In this document: one piece after another, positions 1-64,000 of the stretch
Position numbering within the stretch: position 1 is the first letter of the stretch
Layout: each line of letters begins with the position of its first letter
Source of the DNA: Crossiella sp. CA-258035
GTDB lineage: Bacteria > Actinomycetota > Actinomycetes > Mycobacteriales > Pseudonocardiaceae
Reading direction: 5' to 3'
Assembly: GCF_030064675.1 (NCBI RefSeq)
Contig: NZ_CP116413.1
Span: 3,876,001-3,940,000, forward strand
DNA: 64,000 nucleotides
Translations under genes and position numbers: made by a program
The notes under the pieces: model-generated
Databases searched by the model: none
The model's input: the letters and a program-made list of their open reading frames with translations, nothing else
What the model was told of the DNA's origin: nothing

Positions 1-1
1 C

Positions 2-3000
2 CGCCGGCTGCCCAGCCTGGCGGTGACCCTCGCCTACGTCCGCGCCTGTGGCGGCCGTGAGGAGGAGTGGGAGCAGCGCTGGCGGGAGCTGGCCAAGGAG
101 ATCGACCTCGGCGCGCTGGCCGGGCTGGAGCCGGAGGCCCAGGACTCGCCCTACGTCGGGCTCACCGCCTTCGGGCCGGGGGAGGCGGACCGCTTCTTCG
201 GCAGGCAGGTGCTGATCGACCAGGTGCTGGACCTGCTCGCGGCGCGGCCCCTGGTGGTGGTGGTCGGGGCCTCGGGTTCCGGCAAGTCCTCGCTGCTGCG
301 GGCAGGGGTGCTGCCCAGGCTGGCCGAGGGCGTGCTGCTCACCCCTGGACCGCATCCGATGGACGAGGTCGCCTTCCTGCTCGACGGCGCGCGCCCGGCC
401 GAGGGCGAGCTGGTGCTGGTGGTGGACCAGTTCGAGGAGCTGTTCACCCGCTGCCACGACCCGGCCGAGCGGCAGCGCTTCGTCACCGCGCTCACCTCGG
501 CCGCGGCCACCACCGGCGGCCGGGTCAAGGTGGTGCTCGGGCTGCGCGCGGACTTCTACGCGCACTGCGCCCGCTACCCGGAGCTGGCCGAAGCCTTGCA
601 GGACGGGCAGATCCTGGCCACGCCGATGACCGCGGAGGAGCTGCGGCAGGCGATCACCCGGCCCGCGGTCGGCGCGGGCTGCGCGGTGGAGACGGCGCTG
701 GTGGCCCGGCTGGTCAGCGAGGCGGCCGGGCAGCCAGGGGTGCTGCCGCTGCTCTCGCACGCGCTGGTGGAGACCTGGCGGCGGCGCCGCGGCAACACCC
801 TCACCCTGGCCGGTTACGAGGCCAGCGGCGGGATCGAGGGCGCGATCGGGCAGACCGCGGAGACCGTCTACAACAGCCTCACCGAGGCCCAGCAGGACCT
901 GGCCCGGCAGGTGTTCCTGCGGCTGATCGAGCTCGGCGAGGGCACCGAGGACACCAAGCGCCGGGTCTCCCGCGCCGAGCTGGACACCGGCGAGGACGAC
1001 CTGACCGTGGTGCTGGAACGCCTGGCGCAGGCCAGGTTGCTCACCCTCAACCAGGACAGCGCGGACCTCGCGCACGAGGCGATCATCCGCTGCTGGCCCA
1101 GGCTGCGGGAATGGCTGACCGAGGACCGGGACGGCCTGCGCACCGCGCGCAGGCTCGGCGAGGCCGCCGAGGAGTGGGAGCGGCTGGACCGCGACCCCGG
1201 CGCGCTCTACCGCGGCGCGCAGCTCACCCTGGCCACCGACTGGGCCCAGCGCGGCCGGGACCGGTTGCTCAACCACCGGGAGGCCGACTTCCTGGCCGCC
1301 AGCACCGCCGCCGAGCAGAAGGAGGTGCGCAGCAGGCGGCAGCGGGACCGGCGGCTTCGGCAGCTGGTGGCGCTGCTGACCACGTTGCTGCTGCTGGCGG
1401 GCGCGGCCACCGGGTACGCGGTGTGGGCCCAGCAGGAGGCCACCGCGCAGCGCACCGCCGCGCTGGCGCAGAAGGCGGTGGTGCAGGCCGAGGCGATCCG
1501 GGCCAGCAACCCGTCACTGTCCTGGCAGCTGCGGCTGGCCGCCTACCGCACCGACGGCTCGCGGGATGCCGCCGACAGCGTGCGCGGCACCTCCGCGGAG
1601 GCCTTCAGCACCAGCATCACCGCGCACAGCAGGGCCACCTCGGCCACCCTGTTCCACCCCACCGAGCCGATCCTGGTCACCGCGGGCGCCGCCGATGACA
1701 AGGTGGTGCGGGTGTGGGACGTGCGGGACCGGAACCGGCCCCAGCTTCTGTCCACAATGGAGGGTCATCTCTTCGGGCTGCACAACGCGGAGTTCAGCGC
1801 CGACGGCAGGATGCTGGCCACCGCGGGCCTGGACCGCAACATCCGGCTGTGGGACCTCACCGATCCGCGCCGCCCGCGTTCGCTGGCCCTGATCGCCGGG
1901 CACGGCGGCAACATCCAGGACGTCTCCTTCAACGCCGACGGCCGGGTGCTGGCCAGCGTCTCGGTGGACAAGACGTTGCGGCTGTGGGACATCGCCAACC
2001 CCGAGCAGCCGCAGCAGCTCAGCGCGATCGAGGCGCACGCCGACCTGGTGCACGGGCTGGACTTCAGCCCGGCCCGGCCGCTGCTGGCCACCGCGGGCTG
2101 GGACGGCGTGGTCAAGCTGTGGGACGTGCGCGATCCGCGCCGCCCGCGCGAGCTGCCCTTCCCCGGCAGGCACGCCGACGGCGCGCAGGACGCGCTGTTC
2201 AGCGCGGACGGCAACCTGCTGGTGACCACCGGCAGTGACCGGCTGATCAAGCTGTGGGACGTGCGCGACCCGGACCGCCCGGTAGAACTGTCCACTGTGG
2301 CCGGTCACCTGGACTCGGTGCACGCGGTGGCCTTCGCCCCCGGCGGCCGGGCGCTGGCCACCAGCAGCGCGGACTCCTCGACCCGGCTGTGGGACATCAC
2401 CGACCCCCGGCAGGTGCGCGAGCTGGCCGTGCTGCGCGGGCACACCGACGCGACCTGGCGCGCCTCGTTCAGCCCCGACGGCATCACCCTGGCCACCAGC
2501 AGCGACGACCACACCGTGCAGCTGGCCGACCTGCGCCGCCAGGGCCTGCCCCAGCACGAGGACGCGGTGACCACGCTGGACTTCACCCCGGACGGCAAGA
2601 CGGTGGTCACCGGCGGCCGGGACCGCATGGTCAACCTGTGGCAGGTCACCGGCGACGGCCTGGTGGAGCCGGTGGCCCGGCTGGACCGGCACCAGGGGCC
2701 GCTGGAGACGGTGACGGTGAGCAAGGACGGCAGGCACCTGTTCACCGGCGGCCTGGACCGCGTGGTCAAGATCTGGGACCTGGCCGATCCCGCGCAGCCC
2801 AAGGAGATCTCCACCCTGGCCGGGCACGAGAACGCGGTCGGCTCGGTGGACGTGCACCCCGACGGCACCCTGCTGGCCACCGGCAGCTGGGACAACCGGG
2901 TCGGCCTGTGGGACATCCGCGACCCGGCCAAGCCCGGCAGGCCGCTGATGCTGGTCGAGCACGGGGTCGACGTGCTGGAGGTGCGGTTCAGCCCGGACGG

Positions 3001-3571
3001 CAAGCTGCTGGCCTCGGCCGGGATGGACGGCGTGGTCCGCCTGTGGGACCTCACCGACCGCGGCGCGCCCAAGGAGGTCAACGCCCTGCGCGAGCACCCC
3101 GGCGGCGCCTACCGGGTCGCCTTCAGCCCGGACAGCACCAAACTGGTCACCCTGGGCGGCGACCGCAAGGTCCGCCTGTGGGACATCACCGACCCGGCAG
3201 GCGAAGAGGCGCTGGCCGAGGTCGGCGACCCCAAGACCACCGTCCAGTCCGTCACCTTCAGCCCCGACGGCCGGACCCTGGCGGTGGCCGGTAACGAGCG
3301 GGCCGTCCGGCTGTTCGACCTGGCCGACCCGCGCGCGCCGAGGGAGTACGCGGCGCTGCGCGGCCACAGCGAGACGATCCAGCAGATCCGGTTCAGCCCG
3401 GACGGCAGCCGGATCGGCAGCGTGGGCAGCGACCGGACACTGCGGATCTGGGACATCGACGTGGAGCGGTCGGCGGCGCGGATCTGCGCGATGGCGTATC
3501 CGCGGATCACCGAGCAGGAGTGGGAGAAGTACCTGCCGGGACTGGAGTTCCGGCCGCCCTGCCCGGAGTGA
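2..3571 (+). CDS. nSTAND-type ATPase with WD40 repeats (5' truncated)
   Basis: The frame is open to the window edge and the first visible residues (RRLPSLAVTLAYVRACGG) look like the end of the helix-turn-helix domain that starts this family, so the true start lies upstream. A conflict/nSTAND NTPase module follows: Walker A GASGSGKSS near residue 90 and Walker B LVLVVDQFEELF near 140. A single transmembrane helix follows around residue 455. The rest is 14 WD40 repeats, each ending in a variant of LWDxxDP, enough for two seven-bladed propellers. Repeat 7 (QLADLRR) and repeat 8 (LWQVTG) are degenerate and could mark the junction. Family knowledge: such STAND proteins act as signal-sensing switches in actinobacteria and some are antiphage or signalling hubs; the ligand here is unknown. 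It converges on lnt with a 13-base gap. Confidence 0.88.
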   Translation, partial: RRLPSLAVTLAYVRACGGREEEWEQRWRELAKEIDLGALAGLEPEAQDSPYVGLTAFGPGEADRFFGRQVLIDQVLDLLAARPLVVVVGASGSGKSSLLRAGVLPRLAEGVLLTPGPHPMDEVAFLLDGARPAEGELVLVVDQFEELFTRCHDPAERQRFVTALTSAAATTGGRVKVVLGLRADFYAHCARYPELAEALQDGQILATPMTAEELRQAITRPAVGAGCAVETALVARLVSEAAGQPGVLPLLSHALVETWRRRRGNTLTLAGYEASGGIEGAIGQTAETVYNSLTEAQQDLARQVFLRLIELGEGTEDTKRRVSRAELDTGEDDLTVVLERLAQARLLTLNQDSADLAHEAIIRCWPRLREWLTEDRDGLRTARRLGEAAEEWERLDRDPGALYRGAQLTLATDWAQRGRDRLLNHREADFLAASTAAEQKEVRSRRQRDRRLRQLVALLTTLLLLAGAATGYAVWAQQEATAQRTAALAQKAVVQAEAIRASNPSLSWQLRLAAYRTDGSRDAADSVRGTSAEAFSTSITAHSRATSATLFHPTEPILVTAGAADDKVVRVWDVRDRNRPQLLSTMEGHLFGLHNAEFSADGRMLATAGLDRNIRLWDLTDPRRPRSLALIAGHGGNIQDVSFNADGRVLASVSVDKTLRLWDIANPEQPQQLSAIEAHADLVHGLDFSPARPLLATAGWDGVVKLWDVRDPRRPRELPFPGRHADGAQDALFSADGNLLVTTGSDRLIKLWDVRDPDRPVELSTVAGHLDSVHAVAFAPGGRALATSSADSSTRLWDITDPRQVRELAVLRGHTDATWRASFSPDGITLATSSDDHTVQLADLRRQGLPQHEDAVTTLDFTPDGKTVVTGGRDRMVNLWQVTGDGLVEPVARLDRHQGPLETVTVSKDGRHLFTGGLDRVVKIWDLADPAQPKEISTLAGHENAVGSVDVHPDGTLLATGSWDNRVGLWDIRDPAKPGRPLMLVEHGVDVLEVRFSPDGKLLASAGMDGVVRLWDLTDRGAPKEVNALREHPGGAYRVAFSPDSTKLVTLGGDRKVRLWDITDPAGEEALAEVGDPKTTVQSVTFSPDGRTLAVAGNERAVRLFDLADPRAPREYAALRGHSETIQQIRFSPDGSRIGSVGSDRTLRIWDIDVERSAARICAMAYPRITEQEWEKYLPGLEFRPPCPE

Positions 3572-3584
3572 CCGAGGTGCGCGG

Positions 3585-5150
3585 TCAGGCCGCGGCCGGG
3601 GTGCGCACCGACCGGCGGATCCCCGCCGCGACCGCCAGCAGGCCCAGCGCGATCAGCACGATCTCCGTCCACGGCCCCAGCCGGTCGGCCACCGTGACCG
3701 AGCTGCGCAGCGGCAGCGTCTCGGTCAGCGAGCCCGCGGTGTACATCTCCAGCGACTGGGTCACCGTGCCGTCCGGCCGGACCATGGCGCTGACGCCGCT
3801 GGTGGCCGCGACCACCACCGCGCGGCCGTGTTCCACCGCGCGCAGGCGGGCCATGGCCAGCTGCTGGTAGGTCATGTCGCCGCGGCCGAACCAGGCGTTG
3901 TTGGTGGGCACGATGAGCAGCTGGGCGCCCTGGTCGACGTTCTCGCGCAGGACGTAGTCGTAGGCGACCTCGTAGCAGATGGCCACGCCCAGCGGGGCGC
4001 CCGCGACGGTGAGCGGGCCGGTGCGGGTGCCGGCGACCAGGTCGGGGACGTCGACGAAGGGGGTGATCAGGCGGGCCAGGTCGCGCAGCGGGATGAACTC
4101 GGAGAACGGGACCAGCTGCTGCTTGGTGTAGCGGGGGCCCTGGCCGGTGGCCGGGTCCCAGCTGACCACCGCGTTCTCCTGGCCGGCCGGGGTGCGGTAC
4201 AGGCCGCCGATCAGGGTGGGCACGCCGAGGTCGGCCACGGCGGCGTCCAGGACCGGGTCGGGGCCGTTGATGCGGGTGGTGGACTCCGGCCAGACCACCA
4301 GGTCGGGTTTGGGGGTGGCGCGGGTGCGGATGTTCTCGGCCAGGATCCGGCTGGCTTCCAGGTGGTTGCGGCGGATCGTGGGCAGCTCGCTGAGCAGGCC
4401 GATCCCGGCGTCGGGGGCGTTGCCCTGGACCAGGGCGACCGTGCGGGTGCCCTGCTGCGCCTCGACCCCGACCAGCGGCCAGGCGGCCAGCGCGGCGACC
4501 ACCGGCAGCACCACCGGCGCGGCGGTGGCCAGCCAGCCGCGGACGGAGAGCCGGGTGCGAACGCGCAGGACCAGCGCGGCCAGGCCGAAGCCGGTCAGCG
4601 CGACCGCGAAGGTCACCAGGGGCACGCCGCCGACCGTGGCCAGGCCCAGCAGCGGCCCTTCGACCTGGCCGAAGCCGAGCTTGGCCCAGGGGAAGCCGCC
4701 GTAGGGCACCCGGCCACGCAGGGCTTCGGAGAGCACGATCAGCGCGGCCAGCCACACCGGCCCGCCGGGCAGGCCCGTGACCAGCGGGAACAGCGTGGTG
4801 ACCGCGGCGATGTAGAGCGCCATCAGCAGGCTCAGGCCCAGCCAGGGCCAGGGGCCGAACTCGCGGCCGAGGAAGTCCTGCAGCCAGAACAGGTGCAGCA
4901 GGAAGAAGGTGCTGGCGAAGACCATGCCGTAGCCGGCGGCGGCCCGTTTGCGGCGCTCGTGCAGGACCAGGCCGAGCACGGCCAGCGCGACCGGCGCCAG
5001 CCACCAGCTCCGGTAGGGCGGGAAGCTGAGGTAGAGCAGCACCCCGGCGAGGATCGCGGCCGGTACCCGCAGCAGCCAGGCGCGGTGGTCGCGGGCGGGT
5101 GCGGGCGTGCCAGGGGAGGCCGACCTCGTGCGTCTCAACCCGGCAACCAC
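3585..5150 (-). CDS. lnt: Apolipoprotein N-acyltransferase
   Basis: Membrane enzyme that N-acylates the lipid-modified N-terminal cysteine of lipoproteins. It has hydrophobic helices in the first half, then a nitrilase-like catalytic domain with the expected Glu (VVWPEST), Lys (YTKQQLVPFSEF) and nucleophilic Cys (AICYEVAYD). A C-terminal helix ends the protein. I place the start at GTG 5150, giving 521 residues, because AGGAGGAGG lies just upstream on the minus strand (5157-5165). The longer reading from 5261 would begin inside the terminator hairpin of the protease gene. Lnt often sits beside a polyprenol-phosphate mannosyltransferase in actinobacteria; none is seen here. Function is confident, start fairly confident. 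Confidence 0.93.
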   Translation of the reverse strand: MVAGLRRTRSASPGTPAPARDHRAWLLRVPAAILAGVLLYLSFPPYRSWWLAPVALAVLGLVLHERRKRAAAGYGMVFASTFFLLHLFWLQDFLGREFGPWPWLGLSLLMALYIAAVTTLFPLVTGLPGGPVWLAALIVLSEALRGRVPYGGFPWAKLGFGQVEGPLLGLATVGGVPLVTFAVALTGFGLAALVLRVRTRLSVRGWLATAAPVVLPVVAALAAWPLVGVEAQQGTRTVALVQGNAPDAGIGLLSELPTIRRNHLEASRILAENIRTRATPKPDLVVWPESTTRINGPDPVLDAAVADLGVPTLIGGLYRTPAGQENAVVSWDPATGQGPRYTKQQLVPFSEFIPLRDLARLITPFVDVPDLVAGTRTGPLTVAGAPLGVAICYEVAYDYVLRENVDQGAQLLIVPTNNAWFGRGDMTYQQLAMARLRAVEHGRAVVVAATSGVSAMVRPDGTVTQSLEMYTAGSLTETLPLRSSVTVADRLGPWTEIVLIALGLLAVAAGIRRSVRTPAAA

Positions 5151-5235
5151 CGGCCACCTCCTCCTCGGAGCTCCGGTGACGATCTCAGCACGCCGGAGCC
5201 GGGGCGGGCACACCGGGGCCGTTCCCGGCACGGCA

Positions 5236-5269
5236 AGCGGCCCGTGCGTGGTTGGACGCACGGGCCGCT
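5236..5269 (-). terminator. Perfect 14-bp hairpin terminator of the subtilase gene
   Basis: AGCGGCCCGTGCGT (5236-5249) pairs perfectly with ACGCACGGGCCGCT (5256-5269) around a six-base loop. It lies 26 bases past the subtilase stop codon in the direction of transcription and upstream of lnt. There is no strong T-tract, as is usual in high-GC actinobacteria. It separates the two same-strand genes. Confidence 0.8.
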
Positions 5270-5295
5270 CTCCCCCTGCCCGGAGGAGTTCTGGG

Positions 5296-7086
5296 TCAGG
5301 CGAAGCAGAACGCCTGGTTGGCGCCGAAGCTCCAGCACTGCACCTGTTTGGTGGCCGAGTTGCTGTTGCCGGTCTTGTCGGTGACGGTCAGCTTGATCGT
5401 GTAGTTGGCCTGCTTGGCCGGGTAGTCGTTGGCCGCGGTGACGCCGGTGCCGGTCTTGCCGTCGCCGAACTCCCAGGCGTAGCCGCTGATGTCGTTGTCG
5501 GGGTCGGTGCTGCCGGAGCCGTCCACCGAGCAGCGGTTGCGCTGGCAGGAGACGGTGAAGGAGGCCGCGGGCGGCTGACCGGCCGGGGGCTTGCCGGCGC
5601 GGACGGCCTTGGTGACCGGGGCGGAGGTGGCGCCCTTGTCGTCGGTGACGGTCAGGGTGACCCGGTACTCGCCGTCCTTGCCGTAGGTGTGCGAGGGCTT
5701 GACGCCGTCACCGGTGTTGCTGTCGCCGAAGTCCCACTTGTAGCTGGCGATCGAGCTGCCGCCGGTGCCGGGCTTGGAGGCGGAGGCGTCGAAGGAGCAG
5801 GTCAGCGAGCTGGCGCAGTCGCCGGTGAAGTCAGCGGTGGGCTTGCCGGGCTCGCTGCCGCCGCCCAGCTTGCTGACGTCGAGGAACTTGTTCGGCGAGC
5901 CGGGGCCGGGGTTGCGCACCACGCCGGACTGGGCGTTGTTCACCAGCGCGTCCCTGACCTGCTGCGGGCTGGCCCCGGGGTTGCCGGCCAGGTACAGCGC
6001 GGCCGCGCCGGTGACGTGCGGGGCGGCCATCGAGGTGCCCTGCATGCCCTTGCTGCCGGTGTTGCTGGAGTTGCTGGCGGAGTTGATGTTGGAGCCGGGC
6101 GCGTAGATGTCCACGCAGGTGCCGTGGTTGGAGTAGCCGGCCTCGTTGTTCTGCTCGTCCTGGGTGGCCGCCACGGTGATCACCTCGGGCACCTTGGCCG
6201 GGCTGACGTTGCAGGCGTCCTGGTTCTCGTTGCCCGCGGCCGCGACCCAGGTGATGCCGGCCGCGATGGAGTTCTTCATCGCCCGGTTGATGCCCTCGGG
6301 GTCCGCGCCCGCGCCGCCGGAGGTCCAGCTGGCGTTGACCACCGCGGGCTTCTTCGCGTTCTGGGTGACCCAGTCGATGCCCTTGATCGAGGCGGCGTCC
6401 GGGCCGTTGCCGTCACAGCCCAGCACCTTGACCCCGACGATGGTCACGTCCTTGGCCACGCCGTAGGCCTCGCTGCTGGAGGTGCCGCCGGTGTGCGTGC
6501 CGTGGCCCTGGTCGAACTGGCCCTTGCAGTCGTTGACGTTGTTGTCGTTGTCGATGAAGTCGTAGCCGGACTTGGCCCTGCCCTCGAAGGAGACGTGGTC
6601 GGTGTTCAGCTCGGTGTCGGTGTTGTAGACGGTGACGCCGGTGCCCACGTTTGGATATTTGTAGGTGCCGTCGTTGGCCCCGTCGACCTGGTCCAGCCCC
6701 CACGGGGCGTTCGGCTGCTCCCCGGCGGGCGCCCTGACCGTGGCCGAGCGCACCCACAGCGACTGCTGCACGAACTCCACCCGGGGATCCGCGGCCAGCC
6801 GCTGGGCCTGGGCCGCGGACATCTTCACCGAGAACCCGCGCAGCGCCGCGGAGTAGGCGTAGCCAAGCTGGCCGCCGTAGCGCTGGGCGAGCTCCGCGGA
6901 CTCCGCCTGGACCGAGGCCGCGGCCTCGGCGGCCAGCGAGGTCGCGCCGTGCAGGCCGACGATGTACTGGCCGGGGATCGAGTCCGGCGCACCCGCGTTG
7001 AGCACCACGCCCCGTGGCTCGGCCTGGGCCGCGTGGCCGGTCAGCACCAGGGCGGTGGCGAGCAGGAGGCTTCCGAGTGTTCGCAT
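5296..7086 (-). CDS. Secreted S8 subtilase with two PKD domains
   Basis: 596-residue exported serine protease. A signal peptide (MRTLGSLLLATALVLTGHAAQA) is followed by an I9-type propeptide and then a proteinase-K-like catalytic domain. The triad is Asp157 (VYNTDTELN), His195 (GHGTHTG) and Ser352 (GTSMAAPHVTG), with oxyanion Asn286 (AAGNENQ). Two PKD domains follow, each with the WxFGDG/S signature and a xxTVTD core, and the tail carries paired cysteines (CWSFGANQAFC). The start at 7086 is preferred over one 27 codons upstream because it begins the signal peptide and has GGAG upstream. PKD domains commonly help secreted proteases bind insoluble protein or polymers. The Asp motif has TELN where subtilases usually have TGIN, a mild variation. 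Confidence 0.94.
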   Translation of the reverse strand: MRTLGSLLLATALVLTGHAAQAEPRGVVLNAGAPDSIPGQYIVGLHGATSLAAEAAASVQAESAELAQRYGGQLGYAYSAALRGFSVKMSAAQAQRLAADPRVEFVQQSLWVRSATVRAPAGEQPNAPWGLDQVDGANDGTYKYPNVGTGVTVYNTDTELNTDHVSFEGRAKSGYDFIDNDNNVNDCKGQFDQGHGTHTGGTSSSEAYGVAKDVTIVGVKVLGCDGNGPDAASIKGIDWVTQNAKKPAVVNASWTSGGAGADPEGINRAMKNSIAAGITWVAAAGNENQDACNVSPAKVPEVITVAATQDEQNNEAGYSNHGTCVDIYAPGSNINSASNSSNTGSKGMQGTSMAAPHVTGAAALYLAGNPGASPQQVRDALVNNAQSGVVRNPGPGSPNKFLDVSKLGGGSEPGKPTADFTGDCASSLTCSFDASASKPGTGGSSIASYKWDFGDSNTGDGVKPSHTYGKDGEYRVTLTVTDDKGATSAPVTKAVRAGKPPAGQPPAASFTVSCQRNRCSVDGSGSTDPDNDISGYAWEFGDGKTGTGVTAANDYPAKQANYTIKLTVTDKTGNSNSATKQVQCWSFGANQAFCFA

Positions 7087-7165
7087 GCCGTGCTCCGTTT
7101 TCGTAGCAGGGAAACGGATGCACTGATCATGGTGAGGGGGTCGCGGGGGAACAATCCGAGGACCC

Positions 7166-7183
7166 ATCCGTAGCGGTACGGAT
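7166..7183. promoter_or_regulatory. Inverted repeat upstream of the subtilase gene
   Basis: ATCCGTA (7166-7172) and TACGGAT (7177-7183) form perfect 7-bp arms with a 4-base spacer. It lies 80 bases upstream of the subtilase start and one base past the stop of a short minus-strand reading frame. It could be an operator for the protease or a small terminator. The sequence alone does not decide. Confidence 0.4.
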
Positions 7184-7375
7184 TTATTGCCGGGGCTCGG
7201 GGCGGGTCAGGTCGAACACCCGGTACGCGCTCCTGGGCAGGTTGTCGGTGTCGACGAACATCTCACGCGGCACCACGATCCGCACCGTGGCCATGGCCAG
7301 GGCGTCGACACCGGAGAGCCAGAGTGTCAGTCTTGGCTTATATAAGCCGTACCTGGTATGATTTTGGTCGTGCAC
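7184..7375 (-). CDS. Short hypothetical reading frame, possible gene remnant
   Basis: 63 codons (MHDQNHTRYGLY... to ...FDLTRPEPRQ), starting inside the ArsR gene on the opposite strand and ending just before an inverted repeat. The second half reads like ordinary protein (VRIVVPREMFVDTDNLP), the first half less so. There is no convincing ribosome binding site and I do not recognise a family. It may be a real small gene, a fragment of a lost gene, or chance. Treat as weak. Confidence 0.22.
   Translation of the reverse strand: MHDQNHTRYGLYKPRLTLWLSGVDALAMATVRIVVPREMFVDTDNLPRSAYRVFDLTRPEPRQ
7334..7362 (+). promoter_or_regulatory. Promoter with embedded palindrome for the ArsR gene
   Basis: TTGGCT (7334-7339) and TATGAT (7357-7362) are spaced by 17 bases as -35 and -10 elements. 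The 14-bp palindrome GGCTTATATAAGCC (7335-7348) overlaps the -35 and the spacer, where an ArsR repressor would block polymerase. The predicted transcription start is near 7369-7370, at the GTG start codon, suggesting a leaderless mRNA. Confidence 0.55.
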
Positions 7376-7738
7376 GCGTTCGACATCCTCGGTGACCCGG
7401 TGCGTCGGCGCATTCTGGAGCTACTCGCCGAGGGTGAGCAGACCTCTGGGGCGATCACGGACGTGATCCGGGCTGAGTTCGCACTGTCCCAGCCGGCTGT
7501 TTCCCAGCATCTGCGCGTTCTGCGTGAGAACGGATTCGCGTCGGTTCGGGCTGCGGGGGCTCGCCGGTTCTACGCCATCGACCCCTCGCCGCTGAGCGAG
7601 GTTGATGTGTGGTTGGACCGGTTTCGCGGGTTCTGGGATCAGCGGCTCGATGCCCTGGGAACTGAGCTGGCCCGCGGCAGGCGTGCATCCCGGACCTCAG
7701 GTGTTGGCAAGGCCGATCCGCCAGAGAAAGGAACATGA
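7370..7738 (+). CDS. ArsR-family winged-helix repressor
   Basis: About 122 residues with the ArsR/SmtB winged-helix fold: FDILGDPVRRRILELL at the N-terminus and the recognition helix region LSQPAVSQHLRVLRENG. No metal-binding cysteine motif is visible, which fits the subfamily paired with SRPBCC proteins. The ATG at 7358 lies inside the apparent -10 element, so I prefer GTG 7370, which would be leaderless. The stop is followed at once by the SRPBCC start at 7740, so the two are co-transcribed. Likely autoregulated through the palindrome in its promoter. The inducer is unknown. Confidence 0.85.
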   Translation: MHAFDILGDPVRRRILELLAEGEQTSGAITDVIRAEFALSQPAVSQHLRVLRENGFASVRAAGARRFYAIDPSPLSEVDVWLDRFRGFWDQRLDALGTELARGRRASRTSGVGKADPPEKGT

Positions 7739-7739
7739 C

Positions 7740-8390
7740 ATGAAGGACGTACTGGACGAACTTGCCGCTGCGCGCCGGACGATGGGTACAGCGACCCTGC
7801 CCGCCGGCGAGGCTTACACGATGGAATTGCGGCGTCGCTACGACGCGCCAGTCGACGACGTGTGGAACGCCATCACCGACCCCGAGCGGCTGGGCCGCTG
7901 GTTGAAGTCGGTCACCGGGGACCTGCGGCTCGGCGGGTCGTTCGAGCTGGACGGCGGTGAGCACGGGGAGATCCTCCGGTGCGAGCCGCCGCGTCTGCTG
8001 CGGGTGTCCTGGCTCTTCGGACCGGACGCCGACGAGTGGCCGGGCACGAGCGAGGTCGAGGTACGCCTGTCCCCGGGCCCTGCCGGGGACACCGAGCTCG
8101 AACTGGTCCATGCGGCAGCCGTCGGGGAGCCCATGTTCCCGACCTACGGCCCCGGTGCCGGCGGTGTGGGCTGGGACCTGCATCTCCTCACCCTGGCCCG
8201 GTTCCTGGCCGACGGCGAGACCCTCGACCACGAGAAGTTCCGGACCTTGCCCGAGGGGCGCGAGTTCGCTCGGCGCAGCGCTGCGGCATGGGGCGAGGCT
8301 CACCTGGCCGCCGGCGGCGATCCCGATCAGGTCGCAGCCGCGGTCGAGGCCACCACCGCGTTCTACGTCCCCGAAAGGGACACCCAATGA
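7740..8390 (+). CDS. SRPBCC (AHSA1-like) domain protein
   Basis: 216 residues with the AHSA1/START-like hydrophobic-cavity fold: YDAPVDDVWNAITDPERLGRW near the N-terminus, then alternating strands (GGSFELDGG, EILRCEPPRLLRVSW) and a C-terminal helix. AAAGGAAC lies upstream of ATG 7740. Members bind or sense small hydrophobic ligands and are very often encoded directly after an ArsR repressor, as here. The ligand and process cannot be read from sequence. Its stop overlaps the start of a broken second SRPBCC gene (ATGA). Confidence 0.86.
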   Translation: MKDVLDELAAARRTMGTATLPAGEAYTMELRRRYDAPVDDVWNAITDPERLGRWLKSVTGDLRLGGSFELDGGEHGEILRCEPPRLLRVSWLFGPDADEWPGTSEVEVRLSPGPAGDTELELVHAAAVGEPMFPTYGPGAGGVGWDLHLLTLARFLADGETLDHEKFRTLPEGREFARRSAAAWGEAHLAAGGDPDQVAAAVEATTAFYVPERDTQ

Positions 8391-8485
8391 AGTAGACCAC
8401 CTCGATCGAGATCGGCCTGCCTCGCGAGAAGGTGCTACAGCTCGTAGCAGACCCCGAGCAGGCGCCGAAGTGGCTACGCGCCGGT
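8387..8485 (+). pseudogene. Remnant of a second SRPBCC gene, stopped at codon 3
   Basis: ATG 8387 overlaps the previous stop (ATGA), as in a coupled operon, but codon 3 is TAG. After it the frame reads TTSIEIGLPREKVLQLVADP and then EQAPKWLRAG, which matches the beginning of SRPBCC domains. The similarity then ends in unrelated sequence. This looks like a third cistron lost by a nonsense change and a 3' deletion. On the other strand 8474-8563 a 29-codon frame (MDTGDRSWFTEQERQHVIRL...) may be another truncated end, suggesting a deletion junction. Otherwise 8486-8591 holds nothing I can name. Confidence 0.5.
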
Positions 8486-8591
8486 CTGGACCGCGTGCTC
8501 CAGCAGCCGGATGACGTGCTGCCGTTCCTGCTCGGTGAACCAGGACCGGTCCCCGGTGTCCATGGGCCCAGTGTGGCCGAGCGGACCGGCG

Positions 8592-9626
8592 TCAGCCTTC
8601 CCGCAGCCGCCAGGCGGTGAGCGCGAGCCGGGCCCTGGTCAGTCCGGCCTGCTCGGTCACCTCGATGCCCAGCGTCTTGCCGATCTGGGTGAGCCTGCGG
8701 GCGACGCTGCTGTGGTGCAGGTGCAGCGTGTCGGCGGCCTGGCGGACGGAACCGGTGGCGCAGTAGGCGTCCAGGGTGTCCAGGTCGTCGCCGGTGGTGG
8801 CCAGGCGGTCGATCGCGGCGACATCTGTGTTGTCCCGCAAGGCTTCCTGGGGGATGTGCGCGAGCAGGGCCAGCGCGCCCAGGTCGTCGTGGTGCACCAC
8901 GGGCTGGCGGGCGGTGGTGAAGCGCAGCGCGGTGCGGGCCTGCCGCCAGGACCGGTCGGGGCGGTCGGCGGCGCCGATGCCCGCGCGGGTGCCGGCCGGG
9001 AAGCGGGCCGGGTCCACGGTGGGGGCCAGGATGACGCCGGCCTCGGCCAGTGGCGCGGCCTTGACCGGGTGCGCGGGGCAGATCAGGCCGCCGATCCGGT
9101 CCAGCGGGCGGGGCGAGCGGACCGCGATGGCGCGCAGCGGCAGGTCGGCGGGGAAGCCGAGCAGGCGCAGGGCCCGGGTCCGGGCCGCGTCGTCGGTGTC
9201 GGGGCTGATCACCAGTTCGATCAGGGCCGGGTCGGCCATGGTGGTGCTGGCCGGGCCGTAGCGTTCCAGCACCGCGGCCGCGCCGAGGGCCAGGCGGTCC
9301 AGCAGCAGCTCGTCCAGGGGGCCGGGCGGGGCAGGGCGTTCCAGCCAGACCGTGCCGATTTCCTCCTCGTCCAGGGTGATCGGCGTGCTGGTGGAGGCAG
9401 GTGCGGGCGGTGTGGGGGCCGGGCGGCCGTCCGGGCCGACCCTGATCACCCGGCCGGTGCCGTGCAGGCGGATCCCGGCCACGCACTCGGCCAGTGCGGC
9501 CGAGGCCCTGGCCAGCGCGGGCAGGTCGACCCGCCGGCGGATCAGGGTGTCGAAGTACATCACCACCCGCAGCGCGCCGCCAGCCTCTGAGTCCAGGTGC
9601 GACAGTCGCTGGGCCAGTGCCTCCAT
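8592..9626 (-). CDS. PucR/CdaR-type helix-turn-helix regulator
   Basis: 344 residues from the ATG at 9626. The C-terminus carries the PucR-type HTH_30 domain (LDTLDAYCATGSVRQAADTL, then HHSSVARRLTQIGKTLGIEV), preceded by a region with no recognised enzymatic motif. It is divergent from the esterase/ABC exporter operon starting at 9713, an arrangement typical of a local regulator. An upstream in-frame extension to 9827 would overlap that operon and reads as low-complexity shadow, so it was trimmed. The ligand is not evident. Confidence 0.82.
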   Translation of the reverse strand: MEALAQRLSHLDSEAGGALRVVMYFDTLIRRRVDLPALARASAALAECVAGIRLHGTGRVIRVGPDGRPAPTPPAPASTSTPITLDEEEIGTVWLERPAPPGPLDELLLDRLALGAAAVLERYGPASTTMADPALIELVISPDTDDAARTRALRLLGFPADLPLRAIAVRSPRPLDRIGGLICPAHPVKAAPLAEAGVILAPTVDPARFPAGTRAGIGAADRPDRSWRQARTALRFTTARQPVVHHDDLGALALLAHIPQEALRDNTDVAAIDRLATTGDDLDTLDAYCATGSVRQAADTLHLHHSSVARRLTQIGKTLGIEVTEQAGLTRARLALTAWRLREG

Positions 9627-9712
9627 GCGCCGGAGGATAGCGACGATCGGTGCGTGCGGGTGGCCGAATGCGCGACGCCCGGCGGACGATCTTGATGGCG
9701 GAGCCGGGCAGC

Positions 9713-10618
9713 ATGATCGGCATGGATCCCGAACTCGAAGCGTTCCTGCCCATGTTCCCGGTGTCCGACCTGTCCGATCCGGTCGCGGCGCGGGCGAAGC
9801 TGGCCGGGGTGATCGCCTCGGTGCCACCGCCGGACACCTCGGACCTGGCAGTCGAGGACCACCTGGTGCCCGCGGATCCGCCGGTGCCGGTGCGGGTCTA
9901 CCGGCCGCCGCACGCCCGCGGCGCGGTGGTCTGGCTGCACGGCGGCGGTTTTGTCATGGGGGACGTGCACACCGAGCACCCGTGGGCCGCCCGGCTCGCG
10001 GACAGCTCCGGCGAGACGGTGATCTCGGTCGGCTACCGGCTGGCCCCGGAACACCCGTTCCCGGCCGCCTTCGACGACGCCTACGCCGTGCTGGACTGGG
10101 CGGCGCAGAACGCGGACCGGCTGGGCATCGACCCCGGCCGGATCGCGGTCGGCGGGCACAGCGCCGGTGGCGGCATCGCGGCCGCGGTGGCGCTGCGGGC
10201 ACGCGAGGAACAGCGGCTGACGGTGTGCTTCCAGCTGCTCAACCAGCCCGCGCTGGACGACCGGCAGGAGAGCTGGTCGGCCCGCACCTTCACCGACACG
10301 CCCTGGTGGAACCGGGCCAAGAGCACCGCGGCCTGGGCGCACTACCTGGGCGGCGCGCCTGCCTCGCCGTATGCCGCCCCGGCGCGGGCCGCGGACCTGA
10401 CCGGGCTGCCACCGGCCTACATCGCCACCGCCGAGCTGTGCCCGAACCGGGATGAGGACATCGCCTACGCGCTGCGCCTGTTGCAGGCCAACGTGCCGGT
10501 CGAGCTGCACCAGTGGTCCGGCACCTTCCACGGCTCGCACGCGCTGATCTCCGCGGAGATCTCGCAGCGGCAGAACGCCGAGCTGGCCGGGGCGCTGCGC
10601 CGGGCGCTGGCCGGATGA
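9713..10618 (+). CDS. HSL-family alpha/beta hydrolase (esterase)
   Basis: 301 residues of the hormone-sensitive-lipase type. The oxyanion HGGGF block is in WLHGGGFVMGD, the nucleophile Ser in GGHSAGGG, the acid in CPNRDEDIAYA and the catalytic His in FHGSHAL near the end. ATG 9713 is chosen because GGAG lies 9 bases upstream (9700-9703); ATG 9722 is possible. It is the first gene of an operon: its stop overlaps the next start (ATGA at 10615) of an ABC exporter. Family members hydrolyse short acyl esters. Placement before an exporter hints at processing of the exported compound, which is inference. Confidence 0.88.
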   Translation: MIGMDPELEAFLPMFPVSDLSDPVAARAKLAGVIASVPPPDTSDLAVEDHLVPADPPVPVRVYRPPHARGAVVWLHGGGFVMGDVHTEHPWAARLADSSGETVISVGYRLAPEHPFPAAFDDAYAVLDWAAQNADRLGIDPGRIAVGGHSAGGGIAAAVALRAREEQRLTVCFQLLNQPALDDRQESWSARTFTDTPWWNRAKSTAAWAHYLGGAPASPYAAPARAADLTGLPPAYIATAELCPNRDEDIAYALRLLQANVPVELHQWSGTFHGSHALISAEISQRQNAELAGALRRALAG

Positions 10619-12366
10619 GCGCGGTGCCGGAGACGACCCCTGGCGTGGCCGCCTTGCTGCGCCCGTACCTGGGCGGGTTCGTATTTGTCCTGCTGGCACA
10701 GCTGATCGGCGCGGTCGCGGGGCTCGCGCCACTGCTGGCGGTGGCCGAGCTGGGCCGGGTGCTGCTCTCGCCGGGTCCGGTCGACCACGGGCACGTCTGG
10801 CTGGTGGTGCTGCTGGGCGCGGCCGGGATGCTCATCCGGCTGCTGGGCACCGCCGCCTCCTCCGGGGTCGGGCACCTGCTGGACGGGCGGGTGCAGCTGG
10901 CGTTCCGGCGGCGGCTGGCCGCGCACCTGGGGCGGGTGCCGATCAGCTGGTTCGCCCGGCGTCGCAGCGGTGAGCTGGCCACGGTGGTGGAGCAGGACGT
11001 GAGCGCGATGCACCCGCTGATCGCGCACGTGCCGGGCGAGCTGGTCTCGGCGTTCGTGGTGCCGCTGGTGTCGCTGGTCTACCTGTGCACCGTGGACTGG
11101 CGGCTCACCCTGATCACGTTGATCCCGCTGGGGCTGGCGATGGCGTTGGTCCCGCTGCTGTCGGCCCCGTCCCTGCGGCGCGCGGAGGTGGCGCGGGACG
11201 CGGCGATGGCCCGGATCTCCAGCGCCGCAGTGGACTTCGTGCAGGGCATCGCGGTGGTCAAGACCTTCGGCGGCGGCGAGCGCGCGCACCACGAGTTCCG
11301 CGCCGCGGCGGAGGACTTCGCCGAGGTCCTGCGCCGCTGGGTGCGCGGGGCCTCCCGGATCGCCGCCGGACTCCAGCTCGCGCTCTCCCCGCCGTTCGTG
11401 CTGCTGGTGATCCTCATCGGCGGCACGGCGCTGATCACCGGCGGCTCGCTGGCGCCGGCCGACCTGCTGCCGTTCCTGTTGCTGGGACTGGGTTTGACCG
11501 CGCCGCTGGCCGCGGTCGGGCACGGCCTGGACCCGGTGCAGACCGCCCGGCGCGCCCTCGGCCGCATCCGCGACGTGCTCGCGGTGCCGCCGCTGCCGGA
11601 ACCGGAGCACCCCGTTGTCCCGCAAGGACATCAGGTGGAACTGCGGGGCGTGCGGTTCGGCTACGAGGCCGGGCACGAGGTGCTGCGCGGGATCGACCTG
11701 GTGCTCGAACCCGGCACGGTCACCGCGATCGTCGGGCCCTCGGGCAGCGGCAAGTCCACCCTGGTGCAGCTGCTGCCCCGGTTCTTCGACCCGGACCACG
11801 GCGCGGTCCTGATCGGCGGCGTCGACCTGCGCGACCTCGGCAGTCAGCGGTTGCGCAGCCTGGTTTCCTTTGTCTTCCAAGACGTCCGGCTGCTGCGCGC
11901 CTCGGTGGCCGACAACATCGCGCTGGCGGTGCCCAGCGCCAGCCGCGCCGAGGTGGAGCAGGCCGCCCGGCTGGCCAACGTGCACGACCGGATCCTGGAG
12001 CTGCCCCGCGGCTACGAGTCGGTGATCGGCGAGGACGCCGGACTCTCCGGCGGTGAGGCGCAGCGGATCGCGCTGGCCCGCGCGCTGCTCGCGGACGCGC
12101 CGGTGCTGGTGCTGGACGAGGCCACCGCCTTCGCCGACCCGCGCACCGAACAGGCGGTGCGCCATGCACTGTCCACAATGGCCAGTGACAGGACGCTGCT
12201 GGTGATCGCGCACCGCCTGGAGACCGTGGCCGACGCCGACACCGTGGTGGTGCTGGACAACGGTGTGATCGCCGAACAGGGCAGTCCGGCGGAGCTGTTG
12301 GCACAGCACGGAAAGTTCGCCGAGTTCTGGCGATCCCACCACGCCGCGACGGGAGAACGCCGATGA
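10615..12366 (+). CDS. ABC exporter subunit A (permease-ATPase fusion)
   Basis: 583 residues: a six-helix exporter domain in the first 330 residues, then an ATPase domain with Walker A (GPSGSGKST), Q-loop (FVFQDVRLL), signature LSGGEAQRIALARALL, Walker B (VLVLDEAT) and H-loop (IAHRLE). The signature and Walker B are canonical apart from the D-loop FADP in place of the usual SALD. It overlaps the next gene by 4 bases, so the two half-transporters should form a heterodimer. The pair resembles IrtA/IrtB-type siderophore transporters in layout, but no siderophore-interaction domain is present, so the substrate stays open. Confidence 0.9.
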   Translation: MSAVPETTPGVAALLRPYLGGFVFVLLAQLIGAVAGLAPLLAVAELGRVLLSPGPVDHGHVWLVVLLGAAGMLIRLLGTAASSGVGHLLDGRVQLAFRRRLAAHLGRVPISWFARRRSGELATVVEQDVSAMHPLIAHVPGELVSAFVVPLVSLVYLCTVDWRLTLITLIPLGLAMALVPLLSAPSLRRAEVARDAAMARISSAAVDFVQGIAVVKTFGGGERAHHEFRAAAEDFAEVLRRWVRGASRIAAGLQLALSPPFVLLVILIGGTALITGGSLAPADLLPFLLLGLGLTAPLAAVGHGLDPVQTARRALGRIRDVLAVPPLPEPEHPVVPQGHQVELRGVRFGYEAGHEVLRGIDLVLEPGTVTAIVGPSGSGKSTLVQLLPRFFDPDHGAVLIGGVDLRDLGSQRLRSLVSFVFQDVRLLRASVADNIALAVPSASRAEVEQAARLANVHDRILELPRGYESVIGEDAGLSGGEAQRIALARALLADAPVLVLDEATAFADPRTEQAVRHALSTMASDRTLLVIAHRLETVADADTVVVLDNGVIAEQGSPAELLAQHGKFAEFWRSHHAATGERR

Positions 12367-14063
12367 TCCGCACGATGTTGCGCGTGCTGGGCGAGCAGCA
12401 CGCCCGGCCGCTGCGCCGAACGGTGGCGCTGATGACGGCCACCGCGGTCGCCGAGGGCCTGTCCTACGCGCTGCTGGTGCCGGTGCTGCGCGCGCTGTTC
12501 AGTGACGACCCCGGTTCCGCCTGGCCGTGGCTGCTCGCCTTCGGCGCGGCGGTCGCCGGGTACGCGGTGCTGCGCTACCTGGCCGATCTGGCCGGGTTCC
12601 GGGTCGGGATCTCGTTGCTGCGCGGGATGTACCGCCGCCTCGGCGACCACCTGGCCCGGCTGCCGCTGGGCTGGTTCACCGCGGGCCGGGTCGGCGAGGT
12701 GTCGGTGCTGGCCAGTCAGGGTGTGTTGCAGGCCATGGGAATTCCGGCGCACCTGCTGGGGCCGTTCATCTCCGCCAGCGTGACCCCGCTGACCATCGTG
12801 GTCGTGCTGCTGGCCTACAACTGGCAGCTGGGCCTGGCCGCGCTGCTCGCCGCGCCGGTGGTGGCCGCCACGCAGGTCTGGACCGGCCGGTCGATGGCCC
12901 GCACCGACGCCGAGCGGACCAGGCTCGGCGACGAGGCCGCCGCGCGCGTCATCGAGTACCTCCAGGCCCAGCCGGTGCTGCGGGCCGGTGGCCGCACCAC
13001 CGAACGCTTCCGGCTGCTCGACGACTCGCTGCACGAGCTGCACCGCTCCTCCCGCCGCGCCGTGCTGTCCGTGCTGCCCGGTGTGGTGGGCCTGACCGTC
13101 ACCGTGCAGGCGGTGTTCACCGCGCTGCTGGCCCTGGGCGCGCACCTCGCCCTGGGCGGGCAGGCCGGGGTGGCCGAGGTGCTGGCGGCCCTGGTGCTGG
13201 CCGCCCGCTGCGCCGACCCGCTGCTCACCCTGACCGACCTGAGCGGCCAGCTCCGCGCCGCCCAGGTCGACCTGACCAGGCTGGACACCGTGCTGCACAC
13301 CGAACCCCTGCCCCAGGCCGCCGCGCCGGTCGAGCCCGCCCACCACGGCCTGGAGCTCGACGCCGTCACCTTCCACCACGACCACCGCAAGGTCATCGAC
13401 GACCTGTCGCTGACCGTGCCCGCGGGCCAGCGCCTCGCCGTGGTCGGTCCGTCGGGCGCGGGCAAGACCACACTGCTGCGCCTGCTCGCCCGCTTCTACG
13501 ACGTCGACACGGGCACGGTCCGCCTGGGCGGCGCGGACGTGCGCGAGATCGCCCCCGAGGCGCTGATGTCCCGGATCGCCATCGTCTTCCAGGACGTCTA
13601 CCTCTTCGACGGCACCATCGAGGACAACATCCGCCTCGGCCGCCCCGAAGCTACCGAGGCCGAAGTCCGCGCGGCGGCGACCGCGGCCCGCCTGGACGAG
13701 GTGGCCGACCGCCTGCCGAACGGCTGGTCGACCCAGGTCGGCGAGGGCGGCGCGCGCCTGTCCGGCGGCGAACGCCAGCGCGTCTCCATCGCCAGGGCCC
13801 TGCTCAAGGACGCGCCCGTCGTGCTGCTGGACGAGGTGACCTCGGCCCTGGACCCGGTGAACGAGGCGGCCGTGCACGAGGGCATCCAGCGGCTGATGGC
13901 GGGCCGCACAGTGGTCCTGGTGGCGCACCGGCTGAGCACGGTCCGCAGTGCCGACCGGGTGGTGTTCCTGGACGGCGGCCGGATCGTGGAGTCGGGCAGC
14001 CACCAGGAGTTGCTCAGCCTGCGCGGCCGCTACGCCGAGTTCTGGGCGCTCTCCCCGGCCTGA
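12363..14063 (+). CDS. ABC exporter subunit B (permease-ATPase fusion)
   Basis: 566 residues with the same fold as subunit A: a membrane domain beginning MIRTMLRVLGEQHARPLRRT, then Walker A (GPSGAGKTT), LSGGERQRVSIARALL, Walker B (PVVLLDEVTSALDP) and the H-loop (VAHRLS). The N-terminus resembles IrtB-type half transporters. It starts on the ATGA of subunit A. Its 3' end overlaps the convergent DUF6191-like gene by 50 bases. Both subunits have consensus ATPase motifs, so both sites may hydrolyse ATP. Confidence 0.9.
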   Translation: MIRTMLRVLGEQHARPLRRTVALMTATAVAEGLSYALLVPVLRALFSDDPGSAWPWLLAFGAAVAGYAVLRYLADLAGFRVGISLLRGMYRRLGDHLARLPLGWFTAGRVGEVSVLASQGVLQAMGIPAHLLGPFISASVTPLTIVVVLLAYNWQLGLAALLAAPVVAATQVWTGRSMARTDAERTRLGDEAAARVIEYLQAQPVLRAGGRTTERFRLLDDSLHELHRSSRRAVLSVLPGVVGLTVTVQAVFTALLALGAHLALGGQAGVAEVLAALVLAARCADPLLTLTDLSGQLRAAQVDLTRLDTVLHTEPLPQAAAPVEPAHHGLELDAVTFHHDHRKVIDDLSLTVPAGQRLAVVGPSGAGKTTLLRLLARFYDVDTGTVRLGGADVREIAPEALMSRIAIVFQDVYLFDGTIEDNIRLGRPEATEAEVRAAATAARLDEVADRLPNGWSTQVGEGGARLSGGERQRVSIARALLKDAPVVLLDEVTSALDPVNEAAVHEGIQRLMAGRTVVLVAHRLSTVRSADRVVFLDGGRIVESGSHQELLSLRGRYAEFWALSPA

Positions 14064-14355
14064 CCGGACTCGCTCGGCCCGGTTTGTCCAGCGCCACCGT
14101 CCCCCGGTCCAGGTCCACACCCAGGGGCGGTGGTGCGCCCTGGGCCTGGTCCTCGGCCATCATCGACATGGACTGGCGGTGCTCCAGCTCGGTGCGCTTG
14201 GTGCCGTAGAAGGTGGCGGTCAGCTCGTTGACGTAGGTGCCGGTCAGCGGGGTGCCGCGGCGGCGGTCGCGGCGGTGGCGCAGCAGCTCGTACACCCCGA
14301 CCGCGACCATCAGCAGCACGAAGCCGGGCACCGTCCACAGCATCGCGTTCTCCAC
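14014..14355 (-). CDS. Small membrane protein, DUF6191-like
   Basis: 113 residues with one N-terminal transmembrane helix (VPGFVLLMVAVGVYELL), a basic stretch (RHRRDRRRG) and a soluble tail. The tail has the block ATFYGTKRTELEHRQSMSMM and the end VDLDRGTVAL that I associate with DUF6191. The function is unknown. The start may be ATG 14355 or the second ATG at 14343. The last 16 codons overlap the 3' end of the ABC gene on the opposite strand; the part after VALDKP is arginine-rich and may be a stop-codon loss extension. Confidence 0.62.
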   Translation of the reverse strand: MENAMLWTVPGFVLLMVAVGVYELLRHRRDRRRGTPLTGTYVNELTATFYGTKRTELEHRQSMSMMAEDQAQGAPPPLGVDLDRGTVALDKPGRASPVRPGRAPRTRRSGRAG

Positions 14356-14374
14356 GGCTGGTTCAACGCCGCCG

Positions 14375-15883
14375 TCAGCGCCCGGGTTCCCCGGCGAGCA
14401 GGGGCAGCGGGGCGAAGGTGTGGTGCTGCCAGATCAACCGGGACACCTCCTCCGGGTAGGCGGTGACGGTGGGCTCGGCGTCGAAGACCTGGGTCAGGCG
14501 CTGTTCCGGGTCGTAGGCGGGCCAGCCGGGGTCGCCGTGGGTGGCGAAGTTGGTCCACGCGGCGCGCATCCGGGCCGAGAGTGGTTCGGCCTCGGACAGC
14601 TCGCCGCCGAGCAGCATCGCGGGCTGCCCTTGCTCCAGGGTGCCGAAGACCAGCGGCACGTCCAGGCCGTGGCAGGCGCCGAGCAGGCCGTCCATGCCGG
14701 GGGCGGGCCAGGTCAGCTCGTAGAGGTGGGCCCGGCCGCCGCCGACGGTCTGGGCGTGTGCCAGGCGCAGGGAGGGCATCCGGAACAGCCAGTCGGAGTT
14801 GACCAGGTCGTACAGCTCGTCCGGACCGGCCGCCGGATAGCTCTCCCGGTAGCGGGCCGGGCCGTCGGGGCCGGGGGCGAAGTGCGTCAGCGCGGTGGCG
14901 GCCTGCTCCTCGGTGACCTGGCCGAGCAGGCCGTGCACCAGGGCGAGCAGGCGGTCCTCGTGGCGGACGTGACCGGCGATGAGCTCGACGTCCCGGCCCG
15001 CGCCCTCGGCCAGCGCCTGCCACGGGGTGACCGGCAGCAGATCGCCGTCGACCACGGGCGCGAACGGGATCAGCTTGTGCGCGGCCTGGCCCCAGCGGTC
15101 CGCCCACTGGCCGATCTTGGCGATGACGGTGTCCCCGACCGGGGCCAGGCCAGCTGGGTCCACAGTGGACAGATCGGCGACGGTGGGCCGCAGCCCCAGC
15201 TCGGCGGCGCAGACCGCGGCGATGTCCGTGGCCAGCCCGGGGCTGAAGAAGGTGCCCGGCACGCTCTGCGCGATCGCCCGCCGGAACAGCCCGCGCCCCC
15301 GGGGCATCGCCAGCAGCGCCGCGACCGAACCGCCACCGGCGGACTGGCCGAAAATCGTTACCTGGTCAGGGTTTCCGCCGAATGCCCGGATGTTGTCGCG
15401 CACCCATTCCAGCGCGGCCAGCTGGTCGAGCAGACCCCGGTTGCCCGGCGCGCCCTCGATCTGGCCGAAACCCTCGAAGCCCACGCGGTAGTTGAACGTC
15501 ACCACCACCACGCCGCCCTCTCGCGCGAGCCGGGTGCCGTCGAACTCCGGCAGGCTGGCCATGCCGATGGTGTAGGCGCCGCCCTGGATCCACACCATGA
15601 CCGGCAGATCCGCGCCAATGTCGGGGGTGAACACGTTGACCGTCAGCCAGTCCTCGCCCGGCGTCTCCCCGGCCAGCGCGTCCATGCCGAACACCCCGGG
15701 CTGTGGCGGCGGCGGACCGTAGGACACGGCCTCGCGCACCCCGTCCCAGTCCCGCACGGGTTGTGGCGCGGCGAAGCGCAGCGCGCCCACCGGCGGCTCG
15801 GCGAACGGGATCCCGCGGAACACCGCCAGTCCCGCCTCCCCGGCCCCGCGCACCAGCCCCGCCGTCGTGCGGACCTCGGTCAT
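14375..15883 (-). CDS. Type B carboxylesterase
   Basis: 502 residues of the carboxylesterase/cholinesterase family. It has the N-terminal signature FRGIPFAEPPVG, the oxyanion region VWIQGGAYTIG, nucleophile Ser in FGQSAGGGS and catalytic His in GACHGLDVPLVFG. No signal peptide is visible, so it is probably cytoplasmic. The start at ATG 15883 has GAGGAAG upstream and begins with the family-typical TEVRTTAGLVRG; the longer frame to 15955 is not supported. Substrate is unknown; relatives cleave para-nitrobenzyl and other aryl esters. Confidence 0.92.
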   Translation of the reverse strand: MTEVRTTAGLVRGAGEAGLAVFRGIPFAEPPVGALRFAAPQPVRDWDGVREAVSYGPPPPQPGVFGMDALAGETPGEDWLTVNVFTPDIGADLPVMVWIQGGAYTIGMASLPEFDGTRLAREGGVVVVTFNYRVGFEGFGQIEGAPGNRGLLDQLAALEWVRDNIRAFGGNPDQVTIFGQSAGGGSVAALLAMPRGRGLFRRAIAQSVPGTFFSPGLATDIAAVCAAELGLRPTVADLSTVDPAGLAPVGDTVIAKIGQWADRWGQAAHKLIPFAPVVDGDLLPVTPWQALAEGAGRDVELIAGHVRHEDRLLALVHGLLGQVTEEQAATALTHFAPGPDGPARYRESYPAAGPDELYDLVNSDWLFRMPSLRLAHAQTVGGGRAHLYELTWPAPGMDGLLGACHGLDVPLVFGTLEQGQPAMLLGGELSEAEPLSARMRAAWTNFATHGDPGWPAYDPEQRLTQVFDAEPTVTAYPEEVSRLIWQHHTFAPLPLLAGEPGR

Positions 15884-15948
15884 CGCCACTTCCTCTCGCC
15901 ACGGCAGGACGTCGTGGCGGATCATTCCCACCGCTTCCTCCGGCGCGC

Positions 15949-15969
15949 CAACCAATTACGGGCTGGTTG
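15949..15969. promoter_or_regulatory. Weak inverted repeat in divergent promoter region
   Basis: CAACCA (15949-15954) and TGGTTG (15964-15969) are separated by 9 bases. They sit between the divergently transcribed carboxylesterase and NACHT genes. Short arms make this only a candidate operator. The remaining 200-base intergenic sequence shows no other recognisable element. Confidence 0.25.
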
Positions 15970-16086
15970 CCCCTTCCGACGTCCGCGCGGGCGGGATTCC
16001 CGGCCCCATCGCGCACGCGGCCCGCGCCGGCCGCCGGTGGCCTTCCCCTATCCTGGGCCGGATTTGCCGACAGCGGAGGGCCAGGC

Positions 16087-18126
16087 ATGTCCGGGGGTCA
16101 CTCTCGGTCCGGGTGGTGGTGGCTGGCCGGTGGCGGCCTGCTGGTCGCGGCCGGGCTGATCGCCGGTGGGATGCTCTTCGGCGGGCCCGAGGCGCAGAAG
16201 CTCACCGCGATTGCCAGCCTGCTGACCGCACTGGCCGCGCTGGTACCCAGTTATGTCGGCATGCGGCGGCAGCGCAAGAAGATCACCCCGGCGGACCGGG
16301 AAGCGGCGCTGGCCGACCTCGCCGAGGACCTCCGGCGGCAGTGGGCGGCCGAGGCCGCCGTGCGCGCGGTGCGGCGGCCCGCGCCGATCCGGGTGCGCTG
16401 GTCGGCCACCGGCCACCCGGTCAACGCCTCCCCGGCCGCGGTGCTGGGCGCGGCCGCGGTGCCCAGCACGCCGAGCAGGCTCAACCTCTCCGGCGATGTG
16501 GCGGATGTGGCGGCCAAGTACCGGAAACTGCCCAACCGGCAGCTGGTCGTGCTGGGCGAGCCGGGCGGCGGCAAGTCCACCATGGCGATGCTGCTCGTAC
16601 TGGACCTGCTCGCCGACCGGGAGCCCGCGGATCCGGTGCCGTTCCTGGTGAACCTGGCGCCGTGGCACCCGGGGGAGGCGTTGCACGACTGGCTGGCCCG
16701 GCAGCTGGACCGCGAGCACGCTGGGCTGGGCGGGCGCGCGGAATGCCTGCGGTTCCTGGCTTCCGGGCGGGTGCTGCCGGTGCTGGACGGTTTCGACGAG
16801 CTGCCCGGGTGGCACCAGCAGGACGCGCTGGCCGCCATCGACGAGGCGGTGGACGGCGGCAAACCCCTCATCCTCACCTGCCGCACCCGGGAGTACCTGG
16901 ACCTGCTCACCCGCACCCGCTCGCCACTGGCCAACGCCGCGGTGGTGGAGCTGGCCCCGGTCACCGCGGAGGACGTGCGCACCTTCCTGGATGTCAGCAC
17001 GGACGCCCGGCCGCGCTGGCAGCCGGTGCTGGACCGGATCCGCGCGGAACCCGGCGGCGAGCTGGCGCTGGCGCTGTCCACCCCGCTGATGGTGTCGCTG
17101 GCGCGCACCGTCTACGCCGAGCCCGGCACCGAACCGGCGGAGCTGCTCGCGCTGCCGGACCGCGAGGCGGTGCAACGACATCTGCTGGAGGCCTTCGTCC
17201 CGTCCCTCTACCCCGAACGCGACCCCCGCTATCCGGTCGCGGACGTGGTGGAGTGGCTGACCGTCCTGGCCTGCTACCTGGGCCACTGGGAGATCAACGG
17301 CATTGCGTGGTGGGAGCTGCACTACGCGCTGCCCCGGTTCCGGAGCTGGCTGCTCCGGTTGCTGCACCCCGGGATCCCGCTCGGTGGCCTGCTCGGCCTG
17401 GCCGTGGGCGGGGCGGCAGAGCACTGGCTGGACCTGCGTCTGGCTTGGCTGCCCGGCGCCGCGGCCGGGCTCGCGCTCGGTCTGCTGATCTCCTTCCGCT
17501 GGCCGCCGGAGACCCCCAGACCGGTCAGCGACGAGGGAGTCCGGTCTGCCCGCCGGTCCGCCCTGTTCCCGGCCTCGAATGTCGCCGTGCTGGTGGCGTT
17601 GGTGACGTTCGTCGGTCTGCCGGAGTTCATCACCGTGCCCCTGCCCGCCGGCGCCTGGGTGCTCGGACTGCTCGCCGTGCTCGGGGCCGGTGCCACGGTG
17701 TGGGTGGTCAGCTACGGCCACAACCTGCGGGAGCAGCCGCTGGACTTCGACCGCGAGCCGGGGGAACTGGTGCGCGCCGACCGCAGGTACGCGCGCAGCC
17801 ACCTGCCGGAACAAGCGTGGTTCGGCCTGGTCGGCGCGCTGCTGGCGGTGGCGGGCCTGCTCGGCACCGCACACTCGATCGTGGGACTGGGCGGGCTGCT
17901 GGTGGTCTACCTCTGCCTGAGCCTGCGGCTGCGTTTCGCCTCCGCCACCTTCGCGCTGACCCGGTGGCTGATGGCCGCAGACGGGCTGCTGCCACGGGAC
18001 CTGCTCGACTTCCTGCACGACGCGCACCAGCGGGGCGTGCTGCGCCGGGCCGGGCCGTTCTACGAGTTCCGGCACGCCCTGCTCCAGGTCCACCTCGCCG
18101 AACGCCGGTGGGTCAACTGGGTCTGA
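16087..18126 (+). CDS. Membrane-anchored NACHT-family NTPase
   Basis: 679 residues. Two N-terminal hydrophobic helices (about 10-31 and 38-58) anchor the protein. A cytoplasmic NTPase follows with Walker A GEPGGGKST near residue 160 and the NACHT-style Walker B VLPVLDGFDELP near 235, then a sensor-like LTCRTREY. The C-terminal 250 residues hold about six further hydrophobic segments. GGAGGG precedes ATG 16087. Bacterial NACHT proteins are STAND switches and several defend against phage. This one lacks an obvious nuclease or other effector, so the membrane region may itself be the effector, or it may sense an envelope signal. That is inference. It is followed by its own terminator. Confidence 0.8.
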   Translation: MSGGHSRSGWWWLAGGGLLVAAGLIAGGMLFGGPEAQKLTAIASLLTALAALVPSYVGMRRQRKKITPADREAALADLAEDLRRQWAAEAAVRAVRRPAPIRVRWSATGHPVNASPAAVLGAAAVPSTPSRLNLSGDVADVAAKYRKLPNRQLVVLGEPGGGKSTMAMLLVLDLLADREPADPVPFLVNLAPWHPGEALHDWLARQLDREHAGLGGRAECLRFLASGRVLPVLDGFDELPGWHQQDALAAIDEAVDGGKPLILTCRTREYLDLLTRTRSPLANAAVVELAPVTAEDVRTFLDVSTDARPRWQPVLDRIRAEPGGELALALSTPLMVSLARTVYAEPGTEPAELLALPDREAVQRHLLEAFVPSLYPERDPRYPVADVVEWLTVLACYLGHWEINGIAWWELHYALPRFRSWLLRLLHPGIPLGGLLGLAVGGAAEHWLDLRLAWLPGAAAGLALGLLISFRWPPETPRPVSDEGVRSARRSALFPASNVAVLVALVTFVGLPEFITVPLPAGAWVLGLLAVLGAGATVWVVSYGHNLREQPLDFDREPGELVRADRRYARSHLPEQAWFGLVGALLAVAGLLGTAHSIVGLGGLLVVYLCLSLRLRFASATFALTRWLMAADGLLPRDLLDFLHDAHQRGVLRRAGPFYEFRHALLQVHLAERRWVNWV

Positions 18127-18139
18127 GCTGCTCAGCGGC

Positions 18140-18172
18140 CGTATCCCGGTTTCCCGCCGGCAACGGGATACG
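18140..18172 (+). terminator. Hairpin terminator after the NACHT gene
   Basis: CGTATCCCG (18140-18148) pairs with CGGGATACG (18164-18172) around a 15-base loop, starting 14 bases past the stop. It separates the NACHT gene from the secreted giant gene, arguing against a single operon. Confidence 0.6.
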
Positions 18173-18265
18173 CCTCTGACCTGGCCGCACAACCTTCCTC
18201 CTGGGCAAGCTCCAGCCAGGGCCGCTCCCGGCATTGGAGCCCCACTCTTCCCCGGAGGAACGTTG

Positions 18266-21200
18266 ATGAACCTGACCAGGTTCGCCCGGCGTCTGGTCAC
18301 GCCGGCAGTGGCGGTGGCGTTGCTGGCCAGTGGCCTGGCCGCGCCGAACGCGGTCGCGGCCGAACCGGGGATCACCCCTGAGCAGCTGTCGAACGCCTTG
18401 TTCAGCGCCGCCGTCCAGCTCAAGGACAACGGCCGCACCCACGACCGCAACCTGCTGCTCAGCGCCGAGCTGGTGGACTGGCGGGCCAAGAACCCGGCCG
18501 CCTCCGCCGAGGCGCTGGACCGGCACGCCGCCGATGTGGAGAAGGTGGTGGGACTGGCCCTGGCCCCGGCCAGCGGGCGGGACCTGGTGCCGGACAGCCT
18601 GGGCCGGGGGGTGGAGGCGCTCTACGCCATTCCCGAGGTGGACAAGGGCGGCACCCAGCTCAAGGTCCTGCTCGGCGCGCTGACCACCCGCGACCTCAAG
18701 GCGACCACCGCGCCGGAGGAGCTGCGCGGGGTGCTGACCCAGCTCACCGCCTCCTCGATCGAGATCGCGCCCACCATCTGGACCGCGCTGCGCCAGGCCG
18801 CGAACCGGGACGCCATCCTCAACAGCGCCTGGACCAGCCGCCTCGGCAAGGCCACCGTCGCCGAGACCGCCGCGGTGGACCCGGCCGCCTCGCTGGACTC
18901 GCTCAAGCAGCTGCCGCAGATCAAGAAGGTCATCGACGTCGAGGCCATCCAGGCGGCGTTCCGGGAGGGCTTCACCCCGGGCATGGCGGCGCTGAACAAG
19001 CAGATCGCGCCGCTGATCAAGGTGCTCGGCGACCCCAACTCGCCGGAGACGCCGCTGGGCAAGGCGCTGGCCTGGGTCAAGGAGCACGTCGACCCGCACA
19101 CCGGGGAGGTCAAGCGGCCGACCGAGGACAAGCTCAAGCAGTACGAGGAGGACGCCAAGCAGTTCGACAAGTACCTGGACGCGGTCAAGGGCGGCCTCAC
19201 CGCCGTGGCGACCGTGGCCAAGGTGCTCAGTCCCCGCTACGCCAAGGACCTGGTCAAGTTCGCCGACACGCTCTACCAGCTCGGCAAGCACGTGGCGCCG
19301 ATGATCAACGCGGTGGCCGCGCTGGGCGCCGCGATCGCCACCGGCGCCGCGCTCGGCTCGGTGGTGCCCGCGATCGGCACCGTCATCGGCGCCGCGGTCG
19401 GCCTGGTCACCACCCTGGTCGCCCTGCTCGGCAGCGGCGGCGGGCCCAGCGCCGAGCTGCAGGCCATCCAGAACATGCACACCGAGATGCGGGAGAGCTT
19501 CAAGCAGATCAAGGCGTTCCTGGTGCAGTTCCACAAGGACGTCAACGCCCGGCTGGACCGCATCGACGCCACGCTCAACCAGATCTACGGCGACATGCTG
19601 CTGAAGTTCGACCAGGTGCTGCTGGCCATCGCGCAGTCCAACTTCCAGCTGACCCAGCAGATCAAGGACCTGCACTCGGCCCTGCTGGGCATCGCCACCA
19701 GCTTCCAGAGCGGCCACCAGCAGTTGCTGGGCGCCCTCCAGGACTCGGCGGCCCTGCCGTTCAAGGAGACCGTCAAGAAGTACGTCGACTACGCCGCGCG
19801 GGAAGGCCGCCCGATCCCCTCCTACGACGCCGCGGGCGACAACTACAAGGCGGCCGCGGAGGGCTTCGCCAACGCCGGGGACATCCTGGCCAGGAGCAAG
19901 GTGTTCATGCGGGAGGCGCTCAACGTCCCGCCCGATGACATCCTCACCACGAACAACTCGACCTCCTCGGTGAACTACCTGACCAAGTGGGCGGTGGACA
20001 ACTTCGGCTCGCAGTACGGGCAGGGCAACCCCGCCGGCGGCACCCCGAACGCCGACCTGCTCGCCGCGGCCAGCCGCGCCTACGCCACCCTGATGAGCCA
20101 GAACCCCGCCCTGTCCGCGCAGGAACCGCTGGTGGACAAGGACGGCAAGAAGACCGTGGCGCGGGTGCAGGACCTGCTCACCGCGGGGGAGGACGTGGTC
20201 GCGGCCGCCCGGCGGTTCAACCAGCCCCGGTTCAAGCCACCCACCGGGCCCTGGGTGGCGACCAACAGCCTGCTGACCGGTCTGCAGCAGGCGAACGCCG
20301 AGATCATGACCGGGCTGGCCAACGGCCTCAAGCGGTACGAGGCCGACCCCGCGGTGCAGGAGCCGGGCCGGCCGTACAACCTGTGGGGCGACCGGAACCA
20401 GAAGGTCGACGGGTTCATGAAGCGGGACGACGTCAACGTGCCCAAGTGCGTGCCGACCGCCGAACCGCCCATCCCGGCGATGCCCGCGCTCGCCAAGAGC
20501 GACCGGCTGCCCGCCCCGGTGCGGCTGCTCAAACAGCTCTACCCCGGCATCGAGCTGCGGACCTGCTGGAGCGAGGTCCGGATCAACAAGGTCGACTACG
20601 AGCCCTACGACCTCGGCCGCACGGTGATCATCCCGTGCAAGTGGTCACCGGACCCGCCGGTGGGCTGCACCAGGTTCGTCAGCAAGGGGTTCAAGAAGCA
20701 CGTCCAGCTCAGCGTCTCCTTCGACGTCAGGGGCCGGGTCCCCGGTGAGGACTTCGAGCGGACCCTGGCCGGTCAGAGCGGGCTGGGCAGTTGGCAGCGG
20801 TGCGAGTTCCCCGGCTCCAACGTCGTCGACGACGAACCGCGGGATGAGGAGCACTGCCTGATGACCCCGGCGATCACCGAGAAGATGGTGCCGCTGCCGC
20901 CCCGGTACGAGGCCGACGGGAACATGTCGGACCTGTCCACCGGCACCACCCACCCGCTGATCGACAAGACCCTGGCCCAGCGGCGGGCCGCCTACTACGG
21001 GCTGGTCGCCAACGACGTCAAGGGCGCGACCCCGAAGCTGGCCGAGGCCGGACAGGCCGACGCGAACCTGCGGCTGCTGCGCGCCTACCTGGAGATCGGC
21101 TTCCCGACCGCGTTGCAGAGCGACGAGCGCTTCCGGGAGCTGATCTACGGCACCACGGCGATCCCGTCCTCGCTGAACATCCGCAAGATCAGGAACGAGG

Positions 21201-23926
21201 CCGGGCCGCTGGCCGAGCTGTTCGGCAAGGCGGCGCAGAACCTGGCCGAGCGCAGGGACCCGTTGCACGAGCAGAAGGTGTTCAGCCAGGCCGAGCTGCC
21301 CGGCTGCACGGCGGCCCCCGCCGAGGTCGTCACCCAGGACCCGGTGGCCCGCTGCCTGGTCACCGTCGCCGGGCTGCGCAGAGGCGGTCTGGGCGAGCGG
21401 ATCGAGTACTACTCCACCGACCTGGTCGGCAACCCCGCCGCGCAGGACCCGCAGACCACCACCGCGCTGATGCGGGCCCTGCGGATCCAGGTCAAGGCCA
21501 CCCACCCGGAGTTCCCCCTCGACCCGCCCGGCGAGACCACCCCGGTGCCGCCCGCGGAGATCGGCAAGACCTTCGGCGGCCTGGGCGGCTCCGCGCGGGC
21601 CACCCTGGGCGGCAAGCACCACATGGTGTGGCAGGGCAGGCAGGACGAGGTGTTCGTGGCCAGCAGCGCGGACGGTAAGACGTGGTGGCCCCCGGTCACC
21701 GTCTCCGGGCCGCACACCGCCGGTGACACCCCGGCCATCGCCGCCTTCCAGAACAGGCTGATCGCGGTGTGGCGCAGTGGACCGTTCTCCTGGCAGGGCG
21801 GCAACAACGAGCGCACCCTGGCCGTGGCCACCAGCACCGACGGCCGGACCTGGACCGCGCCGGCCCGGCTGATGCCGGCCACCGTCGGCGCCGGCGGCAT
21901 CAGCCTGTCCGTGCAGGGCGACAAGCTGCACCTGGTCTTCCGCGGGGCAGGCGGGGACCAGGCCAAGTGGGTCACCTCCAGCCACGACGGCAAGAACTGG
22001 AAGCGGCCCCGGCTCACCGAGAACAACGGCGGCACCGCGGCCACGCCCGGACTGACCACGCTGGGCAACACCCTCGTTCAGCTCTGGCGGGGCGCCAACG
22101 ACGACCAGGCGCTGTGGTTCGCGACCAGCGGCAACGGCATCGACTGGAGCAACCAGCAGGTGCTGCCCGGCGGCGCGGCGCAGTCCGGGCCGAGCCTGAC
22201 CGCGCACAACGGCAAGGCCTTCGCGGTGTGGCGCAACGGGCCCAACGACGGCCTGTCCGTCAGCGACACCGCCAACGGCGGAACCTGGGCCGCGCCAAGG
22301 GCGTTGCACCCCGCCGCGCACGCCGTCGGGGTGCCCTCGCTCGGGGTGGTGGGCGGCAAGCTCGCCGCGATCTGGCGGGATGCCAGCGACCACAACCGGG
22401 TCAACGTCTCCACCAGCGCCGACGGCATCACCTGGTCCGCGCCCGAGGCGATCAGCAAGCTGTCCGCGGCCTCCCGGCACCAGCACCACGAGGCGCTGAT
22501 CACCGAGGCCAACCAGCTGTGGGCCAGGAACGAGCGGGAAGCGGCCGTGGCCAAGGCCAGGGAAGCGCTGGTGCTGGCCAGGGAGCTGGTCAGGGAGCAG
22601 CCGTCCTACGCGGCGACACTGGGCGCCTGGATCCGGCAGCCGGTCAGCGGCTTCCTGGCCGAGACCGGCAAACTGGAGGAGGCGATCTCGCTGCTGGGCG
22701 AGGCGGTCACCCTGCACCGCGGGCTGGCCCAGCAGGAGCCGCAGAAGTTCGAGCACCAGCGCGACCAGGCGGAAGCCCTGGTGTGGCAAGGCATCCGCAC
22801 CTGGGACAAGGGTGATCGGAACACGGGCCTGGAGCGGGTGATGGCAGGCGTCGACCTGGCCCGCACCCTGGTGGCCAAGGGCCCGCGCTTCGCCACCGAC
22901 TTCACCAGCTGGATCCGGCACCAGGCCAGCCACTACCTGGCCGAGACCGGCAAGGTGGACCAGGCGATCGCGCTGCTCGGCGAGGCGGTGGCCACCTCAC
23001 GCCGGCTGCGGCAGCAGGAGCCGGACCAGCCCGAACACGCGCTGCACGAGGCCGAAGCCCTGGTGTGGCAAGGCATCCGGCACTGGAACAAGGGCGAGAA
23101 GGACCAGGGCCGCGAGCGCACGATGACAGGGGTCGACCTGGCCCGCACCATCGCTGCCAAGGGTTCGCGCTTCGGCGTCTCCTTCGCCTACTGGATCCGT
23201 TACCCGGCAAGCGGATACCTGGCCGAGAGCGGCAAGCTCACCGAGGCCGTCGCGCTGCTGGAGGAGGCCATCACCACCAGTCGCAGGCTGGCCCAGCAGG
23301 AGCCGGGCAACCCCAACCACCAGCTGGACGAGGCGGAAGGCCTGGTCTGGCAAGGCATCCGAGTCTGGGACATGGGCGAGAAGGACCGGGGCCGCGACCG
23401 GGCAATGGCAGGCGTCGACCTGGCCCGCACCCTGGTGACCAAGAGCCCGCGCCACGCCGCCAACTTCGGCCACTGGATCCGTTACCCGGCAAGCGGATAC
23501 CTCGCCGAGACCGGCAAGCTCCAGGAAGCGATCGCGCTGCTCGGCGAAGCGGCCGCCACCTTCGGCCAGCTGAGCCAGCAGCACCCGGACAACCACGACT
23601 ACAAGCTGCACGAGGCCGACTCCCTGCTCTGGCAAGGCATCCGCACCTGGGACAAGGGCGACAAGCCCGGCGCGCTGGCCAAGGTGCGGGAAGGCCTGGC
23701 CGAGGCCCGCAAGGTGGCGGACAAGGGCGCGCTGCACGCGGACCGGTTCGGCGGCTGGCTGCTGTACCCGGGCACGGACTACGCGCTGGGCAACGACCAG
23801 AAGCCGGAGGCGGTCGCGATGGCCAAGGAGGCGGTGGAGATCTACACCCGGCTCACCGCCGCCGACGCCAAGTACCAGCCGAAACTCGACGCGGCCAAGC
23901 AGAAGCTGACCGCACTCCAGGGCTAG
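18266..23926 (+). CDS. Giant secreted multidomain protein, toxin-like architecture
   Basis: 1886 residues. A Sec signal peptide (ending NAVAA-EPG) opens the protein. Residues about 30-340 are helical. A glycine- and alanine-rich hydrophobic stretch at about 342-392 (with GSVVPAIGTVIGAAVGLV) is followed at about 394-497 by an amphipathic coiled coil (QIKAFLVQFHKDVNARLDRI and onward). This order resembles helical pore-forming toxins that insert a hydrophobic hairpin. A cysteine-containing region of unknown fold (about 650-1090) leads to BNR/sialidase-like repeats at about 1100-1395 (SSADGKTW, STDGRTWTAP, SHDGKNWKRP, SADGITWSAP), probably a propeller without an obvious catalytic set. Residues about 1400-1886 are helical repeats of exactly 94 residues. 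The ATG 18266 follows GGAGGA. A ricin-type lectin gene follows 18 bases downstream. I do not recognise the full protein; the pore idea is inference. Confidence 0.8.
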   Translation: MNLTRFARRLVTPAVAVALLASGLAAPNAVAAEPGITPEQLSNALFSAAVQLKDNGRTHDRNLLLSAELVDWRAKNPAASAEALDRHAADVEKVVGLALAPASGRDLVPDSLGRGVEALYAIPEVDKGGTQLKVLLGALTTRDLKATTAPEELRGVLTQLTASSIEIAPTIWTALRQAANRDAILNSAWTSRLGKATVAETAAVDPAASLDSLKQLPQIKKVIDVEAIQAAFREGFTPGMAALNKQIAPLIKVLGDPNSPETPLGKALAWVKEHVDPHTGEVKRPTEDKLKQYEEDAKQFDKYLDAVKGGLTAVATVAKVLSPRYAKDLVKFADTLYQLGKHVAPMINAVAALGAAIATGAALGSVVPAIGTVIGAAVGLVTTLVALLGSGGGPSAELQAIQNMHTEMRESFKQIKAFLVQFHKDVNARLDRIDATLNQIYGDMLLKFDQVLLAIAQSNFQLTQQIKDLHSALLGIATSFQSGHQQLLGALQDSAALPFKETVKKYVDYAAREGRPIPSYDAAGDNYKAAAEGFANAGDILARSKVFMREALNVPPDDILTTNNSTSSVNYLTKWAVDNFGSQYGQGNPAGGTPNADLLAAASRAYATLMSQNPALSAQEPLVDKDGKKTVARVQDLLTAGEDVVAAARRFNQPRFKPPTGPWVATNSLLTGLQQANAEIMTGLANGLKRYEADPAVQEPGRPYNLWGDRNQKVDGFMKRDDVNVPKCVPTAEPPIPAMPALAKSDRLPAPVRLLKQLYPGIELRTCWSEVRINKVDYEPYDLGRTVIIPCKWSPDPPVGCTRFVSKGFKKHVQLSVSFDVRGRVPGEDFERTLAGQSGLGSWQRCEFPGSNVVDDEPRDEEHCLMTPAITEKMVPLPPRYEADGNMSDLSTGTTHPLIDKTLAQRRAAYYGLVANDVKGATPKLAEAGQADANLRLLRAYLEIGFPTALQSDERFRELIYGTTAIPSSLNIRKIRNEAGPLAELFGKAAQNLAERRDPLHEQKVFSQAELPGCTAAPAEVVTQDPVARCLVTVAGLRRGGLGERIEYYSTDLVGNPAAQDPQTTTALMRALRIQVKATHPEFPLDPPGETTPVPPAEIGKTFGGLGGSARATLGGKHHMVWQGRQDEVFVASSADGKTWWPPVTVSGPHTAGDTPAIAAFQNRLIAVWRSGPFSWQGGNNERTLAVATSTDGRTWTAPARLMPATVGAGGISLSVQGDKLHLVFRGAGGDQAKWVTSSHDGKNWKRPRLTENNGGTAATPGLTTLGNTLVQLWRGANDDQALWFATSGNGIDWSNQQVLPGGAAQSGPSLTAHNGKAFAVWRNGPNDGLSVSDTANGGTWAAPRALHPAAHAVGVPSLGVVGGKLAAIWRDASDHNRVNVSTSADGITWSAPEAISKLSAASRHQHHEALITEANQLWARNEREAAVAKAREALVLARELVREQPSYAATLGAWIRQPVSGFLAETGKLEEAISLLGEAVTLHRGLAQQEPQKFEHQRDQAEALVWQGIRTWDKGDRNTGLERVMAGVDLARTLVAKGPRFATDFTSWIRHQASHYLAETGKVDQAIALLGEAVATSRRLRQQEPDQPEHALHEAEALVWQGIRHWNKGEKDQGRERTMTGVDLARTIAAKGSRFGVSFAYWIRYPASGYLAESGKLTEAVALLEEAITTSRRLAQQEPGNPNHQLDEAEGLVWQGIRVWDMGEKDRGRDRAMAGVDLARTLVTKSPRHAANFGHWIRYPASGYLAETGKLQEAIALLGEAAATFGQLSQQHPDNHDYKLHEADSLLWQGIRTWDKGDKPGALAKVREGLAEARKVADKGALHADRFGGWLLYPGTDYALGNDQKPEAVAMAKEAVEIYTRLTAADAKYQPKLDAAKQKLTALQG
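22619..23746 (+). repeat. Four in-frame 282-bp tandem repeats (94-residue TPR-like units)
   Basis: The tryptophan codon of the motif LVWQGIR recurs at 22784, 23066, 23348 and 23630, exactly 282 bases apart. Each unit contains a WIRxxASGYLAETGKL block, LLGEAV, an LVWQGIRxWDKG block and GVDLARTL. A degenerate fifth unit (FGGWLLYPG onward) reaches the C-terminus and a partial unit precedes the first. DNA identity between units is high enough to suggest recent duplication or ongoing homogenisation. Confidence 0.9.
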
Positions 23927-23944
23927 CCGGAAAGGACAACCGCG

Positions 23945-24463
23945 ATGGGACAACGCATGCGCACACTGGTCCTGGCCACCGCCGGACTGCTGGCCGCCAC
24001 CGGCCCCGCCCCGGCGACCGCCGCCGAGGACCTGCGGGTGCTCTCGGTCTTCGCCGAAGGCCGCGAGGGTTGCCTGGCCCCGCTGTGGGGCAGCACGGAC
24101 CCCGGCGCCTACCTCAGCTACGAGCCGTGTGACCGGTCCAGGGCCCAGTTCTGGCGAATGCTCGGCGACGGCGGAGGCTGGGGCAGCTACCAGTCGGCCG
24201 CCTCGGGGCTGTGCCTGACCGTGGTCAACAACAGCACCGCCCAGGGCGAGGACGTCGTGCAGCAGCCCTGCGCGGGCGCCCCGAACCAGCTGTGGCGCTC
24301 CGTGCAACGCGACCCGTTCACCAAGTACCTGGAAAAGCGCGCCAAGCACAGCGACAAGTGCCTGAGCGCGGGCTACACCCACCACACCCCGTCGGCGGAG
24401 GTGGTGCAGATGGACTGCCTGAACGTCAGCTGGCAGAAGTGGGCGGTCGACTCGCTGGCCTGA
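23945..24463 (+). CDS. Secreted ricin-B-type lectin
   Basis: 172 residues with a signal peptide (MRTLVLATAGLLAATGPAPATA) and one ricin-B beta-trefoil. The three-fold pattern is visible as cysteine/QxW-like blocks: EGCLAPLWG to RAQFWRM, SGLCLTVVN to PNQLWRS, and DKCLSAGY to WQKWAVD. AAAGGAC precedes ATG 23945; ATG 23957, which starts the signal peptide directly, is an alternative. It lies 18 bases after the giant gene and before a strong terminator, so the two are co-transcribed. Ricin-B domains bind galactose or related sugars. A freestanding lectin beside a large exported protein suggests a targeting or assembly partner, which is inference. Confidence 0.88.
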   Translation: MGQRMRTLVLATAGLLAATGPAPATAAEDLRVLSVFAEGREGCLAPLWGSTDPGAYLSYEPCDRSRAQFWRMLGDGGGWGSYQSAASGLCLTVVNNSTAQGEDVVQQPCAGAPNQLWRSVQRDPFTKYLEKRAKHSDKCLSAGYTHHTPSAEVVQMDCLNVSWQKWAVDSLA

Positions 24464-24473
24464 CCTGCCAGCC

Positions 24474-24514
24474 GGCCCGGATCGCCGCCACTGGGGGTAG
24501 CGGCGATCCGGGCC
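24474..24514 (+). terminator. Perfect 15-bp hairpin terminator of the giant/lectin operon
   Basis: GGCCCGGATCGCCGC (24474-24488) pairs without mismatch with GCGGCGATCCGGGCC (24500-24514) around an 11-base loop, 10 bases past the lectin stop. No T-tract follows. This closes the two-gene operon. Confidence 0.88.
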
Positions 24515-24616
24515 CTCCTCCCGAACCCCTCCCAGGGTCAGCCCGGTGACACCATCACAATCCCCGGCCGGGCCGGGCACAATCCTTTTGAGGATCGTCA
24601 AAGCGGGGGAGGCATT

Positions 24617-25597
24617 GTGGTTCAGCGGCTCGGCAGCCCGGTCGCGCTCGCGCCGCTGGACACGCTGCGGGTCTCGGTGTCCCACCAGGCGGGCAGCACG
24701 CTGTTCTCACTGCTGATGGACGCGGCAGGCGCCTCGACCGAGAGCGTGCCCGCCGGGCTGCGGGGTCTGGTGCAGGCCGCGCTGCCCGCGGAGGTCATGC
24801 GGCTGTTGCTGCCGTTGCGGCTCCACCGGACCGGCATCCCGGACTGCCTGGCCCCGCTGGCCGATCCCGACGTCGAGACCGCGCTCGGGCGCCTGCGGGA
24901 CCAGCGCCCTGACCTGGTGGCAAGCCAGACCCGGCTGTTCTTCCAGCAGTACCACGGCCAGGTCCCGCCGGCCTGGCAGCGGCTGATCGACCGGCCCGGT
25001 CCCTATCTCGCCGCCTTCGCCAGTGCCTTCGAGGCGATCTGGCTGGTCTACGCGCCGCTGTGGCGGCGGGCGCGGCCGGTGCTGTGGCGGGAGACCGAGC
25101 GGATCGGCGCGGCCGTGGTCACCGGCGCGCTGCCGGTAGCGCTGGCGGTGCTGGGCAACCACTGCTGGCAGGTGCGCGGCGAGCAGCTGTTCGTGGACAC
25201 CGACAGCAGGGGCGGCCGTGCGGACCGCCGCTTGGTGCTCACCCCGCTGATCTCCGGGGCCACCGCGGCATCGTTCAGCCTGGAGCACCCCGACCGGATC
25301 GAGCTGGCCTACCCGGCCCCCGGCTTGGCCCTCGTCCTCCAGAACTCCGACGCCCCGCCCGTGCCGGACGCGCTGACCGCGTTGCTCGGCGCGGCCCGTG
25401 CCCGGATCCTGCGGCACTGCGCGCACCACCCCACCATGACCGAGGTCGCCGCCCTGCTCGCCGTCACCCCGGCCACCGCCACCCACCACTGCCGCACCCT
25501 GGAGGCGGCCGGGCTGGTCGAACGCCGTCGCCGCGGCCGCGAGGTCCGGCTGCACCGGACCGGTCGTGGTGACGCGGTGGTGGAGCTGTTCCGCTAG
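24617..25597 (+). CDS. Winged-helix transcriptional regulator (ArsR-like C-terminus)
   Basis: 326 residues. The last 90 residues form a winged helix (ARARILRHCAHHPTMTEVAA, then VTPATATHHCRTLEAAGLVE). The first 230 residues are a conserved-looking helical region without a recognised catalytic motif, as in the DUF5937-type regulators of actinobacteria. GTG 24617 follows GGGGGAGG. Its stop overlaps the stop of the convergent LuxR gene through the palindrome CTAG (25594-25597). Target genes cannot be read from sequence; it could act on the upstream secreted operon, but a terminator lies between. Confidence 0.72.
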   Translation: MVQRLGSPVALAPLDTLRVSVSHQAGSTLFSLLMDAAGASTESVPAGLRGLVQAALPAEVMRLLLPLRLHRTGIPDCLAPLADPDVETALGRLRDQRPDLVASQTRLFFQQYHGQVPPAWQRLIDRPGPYLAAFASAFEAIWLVYAPLWRRARPVLWRETERIGAAVVTGALPVALAVLGNHCWQVRGEQLFVDTDSRGGRADRRLVLTPLISGATAASFSLEHPDRIELAYPAPGLALVLQNSDAPPVPDALTALLGAARARILRHCAHHPTMTEVAALLAVTPATATHHCRTLEAAGLVERRRRGREVRLHRTGRGDAVVELFR

Positions 25598-28269
25598 AGC
25601 GGCAGGTCGCGGAGCTGGGCGCGGCTGGTGATGCCGAGTTTCGGGAACAGCCGGTACAGGTGCGAGCCGACCGTGCGCGGGCTCAGGAACAGGTGTTCGC
25701 CGATCTCGCGGTTGCTCAGCCCGCGTGCCGCCAGCCGTGCCACGGCCAGCTCCTGCGGGCTGAGCACCTCGCCCGCGGTGCCCCGCGCCGGCGCCGTGCC
25801 GCCCGCGGCGCGCAGCTCGGCGGCGGCCTGCTCGGCCCACGGGCGGGCCGCCAGGCGGGTGAACAGGTCGGCGGCGGTGGTCAGCGGGGACCGGGCCCGG
25901 ACCGGCTGGCCCTCGCGGCGCAGCCGGGAACCCAGCTGGAGCGCGGTCCTGGCCAGCTCGAACGGGTGGTCGGCGGTCTCGGCGGCGGCCATGGCCTGTT
26001 CGTGGTCGGTGAGTTCGCCGGTGGCCAGGGCGCGCACCCGCGCGAACACCGCGCGGATCCACGGCGCCTCGCGCAGCGGCGACGCCGCGGTTTCCGGCAG
26101 CAGGTTGTGCGCCAGGTCCGGGCGGTCCAGGCGGAGGGCGGCCTCGGCGAGGTCGGGCAGCGCGTGCAGGGTGACCAGCCGGTGTGAGCGTGGGCCGCCG
26201 GGCGCGGTCACCTCGCCGAGGCGGGCCAGTGCGGTCGCCGGGTCGCCTTCGGCCAGGGCGAGCAGGCCCAGTGCGTGGCTGGCCACCGCCGCGGCGGACC
26301 GCTGGCGCAGTGGCAGGGCGAGCTCCAGCGCTCGTGCGGCGTGCTCGCGGCAGTGGTCGGCCTGGCCCCTGGCGGCGGCGTAGCGGGCCAGCTGGGCGTG
26401 CAGGTTGGCCTGCTGGCCGCGCTGGCCGGTGTCGTGGGTCAGGCGCAGGCCCTCCTCGGCGGCGGCCACCCCGGCGTCCCAGTCACCGGCGCGGTAGGCC
26501 AGGTCCGCCTGCCAGAACAGCAGTTCCACCAGCGAACCGGCCGAGCCGACCGCGCGCAGCTGGCCGCGGGCCGCCTCGGCGAGGGCCAGCGCCTGGCGGG
26601 CGTCCGGGCTGAGCCAGCCGATGGCCAGCACCCACATCCAGGCCCGGCCGCCCACCGCGGGCTGGGTCGGGGTCAGCTCGGCGAGCAGTCCCCACAGGTC
26701 GCACCCGGCCTGGATGGCCAGGTGCAGCCGCTCGCCCGCGCGGCGCACCGCGGGCGGCAGGTCCAGCTCGGCGATGTGGGCGGAGGCGGACTGGGCGGCG
26801 TCCAGGTCGTCGGCGTGGTAGGCGGCGTTGGCGGTGAGCACCAGCGTCCAGGCCGCTTCCAGGGGGTCGGCCAGCAGTTCGGCGCAGCGCTGGAGCTGCC
26901 GCCAGGCCAGGTCGGGGTGGCCGCTGTAGGCCTCGATGGTCGCGGTGAGCCTGGTCAGCACCACCGCGGGCGCGGGCTCGGCCATGATCTCCGCGGCCAG
27001 CGCGCGGGCCAGCTCGGGCTGCCCGGAGTCCAGTGCCACGAACGCCGCGGCCAGCAACCGGTCCCGGCGGCCCTCGGGCGTGCTGCTCAGCCGCGCGGCG
27101 TGCCGCAGCACGGCGGTCACCGCGGCCTCCCCGCCCCGGCCGCGCACCGACTCCGCGGTCCGCTCCAGTTCGGCGGCCAACTGCTCGTCCGGTTCGGTGG
27201 CCGCGACCGCCCGGTGCCACACCGCCCGCTGCCGGTCACCCCGCGCCGCGGCCTGCTCGGCCAGCGCCCGGTGCGCGGCCGCCCGCGCCGGGAACGCGGC
27301 CTGGGCGTAGGCCACCGAACGCACCAGCGGATGCCGGAACCGCAGCTGCGGCCCAGTCAGGTCAACGAGTCCGGCCGCGCAGGCCGCGTCCAGCGCCTCG
27401 GCGGGCAGCCCGAGCCGGGGCAGCGCGCCCAGCACCACGGCGGTGCGCCCGGAGTCCTCGGCCGCGGCCAGCAGCAGTGCCGCGCGGGCCTGCTCGGGCA
27501 GCGCGTCCAGGCGGCGCTGGAAGGCGGCCCGGATGCGCGCGCCCACCGGCAGCGTGCCGCGCAACGCCAGCTCCTCGGCCACCTCGCCGGGACCGCCCAG
27601 CGCGGCCAGCTCCACCAGGGCGAGGGGATTGCCGCCGGTGTGGCCCAGCACCGCCGCCCGCACCGGTTCCGGCGCGGGCCAGTCCAGCTCGGCCAGCAGC
27701 CCCGCGGCGGCTGCACTGTCCAAACCGGACAGTGTCAGCTCCGGCAGGTCCGCGATGTCCACAGTGGACTTATCCGGCGACCGGACGGCCAGCAGCACGG
27801 CCAGGTTCTCCGCGCCGAGCCTGCGCGCGGCGAAGACCAGCGCGGTCGCCGAGGACCGGTCCAGCCACTGCAAGTCGTCCACCAGCACCAGCAGCGGCCG
27901 CCGCGCGGCGAGCGCCCCGAACAGGTCCAGCAACGCCCCGCACAGCAACAGCTCTGACCCCGGCGGTCCTTCTTCCTGGCCGAGGGCGCGGCGCAGCGCG
28001 GTCGCGGCGGCGGGGGAGAGGGCGTCCAGGGGCAGCGGCCCGGGGTGCAGCAGCTGGTGCAGTCCGCTGAAGGGCTGCCGCACCTCCGACTCCACCCCCG
28101 CGCAGCGCAGCACGGCGAACCCCTCGGCGGCGGCCTCGGTGTCCCGCAGCAGGGTGCTCTTGCCGATACCCGCTTCCCCGCGCAGCACCAGCGCCCCGGC
28201 CCGCCCGGCGCGGGCGTCGTCGAGCAGCGTGCCGAGGGCCGCGCGTTCGGCCTGCCTGCCGTGGATCAC
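25594..28269 (-). CDS. LAL-type LuxR-family ATPase regulator
   Basis: 891 residues of the large ATP-binding LuxR class. An N-terminal AAA module begins IHGRQAERAALGTLLDDA with Walker A RGEAGIGKST and Walker B (PLLVLVDDLQWLD). A long helical TPR-like middle follows. A C-terminal LuxR helix-turn-helix closes the protein (LSPQELAVARLAARGLSNRE to HLFLSPRTVGSHLYRLFPKL). GTG 28269 is the likely start, with AGGG upstream; the longer frame to 28383 runs into the divergent gene. LAL proteins typically activate secondary-metabolite or sugar-use genes. The target is unknown. Confidence 0.9.
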   Translation of the reverse strand: MIHGRQAERAALGTLLDDARAGRAGALVLRGEAGIGKSTLLRDTEAAAEGFAVLRCAGVESEVRQPFSGLHQLLHPGPLPLDALSPAAATALRRALGQEEGPPGSELLLCGALLDLFGALAARRPLLVLVDDLQWLDRSSATALVFAARRLGAENLAVLLAVRSPDKSTVDIADLPELTLSGLDSAAAAGLLAELDWPAPEPVRAAVLGHTGGNPLALVELAALGGPGEVAEELALRGTLPVGARIRAAFQRRLDALPEQARAALLLAAAEDSGRTAVVLGALPRLGLPAEALDAACAAGLVDLTGPQLRFRHPLVRSVAYAQAAFPARAAAHRALAEQAAARGDRQRAVWHRAVAATEPDEQLAAELERTAESVRGRGGEAAVTAVLRHAARLSSTPEGRRDRLLAAAFVALDSGQPELARALAAEIMAEPAPAVVLTRLTATIEAYSGHPDLAWRQLQRCAELLADPLEAAWTLVLTANAAYHADDLDAAQSASAHIAELDLPPAVRRAGERLHLAIQAGCDLWGLLAELTPTQPAVGGRAWMWVLAIGWLSPDARQALALAEAARGQLRAVGSAGSLVELLFWQADLAYRAGDWDAGVAAAEEGLRLTHDTGQRGQQANLHAQLARYAAARGQADHCREHAARALELALPLRQRSAAAVASHALGLLALAEGDPATALARLGEVTAPGGPRSHRLVTLHALPDLAEAALRLDRPDLAHNLLPETAASPLREAPWIRAVFARVRALATGELTDHEQAMAAAETADHPFELARTALQLGSRLRREGQPVRARSPLTTAADLFTRLAARPWAEQAAAELRAAGGTAPARGTAGEVLSPQELAVARLAARGLSNREIGEHLFLSPRTVGSHLYRLFPKLGITSRAQLRDLPL

Positions 28270-28384
28270 CCGACCGACCCTAGGTGCAGTCGATCTGACT
28301 GAGGCTCGGGGGCGGTCGGCGCGGGCAGGGTTGCCGGTGCCGAGGCCGCGAGCACGTGGCCGATCCAAACGGGGGATGGTCACC

Positions 28385-29032
28385 GTGACGACGACTGTGC
28401 GCGAGCGCGCAACCCGGAAGCCGTTGCTGCGGCGACCCTGGACCGTCCCACTGCTCGCGGTCTCGGTGCTGTTCGTGCTGGTCTCGCTGCCGCCCTACCT
28501 GCAACCCGACCCCGCCCAGTCGCGCACGCCGCTGCGGCCGGGGGTGGATTGGCACTTCCCGCTGCTGGCCGTGCACGTGATCTTCGGTTCGATCGCGCTG
28601 CTCACCGTGTGCTGCCAGATCTGGCCCGCGCTGCGCGCCTGGTCGCTGCCGATGCACCGCTGGGTCGGGCGGATCTACGTCTTCGGCGGGGTGCTGCCTG
28701 CCGGGCTGACCGCGCTGGTGGTGGGCGCGCTCAGCGAACGCGGGCCGCTGACCATGATCGGCAACCTGACCGGCGCGGTGCTCTGGCTGGGGGTCACCGC
28801 GCCCGCCTACCTGGCCGCGCGGCGGCGGCGCTTCCGCGAGCACCGGCGCTGGATGATCCGCAGCTTCGCCCTGACCATCTCGATCATGATGGACCGGGTG
28901 CTCACCGTGCCCCTGGTCATGGTGACCGAGCCCAGGACCGCCGCCGCCATCGCGACCTGGACCAGCTTCGCGCTCTGCGTGTCCGCCGCCGAGTGGTGGC
29001 TGCGCAGGTCAGGGCATACTCGTCGGCGATGA
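28385..29032 (+). CDS. DUF2306 family membrane protein
   Basis: 215 residues with about four transmembrane helices. It has the family pattern of a conserved His in VHVIFGSIAL, MHRWVGRIYVFGG and an arginine-rich loop RRRRFREHRRWMIRS before the last helices. GTG 28385 is chosen because GGGGGA (28371-28376) sits 8 bases upstream; ATG 28376 would overlap that site. DUF2306 proteins have no settled function. The stop overlaps the start of the LacI-type gene (ATGA). Confidence 0.82.
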   Translation: MTTTVRERATRKPLLRRPWTVPLLAVSVLFVLVSLPPYLQPDPAQSRTPLRPGVDWHFPLLAVHVIFGSIALLTVCCQIWPALRAWSLPMHRWVGRIYVFGGVLPAGLTALVVGALSERGPLTMIGNLTGAVLWLGVTAPAYLAARRRRFREHRRWMIRSFALTISIMMDRVLTVPLVMVTEPRTAAAIATWTSFALCVSAAEWWLRRSGHTRRR

Positions 29033-30015
29033 AGCGGGTGACGATCCACGACGTGGCGCGGTCTGCCGGGGTGTCCAGGCAGACCGTGTCCCGCGCGCTC
29101 AACGACAAGGCCGAGATCGACGGCGGCACCAAGGCGCGGGTGCTGGAGGCCGCCAGGGCCCTGGGCTACCGGCCCAGCCGGTTCGCCAGGGGACTGGTGC
29201 GGCAGGACACCGTCACCATCGGCCTGGTCATCCCCGACCTGCGCAACCCGTTCTTCACCGAGATCGCGGCCAGCGCGCTGGAGGCGGCCAGGGCACTGGA
29301 CTGGCACGTGGTCGTGCACGACACCACCGACCAGGCCGAGCAGGAGATCGCCACGCTGCGGGTGATCGGCTCCCAGGTGGACGCGGTGGTCGGTTACTTC
29401 AGCCAGCCCGAGGCCGAGATCGAACGGCACATCGGCGGGCTGCCGGTGGTCTTCCTGGGCCGCGAGCACCGCAACCCGGGGTTCAGCTCGATCCGGATCG
29501 AGGGTGAGCGGGGCATCGCCGAGGCGGTGGCGCACCTGATCGCCGCCGGGCACACCCGGATCGGCATGCTCGACCACAACCGCCGCCCGGCGCCCAGCAT
29601 CCGCCAGCGCTGGTTCCAGTCCGCCGCCACCGCCGCCGGCCTGGAGCTGGACCCGGCCTGGGTGCTCGGCGCGGACCAGTCGGTGGCCGGGGGAGCGGCG
29701 GCCTTCGCCGAGCTGCACGCCGCGCACCCGGAGCTGACCGCGCTGTTCACCTTCAACGACATCATCGCCATCGGCGCCCTGCGCGAGGCCCGCCGGCTCG
29801 GCCTGCGCGTGCCCGCCGATCTCGCGGTGATCGGCTTCGACGGACTGGAGCTCGGCGCGCTGGTGGAGCCGCCGCTGACCAGCGTGGCCATCGACACCAA
29901 CAGGCTGGGCAGACTGGCCATCGAGGACGTGGCCCGGCTGCTCACCGGCGAGCGCGCGGCCGCGCCGGAGGACCTGGTGGTGTGCGGCGAACTGCGGCTG
30001 CGCGGCTCGGCCTAG
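29029..30015 (+). CDS. LacI-family transcriptional regulator
   Basis: 328 residues with the full family layout: N-terminal HTH (VTIHDVARSAGVSRQTVSRA), hinge helix region (ALGYRPSRFARGL), and a periplasmic-binding-like sensor domain (TIGLVIPDLRNPFF, FTFNDIIAIGALREARRLG). It is translationally coupled to the DUF2306 gene. No sugar-use gene is adjacent. The nearest LacI-type operators I see are 30 kb away before the beta-galactosidase gene, so a link is speculative. Its stop overlaps the convergent TetR stop through CTAG. Confidence 0.93.
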   Translation: MKRVTIHDVARSAGVSRQTVSRALNDKAEIDGGTKARVLEAARALGYRPSRFARGLVRQDTVTIGLVIPDLRNPFFTEIAASALEAARALDWHVVVHDTTDQAEQEIATLRVIGSQVDAVVGYFSQPEAEIERHIGGLPVVFLGREHRNPGFSSIRIEGERGIAEAVAHLIAAGHTRIGMLDHNRRPAPSIRQRWFQSAATAAGLELDPAWVLGADQSVAGGAAAFAELHAAHPELTALFTFNDIIAIGALREARRLGLRVPADLAVIGFDGLELGALVEPPLTSVAIDTNRLGRLAIEDVARLLTGERAAAPEDLVVCGELRLRGSA

Positions 30016-30581
30016 GGCTGCGATTGGCCCTTGCGCATGCGCAGGATCAAGGCGACCGCGTCCGCCGGGCAGCCTGCCGGAGTGAGGACCTCCTGGAGGA
30101 GCAGGCCGCGAATCGCGGCGATGGTGACGGTGGCCAGGGTCAGCGCTTCCCCGGCGTCGAGCCCTTCGCCTTCCGCGAGTGAGGCCAGGCTCTTGGTCAG
30201 GTCGTCGAGGGAGTCGATGAACTCCCGAAAGTTCTCCGGGCTGTACGCGGCCAGACCGACGACGTGGAAGAAGCCGCGGACCCGCGACAGTTGCTCCGGG
30301 CGGGTGTAGGTCCGCCAGATCGCCACGACGAACTCGTCGAAGGTGCCTTGCCGGGCGGCCTGGAAAAGCGCCTCGTTGTCCCGGGATCGCTGCGCCTTGA
30401 GCATGGCGGCCAACACGCCCGGCAGCGACCCGAAGTGGTATCGCAGGAGGGCGTGGCTGGTCCCGGCCCGGGCGGCGATCTCCCGGAGTGACACCTCCGG
30501 CGCGGGCAGGGCCTCGTCGAAGGCGTCGAGAAGCCGGGCCAGGAGGCGCTCGCGAGCGTCGCTGGTGCTTGACAGGATCAC
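30012..30581 (-). CDS. TetR-family repressor
   Basis: 189 residues. The N-terminal HTH reads VSLREIAARAGTSHALLRYH followed by FGSLPGVLAAML, and the C-terminal region is helical. The start is GTG 30581. It is divergent from the esterase gene at 30655, and the esterase promoter overlaps its 5' end, which fits repression of that gene. The ligand is unknown. Confidence 0.88.
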   Translation of the reverse strand: MILSSTSDARERLLARLLDAFDEALPAPEVSLREIAARAGTSHALLRYHFGSLPGVLAAMLKAQRSRDNEALFQAARQGTFDEFVVAIWRTYTRPEQLSRVRGFFHVVGLAAYSPENFREFIDSLDDLTKSLASLAEGEGLDAGEALTLATVTIAAIRGLLLQEVLTPAGCPADAVALILRMRKGQSQP

Positions 30582-30597
30582 CCTCGCAGTTTATCCA
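30569..30597 (+). promoter_or_regulatory. Candidate sigma-70-type promoter of the esterase gene
   Basis: TTGACA (30569-30574) and TATCCA (30592-30597) are 17 bases apart, giving a transcript start near 30604 and a leader of about 50 bases. The -35 lies inside the first codons of the divergent TetR gene, so TetR binding here would silence both. Confidence 0.5.
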
Positions 30598-30654
30598 TTG
30601 GAAAAGACGATCGGTACCCGTCGTCCAGACCCGACGTGTTGTGAAGGACCTCTG

Positions 30655-31509
30655 ATGAGCACCATGTGGCACGGCTGCCTCGCCGGCACCGACTACTTCG
30701 AGCTGCGCTCCAGCCGTGGGCGCGACTACGGCGTCTGGGTCACCACGCCACCGGGCTACGACCCCGCCACGACGCAGGCGCCTGCCGTGTACGTGCTCGA
30801 CGGCAACTGGGCCGTGGGCCTGACGGCTCCGCTCATCGTCACCCAGGCGGATCCCATGCAGCGGATCCAGCCCTACATCCAGGTCAGCGTCGGCTACGCG
30901 GGTGAGGAAGCACAGCACTGGGACCGGCTGCGCAACAGAGACCTGGTGCCGCCCGGCGAGCCCATCGCCAAGGAGCTCATCGATGCCGTGGAGCTGGGAG
31001 TTCAATCGGGCGCGAGGACACGCGAGGAAGCCGACGCCTACCTCGCCGAACTGCGCGACACCCACGCCGATGCGTTCCTGAGCTTCCTCACCACGGAACT
31101 GCACCCGCGGATCGAACGCGACTACGGCACAGCCTCGAGCGGTCACGGCCTCTTCGGCTACTCCTACGGCGGCCTCTTCAGCCTCTACACCTGGCTCACC
31201 GGCAGCACGCTCTTCGCGAGCATCGGCGCGGGCAGCCCCGGCGTCGCCGGTGCGGACAGTCAGATCTTCGCCCAGCTCCAACAGATGGGTGACAGCCTGC
31301 CTGCCGCCAAGCTGCACGTGACCATCAACGAGCAAGAGCTGCTCGGCGACCTGGCCATCTACCAGAACCTGACGAAGAACACGGCCACCGTCCTGCACCA
31401 CCTCACCGCCCGCGGCGCAGCCGTCACCAGCGCGGTCCTGCGCGAAACGCACGTGACCGGCTTGCAGGCATCGTTCCTCAGCTACCTCAGGACCTGCCGG
31501 GCCCGGTAG
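30655..31509 (+). CDS. Alpha/beta hydrolase, esterase D/Fes-like
   Basis: 284 residues. The nucleophile elbow is GYSYGG near residue 168, after an N-terminal strand region VYVLDGNWAV, and the His is likely in RETHVTG near the end. The layout matches the esterase family (PF00756) that includes IroE/Fes-like siderophore esterases and S-formylglutathione hydrolases. No signal peptide is seen. GAAGGA precedes ATG 30655. It is a single gene divergent from TetR. Substrate is unknown. Confidence 0.82.
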   Translation: MSTMWHGCLAGTDYFELRSSRGRDYGVWVTTPPGYDPATTQAPAVYVLDGNWAVGLTAPLIVTQADPMQRIQPYIQVSVGYAGEEAQHWDRLRNRDLVPPGEPIAKELIDAVELGVQSGARTREEADAYLAELRDTHADAFLSFLTTELHPRIERDYGTASSGHGLFGYSYGGLFSLYTWLTGSTLFASIGAGSPGVAGADSQIFAQLQQMGDSLPAAKLHVTINEQELLGDLAIYQNLTKNTATVLHHLTARGAAVTSAVLRETHVTGLQASFLSYLRTCRAR

Positions 31510-31522
31510 CCCCACCGCGGTA

Positions 31523-32215
31523 CTAGCTGTCAGCCGCCACCGAGCGCCGGTCGGCCAGCACCCGCTGCTTGGCGTTCTCGATGTGCTCGCGCATCCGCGC
31601 CGCCGCCCGGTCCGGGTCGCCGTCAGCCAGCGCGTGGTACACCGCGCGGTGCTCCTCGGCGGCCAGGCCGGGCGCGCCGCGGGCCGAGCCGAGCTTGGCG
31701 AAGAACCGGAACCGCTGCACCTGGCCGCCGAGGGCGCGGTAGGCCTTGGCCAGGAACGGGTTGTCCGCCTGGGTGGCGATCAGCTGGTGGAAGCGCTCGT
31801 CGATCAGCCAGTAGGAGCTGAACACCTTGTCATCCGGTGACTTCGCGGCACCGGCCAGCTCGTCGACGCTCGCCAGCACCTCGGCCAGGAACTCCGGGGT
31901 GGTGCGCCGGGCCGCCTCGTGCGCGAGCGCCGGTTCCAGCACCAGCCGGGCGTCCATCAGCTTGACCAGCTCCTGCTCGGTGAGCAGCGGCGCGACCCGG
32001 TAGCCCTTCAGCGCCTCCCGCTGCACCAGCCCGGTGTGCTCCAGGCGGGCCAGCGCCTCGCGCAGCGGGGTCTGGCTGACGTCGAGCTCGCGGGAGAGCG
32101 CGCCGATGTTCACCGGTTCCCCCGCCGACCACTTTCCGTCGGTGAACTGCGCGAGCAGCACCTCGTACATCCGGTCCGCGAGCGGCTGCCGGCCGGACCT
32201 CCGCGGGGAAGCCAT
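31523..32215 (-). CDS. GntR/FadR-type regulator of the tetronate operon
   Basis: 230 residues with an N-terminal winged helix (LADRMYEVLLAQFTDGKWSA, then LSRELDVSQTPLREALARLE) and a C-terminal FCD effector domain with the His/Asp metal-type motif (DARLVLEPALA to DERFHQLIA and EEHRAVYHAL). A consensus AGGAGG precedes ATG 32215. It is divergent from the tetronate catabolic operon with an inverted repeat between, so it most likely represses that operon and responds to a pathway acid. Confidence 0.9.
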   Translation of the reverse strand: MASPRRSGRQPLADRMYEVLLAQFTDGKWSAGEPVNIGALSRELDVSQTPLREALARLEHTGLVQREALKGYRVAPLLTEQELVKLMDARLVLEPALAHEAARRTTPEFLAEVLASVDELAGAAKSPDDKVFSSYWLIDERFHQLIATQADNPFLAKAYRALGGQVQRFRFFAKLGSARGAPGLAAEEHRAVYHALADGDPDRAAARMREHIENAKQRVLADRRSVAADS

Positions 32216-32255
32216 GCGCCCTCCTAGTCGTCGCGACACGATATCCCGCTCGCCG

Positions 32256-32287
32256 AAACTATACTATTGACATCGATCCTATAGTTT
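32256..32287. promoter_or_regulatory. Operator-like inverted repeat between GntR gene and catabolic operon
   Basis: AAACTATA (32256-32263) and TATAGTTT (32280-32287) are perfect 8-bp arms with a 16-base spacer, strikingly AT-rich in GC-rich DNA. TATACT (32260-32265) can serve as a -10 for the rightward operon, placing transcription start about 20 bases before ATG 32292. The arms are the likely FCD-regulator half sites. Confidence 0.6.
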
Positions 32288-32291
32288 CCGC

Positions 32292-33272
32292 ATGACCTTC
32301 CGCGTTCTCATCACCACGCCTTACCTGGAGTCAGGCGGCGAGGTGGACCGGCTGCTCACCGAAGCGGGGCTGACCACCGTTTTCGCCTCCGCCGCCCACC
32401 GCCGCGCCACCGGCCAGGCACTGACCGAGGCCGTGCGCGAGGCGGACGGCGTGGTGGCGGGCACGGACGCCTTCACCGCCGAGGTGATCGAGGCCGCGCC
32501 CCGGCTCAAGGTGTTCGGCCGCTGCGGGGCCGGCTACGACAACATCGACGTGGCCGCGGCGACCAGGCACGGCGTCGCCGTCACGCACACCCCCGGCGCG
32601 AACCGCCGCTCGGTCGCCGAGCACGTGCTCGCGCTGATGCTCAACTGCGCCCGGCACATCCCGCAGAACATCGCCGGGGTCCGCGCGGGCGACTGGGCAC
32701 AGCGCAGCGGCCTCGAGCTCCAGGGTGCGACCCTCGGCCTGGTGGGGCTGGGCTCGATCGGCCAGACGGTGGCCCGGCTGGCGCTCGCGCTGGGCATGCG
32801 GGTGCTGGCCACCGATCCGTTCCCGGACCGCGACTTCCTGGCCGAGACCGGCGTGCCGGTGCTGCCGCTGCCCGAGCTGCTGGCCGGGTCCGACTTCGTC
32901 AGCCTGCACCTGTTCCTGGACGAGACCACCAGGGGCCTGATCGACGCGAAAGCGTTGCAGGCCATGAAATCCGGCGCGTTCCTGATCAACACCGCCCGCG
33001 GCGAGGTGGTCGACGAGGACGCCCTGGCCGACGCCCTGACCGAGGGCCACCTCGGCGGCGCGGCGCTGGACGTGCTGGCCCAGGAGCCGTTGCCCGCCGA
33101 CAGCAGGCTGCGCGGCCTGGACAACGTGCTCATCACCGCGCACATCGGCGGCGCGACCACGCAGGCCCGCTCCCGCTCCAGCCTGCTGGCCGCCCGGCAG
33201 GTGCTCGACGTGCTGCACGGCCGCGCGCCCCAGCACCTGGTCAACCCCGAGTACGCGCGGGTGACCCGGTGA
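32292..33272 (+). CDS. D-2-hydroxyacid dehydrogenase, tetronate operon
   Basis: 326 residues of the phosphoglycerate dehydrogenase family: Rossmann motif LVGLGSIGQTVARLA, catalytic Arg in NTARGEVVD, Glu in AQEPLP and His in TAHIGGAT. Neighbours encode OtnI, OtnK and OtnC, so the inferred reaction is oxidation of C2 of a four-carbon aldonate to 2-oxo-tetronate. Known pathways usually use an LtnD-type beta-hydroxyacid dehydrogenase for this step, so the replacement is notable. No clear Shine-Dalgarno sequence precedes ATG 32292. The stop overlaps the next start. Confidence 0.88.
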   Translation: MTFRVLITTPYLESGGEVDRLLTEAGLTTVFASAAHRRATGQALTEAVREADGVVAGTDAFTAEVIEAAPRLKVFGRCGAGYDNIDVAAATRHGVAVTHTPGANRRSVAEHVLALMLNCARHIPQNIAGVRAGDWAQRSGLELQGATLGLVGLGSIGQTVARLALALGMRVLATDPFPDRDFLAETGVPVLPLPELLAGSDFVSLHLFLDETTRGLIDAKALQAMKSGAFLINTARGEVVDEDALADALTEGHLGGAALDVLAQEPLPADSRLRGLDNVLITAHIGGATTQARSRSSLLAARQVLDVLHGRAPQHLVNPEYARVTR

Positions 33273-34039
33273 TCGGCACCGCGCGGCTGGCCGCGAACCT
33301 CAAGTGGCTGTTCACCGAACTGCCCTTCGAGCAGCGGTTCGAGGCCGCGGCCGCCGCCGGGTTCACGGCTGTGGAGTACCCGGACCCGTATCCGTACCCG
33401 GTGGCCACGCTGCGCCGCTGGCTCGCTGACGCGGGCCTGACCCAGGTGCTGATCAACTCGCCGATGGGCGGGCCGGGTGAGGTGGGCACCGCCTGCCTGC
33501 CGGAGCGCAGGGCGGAGTTCCGCGCCGGACTGGCCCTCGGCTTGGGCTACGCGGTCGAGCTGGGCGCCTCGTTCCTGCACGTGCCAGCCGGAAAACGGCC
33601 CGCCCACCTCAGCCGCGACCGCGCTTTTGCCTGCTACGTGGCCAACATCGCGTGGGCGGCCCAGCAGTCCCGCGACTCCGGCGTGCGGATCGTGCTGGAA
33701 GCGCAGAACAAACGGGACGCGCCGGGCTTCCTGCTCGACGACCAGGCCCACGCCGCCGCCGCGGTGGAAGCGGTCGGCGCGGACCACGTCGGCCTGCTCT
33801 TCGACGTCTACCACGCCCACCAGGACGAACCGGACCTGCTGGCCGCGCTGACCGAGTTCCTGCCGCTGACCAGCCACGTGCAGATCGCCGACGTGCCCGG
33901 CCGCGGCGAACCCGGCACCGGCGACATCCCGTGGCCCGCGGTGTTCGAGGCGCTGCGCGCGCACGAGGGCTGGATCGGCTGCGAGTACCGCCCGCACAGC
34001 CCCGACGGCCTGGGCTGGACCAGACAGGAGACCCGATGA
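33269..34039 (+). CDS. otnI: 2-oxo-tetronate isomerase (hydroxypyruvate isomerase family)
   Basis: 256-residue TIM barrel of the hydroxypyruvate isomerase/OtnI family. Typical blocks are AANLKWLFTELPFEQRFEAA at the N-terminus, RIVLEAQNKRDAPGF with the metal-ligand Glu, LLFDVYHAH and a late HVQIADVPGR. OtnI converts 2-oxo-tetronate to 3-oxo-tetronate in tetronate catabolism. It sits between the dehydrogenase and the kinase/decarboxylase genes, which supports this specific role over hydroxypyruvate itself. Both ends overlap neighbours by 4 bases. Confidence 0.88.
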   Translation: MIGTARLAANLKWLFTELPFEQRFEAAAAAGFTAVEYPDPYPYPVATLRRWLADAGLTQVLINSPMGGPGEVGTACLPERRAEFRAGLALGLGYAVELGASFLHVPAGKRPAHLSRDRAFACYVANIAWAAQQSRDSGVRIVLEAQNKRDAPGFLLDDQAHAAAAVEAVGADHVGLLFDVYHAHQDEPDLLAALTEFLPLTSHVQIADVPGRGEPGTGDIPWPAVFEALRAHEGWIGCEYRPHSPDGLGWTRQETR

Positions 34040-34659
34040 CCAGGGTGGCCCTGATCAACGCGACCCCCGGCGCGATCGGCCCGGCCACGGCCGCGCTGGC
34101 CGAGCGGTTCCCGGCCGCCGAGCCGTGGACCCTGCTCGACGACAAGCTGCTGGCCGACGCGAGCGAGGGTCTCACCCCGGACCTGGCCGAGCGGATGCGG
34201 CGACTGATCGACTACGCGGTGCGCGGCGGCGCGGACGCGGTGCTGCTGACGTGCTCGCTCTACGGCGAGCTGGCCCGCGCCAGCGCCGCGCCGGTGCCCG
34301 TGCTCGCCCCGGACGACGCCGCCTTCGACGACCTGCTGGCCCGCGGCCCGCGCCGGGTGCTGGTGCTGGCCTCCGTGGCGGCCGCGCTGCGCGACTCGCT
34401 CACCCGGCTCCGCGCCCGCGCGCCGGGCACCCAGCTGGTGGGCCTGCACGTGCCGGAGGCGTTCACCGCGACCGGCGAGGAGCTGACCGAGCTCCTGCTG
34501 GCGGCCGGTGAACGCCATCTGTCCACTGTGGACGCTGTGCTGCTGGCCCAGTACACCCTCGCCCCGGCCACCTCACCGTTGGCCACCAGGACCGGCCTGC
34601 CGGTGTTCTCCGGCCCGCGCAGCGCGGCGGAGCGGCTGAAGGCGCTGGTGGGCCGATGA
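34036..34659 (+). CDS. Aspartate/glutamate racemase-family protein
   Basis: 207 residues with the two-fold racemase fold: ALINATPGAIGPA at the N-terminus, the first Cys in VLLTCSLYG, and QYTLAP where the second Cys would be expected. The apparent absence of the second catalytic Cys argues against a classical two-base racemase. It lies inside the tetronate operon, translationally coupled on both sides, so it may epimerise a hydroxyacid or be a lyase/isomerase on an intermediate. The exact reaction is open. Confidence 0.68.
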   Translation: MTRVALINATPGAIGPATAALAERFPAAEPWTLLDDKLLADASEGLTPDLAERMRRLIDYAVRGGADAVLLTCSLYGELARASAAPVPVLAPDDAAFDDLLARGPRRVLVLASVAAALRDSLTRLRARAPGTQLVGLHVPEAFTATGEELTELLLAAGERHLSTVDAVLLAQYTLAPATSPLATRTGLPVFSGPRSAAERLKALVGR

Positions 34660-35882
34660 TCGGGGTGATCGCCGACGACGTCACCGGAGCCACCGACGTG
34701 GCCGTCGCCTTGCGCCGCAACGGCTTGCGCACTCAGCTCTACTTCGGCGTGCCGGAGCCGGACCTGCCCGCGGATGAGGCCGTGGTGGTGGCGCTGACCA
34801 GCCGGATGGCCCCGGCGGCCACCGCGGTCGCGGACTCGCTGCGCGCCCTGGACTGGCTGCGCGCACGGCAGCTCCGGCAGGTCTACTTCAAGTACTGCTC
34901 CACCTTCGACTCCACCAGCGAAGGCAACATCGGCCCGGTACTGGCCGCCCTGGCCGCCGCACTGGACGCCGATCCCGTGGTGACCACGCCCAGCTCGCCC
35001 CGGCACGGCCGCACCCAGTACCGCGGCCACCTGTTCGTCGGCGACCAGCTGCTGGCCGACTCGCCGATGCGCGAGCACCCGGTGACCCCGATGCGCGAGT
35101 CGAACCTGGTCCACCTGCTGCACGCCCAGCTCCACCAACCGGTCGGCCTGCTCACCCACGACACCGTGCGCGCGGGCGAAACCGCTGTGCGAGAAGCGAT
35201 CCAGCAGGCGACCACCCGCTACCTGCTCGCCGACGCGTCCACCGAGGAGGACCTGCTGGTGCTGGGCCGGGTCCTGGCGAACGCGCCACTGGTCGCCGGA
35301 GCGGCGGGCCTGGCAGGCGGCCTCGCCGCGGCCACCGGCAGTGGTCAGCCACCCGAGGACGACTTCCGCCCGAGCGGACCGGCGGCCGTGCTCTCCGGCA
35401 GCTGCTCGGCCCGCACCCTGGAACAGGTCGCGGAACTGCTCCGCCAGGGCAGGCCCGCGCACCGCCTCGACCCGGTCGCCATCCCCGATCCCGAGGCCCT
35501 CGCCGCCCGCGCGCTCGCCTGGTTCGACACCACCGGCGCGGACGGCCCGCTGATCTACTCCTCGATGAGCCCGGCCGAACTCCGCCAGGTCCAGGACATC
35601 TTGGGCGTGGCGGACTCGGCGCGAATCCTGGAGCGCGCCACCGGACTGATCGCGCTCGGCCTGGTCGAACGCGGCATCCGCAGGCTGGTCACCGCCGGCG
35701 GAGAGACCTCCGGCGCGGTGGTCGCCGCGCTGGGCGTGCGCGGCGGCGCGGTCGGCGCCGAGGCCGCACCCGGCGTGCCCTGGATCAAGCCCGTCGACCC
35801 CGCACATCCCTTGCTGCTGCTCAAATCCGGCAACTTCGGCGACCCCGAGCTGCTGGCCACCGCCTCGGGACCGGACTCATGA
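34656..35882 (+). CDS. otnK: 3-oxo-tetronate kinase (four-carbon acid sugar kinase)
   Basis: 408 residues of the DUF1537-derived four-carbon acid sugar kinase family. The N-terminal domain begins IGVIADDVTGATDVAVALRR and contains YFKYCSTFDSTSEGNIGPVL. The C-terminal nucleotide-binding domain has VLSGSCSARTLEQV and VTAGGETSGAVVAALG. OtnK phosphorylates 3-oxo-tetronate at C4 with ATP. The next gene encodes the matching decarboxylase. Length and motifs are normal for the family. Confidence 0.92.
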   Translation: MIGVIADDVTGATDVAVALRRNGLRTQLYFGVPEPDLPADEAVVVALTSRMAPAATAVADSLRALDWLRARQLRQVYFKYCSTFDSTSEGNIGPVLAALAAALDADPVVTTPSSPRHGRTQYRGHLFVGDQLLADSPMREHPVTPMRESNLVHLLHAQLHQPVGLLTHDTVRAGETAVREAIQQATTRYLLADASTEEDLLVLGRVLANAPLVAGAAGLAGGLAAATGSGQPPEDDFRPSGPAAVLSGSCSARTLEQVAELLRQGRPAHRLDPVAIPDPEALAARALAWFDTTGADGPLIYSSMSPAELRQVQDILGVADSARILERATGLIALGLVERGIRRLVTAGGETSGAVVAALGVRGGAVGAEAAPGVPWIKPVDPAHPLLLLKSGNFGDPELLATASGPDS

Positions 35883-36487
35883 CCCGGCAGCTGCGAGACC
35901 AGGTGGTGGCCACCGCCCGAACGTTGCACGCGCGCGGACTCACCCACGGCCGCACCGGAAACGTCTCGATCCGCGCGGGCGAGCACCTGCTCATCACCCC
36001 GACCGGCGCGTCCCTGGACTCGCTCACCCCCGAGCAGCTGTCCGAGATCGACGCAGACGGACGACATGTGAGCGGCCCGCCACCGTCCAAAGAGGCGTTC
36101 CTGCACGCGGCCGTGCTGCGGCAGCGACCACACGCGAATGCCGTGCTGCACACCCATTCCACCCACGCCGCCGCGGTGTCCTGCCTGGCCGGACTCGACC
36201 CCGCCAACGCCATCCCACCACTGACCGCCTACTTCACCATGCGCATCGGCAGGCTGCCGCTGCTGCCCTACCACGCACCCGGCGACCCGGCCCTCGCCCC
36301 ACTCGTGGCCGAGGCCGCCCGCGAGCACCACGCCCTGCTGCTGGCCAACCACGGACCCGTGGTCTGCGGCCCCGACCCGGACACCGCGCTCGACGCCCTG
36401 GAAGAGCTCGAACACACCGCCGCGATCATGCTGCTCACCCGCGGCCTGCCCACTACCCTCGTCCCCAGCCGAACGGACCCGCCATGA
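35879..36487 (+). CDS. otnC: 3-oxo-tetronate 4-phosphate decarboxylase (class II aldolase fold)
   Basis: 202 residues with class II aldolase/adducin features: GRTGNVSIRAGEHLLITPTG, catalytic Glu in SKEAFLHAA, zinc-binding HTHSTH and a third His in NHGPVVCG. In this context it is OtnC, which splits 3-oxo-tetronate 4-phosphate into CO2 and dihydroxyacetone phosphate. It completes a route into glycolysis. It overlaps the kinase and the following gene by 4 bases each. Confidence 0.92.
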   Translation: MTRQLRDQVVATARTLHARGLTHGRTGNVSIRAGEHLLITPTGASLDSLTPEQLSEIDADGRHVSGPPPSKEAFLHAAVLRQRPHANAVLHTHSTHAAAVSCLAGLDPANAIPPLTAYFTMRIGRLPLLPYHAPGDPALAPLVAEAAREHHALLLANHGPVVCGPDPDTALDALEELEHTAAIMLLTRGLPTTLVPSRTDPP

Positions 36488-37161
36488 CCCAGCCACGCCT
36501 CACCCTGTTCAGCGCGCTCTCCGTGCGTACCGCGCTGGACGCGGTGCTGCCCGCCTTCACCGCCGCGCCGGTCGAGGTCAGCTACGACCCGACCACCGTG
36601 CTGGTCAACCGCATCACCGAGGGCGCGCGGCCGGAGGTGCTGATCGCGATCTCCGCGGCGTTCCCCGCACTGGCCGAGCTGGGTGCCATCGACCCGGCCT
36701 CCCCGCAAGCGCTGGCCCGCAGCGGCATCGGCATCGCCGTGCCAGCGGACGCCGACTTGCCCGATCTGTCCACAGTGGACGATCTGCGGGCCGCGCTCAC
36801 CTCGGCCCGCTCGGTCGCCTACTCCCGCACCGGGGCCAGCGGCATCCACTTCGCGAACCTGATCGAGGAGCTGGGCATCGCGGAACAGGTCAACGCCCGC
36901 GCCACCGTGCTGCCCAAGGGATTCACCGCCGAAACCCTCCTGGATGGCCGCGCCGACCTCGCCGTGCAACAGCTCAGCGAACTGGCCTTCGTGCCGCAAG
37001 CCCGGATCGCCGGACCGCTGCCGGATGCAGTCCAGCAGTACAGCGAACTCTCCATCGCACTCGGAGTGGCGGCCAGCCCGCAGGCGCGCGAGCTGCTGGA
37101 CTTCCTCACCGGCCCGGAGGCGGTCGCCGCCTTCGCCGAGGCCGGGCTGCTGCCCGCATGA
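36484..37161 (+). CDS. Substrate-binding-like protein without signal peptide
   Basis: 225 residues resembling ModA-type solute-binding proteins: VEVSYDPTTVLVNRITEGAR, VLIAISAAFPAL, RSGIGIAVPADADLPDLS and a C-terminal FLTGPEAVAAFAEAGLLP ending common to that family. Unlike an exported binding protein it has no signal peptide or lipobox; the start MTQPRLTLFSAL is fixed by the ATGA overlap. It could be an intracellular ligand-binding protein or an enzyme-like chaperone for a pathway acid. A working export form cannot be built from this frame. It contains a CTGTCCACAGTGGAC motif (36766). Confidence 0.7.
   Translation: MTQPRLTLFSALSVRTALDAVLPAFTAAPVEVSYDPTTVLVNRITEGARPEVLIAISAAFPALAELGAIDPASPQALARSGIGIAVPADADLPDLSTVDDLRAALTSARSVAYSRTGASGIHFANLIEELGIAEQVNARATVLPKGFTAETLLDGRADLAVQQLSELAFVPQARIAGPLPDAVQQYSELSIALGVAASPQARELLDFLTGPEAVAAFAEAGLLPA
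36766..36780. repeat. Example of a recurrent DnaA-box-like near-palindrome
   Basis: CTGTCCACAGTGGAC. Close copies lie at 1748, 2288, 12169, 15158, 27757, 34519, 45798, 54693, 57519, 60838 and 62297, on both strands. Ten of the twelve read as (L)STVD or (L)STM in the same phase with the otherwise uncommon Thr codons ACA/ACT. TGTCCACA matches the actinobacterial DnaA box TTGTCCACA at eight positions. Role unknown. Confidence 0.7.
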
Positions 37162-38504
37162 ACGCCGTGTACGCCCTGGTGGCCTTCATCGCCGCCATCG
37201 TGCTGTGGAACGCCGTGCTCAAGCGCAACATCGGCGAGGCGATGGTGGTCGGCTTCCTGGTCACCGCCGCGTTCGCCGGCCGGGACGCGCTGGCGGTCGG
37301 CTGGCAGGGCCTGGTGGACGGGCTCAAGTCCGAGATCACCTTCGCCGCGCTGGCCTTCGTCTTCGTCAGCGAGCTGCTCACCAGGACCGGCCTGGTGCAG
37401 CGCCTGGTGGACATCCTCAGCTCGGTGCTGGGCCGCCGCCGCGGCGGCTCGGCCTACGCCGCCACGGTGGCCTCCGGGCTGTTCGGGGCGGTCGCGCACA
37501 ACGGCGCGGCGATCGTGGCCACCATCGGCTCCATCACCATCCCGTGGATGAAGCGCTCCGGAGCCAGCGGCGAAACGGCCGCCCTGGTCCTGTCCGGCAA
37601 CGCGGGTGTCGGCGCGACCTTCCCGTTCAGCGGCGCGTTCTTCATCCTGCTGGCCGCGCCGACCGTGCTGCCCGTGCTGGGCACCGGCGGCATGGTCGCC
37701 ACCATGTTCGTCACCGGCGCGTGGATGGTGGTGATGCGCCTGATCGTGGCCTACGCGATCGTGGCCAGGCGCGGGGTGGGCGCGATGAACCCGGCCGACG
37801 TGCACCCGTTCCGCCGCTCCTTCCGCGCGGGCTGGACCTCGCTGCTGGTGCTGGCCTCCATCGCGGTGCCGGTCCTGCTCACCGCGCCGCCCACCAGCGA
37901 CCTGGTCTCCGCGCACGCCGGGGTCGCGGTGGCCAAGGAGGTGCCGCTGCTGGTCTGGCTGCCGGTGGTGCTGCTGCTGGCCGGACTCCTGGTCGAACGG
38001 CGGTCCCTGCCCTCGGGCCGGGCCCAGTGGTGGGAGCTGCTGGGCAGGGTCGGCCCGAAGCTCGGCCTGGTCGGCGTCACCATGATCGCCGCCTTCGCCG
38101 CCTCCAACGTGCTCAGCACCCTGGGCCTCGGCGCCCAGCTCACCCCGCTGCTGGCCGGGCTGACCGGGGTGTCGCCGCTGGTCGCGGCCATCGTGGTCGG
38201 CCTGGTGATCGTGGTCGTGGCCGGACCGCTCAACACCACCTCCACGGTGGCCGCGGTCGGCCCGGTCGCCTTCGCCGCGCTCACCGCGGCCGGTATCCCG
38301 CCGCACGTGGCCTTCGCCGCGATCCTGGTCTGGGCCTCCTCGGAAGGCTGTTCCCCGCCCGGCGCGGCACCGCTGTACGTGGCCGCGGGCATCGCCGAGA
38401 TCAACCCGGTGCGCGTGTTCGTCCCGGTCGTCCTCTACTACCTGCTGCCCACCCTGCTCTTCGGCGTGCTGCTGGCCGTCGGCGTGCTGTGGCTGCCCAG
38501 CTGA
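37158..38504 (+). CDS. TRAP/DctM-like large permease
   Basis: 448 residues with about 12 hydrophobic segments and the repeated elements of ion-transporter-superfamily permeases: AHNGAAIVATIGSITIPWMK, LSGNAGVGATFPFSGAFFIL and VAGPLNTTSTVAAVGPVAFA. The DctM-type TRAP subunit is the best match I can name. It is coupled to the preceding binding-like protein and followed by a small two-helix protein, so it should import the tetronate substrate. A conventional exported TRAP binding protein is not encoded here. Confidence 0.75.
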   Translation: MNAVYALVAFIAAIVLWNAVLKRNIGEAMVVGFLVTAAFAGRDALAVGWQGLVDGLKSEITFAALAFVFVSELLTRTGLVQRLVDILSSVLGRRRGGSAYAATVASGLFGAVAHNGAAIVATIGSITIPWMKRSGASGETAALVLSGNAGVGATFPFSGAFFILLAAPTVLPVLGTGGMVATMFVTGAWMVVMRLIVAYAIVARRGVGAMNPADVHPFRRSFRAGWTSLLVLASIAVPVLLTAPPTSDLVSAHAGVAVAKEVPLLVWLPVVLLLAGLLVERRSLPSGRAQWWELLGRVGPKLGLVGVTMIAAFAASNVLSTLGLGAQLTPLLAGLTGVSPLVAAIVVGLVIVVVAGPLNTTSTVAAVGPVAFAALTAAGIPPHVAFAAILVWASSEGCSPPGAAPLYVAAGIAEINPVRVFVPVVLYYLLPTLLFGVLLAVGVLWLPS

Positions 38505-38524
38505 CCGCGAAGGAGAGTGCGCCC

Positions 38525-38758
38525 GTGCACCGCGTCCTGCTCACCGCCACCCGCCTGTGCCTGCTCGCGTTCCTGCTCGCCGGGGTGCTGGCCGTGGCAG
38601 GCCAGTCCCTCGGCCTGCTGATCGGTTCCGGCTCGCTGGTCAAGACCTTCGGCGGCCCGGTCACCGACCTCGCCTGCGTCACCGCGGCCATCGCCGGGGT
38701 GCTCGCCTTCCTGCTGCGCTACACCGCGGAGGGGAGGGCGAGCGCCACCGAGGAATGA
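38525..38758 (+). CDS. Small two-helix membrane protein, possible TRAP small subunit
   Basis: 77 residues with hydrophobic segments near 8-33 and 46-65 and a charged tail (YTAEGRASATEE). AAGGAG lies 10 bases before GTG 38525. It follows the permease by 20 bases and ends the operon. The size and position suggest a reduced DctQ-like partner, but the usual four helices are missing. It converges on the next gene with a 4-base gap. Confidence 0.68.
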   Translation: MHRVLLTATRLCLLAFLLAGVLAVAGQSLGLLIGSGSLVKTFGGPVTDLACVTAAIAGVLAFLLRYTAEGRASATEE

Positions 38759-38762
38759 CCGG

Positions 38763-39137
38763 TCAGTTCGGCTTGGGAAAGGCCGCGCGCAGCCCGGCCC
38801 GGTTGACCAGGACCGCGGCCGGGATGAGCGCGAGCGCGCCCGCGATCTGCGTCGCGGCGAACCACACCGGCAGCGCGCCCGGGATGCTGTCCATGACGAT
38901 GACCGCGATCGGCACCACCACGCAGATGATCCGCACCCGCACATACGCCCACCGGGCCCCGCGCGCGGCGCGCTCGGCCAGCCAGTAGGTCACCACGGCA
39001 CTGGCCACCATGCCGCCCGCGCGACCCCACATGAACGCGCTCACCTCGCCGCCGACGACCGAAAGGACGATCACCACGGCGAGGACCGCGACACTGATCG
39101 CCCCGTAGACGGCGACGAGTTTCTTCACTGTGCTCAT
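38763..39137 (-). CDS. Four-helix small membrane protein
   Basis: 124 residues, MSTVKKLVAVYGAISVAVLA at the start, with four predicted membrane helices and basic loops (AERAARGARWAYVRVR). GGGAGCGG precedes ATG 39137. No catalytic motif is seen and I do not recognise a named family. It is divergent from a histidine kinase/response regulator pair with direct repeats between, so it is a likely target of that system. Confidence 0.75.
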   Translation of the reverse strand: MSTVKKLVAVYGAISVAVLAVVIVLSVVGGEVSAFMWGRAGGMVASAVVTYWLAERAARGARWAYVRVRIICVVVPIAVIVMDSIPGALPVWFAATQIAGALALIPAAVLVNRAGLRAAFPKPN

Positions 39138-39200
39138 GTTTCCGCTCCCTGCGTTGTCCGATGTGGACTCGACGCTAGGCAGCGCGCGACCGGGCCGGTA

Positions 39201-39240
39201 TGGGTCTGGACGCCCGGCGGAGTGGGTCTGGCCCCACTCC
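39201..39240. promoter_or_regulatory. Direct repeats 22 bases apart plus inverted repeat in divergent region
   Basis: TGGGTCTGG occurs at 39201-39209 and 39223-39231, a period of 22 bases or about two helical turns, as expected for a dimeric response regulator. GGAGTGGG (39219-39226) and CCCACTCC (39233-39240) also form a perfect inverted repeat. Both lie between the membrane protein gene and the kinase gene. Confidence 0.5.
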
Positions 39241-39296
39241 CGGACCGGCCCCGCACGGTGCACAGTGGACACCGAGCCGTTGAAGGGGGAAGGACC

Positions 39297-40544
39297 ATGA
39301 GCAAGCTGGTGACCTGGCTGGCCAGCGCCGGCACGGGCTTCCTGCGGGCCTGCGCCGTGCTGGCGGTCGTCCTGCTGGTCCCGGCGCTGTGGGCGGCCGC
39401 GGTGGGGCTGTGGATCTGGTGGGGCGCGGGCCCGTGGTCCTGGCTCGCGCCGTTCGCCTGGGCCGGTATCGGCACCGTCGCGCTGTCCCGACCGGTGTGC
39501 AAGCTGACTCGTGGCCTCGTGACCAGGTGGACCGGCACCGTGATCCCCGGCGGGTACCGGCAGGCCGCGCCGGTGGTGCGGATGTCCACCGGGTACTGGT
39601 GGAACGGCTTCTCCTACGAGCGGACCAGCCGGGACGCCCGCCAGGACCAGCGGCTGCGGCTGTGGTGGAGCGATCCCGCCACCTGGCGTGACCTGCGGTT
39701 CACCGCGATCGCACCGGTCACCGTCGGCCTGCTCGCCGCGGTCCCACCGGCCGGGGTGGCGGTCGCGGTCCTCGGACTCCTCCAGCACTCGCCCGGCATC
39801 GGCCTGCTCGGCCTGCTGGTGGCCGTGACCACCGCCCCGTACGCCTGGCGACCCCTCGAACCGGTGGCCGTCCGGTTCCTGCGCGCCTCCTTCACCATGG
39901 CGCTGGCCGACCGGGTGGACGAGCTGACCGCCCAGCGCGCGGACGCCACGGTCACCCAGGCCGCCGAGATCCGCCGGATCGAACGCGACCTGCACGACGG
40001 CGCGCAGGCCCGCCTGGTCGCGCTCGGTCTCTCCCTGGCCACCGCGGAGAAGCTCATGGAGACCAACCCGGACCAGGCCAAGGCGCTGCTGCGGCAGGCA
40101 CGCACCGGCGCGGCCACCTCGCTGACCGAGATCCGCGAGCTGGTGCGCGGCATCAGCCCGCCGGTGCTGACCGAACGGGGCCTGGCCGACGCCGTGCGCG
40201 CCCTCGCCCTGGACAGCCCGCTGGAGACCGAGGTCAGCGCCGAGGACCTGCCGCCCCTGGACCCGCCGATCGAGTCCGCGGTGTACTTCGGCATCGCCGA
40301 ACTGCTCACCAACGCGGTCAAACACGCCCACGCCACCGAAGCCCGGATCGCGATCACCCGCCAGGACAACGCGATCGTGGTCGAGCTGGCGGACAACGGC
40401 CGGGGCGGCGCGCTCGCCCGGCCCGGCGGCGGACTCGACGGACTGCGCCGCCGACTCGCGGTCTTCGACGGCACCCTGGAGATCGACAGCCCGCCCGGCG
40501 GCCCGACCCGAGCGCGGATGATGGTGCCATGCGAATCCTGGTAG
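39297..40544 (+). CDS. NarL-type sensor histidine kinase
   Basis: 415 residues. Several N-terminal membrane helices form two hydrophobic blocks. The HisKA_3 dimerisation helix carries the phosphorylated His (RIERDLHDGAQARLVALG, about His233). A HATPase_c domain follows with N-box ELLTNAVKHAHAT and G1-box ADNGRGG. GGGGGAAGGACC precedes ATG 39297. It overlaps its response regulator by 16 bases. The second membrane block may be the sensor; no extracellular domain is apparent, so it may sense membrane state. Confidence 0.92.
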   Translation: MSKLVTWLASAGTGFLRACAVLAVVLLVPALWAAAVGLWIWWGAGPWSWLAPFAWAGIGTVALSRPVCKLTRGLVTRWTGTVIPGGYRQAAPVVRMSTGYWWNGFSYERTSRDARQDQRLRLWWSDPATWRDLRFTAIAPVTVGLLAAVPPAGVAVAVLGLLQHSPGIGLLGLLVAVTTAPYAWRPLEPVAVRFLRASFTMALADRVDELTAQRADATVTQAAEIRRIERDLHDGAQARLVALGLSLATAEKLMETNPDQAKALLRQARTGAATSLTEIRELVRGISPPVLTERGLADAVRALALDSPLETEVSAEDLPPLDPPIESAVYFGIAELLTNAVKHAHATEARIAITRQDNAIVVELADNGRGGALARPGGGLDGLRRRLAVFDGTLEIDSPPGGPTRARMMVPCESW

Positions 40545-41173
40545 CCGAGGACCTCTACCTGCTGCGCGACGGCATGGTCCGCCTGCTCGAGGCGTTCGGG
40601 CACGAGGTGGTGGCCACCGCCGGTACTGGACCGGAGACCCTGGACGCGCTGCTGACCCACCGCCCGGAGGTCGCCATCGTCGACGTCCGGATGCCACCCA
40701 CCCAGTCCGACGAAGGGTTGCGGGCCGCGCTGGCCGCCCGCAAGGAGATCCCCGGCCTGCCGGTGCTGATCCTGTCCCAGCACGTCGAACAGCTCTACGC
40801 CCGCGAACTGCTCGCCGACGGCGCCGGGGGAGTCGGCTACTTCCTCAAGGAGAACGTCTTCGACGCCGACCAGTTCATGGACGCCCTCACCCGCGTCGCC
40901 GGCGGCGGAACCGCGATCGACCCGGCCGTGATCGCCAAACTCCTGACCAGCGGCACGTCCAACCGGCGGCTGGCACGGCTCACCGAACGCGAGCACTCGG
41001 TGCTCGCCCTGATGGCCGAGGGACTGGCCAACCACACCATCGGCCAGCGGCTGTTCCTCAGCGAGAGTGCGATCAGCAAGTACACCACCTCGATCTTCGG
41101 CAAGCTCGGCATCACCGACGACAGCACCAACCGCCGGGTGCTGGCCGTCCTGACCTACCTCAACAAGGCTTAG
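40529..41173 (+). CDS. NarL/LuxR-type response regulator
   Basis: 214 residues: receiver domain with acidic pair ED at residues 7-8, phosphoacceptor Asp52 (VAIVDVRMPP) and switch Lys (FLKENVF), followed by a LuxR helix-turn-helix (LTEREHSVLALMAEGLANHT to LFLSESAISKYTTSIFGKLG). It starts inside the kinase gene. The direct repeats at 39201-39231 are a plausible binding site, giving autoregulation and control of the small membrane protein. Confidence 0.93.
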   Translation: MRILVAEDLYLLRDGMVRLLEAFGHEVVATAGTGPETLDALLTHRPEVAIVDVRMPPTQSDEGLRAALAARKEIPGLPVLILSQHVEQLYARELLADGAGGVGYFLKENVFDADQFMDALTRVAGGGTAIDPAVIAKLLTSGTSNRRLARLTEREHSVLALMAEGLANHTIGQRLFLSESAISKYTTSIFGKLGITDDSTNRRVLAVLTYLNKA

Positions 41174-41257
41174 GCCGGGTCTTCACCGAAGGCGTGAGCC
41201 AATTAGACCAGTCGAGTCTTCACCGGCCGCGCCAGCTCACCGAAGGCCACCGAAACG

Positions 41258-41296
41258 GCCGATCATCGGCATCCGCCAAACCATCAGGTGCTGATG
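41258..41296. promoter_or_regulatory. Two short palindromes upstream of the nucleotide-sugar dehydrogenase
   Basis: GCCGATCATCGGC (41258-41270) and CATCAGGTGCTGATG (41282-41296) stand 24 bases apart, start to start, in the 252-base gap before the dehydrogenase. The gap also repeats GTCTTCACCG (twice) and CACCGAAGG (twice). No clear promoter was identified. These are candidate operators only. Confidence 0.3.
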
Positions 41297-41425
41297 CAAT
41301 ACACCCGGTGAAACAGGCGACTCACTGGTAACGTCGAAATGGGCAAGCGGTCGTCGAACCCCCATTGGCCCACATTCATGACCTGGGAGCAGGGAATTTC
41401 CGTCCATGCAGCTAGGAGCTTTTAC

Positions 41426-42682
41426 GTGCCATTGGACCTCGTTGTCATCGGGCTGGGTTATGTCGGACTGCCGCTGGCCAGGCTGGCCGGCGCGACCGGT
41501 TTGGCGGTGGCCGGTTACGACCTGTCCCCCTCGGTGGTGGCCCAGCTCAACCAGGGTCGCCCCACCACCCCTGATGTGGCGCCCGCGGAGGTCTCGGCCC
41601 TGCTCGCGACCGGTTTCCAGGCCACCACCGACCCGGCGGTGATCGCCGCCGCGGACACCGTGGTGATCTGCGTGCCCACCGGCCTGACCAGCGATGGAAG
41701 CCCGGACCCCGGCCCGCTGCGGGCCGCGGCGGAGACGGTGGCGGCCCGGCTGCGGCCCGGCATGCTGGTGGTGCTGGAGTCCACCAGCTACCCGGGCACC
41801 ACAGATGAGGTGCTCCGGCCGATCCTGGAGCGCGGCTCCGGCCTGCGCGCCGGCGAGGACTTCCACCTCGGGTTCTCCCCGGAGCGCATCGACCCCGGCA
41901 ACCGCAGGTACGGGCTGCGGAACACGCCCAAGGTGGTCAGCGGCCACACCCCGTTGTGCGCCAAGCACGTGGCGGCCTTCTACCAGGACCTGGTGGACAC
42001 CGTGGTGATCGCCAGCGGCACCCGCGAGGCGGAGATGGCCAAGCTGCTGGAGAACACCTTCCGGCTGGTGAACATCGCGCTGGTCAACGAGGTCGCGGTG
42101 TTCTGCCGCCAGGCCGGCATCGACGTCTGGGACGTGCTGCACTGCGCGGCCAGCAAGCCCTACGGCTTCGCCGCGTTCACCCCCGGTCCCGGCGTCGGCG
42201 GGCACTGCATCCCGGTGGACCCGCGCTACCTGCTCAGCAAGGCCGAGTCGACCGGCTTCGAGTTCTCGCTGGTCAACGCGGCCTTCCAGGCCAACGAGCG
42301 CATGCCGGACTACGTCGCGGAACGGGCCGCGGACCTGCTGGCCGACTCGGGCGGGCTGGCCGGCGCGGAGGTGCTGCTGCTCGGGGTGACCTACAAGCCC
42401 GATGTGCCCGACCTGCGCGGCTCGCCCGCCTTCGCGGTGGTCGAGGCGCTGCGGCGGCGCGGCGCGGACCTGAGCTACCACGACCCGCACACCAGCCGGT
42501 TTGTCGTCGCCGACGTCCCGGTGCCCAGGGAACTGGACCTGGCGGCGGCGCTGGGCAGGGCCGAGCTGACCATCCTGCTGCAGGACCACCGCTGCTACCA
42601 GCCGAGCAGGCTGGCCCGCGCCGCGCGGCTGCTGTTCGACACCCGTGGCACGGTGCCGGGAGGGAGTGTGGCCCACCTCTGA
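41426..42682 (+). CDS. UDP-sugar 6-dehydrogenase (UDP-glucose/GDP-mannose dehydrogenase family)
   Basis: 418 residues. N-terminal NAD-binding motif VVIGLGYVGLPLARLAG, family core (RLVNIALVNEVAVFCRQAGI), catalytic Cys in GPGVGGHCIPVDP and a C-terminal UDP-binding domain (LLGVTYKPDVPDLRGSPA). It would oxidise the C6 hydroxyl of a UDP-hexose or UDP-HexNAc to the uronic acid; the WecC/WbpA-like subgroup fits the sequence best by eye. GTG 41426 is chosen because TAGGAGCT sits 7 bases upstream; the longer frame is not supported. It may open the following biosynthetic locus, supplying a sugar for the 3-dehydrogenase/aminotransferase enzymes. Confidence 0.88.
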   Translation: MPLDLVVIGLGYVGLPLARLAGATGLAVAGYDLSPSVVAQLNQGRPTTPDVAPAEVSALLATGFQATTDPAVIAAADTVVICVPTGLTSDGSPDPGPLRAAAETVAARLRPGMLVVLESTSYPGTTDEVLRPILERGSGLRAGEDFHLGFSPERIDPGNRRYGLRNTPKVVSGHTPLCAKHVAAFYQDLVDTVVIASGTREAEMAKLLENTFRLVNIALVNEVAVFCRQAGIDVWDVLHCAASKPYGFAAFTPGPGVGGHCIPVDPRYLLSKAESTGFEFSLVNAAFQANERMPDYVAERAADLLADSGGLAGAEVLLLGVTYKPDVPDLRGSPAFAVVEALRRRGADLSYHDPHTSRFVVADVPVPRELDLAAALGRAELTILLQDHRCYQPSRLARAARLLFDTRGTVPGGSVAHL

Positions 42683-42844
42683 CCGACCGTCTGTGACATT
42701 TTCCGCATTCAGCTGACTTTTCACGCAGCCTGGTGGGCCGAGTGCCCTTTCTGATTCGGCTGGCTTAGGTTCGAGTCACCGGCAAGCCTCCGCCTACTTG
42801 CTGTCGCCATTGTTCACCCCTTTTTCGCGAGGAGTCCAACTTCC

Positions 42845-43381
42845 ATGACGACCGCCGTGAAGAACGAGCGCCAGATCCAGCGTTTCAAGAAGTGGGATGT
42901 CAACGGGAACGGCCGCATTGAGCGTTCCGACTACGAGGCGGAGGCGATGCGCATCATCAAGGCCTTCGGCGAGAGCCCGGAGTCACCGCGCGGGCGGGCG
43001 GTGCGGGATGCCTTCATCGGCATGTTCGAGTACCAGGCCAGCGAGGCCGGAGTGGGCCCGAACGGGGCGCTGACCCAGGACCAGTTCCTGGCCGTGAACG
43101 AGAAGCTGATGTTCAAGGACGGTGACGTCGGCTTCAGCAGGCTGCTGCGCCCGACCATCCGGGCCATCGTCGACCTGTGCGACACCGACGGCGACGGTGA
43201 GGTCAACCCGGCCGAGTTCAAGACGTGGCTCAAGGCGATCGGGGTCAGCGGGGCGGACGCGGACTCGGCGTTCCAGGCCATCGACACCAGCGGCAACGGC
43301 TCGCTGTCGGTGGACGAGCTGGTGAACGCGGTCCGCGACTTCCACTACGGCACCCTCGACGTGCCGCTGCTGGGTCGCTGA
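42845..43381 (+). CDS. EF-hand calcium-binding protein, calerythrin-like
   Basis: 178 residues matching the calerythrin/CABD size and layout. Three canonical loops are visible: DVNGNGRIERSD (18-29), DTDGDGEVNPAE and DTSGNGSLSVDE. The region around 66-85 would be a second, degenerate hand. Calerythrins are cytosolic calcium buffers or sensors in Saccharopolyspora and relatives. GAGGAGT precedes ATG 42845. It is a single gene, bounded by a strong bidirectional terminator on the right. Confidence 0.93.
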   Translation: MTTAVKNERQIQRFKKWDVNGNGRIERSDYEAEAMRIIKAFGESPESPRGRAVRDAFIGMFEYQASEAGVGPNGALTQDQFLAVNEKLMFKDGDVGFSRLLRPTIRAIVDLCDTDGDGEVNPAEFKTWLKAIGVSGADADSAFQAIDTSGNGSLSVDELVNAVRDFHYGTLDVPLLGR

Positions 43382-43394
43382 CCCGGCACGGCCG

Positions 43395-43426
43395 GACGCC
43401 CCCGGAAGCCTGGCTCCGGGGGCGTC
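43395..43426. terminator. Bidirectional 12-bp hairpin terminator
   Basis: GACGCCCCCGGA (43395-43406) pairs perfectly with TCCGGGGGCGTC (43415-43426) around an 8-base loop. It lies between the stop codons of the EF-hand gene and the leftward DUF6917-like gene, so it can serve both. Confidence 0.85.
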
Positions 43427-43435
43427 GCCCTGTGC

Positions 43436-43834
43436 TCAGTCGTAGCTGAACCGGACCGCCTGCTCAGGCCGCAGGTCCAGGTCGGCGCCGCTGACCGGGA
43501 CCGGCGCGGTGATGAGGATGTTGTAGTGGTTGGGGAAGTGGCAGGCGTCGAAGCCGAGCACGGTGCCCACGTGGTGGCCGCCGATCCACACCTGGTCGCC
43601 GCGGTCGATCACCCCGGCGTCGGTGATCTCGGCGAAGCCCAGGAACCCGACCCGGTCGATCCGGCTGCCCGGGGCGGTCTCCCGGTGGTCGGTGGTGACC
43701 AGCTCGTGCACCTCGCCGCGCCGCACGCACCGGCTGGCGTGCTCCTCCAGCCGCATCCCGCGCTCGGTGCGCCGGTGCAGCAGCACCTTCACCAGCACTC
43801 CGCCGATGACCCGCTTGGGCCCGTTCTCCTCCAT
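43436..43834 (-). CDS. Small conserved protein, DUF6917-like
   Basis: 132 residues without signal or membrane segment. Conserved-looking stretches are HASRCVRRGEVHELVTT, RVGFLGFAEITDAGVIDRGD and GTVLGFDACHFPNHYNIL. I recall this pattern as DUF6917, a family without known function, but could not check. It is the last gene of the leftward operon; its start overlaps the stop of the Gfo/Idh gene by one base (TGATG). The conserved Cys, His and Asp residues could indicate metal or substrate binding. Confidence 0.65.
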   Translation of the reverse strand: MEENGPKRVIGGVLVKVLLHRRTERGMRLEEHASRCVRRGEVHELVTTDHRETAPGSRIDRVGFLGFAEITDAGVIDRGDQVWIGGHHVGTVLGFDACHFPNHYNILITAPVPVSGADLDLRPEQAVRFSYD

Positions 43835-44751
43835 CAGCTCTCCCGTCCACTCGGCAGGGCCAGTTCCGCCTGGTAGGCGGCGTCCACCAGGGCCAGCGCG
43901 GCGAGCCCGTCGGCTGGGTCGCCGCCGGTGCGCACGAGGCCGGCGAACTCGCGCACCACGCCGAGGTACTCGTGCCACAGCGAGCCCTTGAACTCCGAGT
44001 GCCCGGCGAGCAGGTCCGCGTGCCGCACCTGCCCATCGGCGAGGGTGACCGAGACGTCCTTGACCTCGCCGGGGTAGGACCAGTCCAGCTCCACCTCGGC
44101 CGGGACGCCGCTCGCCGAGCGCAGGCGCAGCAGGGCCTGCCGGTCCACGCCGGTCTCGTCCCGCCGGATGTCGGCGGCGGTCAGCTGGACCGGGCCGAGG
44201 AACTGGCGGACCAGGTCGAAGGCGTTGGGGCCGTTGTCGGCCACGCACCCGCCGCCGCAGCGCTCAGGATCGAGGTACCAGCGGTCCCGGCCGACGTGGT
44301 CCTCGATGCGTTCCAGGTAGCGCACCCGCAGCGCGACCACCGGGGGCAGTGCGGGCAGGCGGTCCAGCAGGGCCCGCGCGGCGGCGTTGTGCCTGCGGTG
44401 GAAGGCGGTGTAGAGCGGCAGTCCGGCGGCGCGGGCCTGCTCGGCCAGCGCGCGCCCGTCGGCCAGGGTGGTGGCCAGCGGTTTCTCCACGCAGACCGGC
44501 AGTCCGGCGGCGAGGGCGTCCCGGCAGACCGGGACGTGCGCGTCGTTGGGCACGGTGACCACCACCGCGTCCAGGCCGGGCCGGTCGATCAGGTCGAGGT
44601 GGCTGGTGTGGCAGGAGACCCGGCCGCGGTGCGGGGCAAGGGTTTCCGGGTCGTGGTCGCACACCGCGGCCAGCTCCACCCCGTCCACCTCAGCCAGCGC
44701 GGCCAGGTAGAACCGGGAGATCACGCCGAGTCCGATGACGCCGATCCTCAT
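43834..44751 (-). CDS. Gfo/Idh/MocA oxidoreductase (second copy)
   Basis: 305 residues with an N-terminal Rossmann fold (IGVIGLGVISRFYLAAL), the family EKP motif (CVEKPLATT) and a C-terminal substrate domain with the HRRHNAAARALLDRLP segment. Members oxidise or reduce sugar, cyclitol or pyranose hydroxyls. With the aminotransferases in the opposite operon it may act as a 3-dehydrogenase in aminosugar formation, as WlbA or NtdC do. Overlaps both neighbours. Confidence 0.88.
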   Translation of the reverse strand: MRIGVIGLGVISRFYLAALAEVDGVELAAVCDHDPETLAPHRGRVSCHTSHLDLIDRPGLDAVVVTVPNDAHVPVCRDALAAGLPVCVEKPLATTLADGRALAEQARAAGLPLYTAFHRRHNAAARALLDRLPALPPVVALRVRYLERIEDHVGRDRWYLDPERCGGGCVADNGPNAFDLVRQFLGPVQLTAADIRRDETGVDRQALLRLRSASGVPAEVELDWSYPGEVKDVSVTLADGQVRHADLLAGHSEFKGSLWHEYLGVVREFAGLVRTGGDPADGLAALALVDAAYQAELALPSGRES

Positions 44752-45839
44752 GCCAGCCGCCCGATGCCCAGTTCGGCGGCGACCTCGTCGAGCTCGGCGT
44801 GCAGCGCGGCGGAGACCGGCACGCCCTCGCGCAGGTAGCCCGCGGCGCGTTCGCCTTCGTGCCAGCCGGGATAGCGCACGCCGTCCTCCGTTGTGGACGG
44901 ACAGTTCAGCAGCGCGCCGAAGAGCTCACCGGCCTGCCGCTGGAAGGACCTGTCGGGCCGCAGCGCGGCGGGGGAGATGGCGATCGCGGCGAAACCGATG
45001 TCGTCGTCCCGGCCGCGGTCGCCTCCGGCGGCGGCCCGGCTGGGACCGGTGCCCGCGCCGGAGAGCAGCGCGCCCAGCACCTCGACCGCGAGCCCGAGCC
45101 CGAAGCCCTTGAACGCGCCGGTTTCCGGGTCGCCGCCGAGCCAGCGCAGCCGCGCCTCGCCCCGGTCGAAGGCGGCCGGGTCGGTCACCGGTTGACCGTC
45201 CACATCGGACAGCCAACCGGGCGGGATCGGCTCCCCGGCGCGGGCGGCGGCCCTGATGCGCCCGGTGGGCACCACGGTGGTGCTCATGTCGAGCACGAAC
45301 GGGTGGCCCGAGCCCGCGGGGGCGGCCACGCTGAGCGGGTTGGTGCCGAGCATGGGCACCGCGCCGCCCGGTGGGTGCGCGATGCGCTGGCGGCCGCAGT
45401 TCCCGGCGAGCAGGCCGATCATGCCGTGCCGGGCGGCCAGCGCGGTGTGGTGGCCCGCGCAGCCGAAGTGGGTGGCGCCGCGCACCGACACCAGGCCGAT
45501 GCCGTGCACGCGGGCCCGGTTGACCGCCTCGGTCATCGCCTCGCTCGCCTGCCAGAGGCCGAGCGCGCGGCGGGCGTCGACCAGCGCGGCCGCGCCGAGG
45601 TCGGTGAGCACCACGGGTTCGGCGGCCGGGTCGGCCCGGTTCTCCCGCAGCAGCGGCAGGTAGAGGCGGCTGAGGTTGGCCAGGCCGTGCGAGGACATGC
45701 CGGTGAGGTCGCCGTGGCAGAGCGCGGCGGCCGAGGCGCGGGCCCGGCCCGGTGGCAGGCCGAGGGCGCGGAACACCTCGGTGGTCCAGTCAAGGATGTC
45801 CATTGTGGACACTCGGGTGGCCAGGCCGTTGACGGTCAT
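44748..45839 (-). CDS. Malate/L-lactate dehydrogenase-family (Ldh_2) oxidoreductase
   Basis: 363 residues of the NAD(P)-dependent Ldh_2 family: N-terminal ALCHGDLTGMSSHGLANLSR with the conserved SHG, VRGATHFGCAGHHTALA, and GTNPLSVAAPAG with VLDMSTTVVPTGRIRAAA. Relatives act on malate, sulfolactate, ureidoglycolate, 2,3-diketogulonate or cyclic imino acids, so the substrate is open. ATG 45839 overlaps the M20 stop; an internal GTG (STMDILDW) is an alternative start. The start region has a TCCACAATGGAC near-palindrome. Confidence 0.87.
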   Translation of the reverse strand: MTVNGLATRVSTMDILDWTTEVFRALGLPPGRARASAAALCHGDLTGMSSHGLANLSRLYLPLLRENRADPAAEPVVLTDLGAAALVDARRALGLWQASEAMTEAVNRARVHGIGLVSVRGATHFGCAGHHTALAARHGMIGLLAGNCGRQRIAHPPGGAVPMLGTNPLSVAAPAGSGHPFVLDMSTTVVPTGRIRAAARAGEPIPPGWLSDVDGQPVTDPAAFDRGEARLRWLGGDPETGAFKGFGLGLAVEVLGALLSGAGTGPSRAAAGGDRGRDDDIGFAAIAISPAALRPDRSFQRQAGELFGALLNCPSTTEDGVRYPGWHEGERAAGYLREGVPVSAALHAELDEVAAELGIGRLA

Positions 45840-47092
45840 GGGGCTCCGATCTGGTGGTCGAAGGCGAGCAGCAGGCCGCACACGGTGGCGGCGAAGGCCT
45901 CCAGGTCGGCCAGGTCGGCGAACTCGCCGGTGGCGTGCGCGTTGTTGCCGTCCAGGGTGCCGGGGCCGAGCACCACGGTGGCGGTGTCCGGGACCCCGGC
46001 CAGCCAGATCGCGTCGCAGGTGAACGCGGGGCGATCCTCGGGCCAGCGCGGGATGCCCAGTCCGGTCAACAGGTTCTCCGCCCACGGGTCGGCGCCGGTG
46101 AGCGCGGGCAGGCCGCGTTTGTGCCAGTCCAGGCTGGTGATGGCCGCGGCGTCGGCGGCGGTGCGGGCGAACTGGCGGCTGCCGGCGAAGCGGCGGCGGA
46201 AGGCGATGAGTCCTTCGTGGACGGCCGAGGTGACCTCCTGCGCCAGCCTGGTGGCCGAGGCCGTTTCGGCGTAGGAGAGGTTGAGCAGCAGGCTGCCGGA
46301 GCCGTAGACCCGGTTGTGCAGCCGCCCGGTGTGCAGCCCGGCCACGCACACCTCGCCGTCGGTGTGCCGGGAGTCCAGTGCCCCGGCCAGGTGCTGGGCC
46401 AGGAAGCCGAGCAGCACGGTGGCGTTGTGCCCGGCGTAGGGGGTGTCGTCGATGGCGTCCTGGCCGTCCACCCGCACGCAGGCGGTCATCGCGGCGGTGG
46501 CGCGGGGCAGGTAGTGGCCGCCGGTGGGCTCGCAGAAGACGTTGAGCCGTCCCACATGTCCGGCTTCCACCAGTGGCCGGGTGCCGATGGTGCCGAGCGC
46601 GCCGCCCTCCTCGCCGGAGACCGCCTGCACCAGCACGCCGATGTCCGGGCGCAGTTGTGGCGCGGCGGCGCGGATTCCGGCCAGCAGCGCGACCGCGGGT
46701 CCCTTGGCGTCGATCGCGCCGCGGCCGGTGAAGCGGTGGCCGTCGAAGCCCACCGGTTCGGCCCCGGCCACGGTGTCCAGGTGCACGTTGAACATCACCG
46801 TCCTGGCCCTGGGCAGTTGTGGGCCCAGCCGCAGGACCAGGTTCGGTTGGCAGGCCAGGAAGTCCGGGTCGGCCGCGGCGGCGCGGACCGCGCTGGGCAC
46901 CTCCGGTCCGCGCGCGGCCGAGGGGTCGGCCGGGGCGTGGTGCACGGTGTCCATGCCGAACTCGGCGGCCGCCGCCGCGTAGGCCCGCTGCGCCTCCCAC
47001 AACCGGGGCGGGGTGACGTCGAGCTCCAAGGGCCCCGCGGTGGGCAGTTCCAGCAGGTCCAGCAGGAGCCGGTGGTCAGCCGGTCGCAACAC
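45836..47092 (-). CDS. M20-family metallopeptidase/deacylase
   Basis: 418 residues resembling ArgE/DapE/ACY1. Metal-binding residues are visible as His in FNVHLDTVAG, bridging Asp in GAIDAKG, the Glu pair in SGEEGGALG and a later ligand in VFCEPTGG. It would hydrolyse an N-acyl amide or a small peptide bond. In a biosynthetic operon it may remove an acyl protecting group from an amino acid or aminosugar. The GTG start at 47092 lies inside the end of the TIM-barrel gene (17-base overlap). Confidence 0.87.
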   Translation of the reverse strand: MLRPADHRLLLDLLELPTAGPLELDVTPPRLWEAQRAYAAAAAEFGMDTVHHAPADPSAARGPEVPSAVRAAAADPDFLACQPNLVLRLGPQLPRARTVMFNVHLDTVAGAEPVGFDGHRFTGRGAIDAKGPAVALLAGIRAAAPQLRPDIGVLVQAVSGEEGGALGTIGTRPLVEAGHVGRLNVFCEPTGGHYLPRATAAMTACVRVDGQDAIDDTPYAGHNATVLLGFLAQHLAGALDSRHTDGEVCVAGLHTGRLHNRVYGSGSLLLNLSYAETASATRLAQEVTSAVHEGLIAFRRRFAGSRQFARTAADAAAITSLDWHKRGLPALTGADPWAENLLTGLGIPRWPEDRPAFTCDAIWLAGVPDTATVVLGPGTLDGNNAHATGEFADLADLEAFAATVCGLLLAFDHQIGAP

Positions 47093-47909
47093 GGCGACTC
47101 ATCTCCTGGCTCAGCAAGGCTTCCAGGGCCAGTCCGGCCTGGTGGTAGGACTCGGCCGCCTCGCCGCTGTGCTGGAGGCCCTCGTGCGGTCGCAGTGCCA
47201 GGTGGGGTTCCAGGGACAACGCGCCGGTGTAGCCCTGGTCGAGCAGCAGCCGCAGGCAGTCGGCGACCCTGGCCTGGCCCGCGCCCGGCACGGTGTAGAC
47301 CGGCCCGGCCACCGCGTCCTTGACGTGCACGTGCGCCACGTGCCCGGCGATCCGGGTGAGCAGGTCGTAGGCCTCGTACCCGGCGGAGATGCCGTTTCCG
47401 GTGTCGAACAACAGTTTCAGCGCGGGGGAGCCCACTTCCTCCAGCAGTCGCAGCGTGTTCGCCGCGCTGGCGCCCGCCCAGCCGGAGCAGTTCTCGTGCA
47501 GCAGCGTGATCCCGGCGGCCCCGGCCAGCTCGGCCAGCGCGGCGATCCGGTCGATCACCCGGCGCGCCCACTCGGCCTCGGGCAGGCCGTCGTTGGGGTA
47601 GGACATGATCCGCACGTACCGGCAGCGCAGCCGGTGGCAGTGCTCGATGAGCCGGTCCAGCTCGGCCAGGTCGGCGGCCAGCGGGGTGCTGATCGGGCGG
47701 GACCAGTTGCCGATGCGCGAGGCCAGGCACACCACCTCCGTCCCGGCCAGCTCCAGCTGATCCGGGCGCAGGTCGGCCAGCCACACGCCGTCCACGGTGC
47801 GCAGCTCGATCGCCGACCAGCCCAGCCGCCGGACCGCGGCCAGCTGACCGGCCAGGTCCGGCGCGGCCTCGTCGCCGATTCCGGTGCGGCGCAACGGTTC
47901 AGCCGACAC
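47076..47909 (-). CDS. Sugar phosphate isomerase/epimerase (AP endonuclease 2-type TIM barrel)
   Basis: 277 residues of the xylose-isomerase-like TIM barrel: LRRLGWSAIELRTVDGVW near the N-terminus, CRYVRIMSYPNDG, the metal-ligand Glu in LLHENCSGWAG, LLFDTGNG, the His in VHVKDA and a C-terminal Glu in LSLEPHL. Such enzymes isomerise or epimerise small keto sugars or dehydrate inosose. The substrate is not readable, but a keto-sugar made by the Gfo/Idh enzymes is plausible. It overlaps the gene before it by 11 bases. Confidence 0.82.
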   Translation of the reverse strand: MSAEPLRRTGIGDEAAPDLAGQLAAVRRLGWSAIELRTVDGVWLADLRPDQLELAGTEVVCLASRIGNWSRPISTPLAADLAELDRLIEHCHRLRCRYVRIMSYPNDGLPEAEWARRVIDRIAALAELAGAAGITLLHENCSGWAGASAANTLRLLEEVGSPALKLLFDTGNGISAGYEAYDLLTRIAGHVAHVHVKDAVAGPVYTVPGAGQARVADCLRLLLDQGYTGALSLEPHLALRPHEGLQHSGEAAESYHQAGLALEALLSQEMSRRVATG

Positions 47910-48945
47910 GGAGCGGCGACTCGGCGGTGCGGGCGGGCGGGACCAGCGCGGGCTCTGGCTCGGCGTAGCCGGCGTGCGCCTTGGCCTCGGCGAGCAGGCG
48001 CACCACCTCGCACTGCAGCACCAGCGAGGTGGTCGAGGGCGCCTGTCGCTGGTAGCGGCGATAGGTGTGCAGCAGGAAGGTGGTCAACGAGTCGTCGGGG
48101 AAGCTCAGGTTGGTCGTCCGCTCCGGGGTGCGCACGGCCAGCTGGGCGTAGTGGTCGTCCGCGCTCACCGGGTAGTGCCCGACCGCCTCGCCGCCGTCGA
48201 AGGTCAGCGTGATCCGGCGTTCCCGCACCGGGGAGACCAGCGAGGAGGTGATGTCGGTGCGCACCCCGTTGCCGTGCCGCAGGGTGAGCCGGGCTCCGCC
48301 GAGACCGGGCCGGGTGCCCGCCTCGCTGGTCAGGTCGAACGCGTTGGCCTCCACCAGTTCCGCCCGCCCTGCCAGGCGCAGTGCGACCCCGACCGAGTGC
48401 GGCAGCTCCACGTCGAAGGCGGTGGGGTGCCCGCTGGAGAGCAGTGAGCGGCGGAACCGGGACTTGTGCTGGGCCATGCTGATCCGGCGCAGCGCGCCGA
48501 GCGCGCCGCCGCGCACCAGGTCCTCCAGGCGCTGGGTGAGCGCGCTGGACTGCCACTGCGCGACCACCACCAGATCCAGCCAGCGGCGTTGCCGGAGCTC
48601 GGAAAGGCGTGCCAGGTCGGCGAGGCTGATGGCCAGCGGCTTCTCCACGACGATCTTGCGGAAGCCGTGGTCGGCGAGTTCGGCGAGCACGGCAGGCCGG
48701 GTGGTCGGCGGGGTGCACAGGTGCACCACAGTGCGGATCGGCTCCAGCTGGGCGGCGGCCTCGGCGATGCTGCTGGTGAGCACCACCCCGGCCGGTGCGG
48801 TCTCCGGTGCGGAGGTGTCGCAGGCGAGCACCGGTCCAGGGTCGAACAGTCGTGGATGGGCGCCGGACTCGCGGGCCCGCAGCAGGATCGGCAGGTGCAG
48901 CTCCGCACCGGCCCGGCCCAGCCCCACGACAAACGTCTGCAACAT
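47899..48945 (-). CDS. Gfo/Idh/MocA oxidoreductase (first gene of leftward operon)
   Basis: 348 residues. Rossmann start QTFVVGLGRAGAELHLPILL, then the EKP motif in VVEKPLAISLADL, and a C-terminal domain beginning around GALGALRRISMAQHKSRFRR. Differs clearly from the second Gfo/Idh protein of the same operon, so a recent duplication is unlikely. The ATG 48945 has only a weak GGGTAG upstream. First gene of a six-gene run all overlapping by 1-17 bases. Confidence 0.87.
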   Translation of the reverse strand: MLQTFVVGLGRAGAELHLPILLRARESGAHPRLFDPGPVLACDTSAPETAPAGVVLTSSIAEAAAQLEPIRTVVHLCTPPTTRPAVLAELADHGFRKIVVEKPLAISLADLARLSELRQRRWLDLVVVAQWQSSALTQRLEDLVRGGALGALRRISMAQHKSRFRRSLLSSGHPTAFDVELPHSVGVALRLAGRAELVEANAFDLTSEAGTRPGLGGARLTLRHGNGVRTDITSSLVSPVRERRITLTFDGGEAVGHYPVSADDHYAQLAVRTPERTTNLSFPDDSLTTFLLHTYRRYQRQAPSTTSLVLQCEVVRLLAEAKAHAGYAEPEPALVPPARTAESPLRVG

Positions 48946-48971
48946 GTTCTACCCGTTCACCCCGAAACGGC

Positions 48972-49034
48972 GGGTCCGAGTTCCGGACCCCGGACAGCGC
49001 GAAGTCAGTCAGCCGACATCGTTTGCCGGCTGAC
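48972..49034. promoter_or_regulatory. Two inverted repeats in the divergent promoter of the biosynthetic operons
   Basis: GGGTCCG (48972-48978)/CGGACCC (48984-48990) has a 5-base spacer. GTCAGCCG (49008-49015)/CGGCTGAC (49027-49034) has an 11-base spacer. They lie in the 266-base region between the leftward operon (start 48945) and the rightward operon (start 49212), where a single regulator could govern both. No confident -35/-10 pair was found. Confidence 0.45.
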
Positions 49035-49211
49035 AATTTCCGGTGCGGTTAGCTCTTCGCACATTCACGCTCCGGCGAACGGCTGTCAAGGCGGGAAATG
49101 TATCCGGTACCAGAAGAGGTGAACCTGTCTCCGAAAGTGCGCTGGGCCCTCGACAAGCCAGGCGTGATTCCTACGCTCGGTCGTGAGCATGAACACTGAG
49201 AGTAGCCGGAG

Positions 49212-50411
49212 GTGGCCGCCCTGAGCAGCCCTGCGCACACCGCTGTTCCGTTTTCCGGGACGGTCCCGTTCTTCTCCCAGTCCGCCTCGTTCCAGCAGCT
49301 CTGGCCGCTGATCAGCAGTGGCGTCGAGCAGGTTGTCGCGCACGGCAAGTATTCGCACGGCAGGCAGGTCGCGGAACTGGAACAAGCTCTGTGCGCCTAC
49401 ACCGGCGCCCGGTTCGCACTCGGGGTGAACAGCGGCACGGACGCGCTGGTGCTGTTGCTGCGCGCGGCCGGGCTGGCGCCGGGGGAGGAGGTGCTGGTGC
49501 CCGCCTACACCTTCATCGCCTCGGCCTCGGCGGTGGTGCTGGCCGGGGGCAGGCCGGTGTTCGTCGACGTCGAACCGGAGACCTACGCGATGGACCCGGC
49601 CGCGCTGGCCGCCGCGATCACGCCCCGGTCCCGGTTCGTCATGCCGGTGCACCTGTTCTGCCAGCTGGCCGACCTGGACGGCATCGGCGCGGTGGCCCGG
49701 CGAGCCGGGCTGACCGTGGTCGAGGACAGCGCGGAGGCGATCGGGATGCGCTGGGGCGGCAGGCATGCCGGGCTGCTCGGCGCGGGCGGGGTGCTCTCCT
49801 TCTTCCCCACCAAGACCCTGGGCGCGCTGGGTGACGCGGGCGCGGTGCTGACCGACGATCCGGGCATCGCCGAGCGGGTGGCCGCGCTGCGCCACCACGG
49901 GCGGGGCGGCCGGACCCTGGACCACTTCCCCGGGATCAGCAACGAGACCGGGCTGTCCGGGATGAACAGCAAGATGGACGACCTGCAGGCCGCGGTGCTG
50001 CTGGCCAAGCTCACCCGGCTGGACGCCGACATCGCCCGGCGCGGTGAGCTGGCGGCCCGGTATTCGGCCCGGTTGTCCCGGATTCTCGGGATTACGAGAC
50101 TACCGACGGTAATAACCAGAAATACTGACACCGTCGGGGCATATTACGTATACCTGATCGAGGGAGAGGACCGGGACGGCCTGGCCCGGCACCTCGCCGC
50201 GCGCGGGATCGAAACCGAGACCTACTACCCCACGCCGCTGCCGTTCCAGCCCTGTTTCGCGCATTTGGGACACCGCCGAGGGGACTTCCCGGTCGCCGAG
50301 GCGGCCGCCGAGCGGGCACTGGCGCTGCCGCTGTACCCGGACCTGACCTTCGCGCAGCTGGACCGGGTGTGCGCGGCGGTCGAGGAGTTCTACACCGGGG
50401 GCGCGCGATGA
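49212..50411 (+). CDS. DegT/DnrJ/EryC1-type PLP aminotransferase (first)
   Basis: 399 residues of the sugar/cyclitol aminotransferase family: GVNSGTDALVLLLRAAGLAP, AYTFIASASAVVLAGGRPVF, HLFCQLADLDGI, PLP-binding Lys in SFFPTKTLGALGD, and GMNSKMDDLQAAVL. It transfers an amino group to a keto sugar or keto cyclitol, usually from glutamate. The GTG 49212 has GGAGG so close before it that spacing is poor; the start is uncertain by a few codons. Opens the rightward operon. Confidence 0.93.
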   Translation: MAALSSPAHTAVPFSGTVPFFSQSASFQQLWPLISSGVEQVVAHGKYSHGRQVAELEQALCAYTGARFALGVNSGTDALVLLLRAAGLAPGEEVLVPAYTFIASASAVVLAGGRPVFVDVEPETYAMDPAALAAAITPRSRFVMPVHLFCQLADLDGIGAVARRAGLTVVEDSAEAIGMRWGGRHAGLLGAGGVLSFFPTKTLGALGDAGAVLTDDPGIAERVAALRHHGRGGRTLDHFPGISNETGLSGMNSKMDDLQAAVLLAKLTRLDADIARRGELAARYSARLSRILGITRLPTVITRNTDTVGAYYVYLIEGEDRDGLARHLAARGIETETYYPTPLPFQPCFAHLGHRRGDFPVAEAAAERALALPLYPDLTFAQLDRVCAAVEEFYTGGAR

Positions 50412-51532
50412 TCCCGTTCTTCCCCGACGACCTGTTCGACGCCGACCGCTCGGTGCTGCTGGACCTGCTGCACCAGCTGGGCACCTCGCCCGCGCAGCGG
50501 TTCATCCTGGGCGAGCACACCGCGCGGTTCGAGGCGGCGCTGGGCGAGCAGCTCGGCGGCGCGGAGGTCATCACGTGTGGCAGCGGCACCTCCGCGCTGA
50601 CGTTGTTGCTGCACGCCATGGGGGTCGGCCCCGGCGACGAGGTGGTGGTGCCCGCGTTCGGTTGCGCCCCACTGGCGTCGACCGTGGTCAACCTGGGCGC
50701 GCGGCCGGTGTTCGCCGACATCGACCCGGTGGCCATGACCATGGACCCGGACCGGGCCGAGGCGCTGATCTCCCCGCGCACCAAGGTGGTGCTGCCCGCG
50801 CACATGTTCTCGGTGATGGCCGACATGCCGCGCTTCACCGAACTGGCCGCGCGGCACGGGGTCCGGCTGCTGGAGGACTCCGCGGTGGCCCAGGGCGGGG
50901 TGCTCGACGGGCGTCCGGCCGGGCTGTGGGGCGAGGCGGGGGTGTACTCCTTCGTGCAAGTCAAGACCTTCGGCACGGTCGGCGAGGGTGGCGCGGTGGT
51001 CACCGGCGACCCTGAGCTGGGCCGGGCGGTGCGGATGCTGCGCAACCACGGACAGGACGGCCGCACCCGGTTCCAGCACCACCGGATCGGCTACAACAGC
51101 CGCTTCGACGAGCTGCTCGCGCTGTTCCAGCTGCACCGCCTGCCCGGCCTGCCCGGCAGGCTGGCCCGTCGCGCGGAGATCGCCGAGTACTACAACGCCC
51201 GGTTCGAACCCCTTGCCGCCCAAGGCATCCAGCCGCCACCAGGGGGGACCAACGGGCGCTGCCACTACGTGTACTGCCTGCGCGCCCGGCACCGCGAACA
51301 ACTCCGCGCGCACCTGACCGAACAGGGGGTCGGCACGCACGTCTACTACCCGAGCCCGCTGCCGCGCCAGCCCGCCTTCGCCACCGACGGTTCCTGGCCG
51401 CAGGCCGAGCGCGCCTGCCGGGAGATCCTGGCCCTGCCGATCTACCCGCACCTCACCGACGCCCAGGTGGAGCACATCGCCGAGGCCGTGTGCGCGTTCG
51501 CCGGCACCCCGGCGGGGGCGGGCACCCGATGA
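50408..51532 (+). CDS. DegT/DnrJ/EryC1-type PLP aminotransferase (second)
   Basis: 374 residues, only moderately similar to the preceding enzyme: ITCGSGTSALTLLLHAMGVG, PAFGCAPLASTVVNLGARPV, HMFSVMADM, PLP Lys in SFVQVKTFGTVGEGG, and GYNSRFDELLALFQ. Two distinct aminotransferases in tandem imply two amination steps or a diaminated product, or one may have a different keto substrate. It overlaps the first by 4 bases. Confidence 0.92.
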   Translation: MIPFFPDDLFDADRSVLLDLLHQLGTSPAQRFILGEHTARFEAALGEQLGGAEVITCGSGTSALTLLLHAMGVGPGDEVVVPAFGCAPLASTVVNLGARPVFADIDPVAMTMDPDRAEALISPRTKVVLPAHMFSVMADMPRFTELAARHGVRLLEDSAVAQGGVLDGRPAGLWGEAGVYSFVQVKTFGTVGEGGAVVTGDPELGRAVRMLRNHGQDGRTRFQHHRIGYNSRFDELLALFQLHRLPGLPGRLARRAEIAEYYNARFEPLAAQGIQPPPGGTNGRCHYVYCLRARHREQLRAHLTEQGVGTHVYYPSPLPRQPAFATDGSWPQAERACREILALPIYPHLTDAQVEHIAEAVCAFAGTPAGAGTR

Positions 51533-51543
51533 AGGAGACCGCC

Positions 51544-52482
51544 ATGACCACCGCGGCGCCCAGGGCCGAGGGCCGGATCCGCACCTACGCGCGACTGGCC
51601 AAGCTGGACATCTTCGACTACTACCTGAGCCTGCCGCTGGTGCTGAGCCTGCTGCCGCTCGGGCTGCTCACCGATCCGCGGATCCTGGTGCTGCTGGGCC
51701 TGTTCCTGCTCGGCGAGGTGGTGCTGATGGCCTCGCTGGTGGCCTTCGACGACCTCACCGGGTACCGCGACGGCAGCGACGCGATCAACTACGGCCCGGA
51801 CGCCCCGGCCCGCCGGAAACTGCGGAAACCGTTGGTGGCCGGCACGTTGACCCCCGAGCAGGTGCGCCGGTTCGCCTGGGCCGCCTTCGCCACCGGGGCG
51901 CTGCTGTGGGCCGCGGCGGTGGGGCTGGCGCCGGAGCCGCCGCTGTGGGCGCTGGCGCTCACCGCACTGATGCTGGTGCTGTACCCGCAGTACTCCTACG
52001 GTCTCAAGCTCAGCTACATCGGCCTGCAGGAGTGCTACCTGGCCGCGATCGGCTGGGTGCTGGTGCTGGCCCCGTACGGACTGGCCGGGGGTGAGCTGAG
52101 CGGGCTGGTGCTGGTGCAGGCGGCGCTGTTCGGGCTGGGGCCGCTGCTGTTCGGGGTGTACTCCAACACCAACGACGTGCGCGGCGACCGGGCGGTCGGC
52201 CGGATCACGGTGGCCACCATGACCTCGGCGGCGGGCAACCGGCGGTTCGTGCTCGCGCTGACCCTGGCCGAGATGGCGCTCATCGTCGGCGCGCCGCTGC
52301 TCGGGCTCGTCCCGTGGTGGTTCGCCTTCGCGCTGGCGCCCACGCTGATCCTGCGCGGCTGGCAGTTCACCCTGGGCTTCCGGCACGGCGACATCCTGCG
52401 GGCGCGCCGGATGGGCATCCACGTGCACCGGATCACCACCGTGCTGCTGATCGTGGTCAACCTGGTGGTGCGGCAGTCATGA
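51544..52482 (+). CDS. UbiA-family prenyltransferase
   Basis: 312 residues with about eight membrane helices and the two Asp-rich loops of the family: FDDLTGYRDGSD (first motif variant) and NTNDVRGDRAVGR. It would transfer a polyprenyl or related group from a diphosphate donor, with Mg2+, to an acceptor in the membrane. I start at ATG 51544 because AAGGAG (51532-51537) lies just upstream; ATG 51529 would place that site inside the coding sequence. Family members include aromatic prenyltransferases and decaprenylphosphoryl-phosphoribose synthase. The acceptor is unknown. Confidence 0.85.
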   Translation: MTTAAPRAEGRIRTYARLAKLDIFDYYLSLPLVLSLLPLGLLTDPRILVLLGLFLLGEVVLMASLVAFDDLTGYRDGSDAINYGPDAPARRKLRKPLVAGTLTPEQVRRFAWAAFATGALLWAAAVGLAPEPPLWALALTALMLVLYPQYSYGLKLSYIGLQECYLAAIGWVLVLAPYGLAGGELSGLVLVQAALFGLGPLLFGVYSNTNDVRGDRAVGRITVATMTSAAGNRRFVLALTLAEMALIVGAPLLGLVPWWFAFALAPTLILRGWQFTLGFRHGDILRARRMGIHVHRITTVLLIVVNLVVRQS

Positions 52483-53783
52483 GCGGTGACCTGGACGTGG
52501 CGATCGTCGGGGCCGGGATCGGCGGACTGGCCCTGGCGCACACCCTCCGGCCGACCGGCCGCTCGGTCCGGGTGTTCGAGGCGGCCGAGCAGGTCGGCGG
52601 GCGGATGACCTCGGTGCGCGAGGACGGCTACACCATCGACACCGGGGCCGAGCAGATCTCCGGCCGCGGCTACCCCCAGACCTGGCGGCTGCTGGCCGAA
52701 CTGGGCGTGGATCCCGTTGCCGTGCCGAAGGTCCGGGCCGGGGTCGGGGTGTGGCGGAACGGACGGGCGCACCCCGGCGTGGCGGATCCGCGGGGACTGC
52801 TCACCGGGGCGGGACTGTCCTGGCGGGCCCGGCTGGACCTGGTGCGCCTGATGGCCACCGGCGCGAGCCGCGCGGGCGCGGACACCGTGGCCGAGTTCGC
52901 CGGCCGCTACCACCCCGACATCGGCGAGTACCTGCTGCAACCGGTCACCGGCGGGTTCTTCGGCTGGCGCCCGGAACACTCCGCGGTGGCCCCGTTCCTG
53001 GACCTGCTGCGCAGGGTCGGCCCGGCCAGTGGATGGCGCACCTACCGCGACGGCATGGACACCCTGGCCCGCCTGCTGGCCGAAGGACTCGACGTGGTCA
53101 CCGGCTGCCCGGTCCGGAAAGTGGTGGCCCGCGACGGGTTCGCCACGCTCACCACCGACGCGGGCCCGGTGACCGCGCGCACCGTGGTGCTGTGCCTGCC
53201 CGCTCCGCAGGCCCGCGCCCTCTACGCCAACCCGCCCGCGCGCGAACTGCCCTACCTGACGGCCAGCACCTACACGCCGATGCTCAAGGTCAGCTGCCTG
53301 CTCGACCGGCCGCTGGCCCCGCGCCGCGCCGGCCGGTTGTACTGCCTGCTGCTGCCCGAGCGGGAGGACGGGGTGCTCGGCGGCATCCTCGTCGACCACG
53401 CCAAACACCCGGACCGCGCGCCACCCGGCAGGGGACTGCTGACCCTGCTCGCCGCGCCCCGCGCCATCCCCGGCCTGCTGGACGCGCCAGAGGAGGAGGT
53501 GGTCGGCACACTGACCGGGGCCGCGGCGAGGTACGTGCCAGGACTGCGCGCGGCCACCATCTCCGCGCACAGCCACCGGTTCCGGCACGGACTGCCCGAG
53601 GCCACCCCGCTCGCGCTGCGGCTGCAACCGGCGTTCCTGCGCAGGCCGCCCAGCCCGGTGGAGTACGCGGGCGACTGGATCCTGGCCCGCCCCAACAGCG
53701 AGGCCGCCATCGAGAGCGCACTGCTGGCCGCACAACGAATCCAGGCCGCCTGCCCCCGCACCCGCCGAAGGGAGACCGCATGA
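52479..53783 (+). CDS. FAD-dependent amine-oxidase/protoporphyrinogen-oxidase-like protein
   Basis: 434 residues. The N-terminus has the FAD dinucleotide motif DVAIVGAGIGGLALAHTL and the GG motif (EQVGGRMTS). The C-terminus ends with the second FAD block PVEYAGDWILARPNSEAAIE, which is typical of this superfamily. It likely oxidises or desaturates a substrate related to the UbiA product, given the direct coupling. Relatives include carotenoid desaturases, protoporphyrinogen oxidases and amine oxidases, so the reaction is not fixed. Confidence 0.85.
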   Translation: MSGDLDVAIVGAGIGGLALAHTLRPTGRSVRVFEAAEQVGGRMTSVREDGYTIDTGAEQISGRGYPQTWRLLAELGVDPVAVPKVRAGVGVWRNGRAHPGVADPRGLLTGAGLSWRARLDLVRLMATGASRAGADTVAEFAGRYHPDIGEYLLQPVTGGFFGWRPEHSAVAPFLDLLRRVGPASGWRTYRDGMDTLARLLAEGLDVVTGCPVRKVVARDGFATLTTDAGPVTARTVVLCLPAPQARALYANPPARELPYLTASTYTPMLKVSCLLDRPLAPRRAGRLYCLLLPEREDGVLGGILVDHAKHPDRAPPGRGLLTLLAAPRAIPGLLDAPEEEVVGTLTGAAARYVPGLRAATISAHSHRFRHGLPEATPLALRLQPAFLRRPPSPVEYAGDWILARPNSEAAIESALLAAQRIQAACPRTRRRETA

Positions 53784-55348
53784 GACCGCACGACATGGGC
53801 GTGCTGTTCGAGGAGTGCGCCGAGCGTGGCTCCCGCACCCTGGTGCACCTGGACCGCCCCTTCGACATCGCCCCCGGCGTCACCACCTACGACCTGCCGG
53901 GACTGGCCGAACTGGTGCGCGCGGCGGCGGGCTGGCTGGCCGCGGCCGGGGTCCGGCGCGGCGAGCGGGTGGTCATCCTCAAGGACAACCACTGGGACTA
54001 CGACCTGCTGGCCTGCGCGGCCATCCGGCTCGGCGCGGTGCCCGCCCTGCTCTCCGGCCAGCTGCCGCCGGAGTCGGTGGAGGTGCTGCTCAAACGCCTC
54101 GACCCGGCCGTGCTGGTCACCACCGGCCGGCACCTGGCCACCGGGGACCTGCCCGCGCTGGCCCGCCGCACGCTCACCCTGGACCACGGCCCGGCCGGGG
54201 TGCTCACCTTGGACGACGTCCGGGGCCACCCCGCACCCGCCCCGTGCCGCCGCGCGGACGACGAGCCGCTGGTGATCAACCACACCTCGGGCACCACCGG
54301 GTTGCCGAAGCTGGTCACCCACTCCACCGCGACGATCATCGGGCGGCTGGCCCGGTTGGAGTCGATCCGTTGGCCGGTGCTCGGCACCCGCCGCAGCGAC
54401 ACCGTGGCCAGCGCCAGCTCCTTCGCCCACGGCCGCACCTTCTGCTGGACGGCCAGCGTGCTCTGCCTTGCCCCGCAACGGATCCTCATTCTCAGCGGCG
54501 AGCAGGACCAGGCGCTGCTGGCGGCACATCCGCCGACCACCCTGGAGGCGCTGCCGTCCTGGTTCGTCCGCCACCAGGGGCTCGCCCGTGAGCCGGACAA
54601 CCCGTTCCGGCGGGTCCGGCTCTACGTCAGCACCTACGACGCCATGCACCCACCCACCGTGCGCGCCTACCTGCACGCCTCCGCGCGCAAACGTCCACTG
54701 TGGATGCAGGGCTGGGGGCAGACCGAGACCGGACCGCTCACCTTCCGCTTCCTCACCAGGAAAGCACTGGCCCGGCGGGACGATCCGGAGCCGACCACCC
54801 GCAACCTCGGCCGTCCGCTGCCGGGACGAACCCGGCTGCGGGTGGTCGATCCCCGCACCTTCGCCCCGCTGCCGCCCGGCCGCACCGGACTGGTGCTGGC
54901 CCGCACCAGGGCCCGCTGTCTGGACTACGTCGGCGAGCCGGACCGCTTCGCCGCCAAGGACACCGACGGCTGGTGGAACACCGGCGACCTCGGCCAGCGC
55001 ACCCGCACCGGCGCGATCCTGTTCCTGGACCGCGAGGTCGACCAGACCCCGGAGCTCAGCTGCGTGCGCACCGAGGACCTGCTGGAGGAACGGCTGCCGG
55101 AGGTGCTGGAGGCCGTGGTGCTCGGCGTGCGCGGACAGCCGCCGATCCCGGTGCTGGTCACCGCGAACGGCACCCTGTCCGAACTCGCCTGGCGACGGGC
55201 CATCCGCGACCTGCCTGCCATGGCCGGCCCGGTCCCGCTCACCTGGGCGGAGGTGCCGCGCACCGGCACCGGCAAGGTCCGGCGGCAGGAGCTGCTCGAG
55301 CGACTCCTCGGCAGGGCGGAACGGCACGGCAGCGGGCGCTGGACATGA
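53780..55348 (+). CDS. Adenylate-forming enzyme (class I AMP ligase) with degenerate A8 region
   Basis: 522 residues. It has the P-loop A3 motif INHTSGTTGLPKLVTHS, A5 (GWGQTETGP) and A7 (WWNTGDLGQ), then the hinge where LFLDREVDQTPE replaces the usual GRxDD and the C-terminal Lys in GTGKVRRQELL. It would activate a carboxylate as acyl-AMP and pass it to CoA or an amine. The weak A8 suggests either an unusual acceptor or impaired rotation. No carrier-protein gene lies nearby. Confidence 0.84.
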   Translation: MRPHDMGVLFEECAERGSRTLVHLDRPFDIAPGVTTYDLPGLAELVRAAAGWLAAAGVRRGERVVILKDNHWDYDLLACAAIRLGAVPALLSGQLPPESVEVLLKRLDPAVLVTTGRHLATGDLPALARRTLTLDHGPAGVLTLDDVRGHPAPAPCRRADDEPLVINHTSGTTGLPKLVTHSTATIIGRLARLESIRWPVLGTRRSDTVASASSFAHGRTFCWTASVLCLAPQRILILSGEQDQALLAAHPPTTLEALPSWFVRHQGLAREPDNPFRRVRLYVSTYDAMHPPTVRAYLHASARKRPLWMQGWGQTETGPLTFRFLTRKALARRDDPEPTTRNLGRPLPGRTRLRVVDPRTFAPLPPGRTGLVLARTRARCLDYVGEPDRFAAKDTDGWWNTGDLGQRTRTGAILFLDREVDQTPELSCVRTEDLLEERLPEVLEAVVLGVRGQPPIPVLVTANGTLSELAWRRAIRDLPAMAGPVPLTWAEVPRTGTGKVRRQELLERLLGRAERHGSGRWT

Positions 55349-56127
55349 GCGCGCCCGCCTTCTCCGACAACACCAGCGCGCACGCCGCCGACCAGCACCG
55401 CTGCCTGGCCGAGGCCTACGACCCCATCACCCGCGCCCGGCTGCTCCAGGCCGGGGTGGGTGGCGGCTGGCGCTGCCTGGAGGTGGGCGCGGGCAACGGC
55501 AGCGTGGCGAGCTGGCTGGCCGAGCGGGTCGGGCCCGGCGGCTGGGTTCTGGCCACCGACCTCAACCCCCGGCACCTGGTCACCAGGCCCCGGCTTTCCG
55601 TGCTGCGCCACGACATCCGGCACGATCCGCTGCCCGAGGCCGCCTTCGACCTGGTGCACGCCCGCCAGGTGCTGCCGCTGCTGCCGGAGCGGATCCCGGT
55701 GCTGCACCGGATGATCGGCGCGCTGCGCCCCGGCGGCCTGCTGCAACTCGACGACCTAGACATCGGCTACGGTCCCGCCCTGCTCACCCCGGACCGGCGC
55801 GGAGCCCAGCTGTACCAACGCTTCCTGGCCGCCAAGGCCGAGGCGATGGCCGCCACCGGCGGCGACGGCTGCTGGGGCAGCCGGGCCGCCGAGGCGATGC
55901 GGGCCGCCGGGCTGGTCGAGGTCGACCCGGTCCCGCACCTGACCCAGTGGCATCCGGGCTCACCGGGGGTGCGACTCCAGATCAACCACACCCACCGATT
56001 GCGAGAACTCTTGCTGGCGGCCGGAATGACCGAGCAGGACCTGACCGAACTCCGTGCCCTGCTGACCCATCCCGGGTTCCGCGCGGCCTCCCCGGTGTTC
56101 TACTCGGTGCAGGGGAGGCGGCCGTGA
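55345..56127 (+). CDS. SAM-dependent methyltransferase
   Basis: 260 residues of the class I fold: AdoMet-binding LEVGAGNGSVASWLAERVG, acidic VLATDLNPRHL, and FDLVHARQVLPLLP. The rest is compatible with a small-molecule O- or N-methyltransferase. It begins on the ATGA of the ligase. The methyl acceptor is not evident; the operon context suggests the same final product. Confidence 0.88.
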   Translation: MSAPAFSDNTSAHAADQHRCLAEAYDPITRARLLQAGVGGGWRCLEVGAGNGSVASWLAERVGPGGWVLATDLNPRHLVTRPRLSVLRHDIRHDPLPEAAFDLVHARQVLPLLPERIPVLHRMIGALRPGGLLQLDDLDIGYGPALLTPDRRGAQLYQRFLAAKAEAMAATGGDGCWGSRAAEAMRAAGLVEVDPVPHLTQWHPGSPGVRLQINHTHRLRELLLAAGMTEQDLTELRALLTHPGFRAASPVFYSVQGRRP

Positions 56128-57803
56128 GCCCGCTCCGGCAGGCCACCGAGGCCGCGGCCGCACGCATCCTGGCCTGGCGTCAGCTGCACGCCATGGGTGT
56201 GCGGGACCAGGAGGCCGAGTGCGTGCTGGACTGGGCGGGACCGGTGGCCGCGCCGCTGGTGGACGAGACCACCGTGCAGGCCGCCTGCGGCATCGCGCAC
56301 GTGCACGGCCGCCGCTTCGGCAGGCCGACCCTGCTCAACGTCGACTACGCCACCGTGGTCGCGGGCGTGCTCGCCACCCAGGGGGTGCTGGCCATGCTGG
56401 TGGCCCGGCGCCGGGGGCTGTCGCTGCGCCGGGTGGAGACCTCGGTGGCGCAGGCCGCGTTGCTGTCGGTCTCGCAGTACCTGGCCGCCAGCACCACGGC
56501 CGACGACTGGGCCGAACCCCTGCTGCCCGGCGGGCCGCCGTTCGTCTCCGCCGACGGCGCGCGGTTCGAGCTGGAGACCTTCGAAGCCGAGCGCTGGCAC
56601 CGGTTCTGGACCGTGCTGGCCGCGGACCCGGCCGCCGTCCGGGCCGGCTGGCGGCCGTTCCAGCACCGCTACGCCACCGCCACCTGCCCACTGCCCGAAC
56701 CGCTGTTCCGGGCCGCCAACGGCGTCTCCCTCGGCGCGATCGAGGCCGCCGCCGACCTGGCCGGGGTCAGCGTGCTGCGGTTGAGCCCGGCCGAGCGCTC
56801 CCTGGCCGACCTGCCGCCCTGGCAGCTCACCCCACTGGGCCCGGCCGACCGGTCGGCACGGCCGGTGGCCCGGCTGGCACCGCTGGACGGGCTGGTGGTG
56901 ATCGAGGCCGGGCGACGGTTGCAGGGTCCACTGGCCGGGCACCTGCTGCGGTTGCTGGGCGCCACCGTGATCAGGGTCGAACCGCCGGGCGGGGACCTGC
57001 TGCGCGGCATGCCGCCGATGGCCGGGGACACCTCGGCCCGGTTCCGCGCGATCAACGACGGCAAACAGGTGGTGCGCCTGGACCTGCACTCCCCGGCCGG
57101 ACGAGACGGGCTGCTGGCGCTGGCCGCTGGGGCGGATGTGTTCCTGCACAACTGGGCGCCCGGCAAGGCCGCCCAGCTGCGCCTGGACGCCGAGGACCTG
57201 GTCAGGGTGAAACCGGGCCTGGTCTACGCCTGGGCCTCGGGCTGGGGCGCGGAACTGGGTGCCCGGCCGCCGCTGGGCACCGACTTCATGGTGCAGGCCT
57301 ACAGCGGGCTGGCCGCCGAGGTCCGGCCGCCGAGGGAACCGGCGACCACCTCGCTGATGACGCTCACCGACATCCTGGGCGGCCTGGTGTGCGCCCAGGG
57401 CGTGCTGGCCGGGCTGCTGGCCCGCTTCCGCGAGGGCAGGGGCCGCCGGGTCGACTCCTCGCTGCTGTCCGCGGCCGCGGTGCTGCGCAGGCTGCCGCGC
57501 ACCCCGCGCCGCGAACCACTGTCCACAGTGGACGGCTGGCTGGCCGTCTCGGCCGATCCCCAGCACGGCCCGGCGGCGGCCAGGGCCTTCGAACTGCCCC
57601 ACCCGCCCGGCTACGCCCAGCTCGTGCTGCGCTGCGCCCGCAGGCCCACCGCCTTCTGGCTGGACCGGCTGGCCGCGCTCGGGGTGCCGGCCACCGCGGT
57701 GTGCACCGATCTGGCCACGCTGTCCGGCGACCCCAGGTTCGAGCAGGTGCTGCGGCAAGCCGACGGCTACCTCGCCCCCACCGCGCCCTGGACGTTCACA
57801 TGA
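56124..57803 (+). CDS. CoA-transferase family III (CaiB/BaiF) protein
   Basis: 559 residues, longer than the usual 380-430. The C-terminal two-thirds begins LDGLVVIEAGRRLQGPLAGH and contains LLGATVIRVEPPGGD, FLHNWAPGKA and VKPGLVYAWASGWG, then the GTDFMVQAYSG block, all typical of CaiB. About 240 N-terminal residues resemble part of another CoA-transferase half, so this may be a fused, partly degenerate tandem. AGGGGAGG precedes GTG 56124. Together with the two ligases it points to CoA-thioester chemistry in the pathway. It contains a CTGTCCACAGTGGAC motif (57519). Confidence 0.85.
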   Translation: MSPLRQATEAAAARILAWRQLHAMGVRDQEAECVLDWAGPVAAPLVDETTVQAACGIAHVHGRRFGRPTLLNVDYATVVAGVLATQGVLAMLVARRRGLSLRRVETSVAQAALLSVSQYLAASTTADDWAEPLLPGGPPFVSADGARFELETFEAERWHRFWTVLAADPAAVRAGWRPFQHRYATATCPLPEPLFRAANGVSLGAIEAAADLAGVSVLRLSPAERSLADLPPWQLTPLGPADRSARPVARLAPLDGLVVIEAGRRLQGPLAGHLLRLLGATVIRVEPPGGDLLRGMPPMAGDTSARFRAINDGKQVVRLDLHSPAGRDGLLALAAGADVFLHNWAPGKAAQLRLDAEDLVRVKPGLVYAWASGWGAELGARPPLGTDFMVQAYSGLAAEVRPPREPATTSLMTLTDILGGLVCAQGVLAGLLARFREGRGRRVDSSLLSAAAVLRRLPRTPRREPLSTVDGWLAVSADPQHGPAAARAFELPHPPGYAQLVLRCARRPTAFWLDRLAALGVPATAVCTDLATLSGDPRFEQVLRQADGYLAPTAPWTFT

Positions 57804-59386
57804 GCTGGACCTCGAACAACGGCATCGTGCTGCGCGACCTGGTGCCGCAGGCGCTGCGCAGGCAGTGGGTCCGCGAAGGATGGTGCCCCGACCAGGACAT
57901 CCACACCGCCTTCACCCACCAGGTCCAAGCCCACCCGGACCGGCCCGCGGTCGTCGACGAGCAGGGCTGCCTGGACTACCGGTCCCTGGACCGCGAGGTC
58001 CGCCGGATCGCCACCGCGCTGCGCGCCGCCGGACTGGGCCCCCGGGACATCATCGGCATCCACCTGCCGAACGGCCGGTCGGCCGTCGCCGCCGAACTGG
58101 CCGTGGCCGCACTCGGCGCGGTGTCCCTGCCCTACCCGTACGGCCGTGGCAGGCGCGACTCGCTCAGCCTGCTCGGCCGCGCCCGCGCCGCCGCGCTGAT
58201 CACCCTCGCCCGTGCCGACCTGCCCACGCCGTGCCCGGTGTTCACCTTCGGCCCCGCCGCCGGGGACGCGGTCTCCCTCGACCGGGCCCCGGTGCCCGCG
58301 GAGCCCTGGTCCCCGCCGCCGGTGGACCCGGACGGCCCGGCCCGCATCCTGGTCACCTCCGGCACCGAGGCCGAGCCGAAGATGATCGCCTACTCGCACA
58401 ACGCCTTCCTCGGTGGCCGGGCGAGCTACCTCCGAGCCCTGCACGACGGCGACGCCCCGATGCGCAACCTGCTGCTGGCCCCGCTGGCCTCCGCCTACGG
58501 CTCCCTCGGCGTCCCGGTCACCCTGGCCGCGCTCGGCGGAACCCTTCAGCTGCGCCGCGGGTTCGACCCGGCCGAGGTCCTGCGCGCGATCACCGAGCAC
58601 CGGCCGACGCACCTGTTCGCCGTGCCGGTCATGCTGCGCCGCCTGCTCGACCACCCGCGGTCCGCCACCGAGGACACCTCCTCGCTGCGCGCGGTGGTCT
58701 CCAGCTCGGCCGCGTTCCCGCTCACCCTGCTCGACGGCTGTCGCGACCGCCTGTGCGCCAACGTGATCACCGTCTACGGCTCGGCCGACGGCGTCAACTG
58801 CCACACCGCCCGCACCGGCGCCACGCCGGCCACCGGCACCGGCCTGCCCGACCCCGCGGTCGCCCAGATCCAGATCCGCACCCCGGCCGGCCGCGTCCTG
58901 CCGCGCGGCGAGGACGGCGAGATCTGCGCCCTCGGCCCGATGACACCCCTGTGCTACGTGGCCGCGCCCGAGCTGGACGCGGCCTACCGGCCGGGCGGCT
59001 GGGTCCGCACCGGCGACCTGGGCCACCTGGACCACCACGGGCGGTTGCACGTCTCCGGCCGGACCAAGCAGGTGGTCAACCGCGGCGGCTTCAACATCAG
59101 CCCCGCCGAGGTCGAACACCACCTGGACACCCATCCGGACGTGGCCGAGGTGGCCTGCGTGCCGGTGCCCGACCCGGAACTGGGCGAACGACTGGCCGCC
59201 TGCCTCGCGCAGCGGCCGGGCAGCGCCCCGCTGACCCTGCCGGTGCTGACCAGGTACCTGGAGGAGGAGCGGGGGCTGGAACGCCGGAAGCTGCCCGAAC
59301 TGCTGGTGGTGCTGCCCGAGCTGCCGCTGGGACCGACCGGCAAGGTGTGCAGGCACACGCTGACCGCCCTCGCCGCCGACCGCTGA
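57800..59386 (+). CDS. Acyl-CoA synthetase-type AMP ligase (second)
   Basis: 528 residues: A3 motif ILVTSGTEAEPKMIAYSH (the TEAEPK form instead of TTGxPK), A5 VYGSADGVNC, A7 RTGDLGHLD, a normal A8 (SGRTKQVVNRGGFNISPAEV) and Lys in LGPTGKVCRHT. With complete A8 and A10 motifs it looks like a working acyl-CoA synthetase, in contrast to the other ligase. Probably activates a carboxylic acid that CaiB then moves between acids. Last gene of the operon. Confidence 0.87.
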   Translation: MSWTSNNGIVLRDLVPQALRRQWVREGWCPDQDIHTAFTHQVQAHPDRPAVVDEQGCLDYRSLDREVRRIATALRAAGLGPRDIIGIHLPNGRSAVAAELAVAALGAVSLPYPYGRGRRDSLSLLGRARAAALITLARADLPTPCPVFTFGPAAGDAVSLDRAPVPAEPWSPPPVDPDGPARILVTSGTEAEPKMIAYSHNAFLGGRASYLRALHDGDAPMRNLLLAPLASAYGSLGVPVTLAALGGTLQLRRGFDPAEVLRAITEHRPTHLFAVPVMLRRLLDHPRSATEDTSSLRAVVSSSAAFPLTLLDGCRDRLCANVITVYGSADGVNCHTARTGATPATGTGLPDPAVAQIQIRTPAGRVLPRGEDGEICALGPMTPLCYVAAPELDAAYRPGGWVRTGDLGHLDHHGRLHVSGRTKQVVNRGGFNISPAEVEHHLDTHPDVAEVACVPVPDPELGERLAACLAQRPGSAPLTLPVLTRYLEEERGLERRKLPELLVVLPELPLGPTGKVCRHTLTALAADR

Positions 59387-62554
<3,168 letters not shown>

Positions 62555-62575
62555 CCGGTGCGCGATCATGGCGGT

Positions 62576-63508
62576 ATGACGCTCAAGACAGGCATGCTGG
62601 AGGTCGGCGACGGTCATTCGCTGAACTGGGAGGTCTCGGGCAACCCCGGCGGCAAACCGGCCGTCGTGCTGCACGGCGGTCCGGGGTCGGGCAGCTCGCC
62701 GGCCAGGCGGGGCCTGTTCGACCCGGACCGCTACCTCGTGGTCCAGTTCGACCAGCGCAACTCCGGTCGCAGCACCCCGTCGGCGACCGACCCGGTGGTC
62801 GACCTGTCGGCCAACACCACCCAGCACCTCATCGCCGACATCGAGGCCCTGCGGGTGCACCTGGGCCTCGAGCGCTGGCTGGTGTGGGGCGGCTCGTGGG
62901 GCGTCACCCTCGCGCTCGCCTACGCGCAGGAACATCCGGAACGGGTGACCGAACTGGTGCTCGCGGCCGTGACCAACGGCGACCGCCGCGACACCGACTG
63001 GATCACCCGCGACATGGGCCGCGTCTTCCCGCGCGAGTGGGAACGCTTCCGCGCTGGCGTGCCCGCCGCCGAACGCGACGGCGACCTGTCCGCCGCCTAC
63101 AGCAAGCTGCTCCACAACCCCGACCCGGAGGTCCGCGCCCAGGCCGCCCGCGGGTGGTGTGAGTGGGAGGACACGCACATGTCGCTGGCCCCCGACGCCG
63201 CACCCAGCCTGTCGGTCGCCGACCCGGCATTCCAGCTGGCCTTCGCCCGCATCGTCACCCACTACTGGTCCCACGGCTGCTTCCTGGCGGAGGGACAGCT
63301 ACAGCGCGACATCGAGCGGCTGCACGGGATTCCGGCCGTGCTGATCCACGGCCGCTACGACGTCAGCAGCCCCCTCGGCACAGCCTGGGCACTGCACCGG
63401 GCCTGGCCCGGCAGCGAACTGGTGGTCCTCGACGACACCGGTCACAGCGGCGGCGGCATGACCGCGGCGATCATCGCCGCCACCGACCGGTTCGCCCGCG
63501 GCCAGTAG
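62576..63508 (+). CDS. pip: Prolyl aminopeptidase-like alpha/beta hydrolase
   Basis: 310 residues. HGGPGSGSS is the oxyanion motif and GGSWGVTLA the nucleophile elbow, followed by the family block FPREWERF and DRYLVVQFDQRNSGRS near the N-terminus, with the His in DDTGHSGGG. This matches the S33 prolyl iminopeptidase group, which removes N-terminal proline. ATG 62576 is 21 bases after the lacZ stop, so co-transcription is possible; the ribosome site is weak. Confidence 0.9.
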   Translation: MTLKTGMLEVGDGHSLNWEVSGNPGGKPAVVLHGGPGSGSSPARRGLFDPDRYLVVQFDQRNSGRSTPSATDPVVDLSANTTQHLIADIEALRVHLGLERWLVWGGSWGVTLALAYAQEHPERVTELVLAAVTNGDRRDTDWITRDMGRVFPREWERFRAGVPAAERDGDLSAAYSKLLHNPDPEVRAQAARGWCEWEDTHMSLAPDAAPSLSVADPAFQLAFARIVTHYWSHGCFLAEGQLQRDIERLHGIPAVLIHGRYDVSSPLGTAWALHRAWPGSELVVLDDTGHSGGGMTAAIIAATDRFARGQ

Positions 63509-63528
63509 ATCGAGGTCGACGACTTCGG

Positions 63529-63921
63529 TCAGCGGGCCGCCACCAGCGCCGCGAACGCGCTGGCATGGCTGCGCCAGTTCCGCTCCCCACCGTCCCCCGC
63601 CCACCGCTGCCCCAACCGGTTGAGCGGATCCCACCCCCGCCCCCAGATCGCCTCCGCCTGCCGGGCCAGACAATCCCCGCCGCTCCCGGTAGCCCGGGTG
63701 GTGGCGGTGGTGGCCAGTCGGGTCGCGGCGGCGCCGTAGCGGGGTTCGCCGGGATTGCCTTGCGCCCCAACGAACCGCCGTCCGGCCAGCTTCGGCCCTC
63801 GTCCCAGGACCGGTCCAGCCACACCCCGTCACCCGCCCGGCCCCCGGTGATGTCGGCGCAGGGGAGCGGCACCGAGCAGCAGCGCCGCCGCCAGGGCCGA
63901 GGACACTCGTCGCCACCGCAT
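63529..63921 (-). pseudogene. Frameshifted secreted-protein gene
   Basis: ATG 63921 opens a good signal peptide (MRWRRVSSALAAALLLGAAP) but the frame ends after 30 codons. A second frame from there reads GDGVWLDRSWDEGRSWPDGG and SLGRKAIPAN, a pattern I know from secreted glycoside-hydrolase-like proteins. A third frame reads YGAAATRLATTATTRATGSG, CLARQAEAIWGRGWDPLNRL and reaches a stop at 63529. All three pieces are colinear, so at least two indels have broken one gene, or the sequence has errors here. The remaining 63922-64000 holds nothing I can name. Confidence 0.55.
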
Positions 63922-64000
63922 GATCCGAGCATCGCCAGCCGGGCGGGGAAGTCAATCCGCCGTCGCCGCACGCCCGGCCGCGAGTCCGGAACCGGCCTGG

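Follow-up and report, generated by a model that had tools for sequence, protein, structure and literature searches.

The window, a stretch of 64,000 nucleotides from Crossiella sp. CA-258035, contains a block of sugar-modifying, prenyl-transferring and acid-activating genes, which raises the question of whether such a block can form a biosynthetic cluster without any canonical core enzyme and, if so, what it builds. Codon-usage gene calls resolved 16 genes, namely a UDP-sugar dehydrogenase, an EF-hand protein, a six-gene minus-strand operon, and a divergent eight-gene plus-strand operon (Table 1), in line with the dehydrogenase and two operons described in an earlier sequence-only reading. The enzyme classes named there also agree with Pfam and NCBIfam, although none of the NCBIfam equivalog cut-offs was reached among the matches listed for the 16 genes. 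That gene list, however, omitted the EF-hand gene from its 15 members, and one minus-strand gene proved to encode a DUF6917 protein, while the “acyl-activating enzymes” comprise two AMP-binding ligases and, as the third, a CaiB-type CoA-transferase. Similarly, “fully overlapping” fits the coupling of genes within operons, with 4-base overlaps at all seven plus-strand junctions and overlaps at four of the five minus-strand ones (for g38 and g39, the start chosen here leaves a gap of 4 bases), but not the operons themselves, which lie 266 bases apart without overlapping one another. As previously claimed, no Pfam family typical of PKS, NRPS condensation, RiPP-type, or class I/II terpene cyclase enzymes was matched in the 16 genes (E 0.001), a check that for RiPPs covers genes of at least 50 codons. 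Chance open reading frames in GC-rich DNA were ruled out by codon usage and cross-genus conservation.

Table 1. Positions in the window of the 16-gene block, its genes, and its borders.
Feature	Position	Strand	Evidence
Block of 16 genes	41426..59386		codon-usage gene calls
Minus operon, six genes	43436..48945	-	codon-usage gene calls
Plus operon, eight genes	49212..59386	+	codon-usage gene calls
g32 nucleotide-sugar dehydrogenase (UDP-Glc/UDP-HexNAc 6-dehydrogenase type)	41426..42682	+	TIGR03026 above cut-off, 399 bits; 52/80 loci
g33 EF-hand calcium-binding protein, cluster member	42845..43381	+	Pfam EF-hand; 54/80 loci
g34 DUF6917 protein	43436..43834	-	PF21891, 191.7 bits; fused with g35 homologues in other genomes
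g35 Gfo/Idh/MocA-type sugar dehydrogenase	43834..44751	-	PF01408; DNGPN replaces usual DxGxH, 59/59
g36 Ldh_2 family dehydrogenase (malate/lactate type)	44748..45839	-	PF02615, 319.9 bits
g37 M20 metal-dependent deacylase/peptidase	45836..47092	-	PF01546; metal-ligand motifs kept across family
g38 xylose-isomerase-like TIM barrel (isomerase/epimerase/dehydratase class)	47076..47894	-	PF01261
g39 divergent Gfo/Idh/MocA dehydrogenase	47899..48945	-	PF01408 weak; EKP 71/71, later His 71/71
g40 DegT aminotransferase	49212..50411	+	PF01041; best-scoring solved relative WbpE
g41 second DegT aminotransferase	50408..51532	+	PF01041; best-scoring solved relative WbpE
g42 UbiA-type membrane prenyltransferase	51529..52482	+	PF01040; both Asp-rich motifs
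g43 FAD amine-oxidase/desaturase-like flavoenzyme	52479..53783	+	PF01593
g44 AMP-binding acyl/aryl ligase	53780..55348	+	PF00501; motifs
g45 SAM methyltransferase	55345..56127	+	PF08241
g46 CaiB-like family III CoA-transferase, two matched stretches	56124..57803	+	PF02515; GTD-motif Asp 58/58
g47 acyl-CoA ligase (AMP-binding and C-terminal domain)	57800..59386	+	PF00501, PF13193
Stretch absent from same-species genome G004, 3 bp instead	41162..59517	.	L115 compared with the window by blastn; junction read
Left neighbour, LuxR-type response regulator, outside cluster	40529..41173	+	97% identity at empty site
Right neighbour, LacZ-type beta-galactosidase, outside cluster	59708..62554	+	96% identity at empty site

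Across 80 named loci, collected using the UbiA protein as query, the full 16-gene set was found in 39, with identical order and orientation in 36. Genes scattered in relatives, which the sequence-only reading had named as grounds for giving up its proposal, were thus not what we found, and because gene set and order recur in dozens of loci, the cluster is not a chance assembly. Complete clusters were detected in nine named genera (one record being labelled Nocardia), sharing set and order between unrelated flanks: the flanking genes g27–g31, g48, and g49 were each seen in none or one of the 80 loci. A larger cluster was ruled out, as no gene family beyond g32–g47 occurs in more than 11 loci, the commonest extra genes encoding a carboxymuconolactone-decarboxylase-like protein (11 loci) and a second methyltransferase (10 loci). 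Catalytic motifs are conserved in the 12 families checked, and the recurring set includes no transporter, regulator, or resistance gene. As possible catabolic neighbours, the genes at 31523–38504 look like an acid-sugar operon; of these, g27 was used as a query and occurred in 0 of the 80 loci.

The distribution of the cluster is patchy and suggests that it is dispensable: it is present in three of the five genomes of the genus, and the site is empty in one genome of the same species. DUF6917 was detected in 19 of 298 genomes of the order and in one of 396 genomes drawn from the phylum. Insertion driven by a repeat or a tRNA was rejected, as we found no tRNA in the window and no direct repeat of at least 8 bp between the two 160-base border stretches. 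Plasmid relatives were limited to five records with weak matches to g43. Overall, the prediction of a biosynthetic cluster lacking a canonical core enzyme is well supported by the recurrence of the gene set, its sharp borders, and the conservation of catalytic motifs. Our best explanation, to which we assign a probability of about 0.55 jointly with the route proposed below, is that the block represents a self-contained, mobile specialised-metabolite cluster made of two modules.

The sugar module consists of nine genes (g32 and g34–g41), while the prenyl module includes the UbiA protein, flavoenzyme, ligases, methyltransferase, and CaiB-like protein. Within the former, g32 belongs to subfamily TIGR03026 and falls below the equivalog cut-off for UDP-HexNAc 6-dehydrogenases (PRK11064, 223.9 of 459 bits). 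The g35 product scores 61.8 of 450 bits against NF040723 and does not display the usual DxGxH site, with Asn in place of the usual Gfo/Idh His. Within the latter, g42 is a UbiA family member (PF01040, 64.1 bits vs a cut-off of 34.2), with the Asp of both motifs kept in 81 of 81 sequences, and g44 matches the amino-acid adenylation model TIGR01733 below its cut-off (91 of 317 bits).

The gene set is not the same in every locus. We did not see g32 in the Kitasatospora stretches or in L043 and L185, nor g46 and g47 in six loci of one genus (g2) or in L027, L043, and L082; L180 does carry g38. Two Kitasatospora and two Streptomyces genomes have rearranged loci, and in these four most of the genes that the first locus lacks adjoin it. 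Gene fusions, g38–g37 in two genomes read and g35–g34 in other genomes, tie steps of the sugar module together. Distances computed for the two modules correlate strongly (r = 0.974 across 39 loci, reached in 0 of 2000 permutations), although this statistic ignores the species tree. Finally, two genomes with a g42 relative, G208 and G018, carry a prenyl cluster without g34, g35, and g37 at the cluster locus, with g38 missing in one and matched in part (38%) in the other. Each of these genomes encodes the trio g38, g37, and g35–g34 at a separate site, at higher identity to the tryptophan-linked version described below (50–63%) than to the prenyl versions compared (42–58%). Module versions thus seem to be interchangeable, through what looks like natural complementation in these two genomes.

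This second version of the sugar module was found in another genus, in which 5 of 160 genomes were DUF6917-positive (loci L127–L129, L156–L158, and L191–L194), and none of the five encodes a g42 relative genome-wide. As in the window, these clusters include g32, a g35–g34 fusion, g36, g37, g38, g40, g41, and a g39-like gene (32–35%). Unlike in the window, the prenyl module is replaced, in 5 of 5, by TrpF, TrpC, TrpB, TrpA, an MFS exporter, a B3/4 domain protein, and two ligases matching L-amino-acid ligases along with a third ATP-grasp protein. Full-length TrpD is encoded in two of the five clusters, and a third has a 97-residue match (42%). Given the other TrpB (58–59%) and TrpD (44–45%) copies elsewhere in the three genomes tested, the cluster Trp genes are extra copies. 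No TrpE was found among the genes read around these clusters (Pfam was run on the upstream genes of one).

The association of the sugar module with TrpF, TrpC, TrpB, TrpA, and amino-acid ligases points to an amino-carboxylic acid. Our best reading, for which we consider the odds slightly better than even, is that both cluster types share one such sugar-derived acid, “X”, which UbiA would prenylate in the window. In the proposed route, g32 would convert a UDP-(N-acetyl)hexose into a uronic acid, g35 with g34 would form a keto-sugar (a step made uncertain by the Asn of g35), g40 and g41 would perform two transaminations, and g38, g37, g36, and g39 may provide isomerisation, deacylation, and further redox reactions yielding X. 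As the 16 genes include no prenyl diphosphate synthase, g42 would draw on host prenyl diphosphate to prenylate X, after which g43 may oxidise and g45 methylate the product, with carboxyl activation or conjugation by g44, g46, and g47 (AMP ligases and CaiB-like protein); the g33 EF-hand protein would be accessory.

A sharper form of this explanation, which we hold tentatively and well short of even odds, is that X is an anthranilate-like ortho-amino (hetero)aromatic or enamine acid, prenylated by UbiA in the window's lineage and, in the other, converted by dedicated TrpF, TrpC, TrpB, and TrpA (in some with TrpD) into a tryptophan analogue that ligases would incorporate into an exported peptide. 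The consistent presence of Trp enzymes, ligases, and exporter beside the module, the extra Trp copies, and the lack of TrpE among the genes read would all fit this scheme. So would the two full-length cluster TrpD, which display KAGNR where five comparison TrpD have KHGNR (4) or KHGGR (1), the His being presumably located at the anthranilate site, and NLSGPL where these have N[LF]LGPL. However, with full-length TrpD in two of the five clusters, host TrpD would need to accept X in the others, the TrpA, TrpB, and TrpC residues we take to be catalytic look ordinary, and the extra genes may merely supply tryptophan. That a six-carbon uronic acid could be turned into an aromatic acid is likewise a proposal only. 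A more specific and rather unlikely version would have the nine-gene module turn a UDP-hexose into X as a heteroaromatic anthranilate surrogate (e.g., an aminopyrrole- or aminopyridine-carboxylate) bypassing shikimate, with two fates: conversion by duplicated tryptophan enzymes into a tryptophan mimic within an exported peptide in one lineage, or prenylation by UbiA in another. Under this version the B3/4 domain protein could serve in self-protection. If true, aromatic building blocks would have a new biosynthetic route, and two unrelated natural-product classes would share a detachable precursor cassette whose parts are interchangeable.

The product could instead be a prenylated or acylated amino sugar or diamino-uronic acid in which the sugar ring is retained and lipid groups come from UbiA or the ligases, tryptophan being, in the Trp-linked cluster, a separate building block ligated to a sugar amino acid. 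We regard this joint scenario as unlikely: the dehydrogenase, Gfo/Idh, and WbpE-like aminotransferases fit the order of a UDP-diamino-uronic acid pathway, but no glycosyltransferase or acetyltransferase family was matched among the 16 genes, the M20, Ldh_2, and TIM-barrel enzymes would be superfluous, and g35 is without its usual His. The closely similar amino-sugar or aminocyclitol product initially guessed for this locus is possible but not favoured, with no cyclitol synthase family matched either and the Trp context pointing elsewhere. A membrane lipid, quinone-like cofactor, or pigment, built by UbiA, the desaturase-like flavoenzyme, and the CoA ligases, would be consistent with the recurring set being devoid of transporter, regulator, and resistance genes, yet appears improbable given a patchy presence typical of dispensable specialised metabolism. 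Least probable is a UbiA protein acting as a terpene cyclase, with the sugar module decorating a cyclised terpenoid. UbiA-type cyclases have the same Asp-rich motifs as g42; nothing here distinguishes cyclase from prenyltransferase, and the only solved relative found was UBIAD1 (E 0.0099).

Taken together, many actinobacteria share much the same set of genes, which probably makes a small molecule by converting a sugar to a unit resembling an amino acid and adding a prenyl chain. A 16-gene pathway without a class-defining enzyme is of the kind that genome mining can overlook, and finding its sugar module again next to tryptophan enzymes and peptide ligases provides a concrete, testable hypothesis for the intermediate. 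Among the matches listed, we found no description of the cluster in open-licence papers, including the prenylated-pyrrole literature. For Crossiella, the main text of PMC9415966 does not mention UbiA, a prenyltransferase, or an aminotransferase, and its Table 2 is restricted to clusters exclusive to two strains; these parts of the article therefore neither report nor exclude the cluster.

Several known systems share parts of this gene content. Aminocyclitol/aminoglycoside and AHBA clusters also encode DegT aminotransferases and Gfo/Idh dehydrogenases; in contrast, the 16 genes include no cyclitol-synthase or DHQ-synthase-like family, and g40 scores 149 bits against AHBA synthase vs 256 bits against WbpE. 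WbpA, WbpB, and WbpE form the UDP-diamino-uronic acid pathway of the Pseudomonas O antigen, and the window resembles it in its UDP-sugar 6-dehydrogenase, Gfo/Idh dehydrogenase, and WbpE-like DegT aminotransferases. It differs in having two DegT genes along with Ldh_2, M20, TIM-barrel, and DUF6917 proteins, no acetyltransferase or glycosyltransferase family, and the altered g35 site. UbiA itself prenylates 4-hydroxybenzoate, and UbiA-dependent meroterpenoid pathways, like the window, combine in one operon a UbiA protein with both Asp motifs and acid-activating ligases. Unlike these pathways, the 16 genes include no PKS or shikimate-type aromatic precursor gene, and the acceptor for UbiA seems instead to come from the sugar module.

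Codon-usage gene calling placed 16 genes (g32–g47) within the cluster interval, and families were assigned using Pfam and NCBIfam (see table). These annotations bear out the sequence-only reading, which had described divergent operons of six and eight genes plus a UDP-sugar dehydrogenase and named their enzyme classes, and they add an EF-hand gene. Neighbouring genes overlap by 4 bases at all seven junctions of the plus operon, and overlap at four of five junctions of the minus operon. No description of this cluster was found in open-licence full texts, as seen through result listings and the beginnings of abstracts; one paper on Crossiella has no bearing on it.

Coordinates of the cluster and related features (window positions unless a locus or genome is named)
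Feature	Position	Strand	Content
Cluster, g32–g47	41426-59386		16 genes
g32, g33		+	nucleotide-sugar dehydrogenase; EF-hand protein
Minus operon, g34–g39	43436-48945	-	DUF6917 (g34); two Gfo/Idh/MocA dehydrogenases (g35, g39); Ldh_2 dehydrogenase (g36); M20 deacylase (g37); xylose-isomerase-like TIM barrel (g38)
Plus operon, g40–g47	49212-59386	+	two DegT aminotransferases (g40, g41); UbiA (g42); flavin amine-oxidase-like enzyme (g43); two AMP-binding ligases (g44, g47); methyltransferase (g45); CaiB-type CoA-transferase (g46)
g35	43834-44751		DNGPN motif
Probable acid-sugar utilisation operon	31523-38504		FCD regulator, 2-hydroxyacid dehydrogenase, TIM barrel, SBD_N/NBD_C kinase, solute-binding protein, DctM transporter
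Extra trio, Streptomyces macrolidinus RY43-2	L077:9914-14017		UbiA, AMP ligase, flavoenzyme
Trio operons, G208 and G018	L130:11395-14863; L131:10429-13885		TIM barrel, M20, Gfo/Idh–DUF6917 fusion
Trp-linked cluster TrpD	L128:4142-5212; L129:12881-13948		KAGNR, NLSGPL
Second TrpB, window's genome	G000:C1:3383039-3384157		56% identity; TrpA relative beside it

A UbiA protein scan of named species genomes identified 118 encoding places, and the best 80 of these were taken as loci. Among these best 80, 68 are full-length, including all 39 that hold the complete 16-gene set, and 53 carry at least 14 of the 16 genes. Scattered genes without synteny in relatives had been named as evidence against a cluster; instead, 36 of the 39 complete loci share identical gene order and orientation, the other three deviating in the position of the EF-hand gene. 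Going by record titles, complete loci occur in Streptomyces, Saccharopolyspora, Lentzea, Saccharothrix, Amycolatopsis, Umezawaea, Kutzneria, Crossiella, and one record named Nocardia. One short UbiA match lies on a 3 kb contig labelled Melainabacteria, possibly misassigned. When 1393 predicted proteins, the window's own among them, were clustered, the 15 largest families by loci were those of g32–g47, with g40 and g41 merged into one; each spans 49 to 81 loci, and the largest family beyond these reached 11. The flanking genes (g27–g31, g48, g49) are present in 0–1 of the 80 loci. Across the 39 complete loci, distances of the sugar module (g32, g34–g41) and the prenyl module (g42–g47) correlate at r = 0.974 with shared species history still included, a value reached by none of 2000 permutations.

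A close relative of g35 (57–63%) was detected in all eight genomes searched with this protein, in one case already within its own locus (L043) and in another (the L077 genome) at a full cluster of the same strain (L032), apart from which this strain carries an extra UbiA trio. Six further stretches were fetched, all searched by tblastn and five read gene by gene. For four genomes, two of Kitasatospora and two of Streptomyces, most absent genes adjoin the first locus, with no g32 seen by tblastn in the stretches of either Kitasatospora genome; in a fifth genome (L080, L182), the UbiA trio and sugar genes lie on separate contigs, and for L043 the further stretch contributed no additional cluster genes. 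Neither g46 nor g47 was seen in L027, L043, L082, or six loci of another genus of the window's family. Because of these incomplete loci, with genes absent or displaced, cluster content is largely, not strictly, constant.

Within the genus, UbiA and M20 genes are present in three of five genomes, the window's included, and both are absent from G004, a genome labelled as the same species. There, relatives of the LuxR-type regulator g31 and the beta-galactosidase g48 (97% and 96% identical) are adjacent, and alignment to the window stops at 41161 and restarts at 59518 with 3 bp between in G004, leaving 18,356 bases of the window without counterpart. This empty site is compatible with either gain in the window's lineage or loss in G004. 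In the two other positive genomes, the cluster lies about 200–215 kb from the beta-galactosidase gene, and thus at another site.

Catalytic motifs were counted for 12 of the 16 families (g33, g35, g37–g42, and g44–g47) in gene calls that passed clustering. Conservation was complete for the UbiA motif aspartates (81/81), the CaiB aspartate (58/58), and the EKP motif of both Gfo/Idh families (59/59 and 71/71), and ligase motifs were almost without variation. The DegT lysine was kept in 73/73 (g40) and 74/75 (g41, one gap), the M20 early metal ligands in 69/69 and late histidine in 67/69 (two gaps), and the TIM-barrel Glu and Asp in 61/61, last Glu in 60/61, and HVH histidines in 61/61 and 58/61. 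The g35 family (including L127–L131) carries asparagine in place of the usual histidine of DxGxH: DNGPN occurs in 59/59, including five from other contexts, whereas DLGPH stands at this place in the best-scoring relative of solved structure. DUF6917, which adjoins or is fused to g35, displays an invariant C-H-x-P-N-H-Y-N stretch across 16 aligned sequences, and might complete the g35 site.

The sugar module also occurs without UbiA. Of 298 genomes from the order, 19 encode DUF6917; among the 18 other than the window's, sugar genes accompany UbiA in ten, g32, g34–g38, g40, and g41 occur without UbiA in three (all one genus), just g38, g37, and a g35–g34 fusion occur in the stretches read from two, the contig runs out beyond g34–g37 in one, and two matches (L132, weak; L133) have no other cluster genes around. 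In the UbiA-less genus, five of 160 genomes are DUF6917-positive, and all five combine the sugar module with a g39-like gene, two L-amino-acid-ligase-type ligases, a third ATP-grasp protein, an MFS transporter, TrpF, TrpC, TrpB, TrpA, and a B3/4 domain protein (Pfam on one representative, others by similarity), with no g42 relative genome-wide. Further TrpB and TrpD copies are present in all three of these genomes tested, no TrpE was seen among genes read around the clusters, and genes upstream of one are pentose-phosphate genes. TrpD is full-length in two of the five clusters, and a third has a short stretch matching it at 42%. Both full-length copies have KAGNR and NLSGPL where five comparison proteins have KHGNR (four) or KHGGR (one), whose histidine probably lies at the anthranilate site, and N[LF]LGPL, which suggests an altered acceptor site. 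Separately, the window's genome encodes a second TrpB, apart from its TrpC, TrpB, and TrpA locus at 7.23 Mb.

In the two genomes with trio-only stretches (G208, G018), relatives of g42 (59% and 56%) lie at another place, in prenyl clusters (L195, L196) that hold g32, g33, g36, and g39–g45 and lack g34, g35, and g37; one of these clusters also lacks g38, whereas the other has a partial match to it at 38%. The trio apparently complements these clusters. It is 50–63% identical to the Trp-linked version and 42–58% to the prenyl versions compared, scores higher with the former in six of six comparisons, and has the same g35–g34 fusion. The simplest reading is that both sugar-gene versions perform the same chemistry, which in these two genomes supports a shared intermediate.

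From these enzyme families we infer a putative pathway. The presence of a UDP-sugar dehydrogenase, Gfo/Idh enzymes, and WbpE-like DegT enzymes suggests a route from UDP-HexNAc or UDP-hexose through a keto-uronic acid to an amino sugar acid, which the M20, TIM-barrel, and Ldh_2 enzymes would convert to an amino-carboxylic acid, X; g38–g37 and g35–g34 fusions tie the sugar-module steps together. The prenyl module would then attach an isoprenoid chain to X and activate carboxyl groups. The prenylated or acylated amino-sugar or aminocyclitol product proposed from sequence alone is a less favoured reading. We prefer an amino acid-like X to an intact aminocyclitol, mainly because the Trp-linked cluster pairs the sugar module with enzymes of ortho-amino-acid metabolism and peptide ligases.
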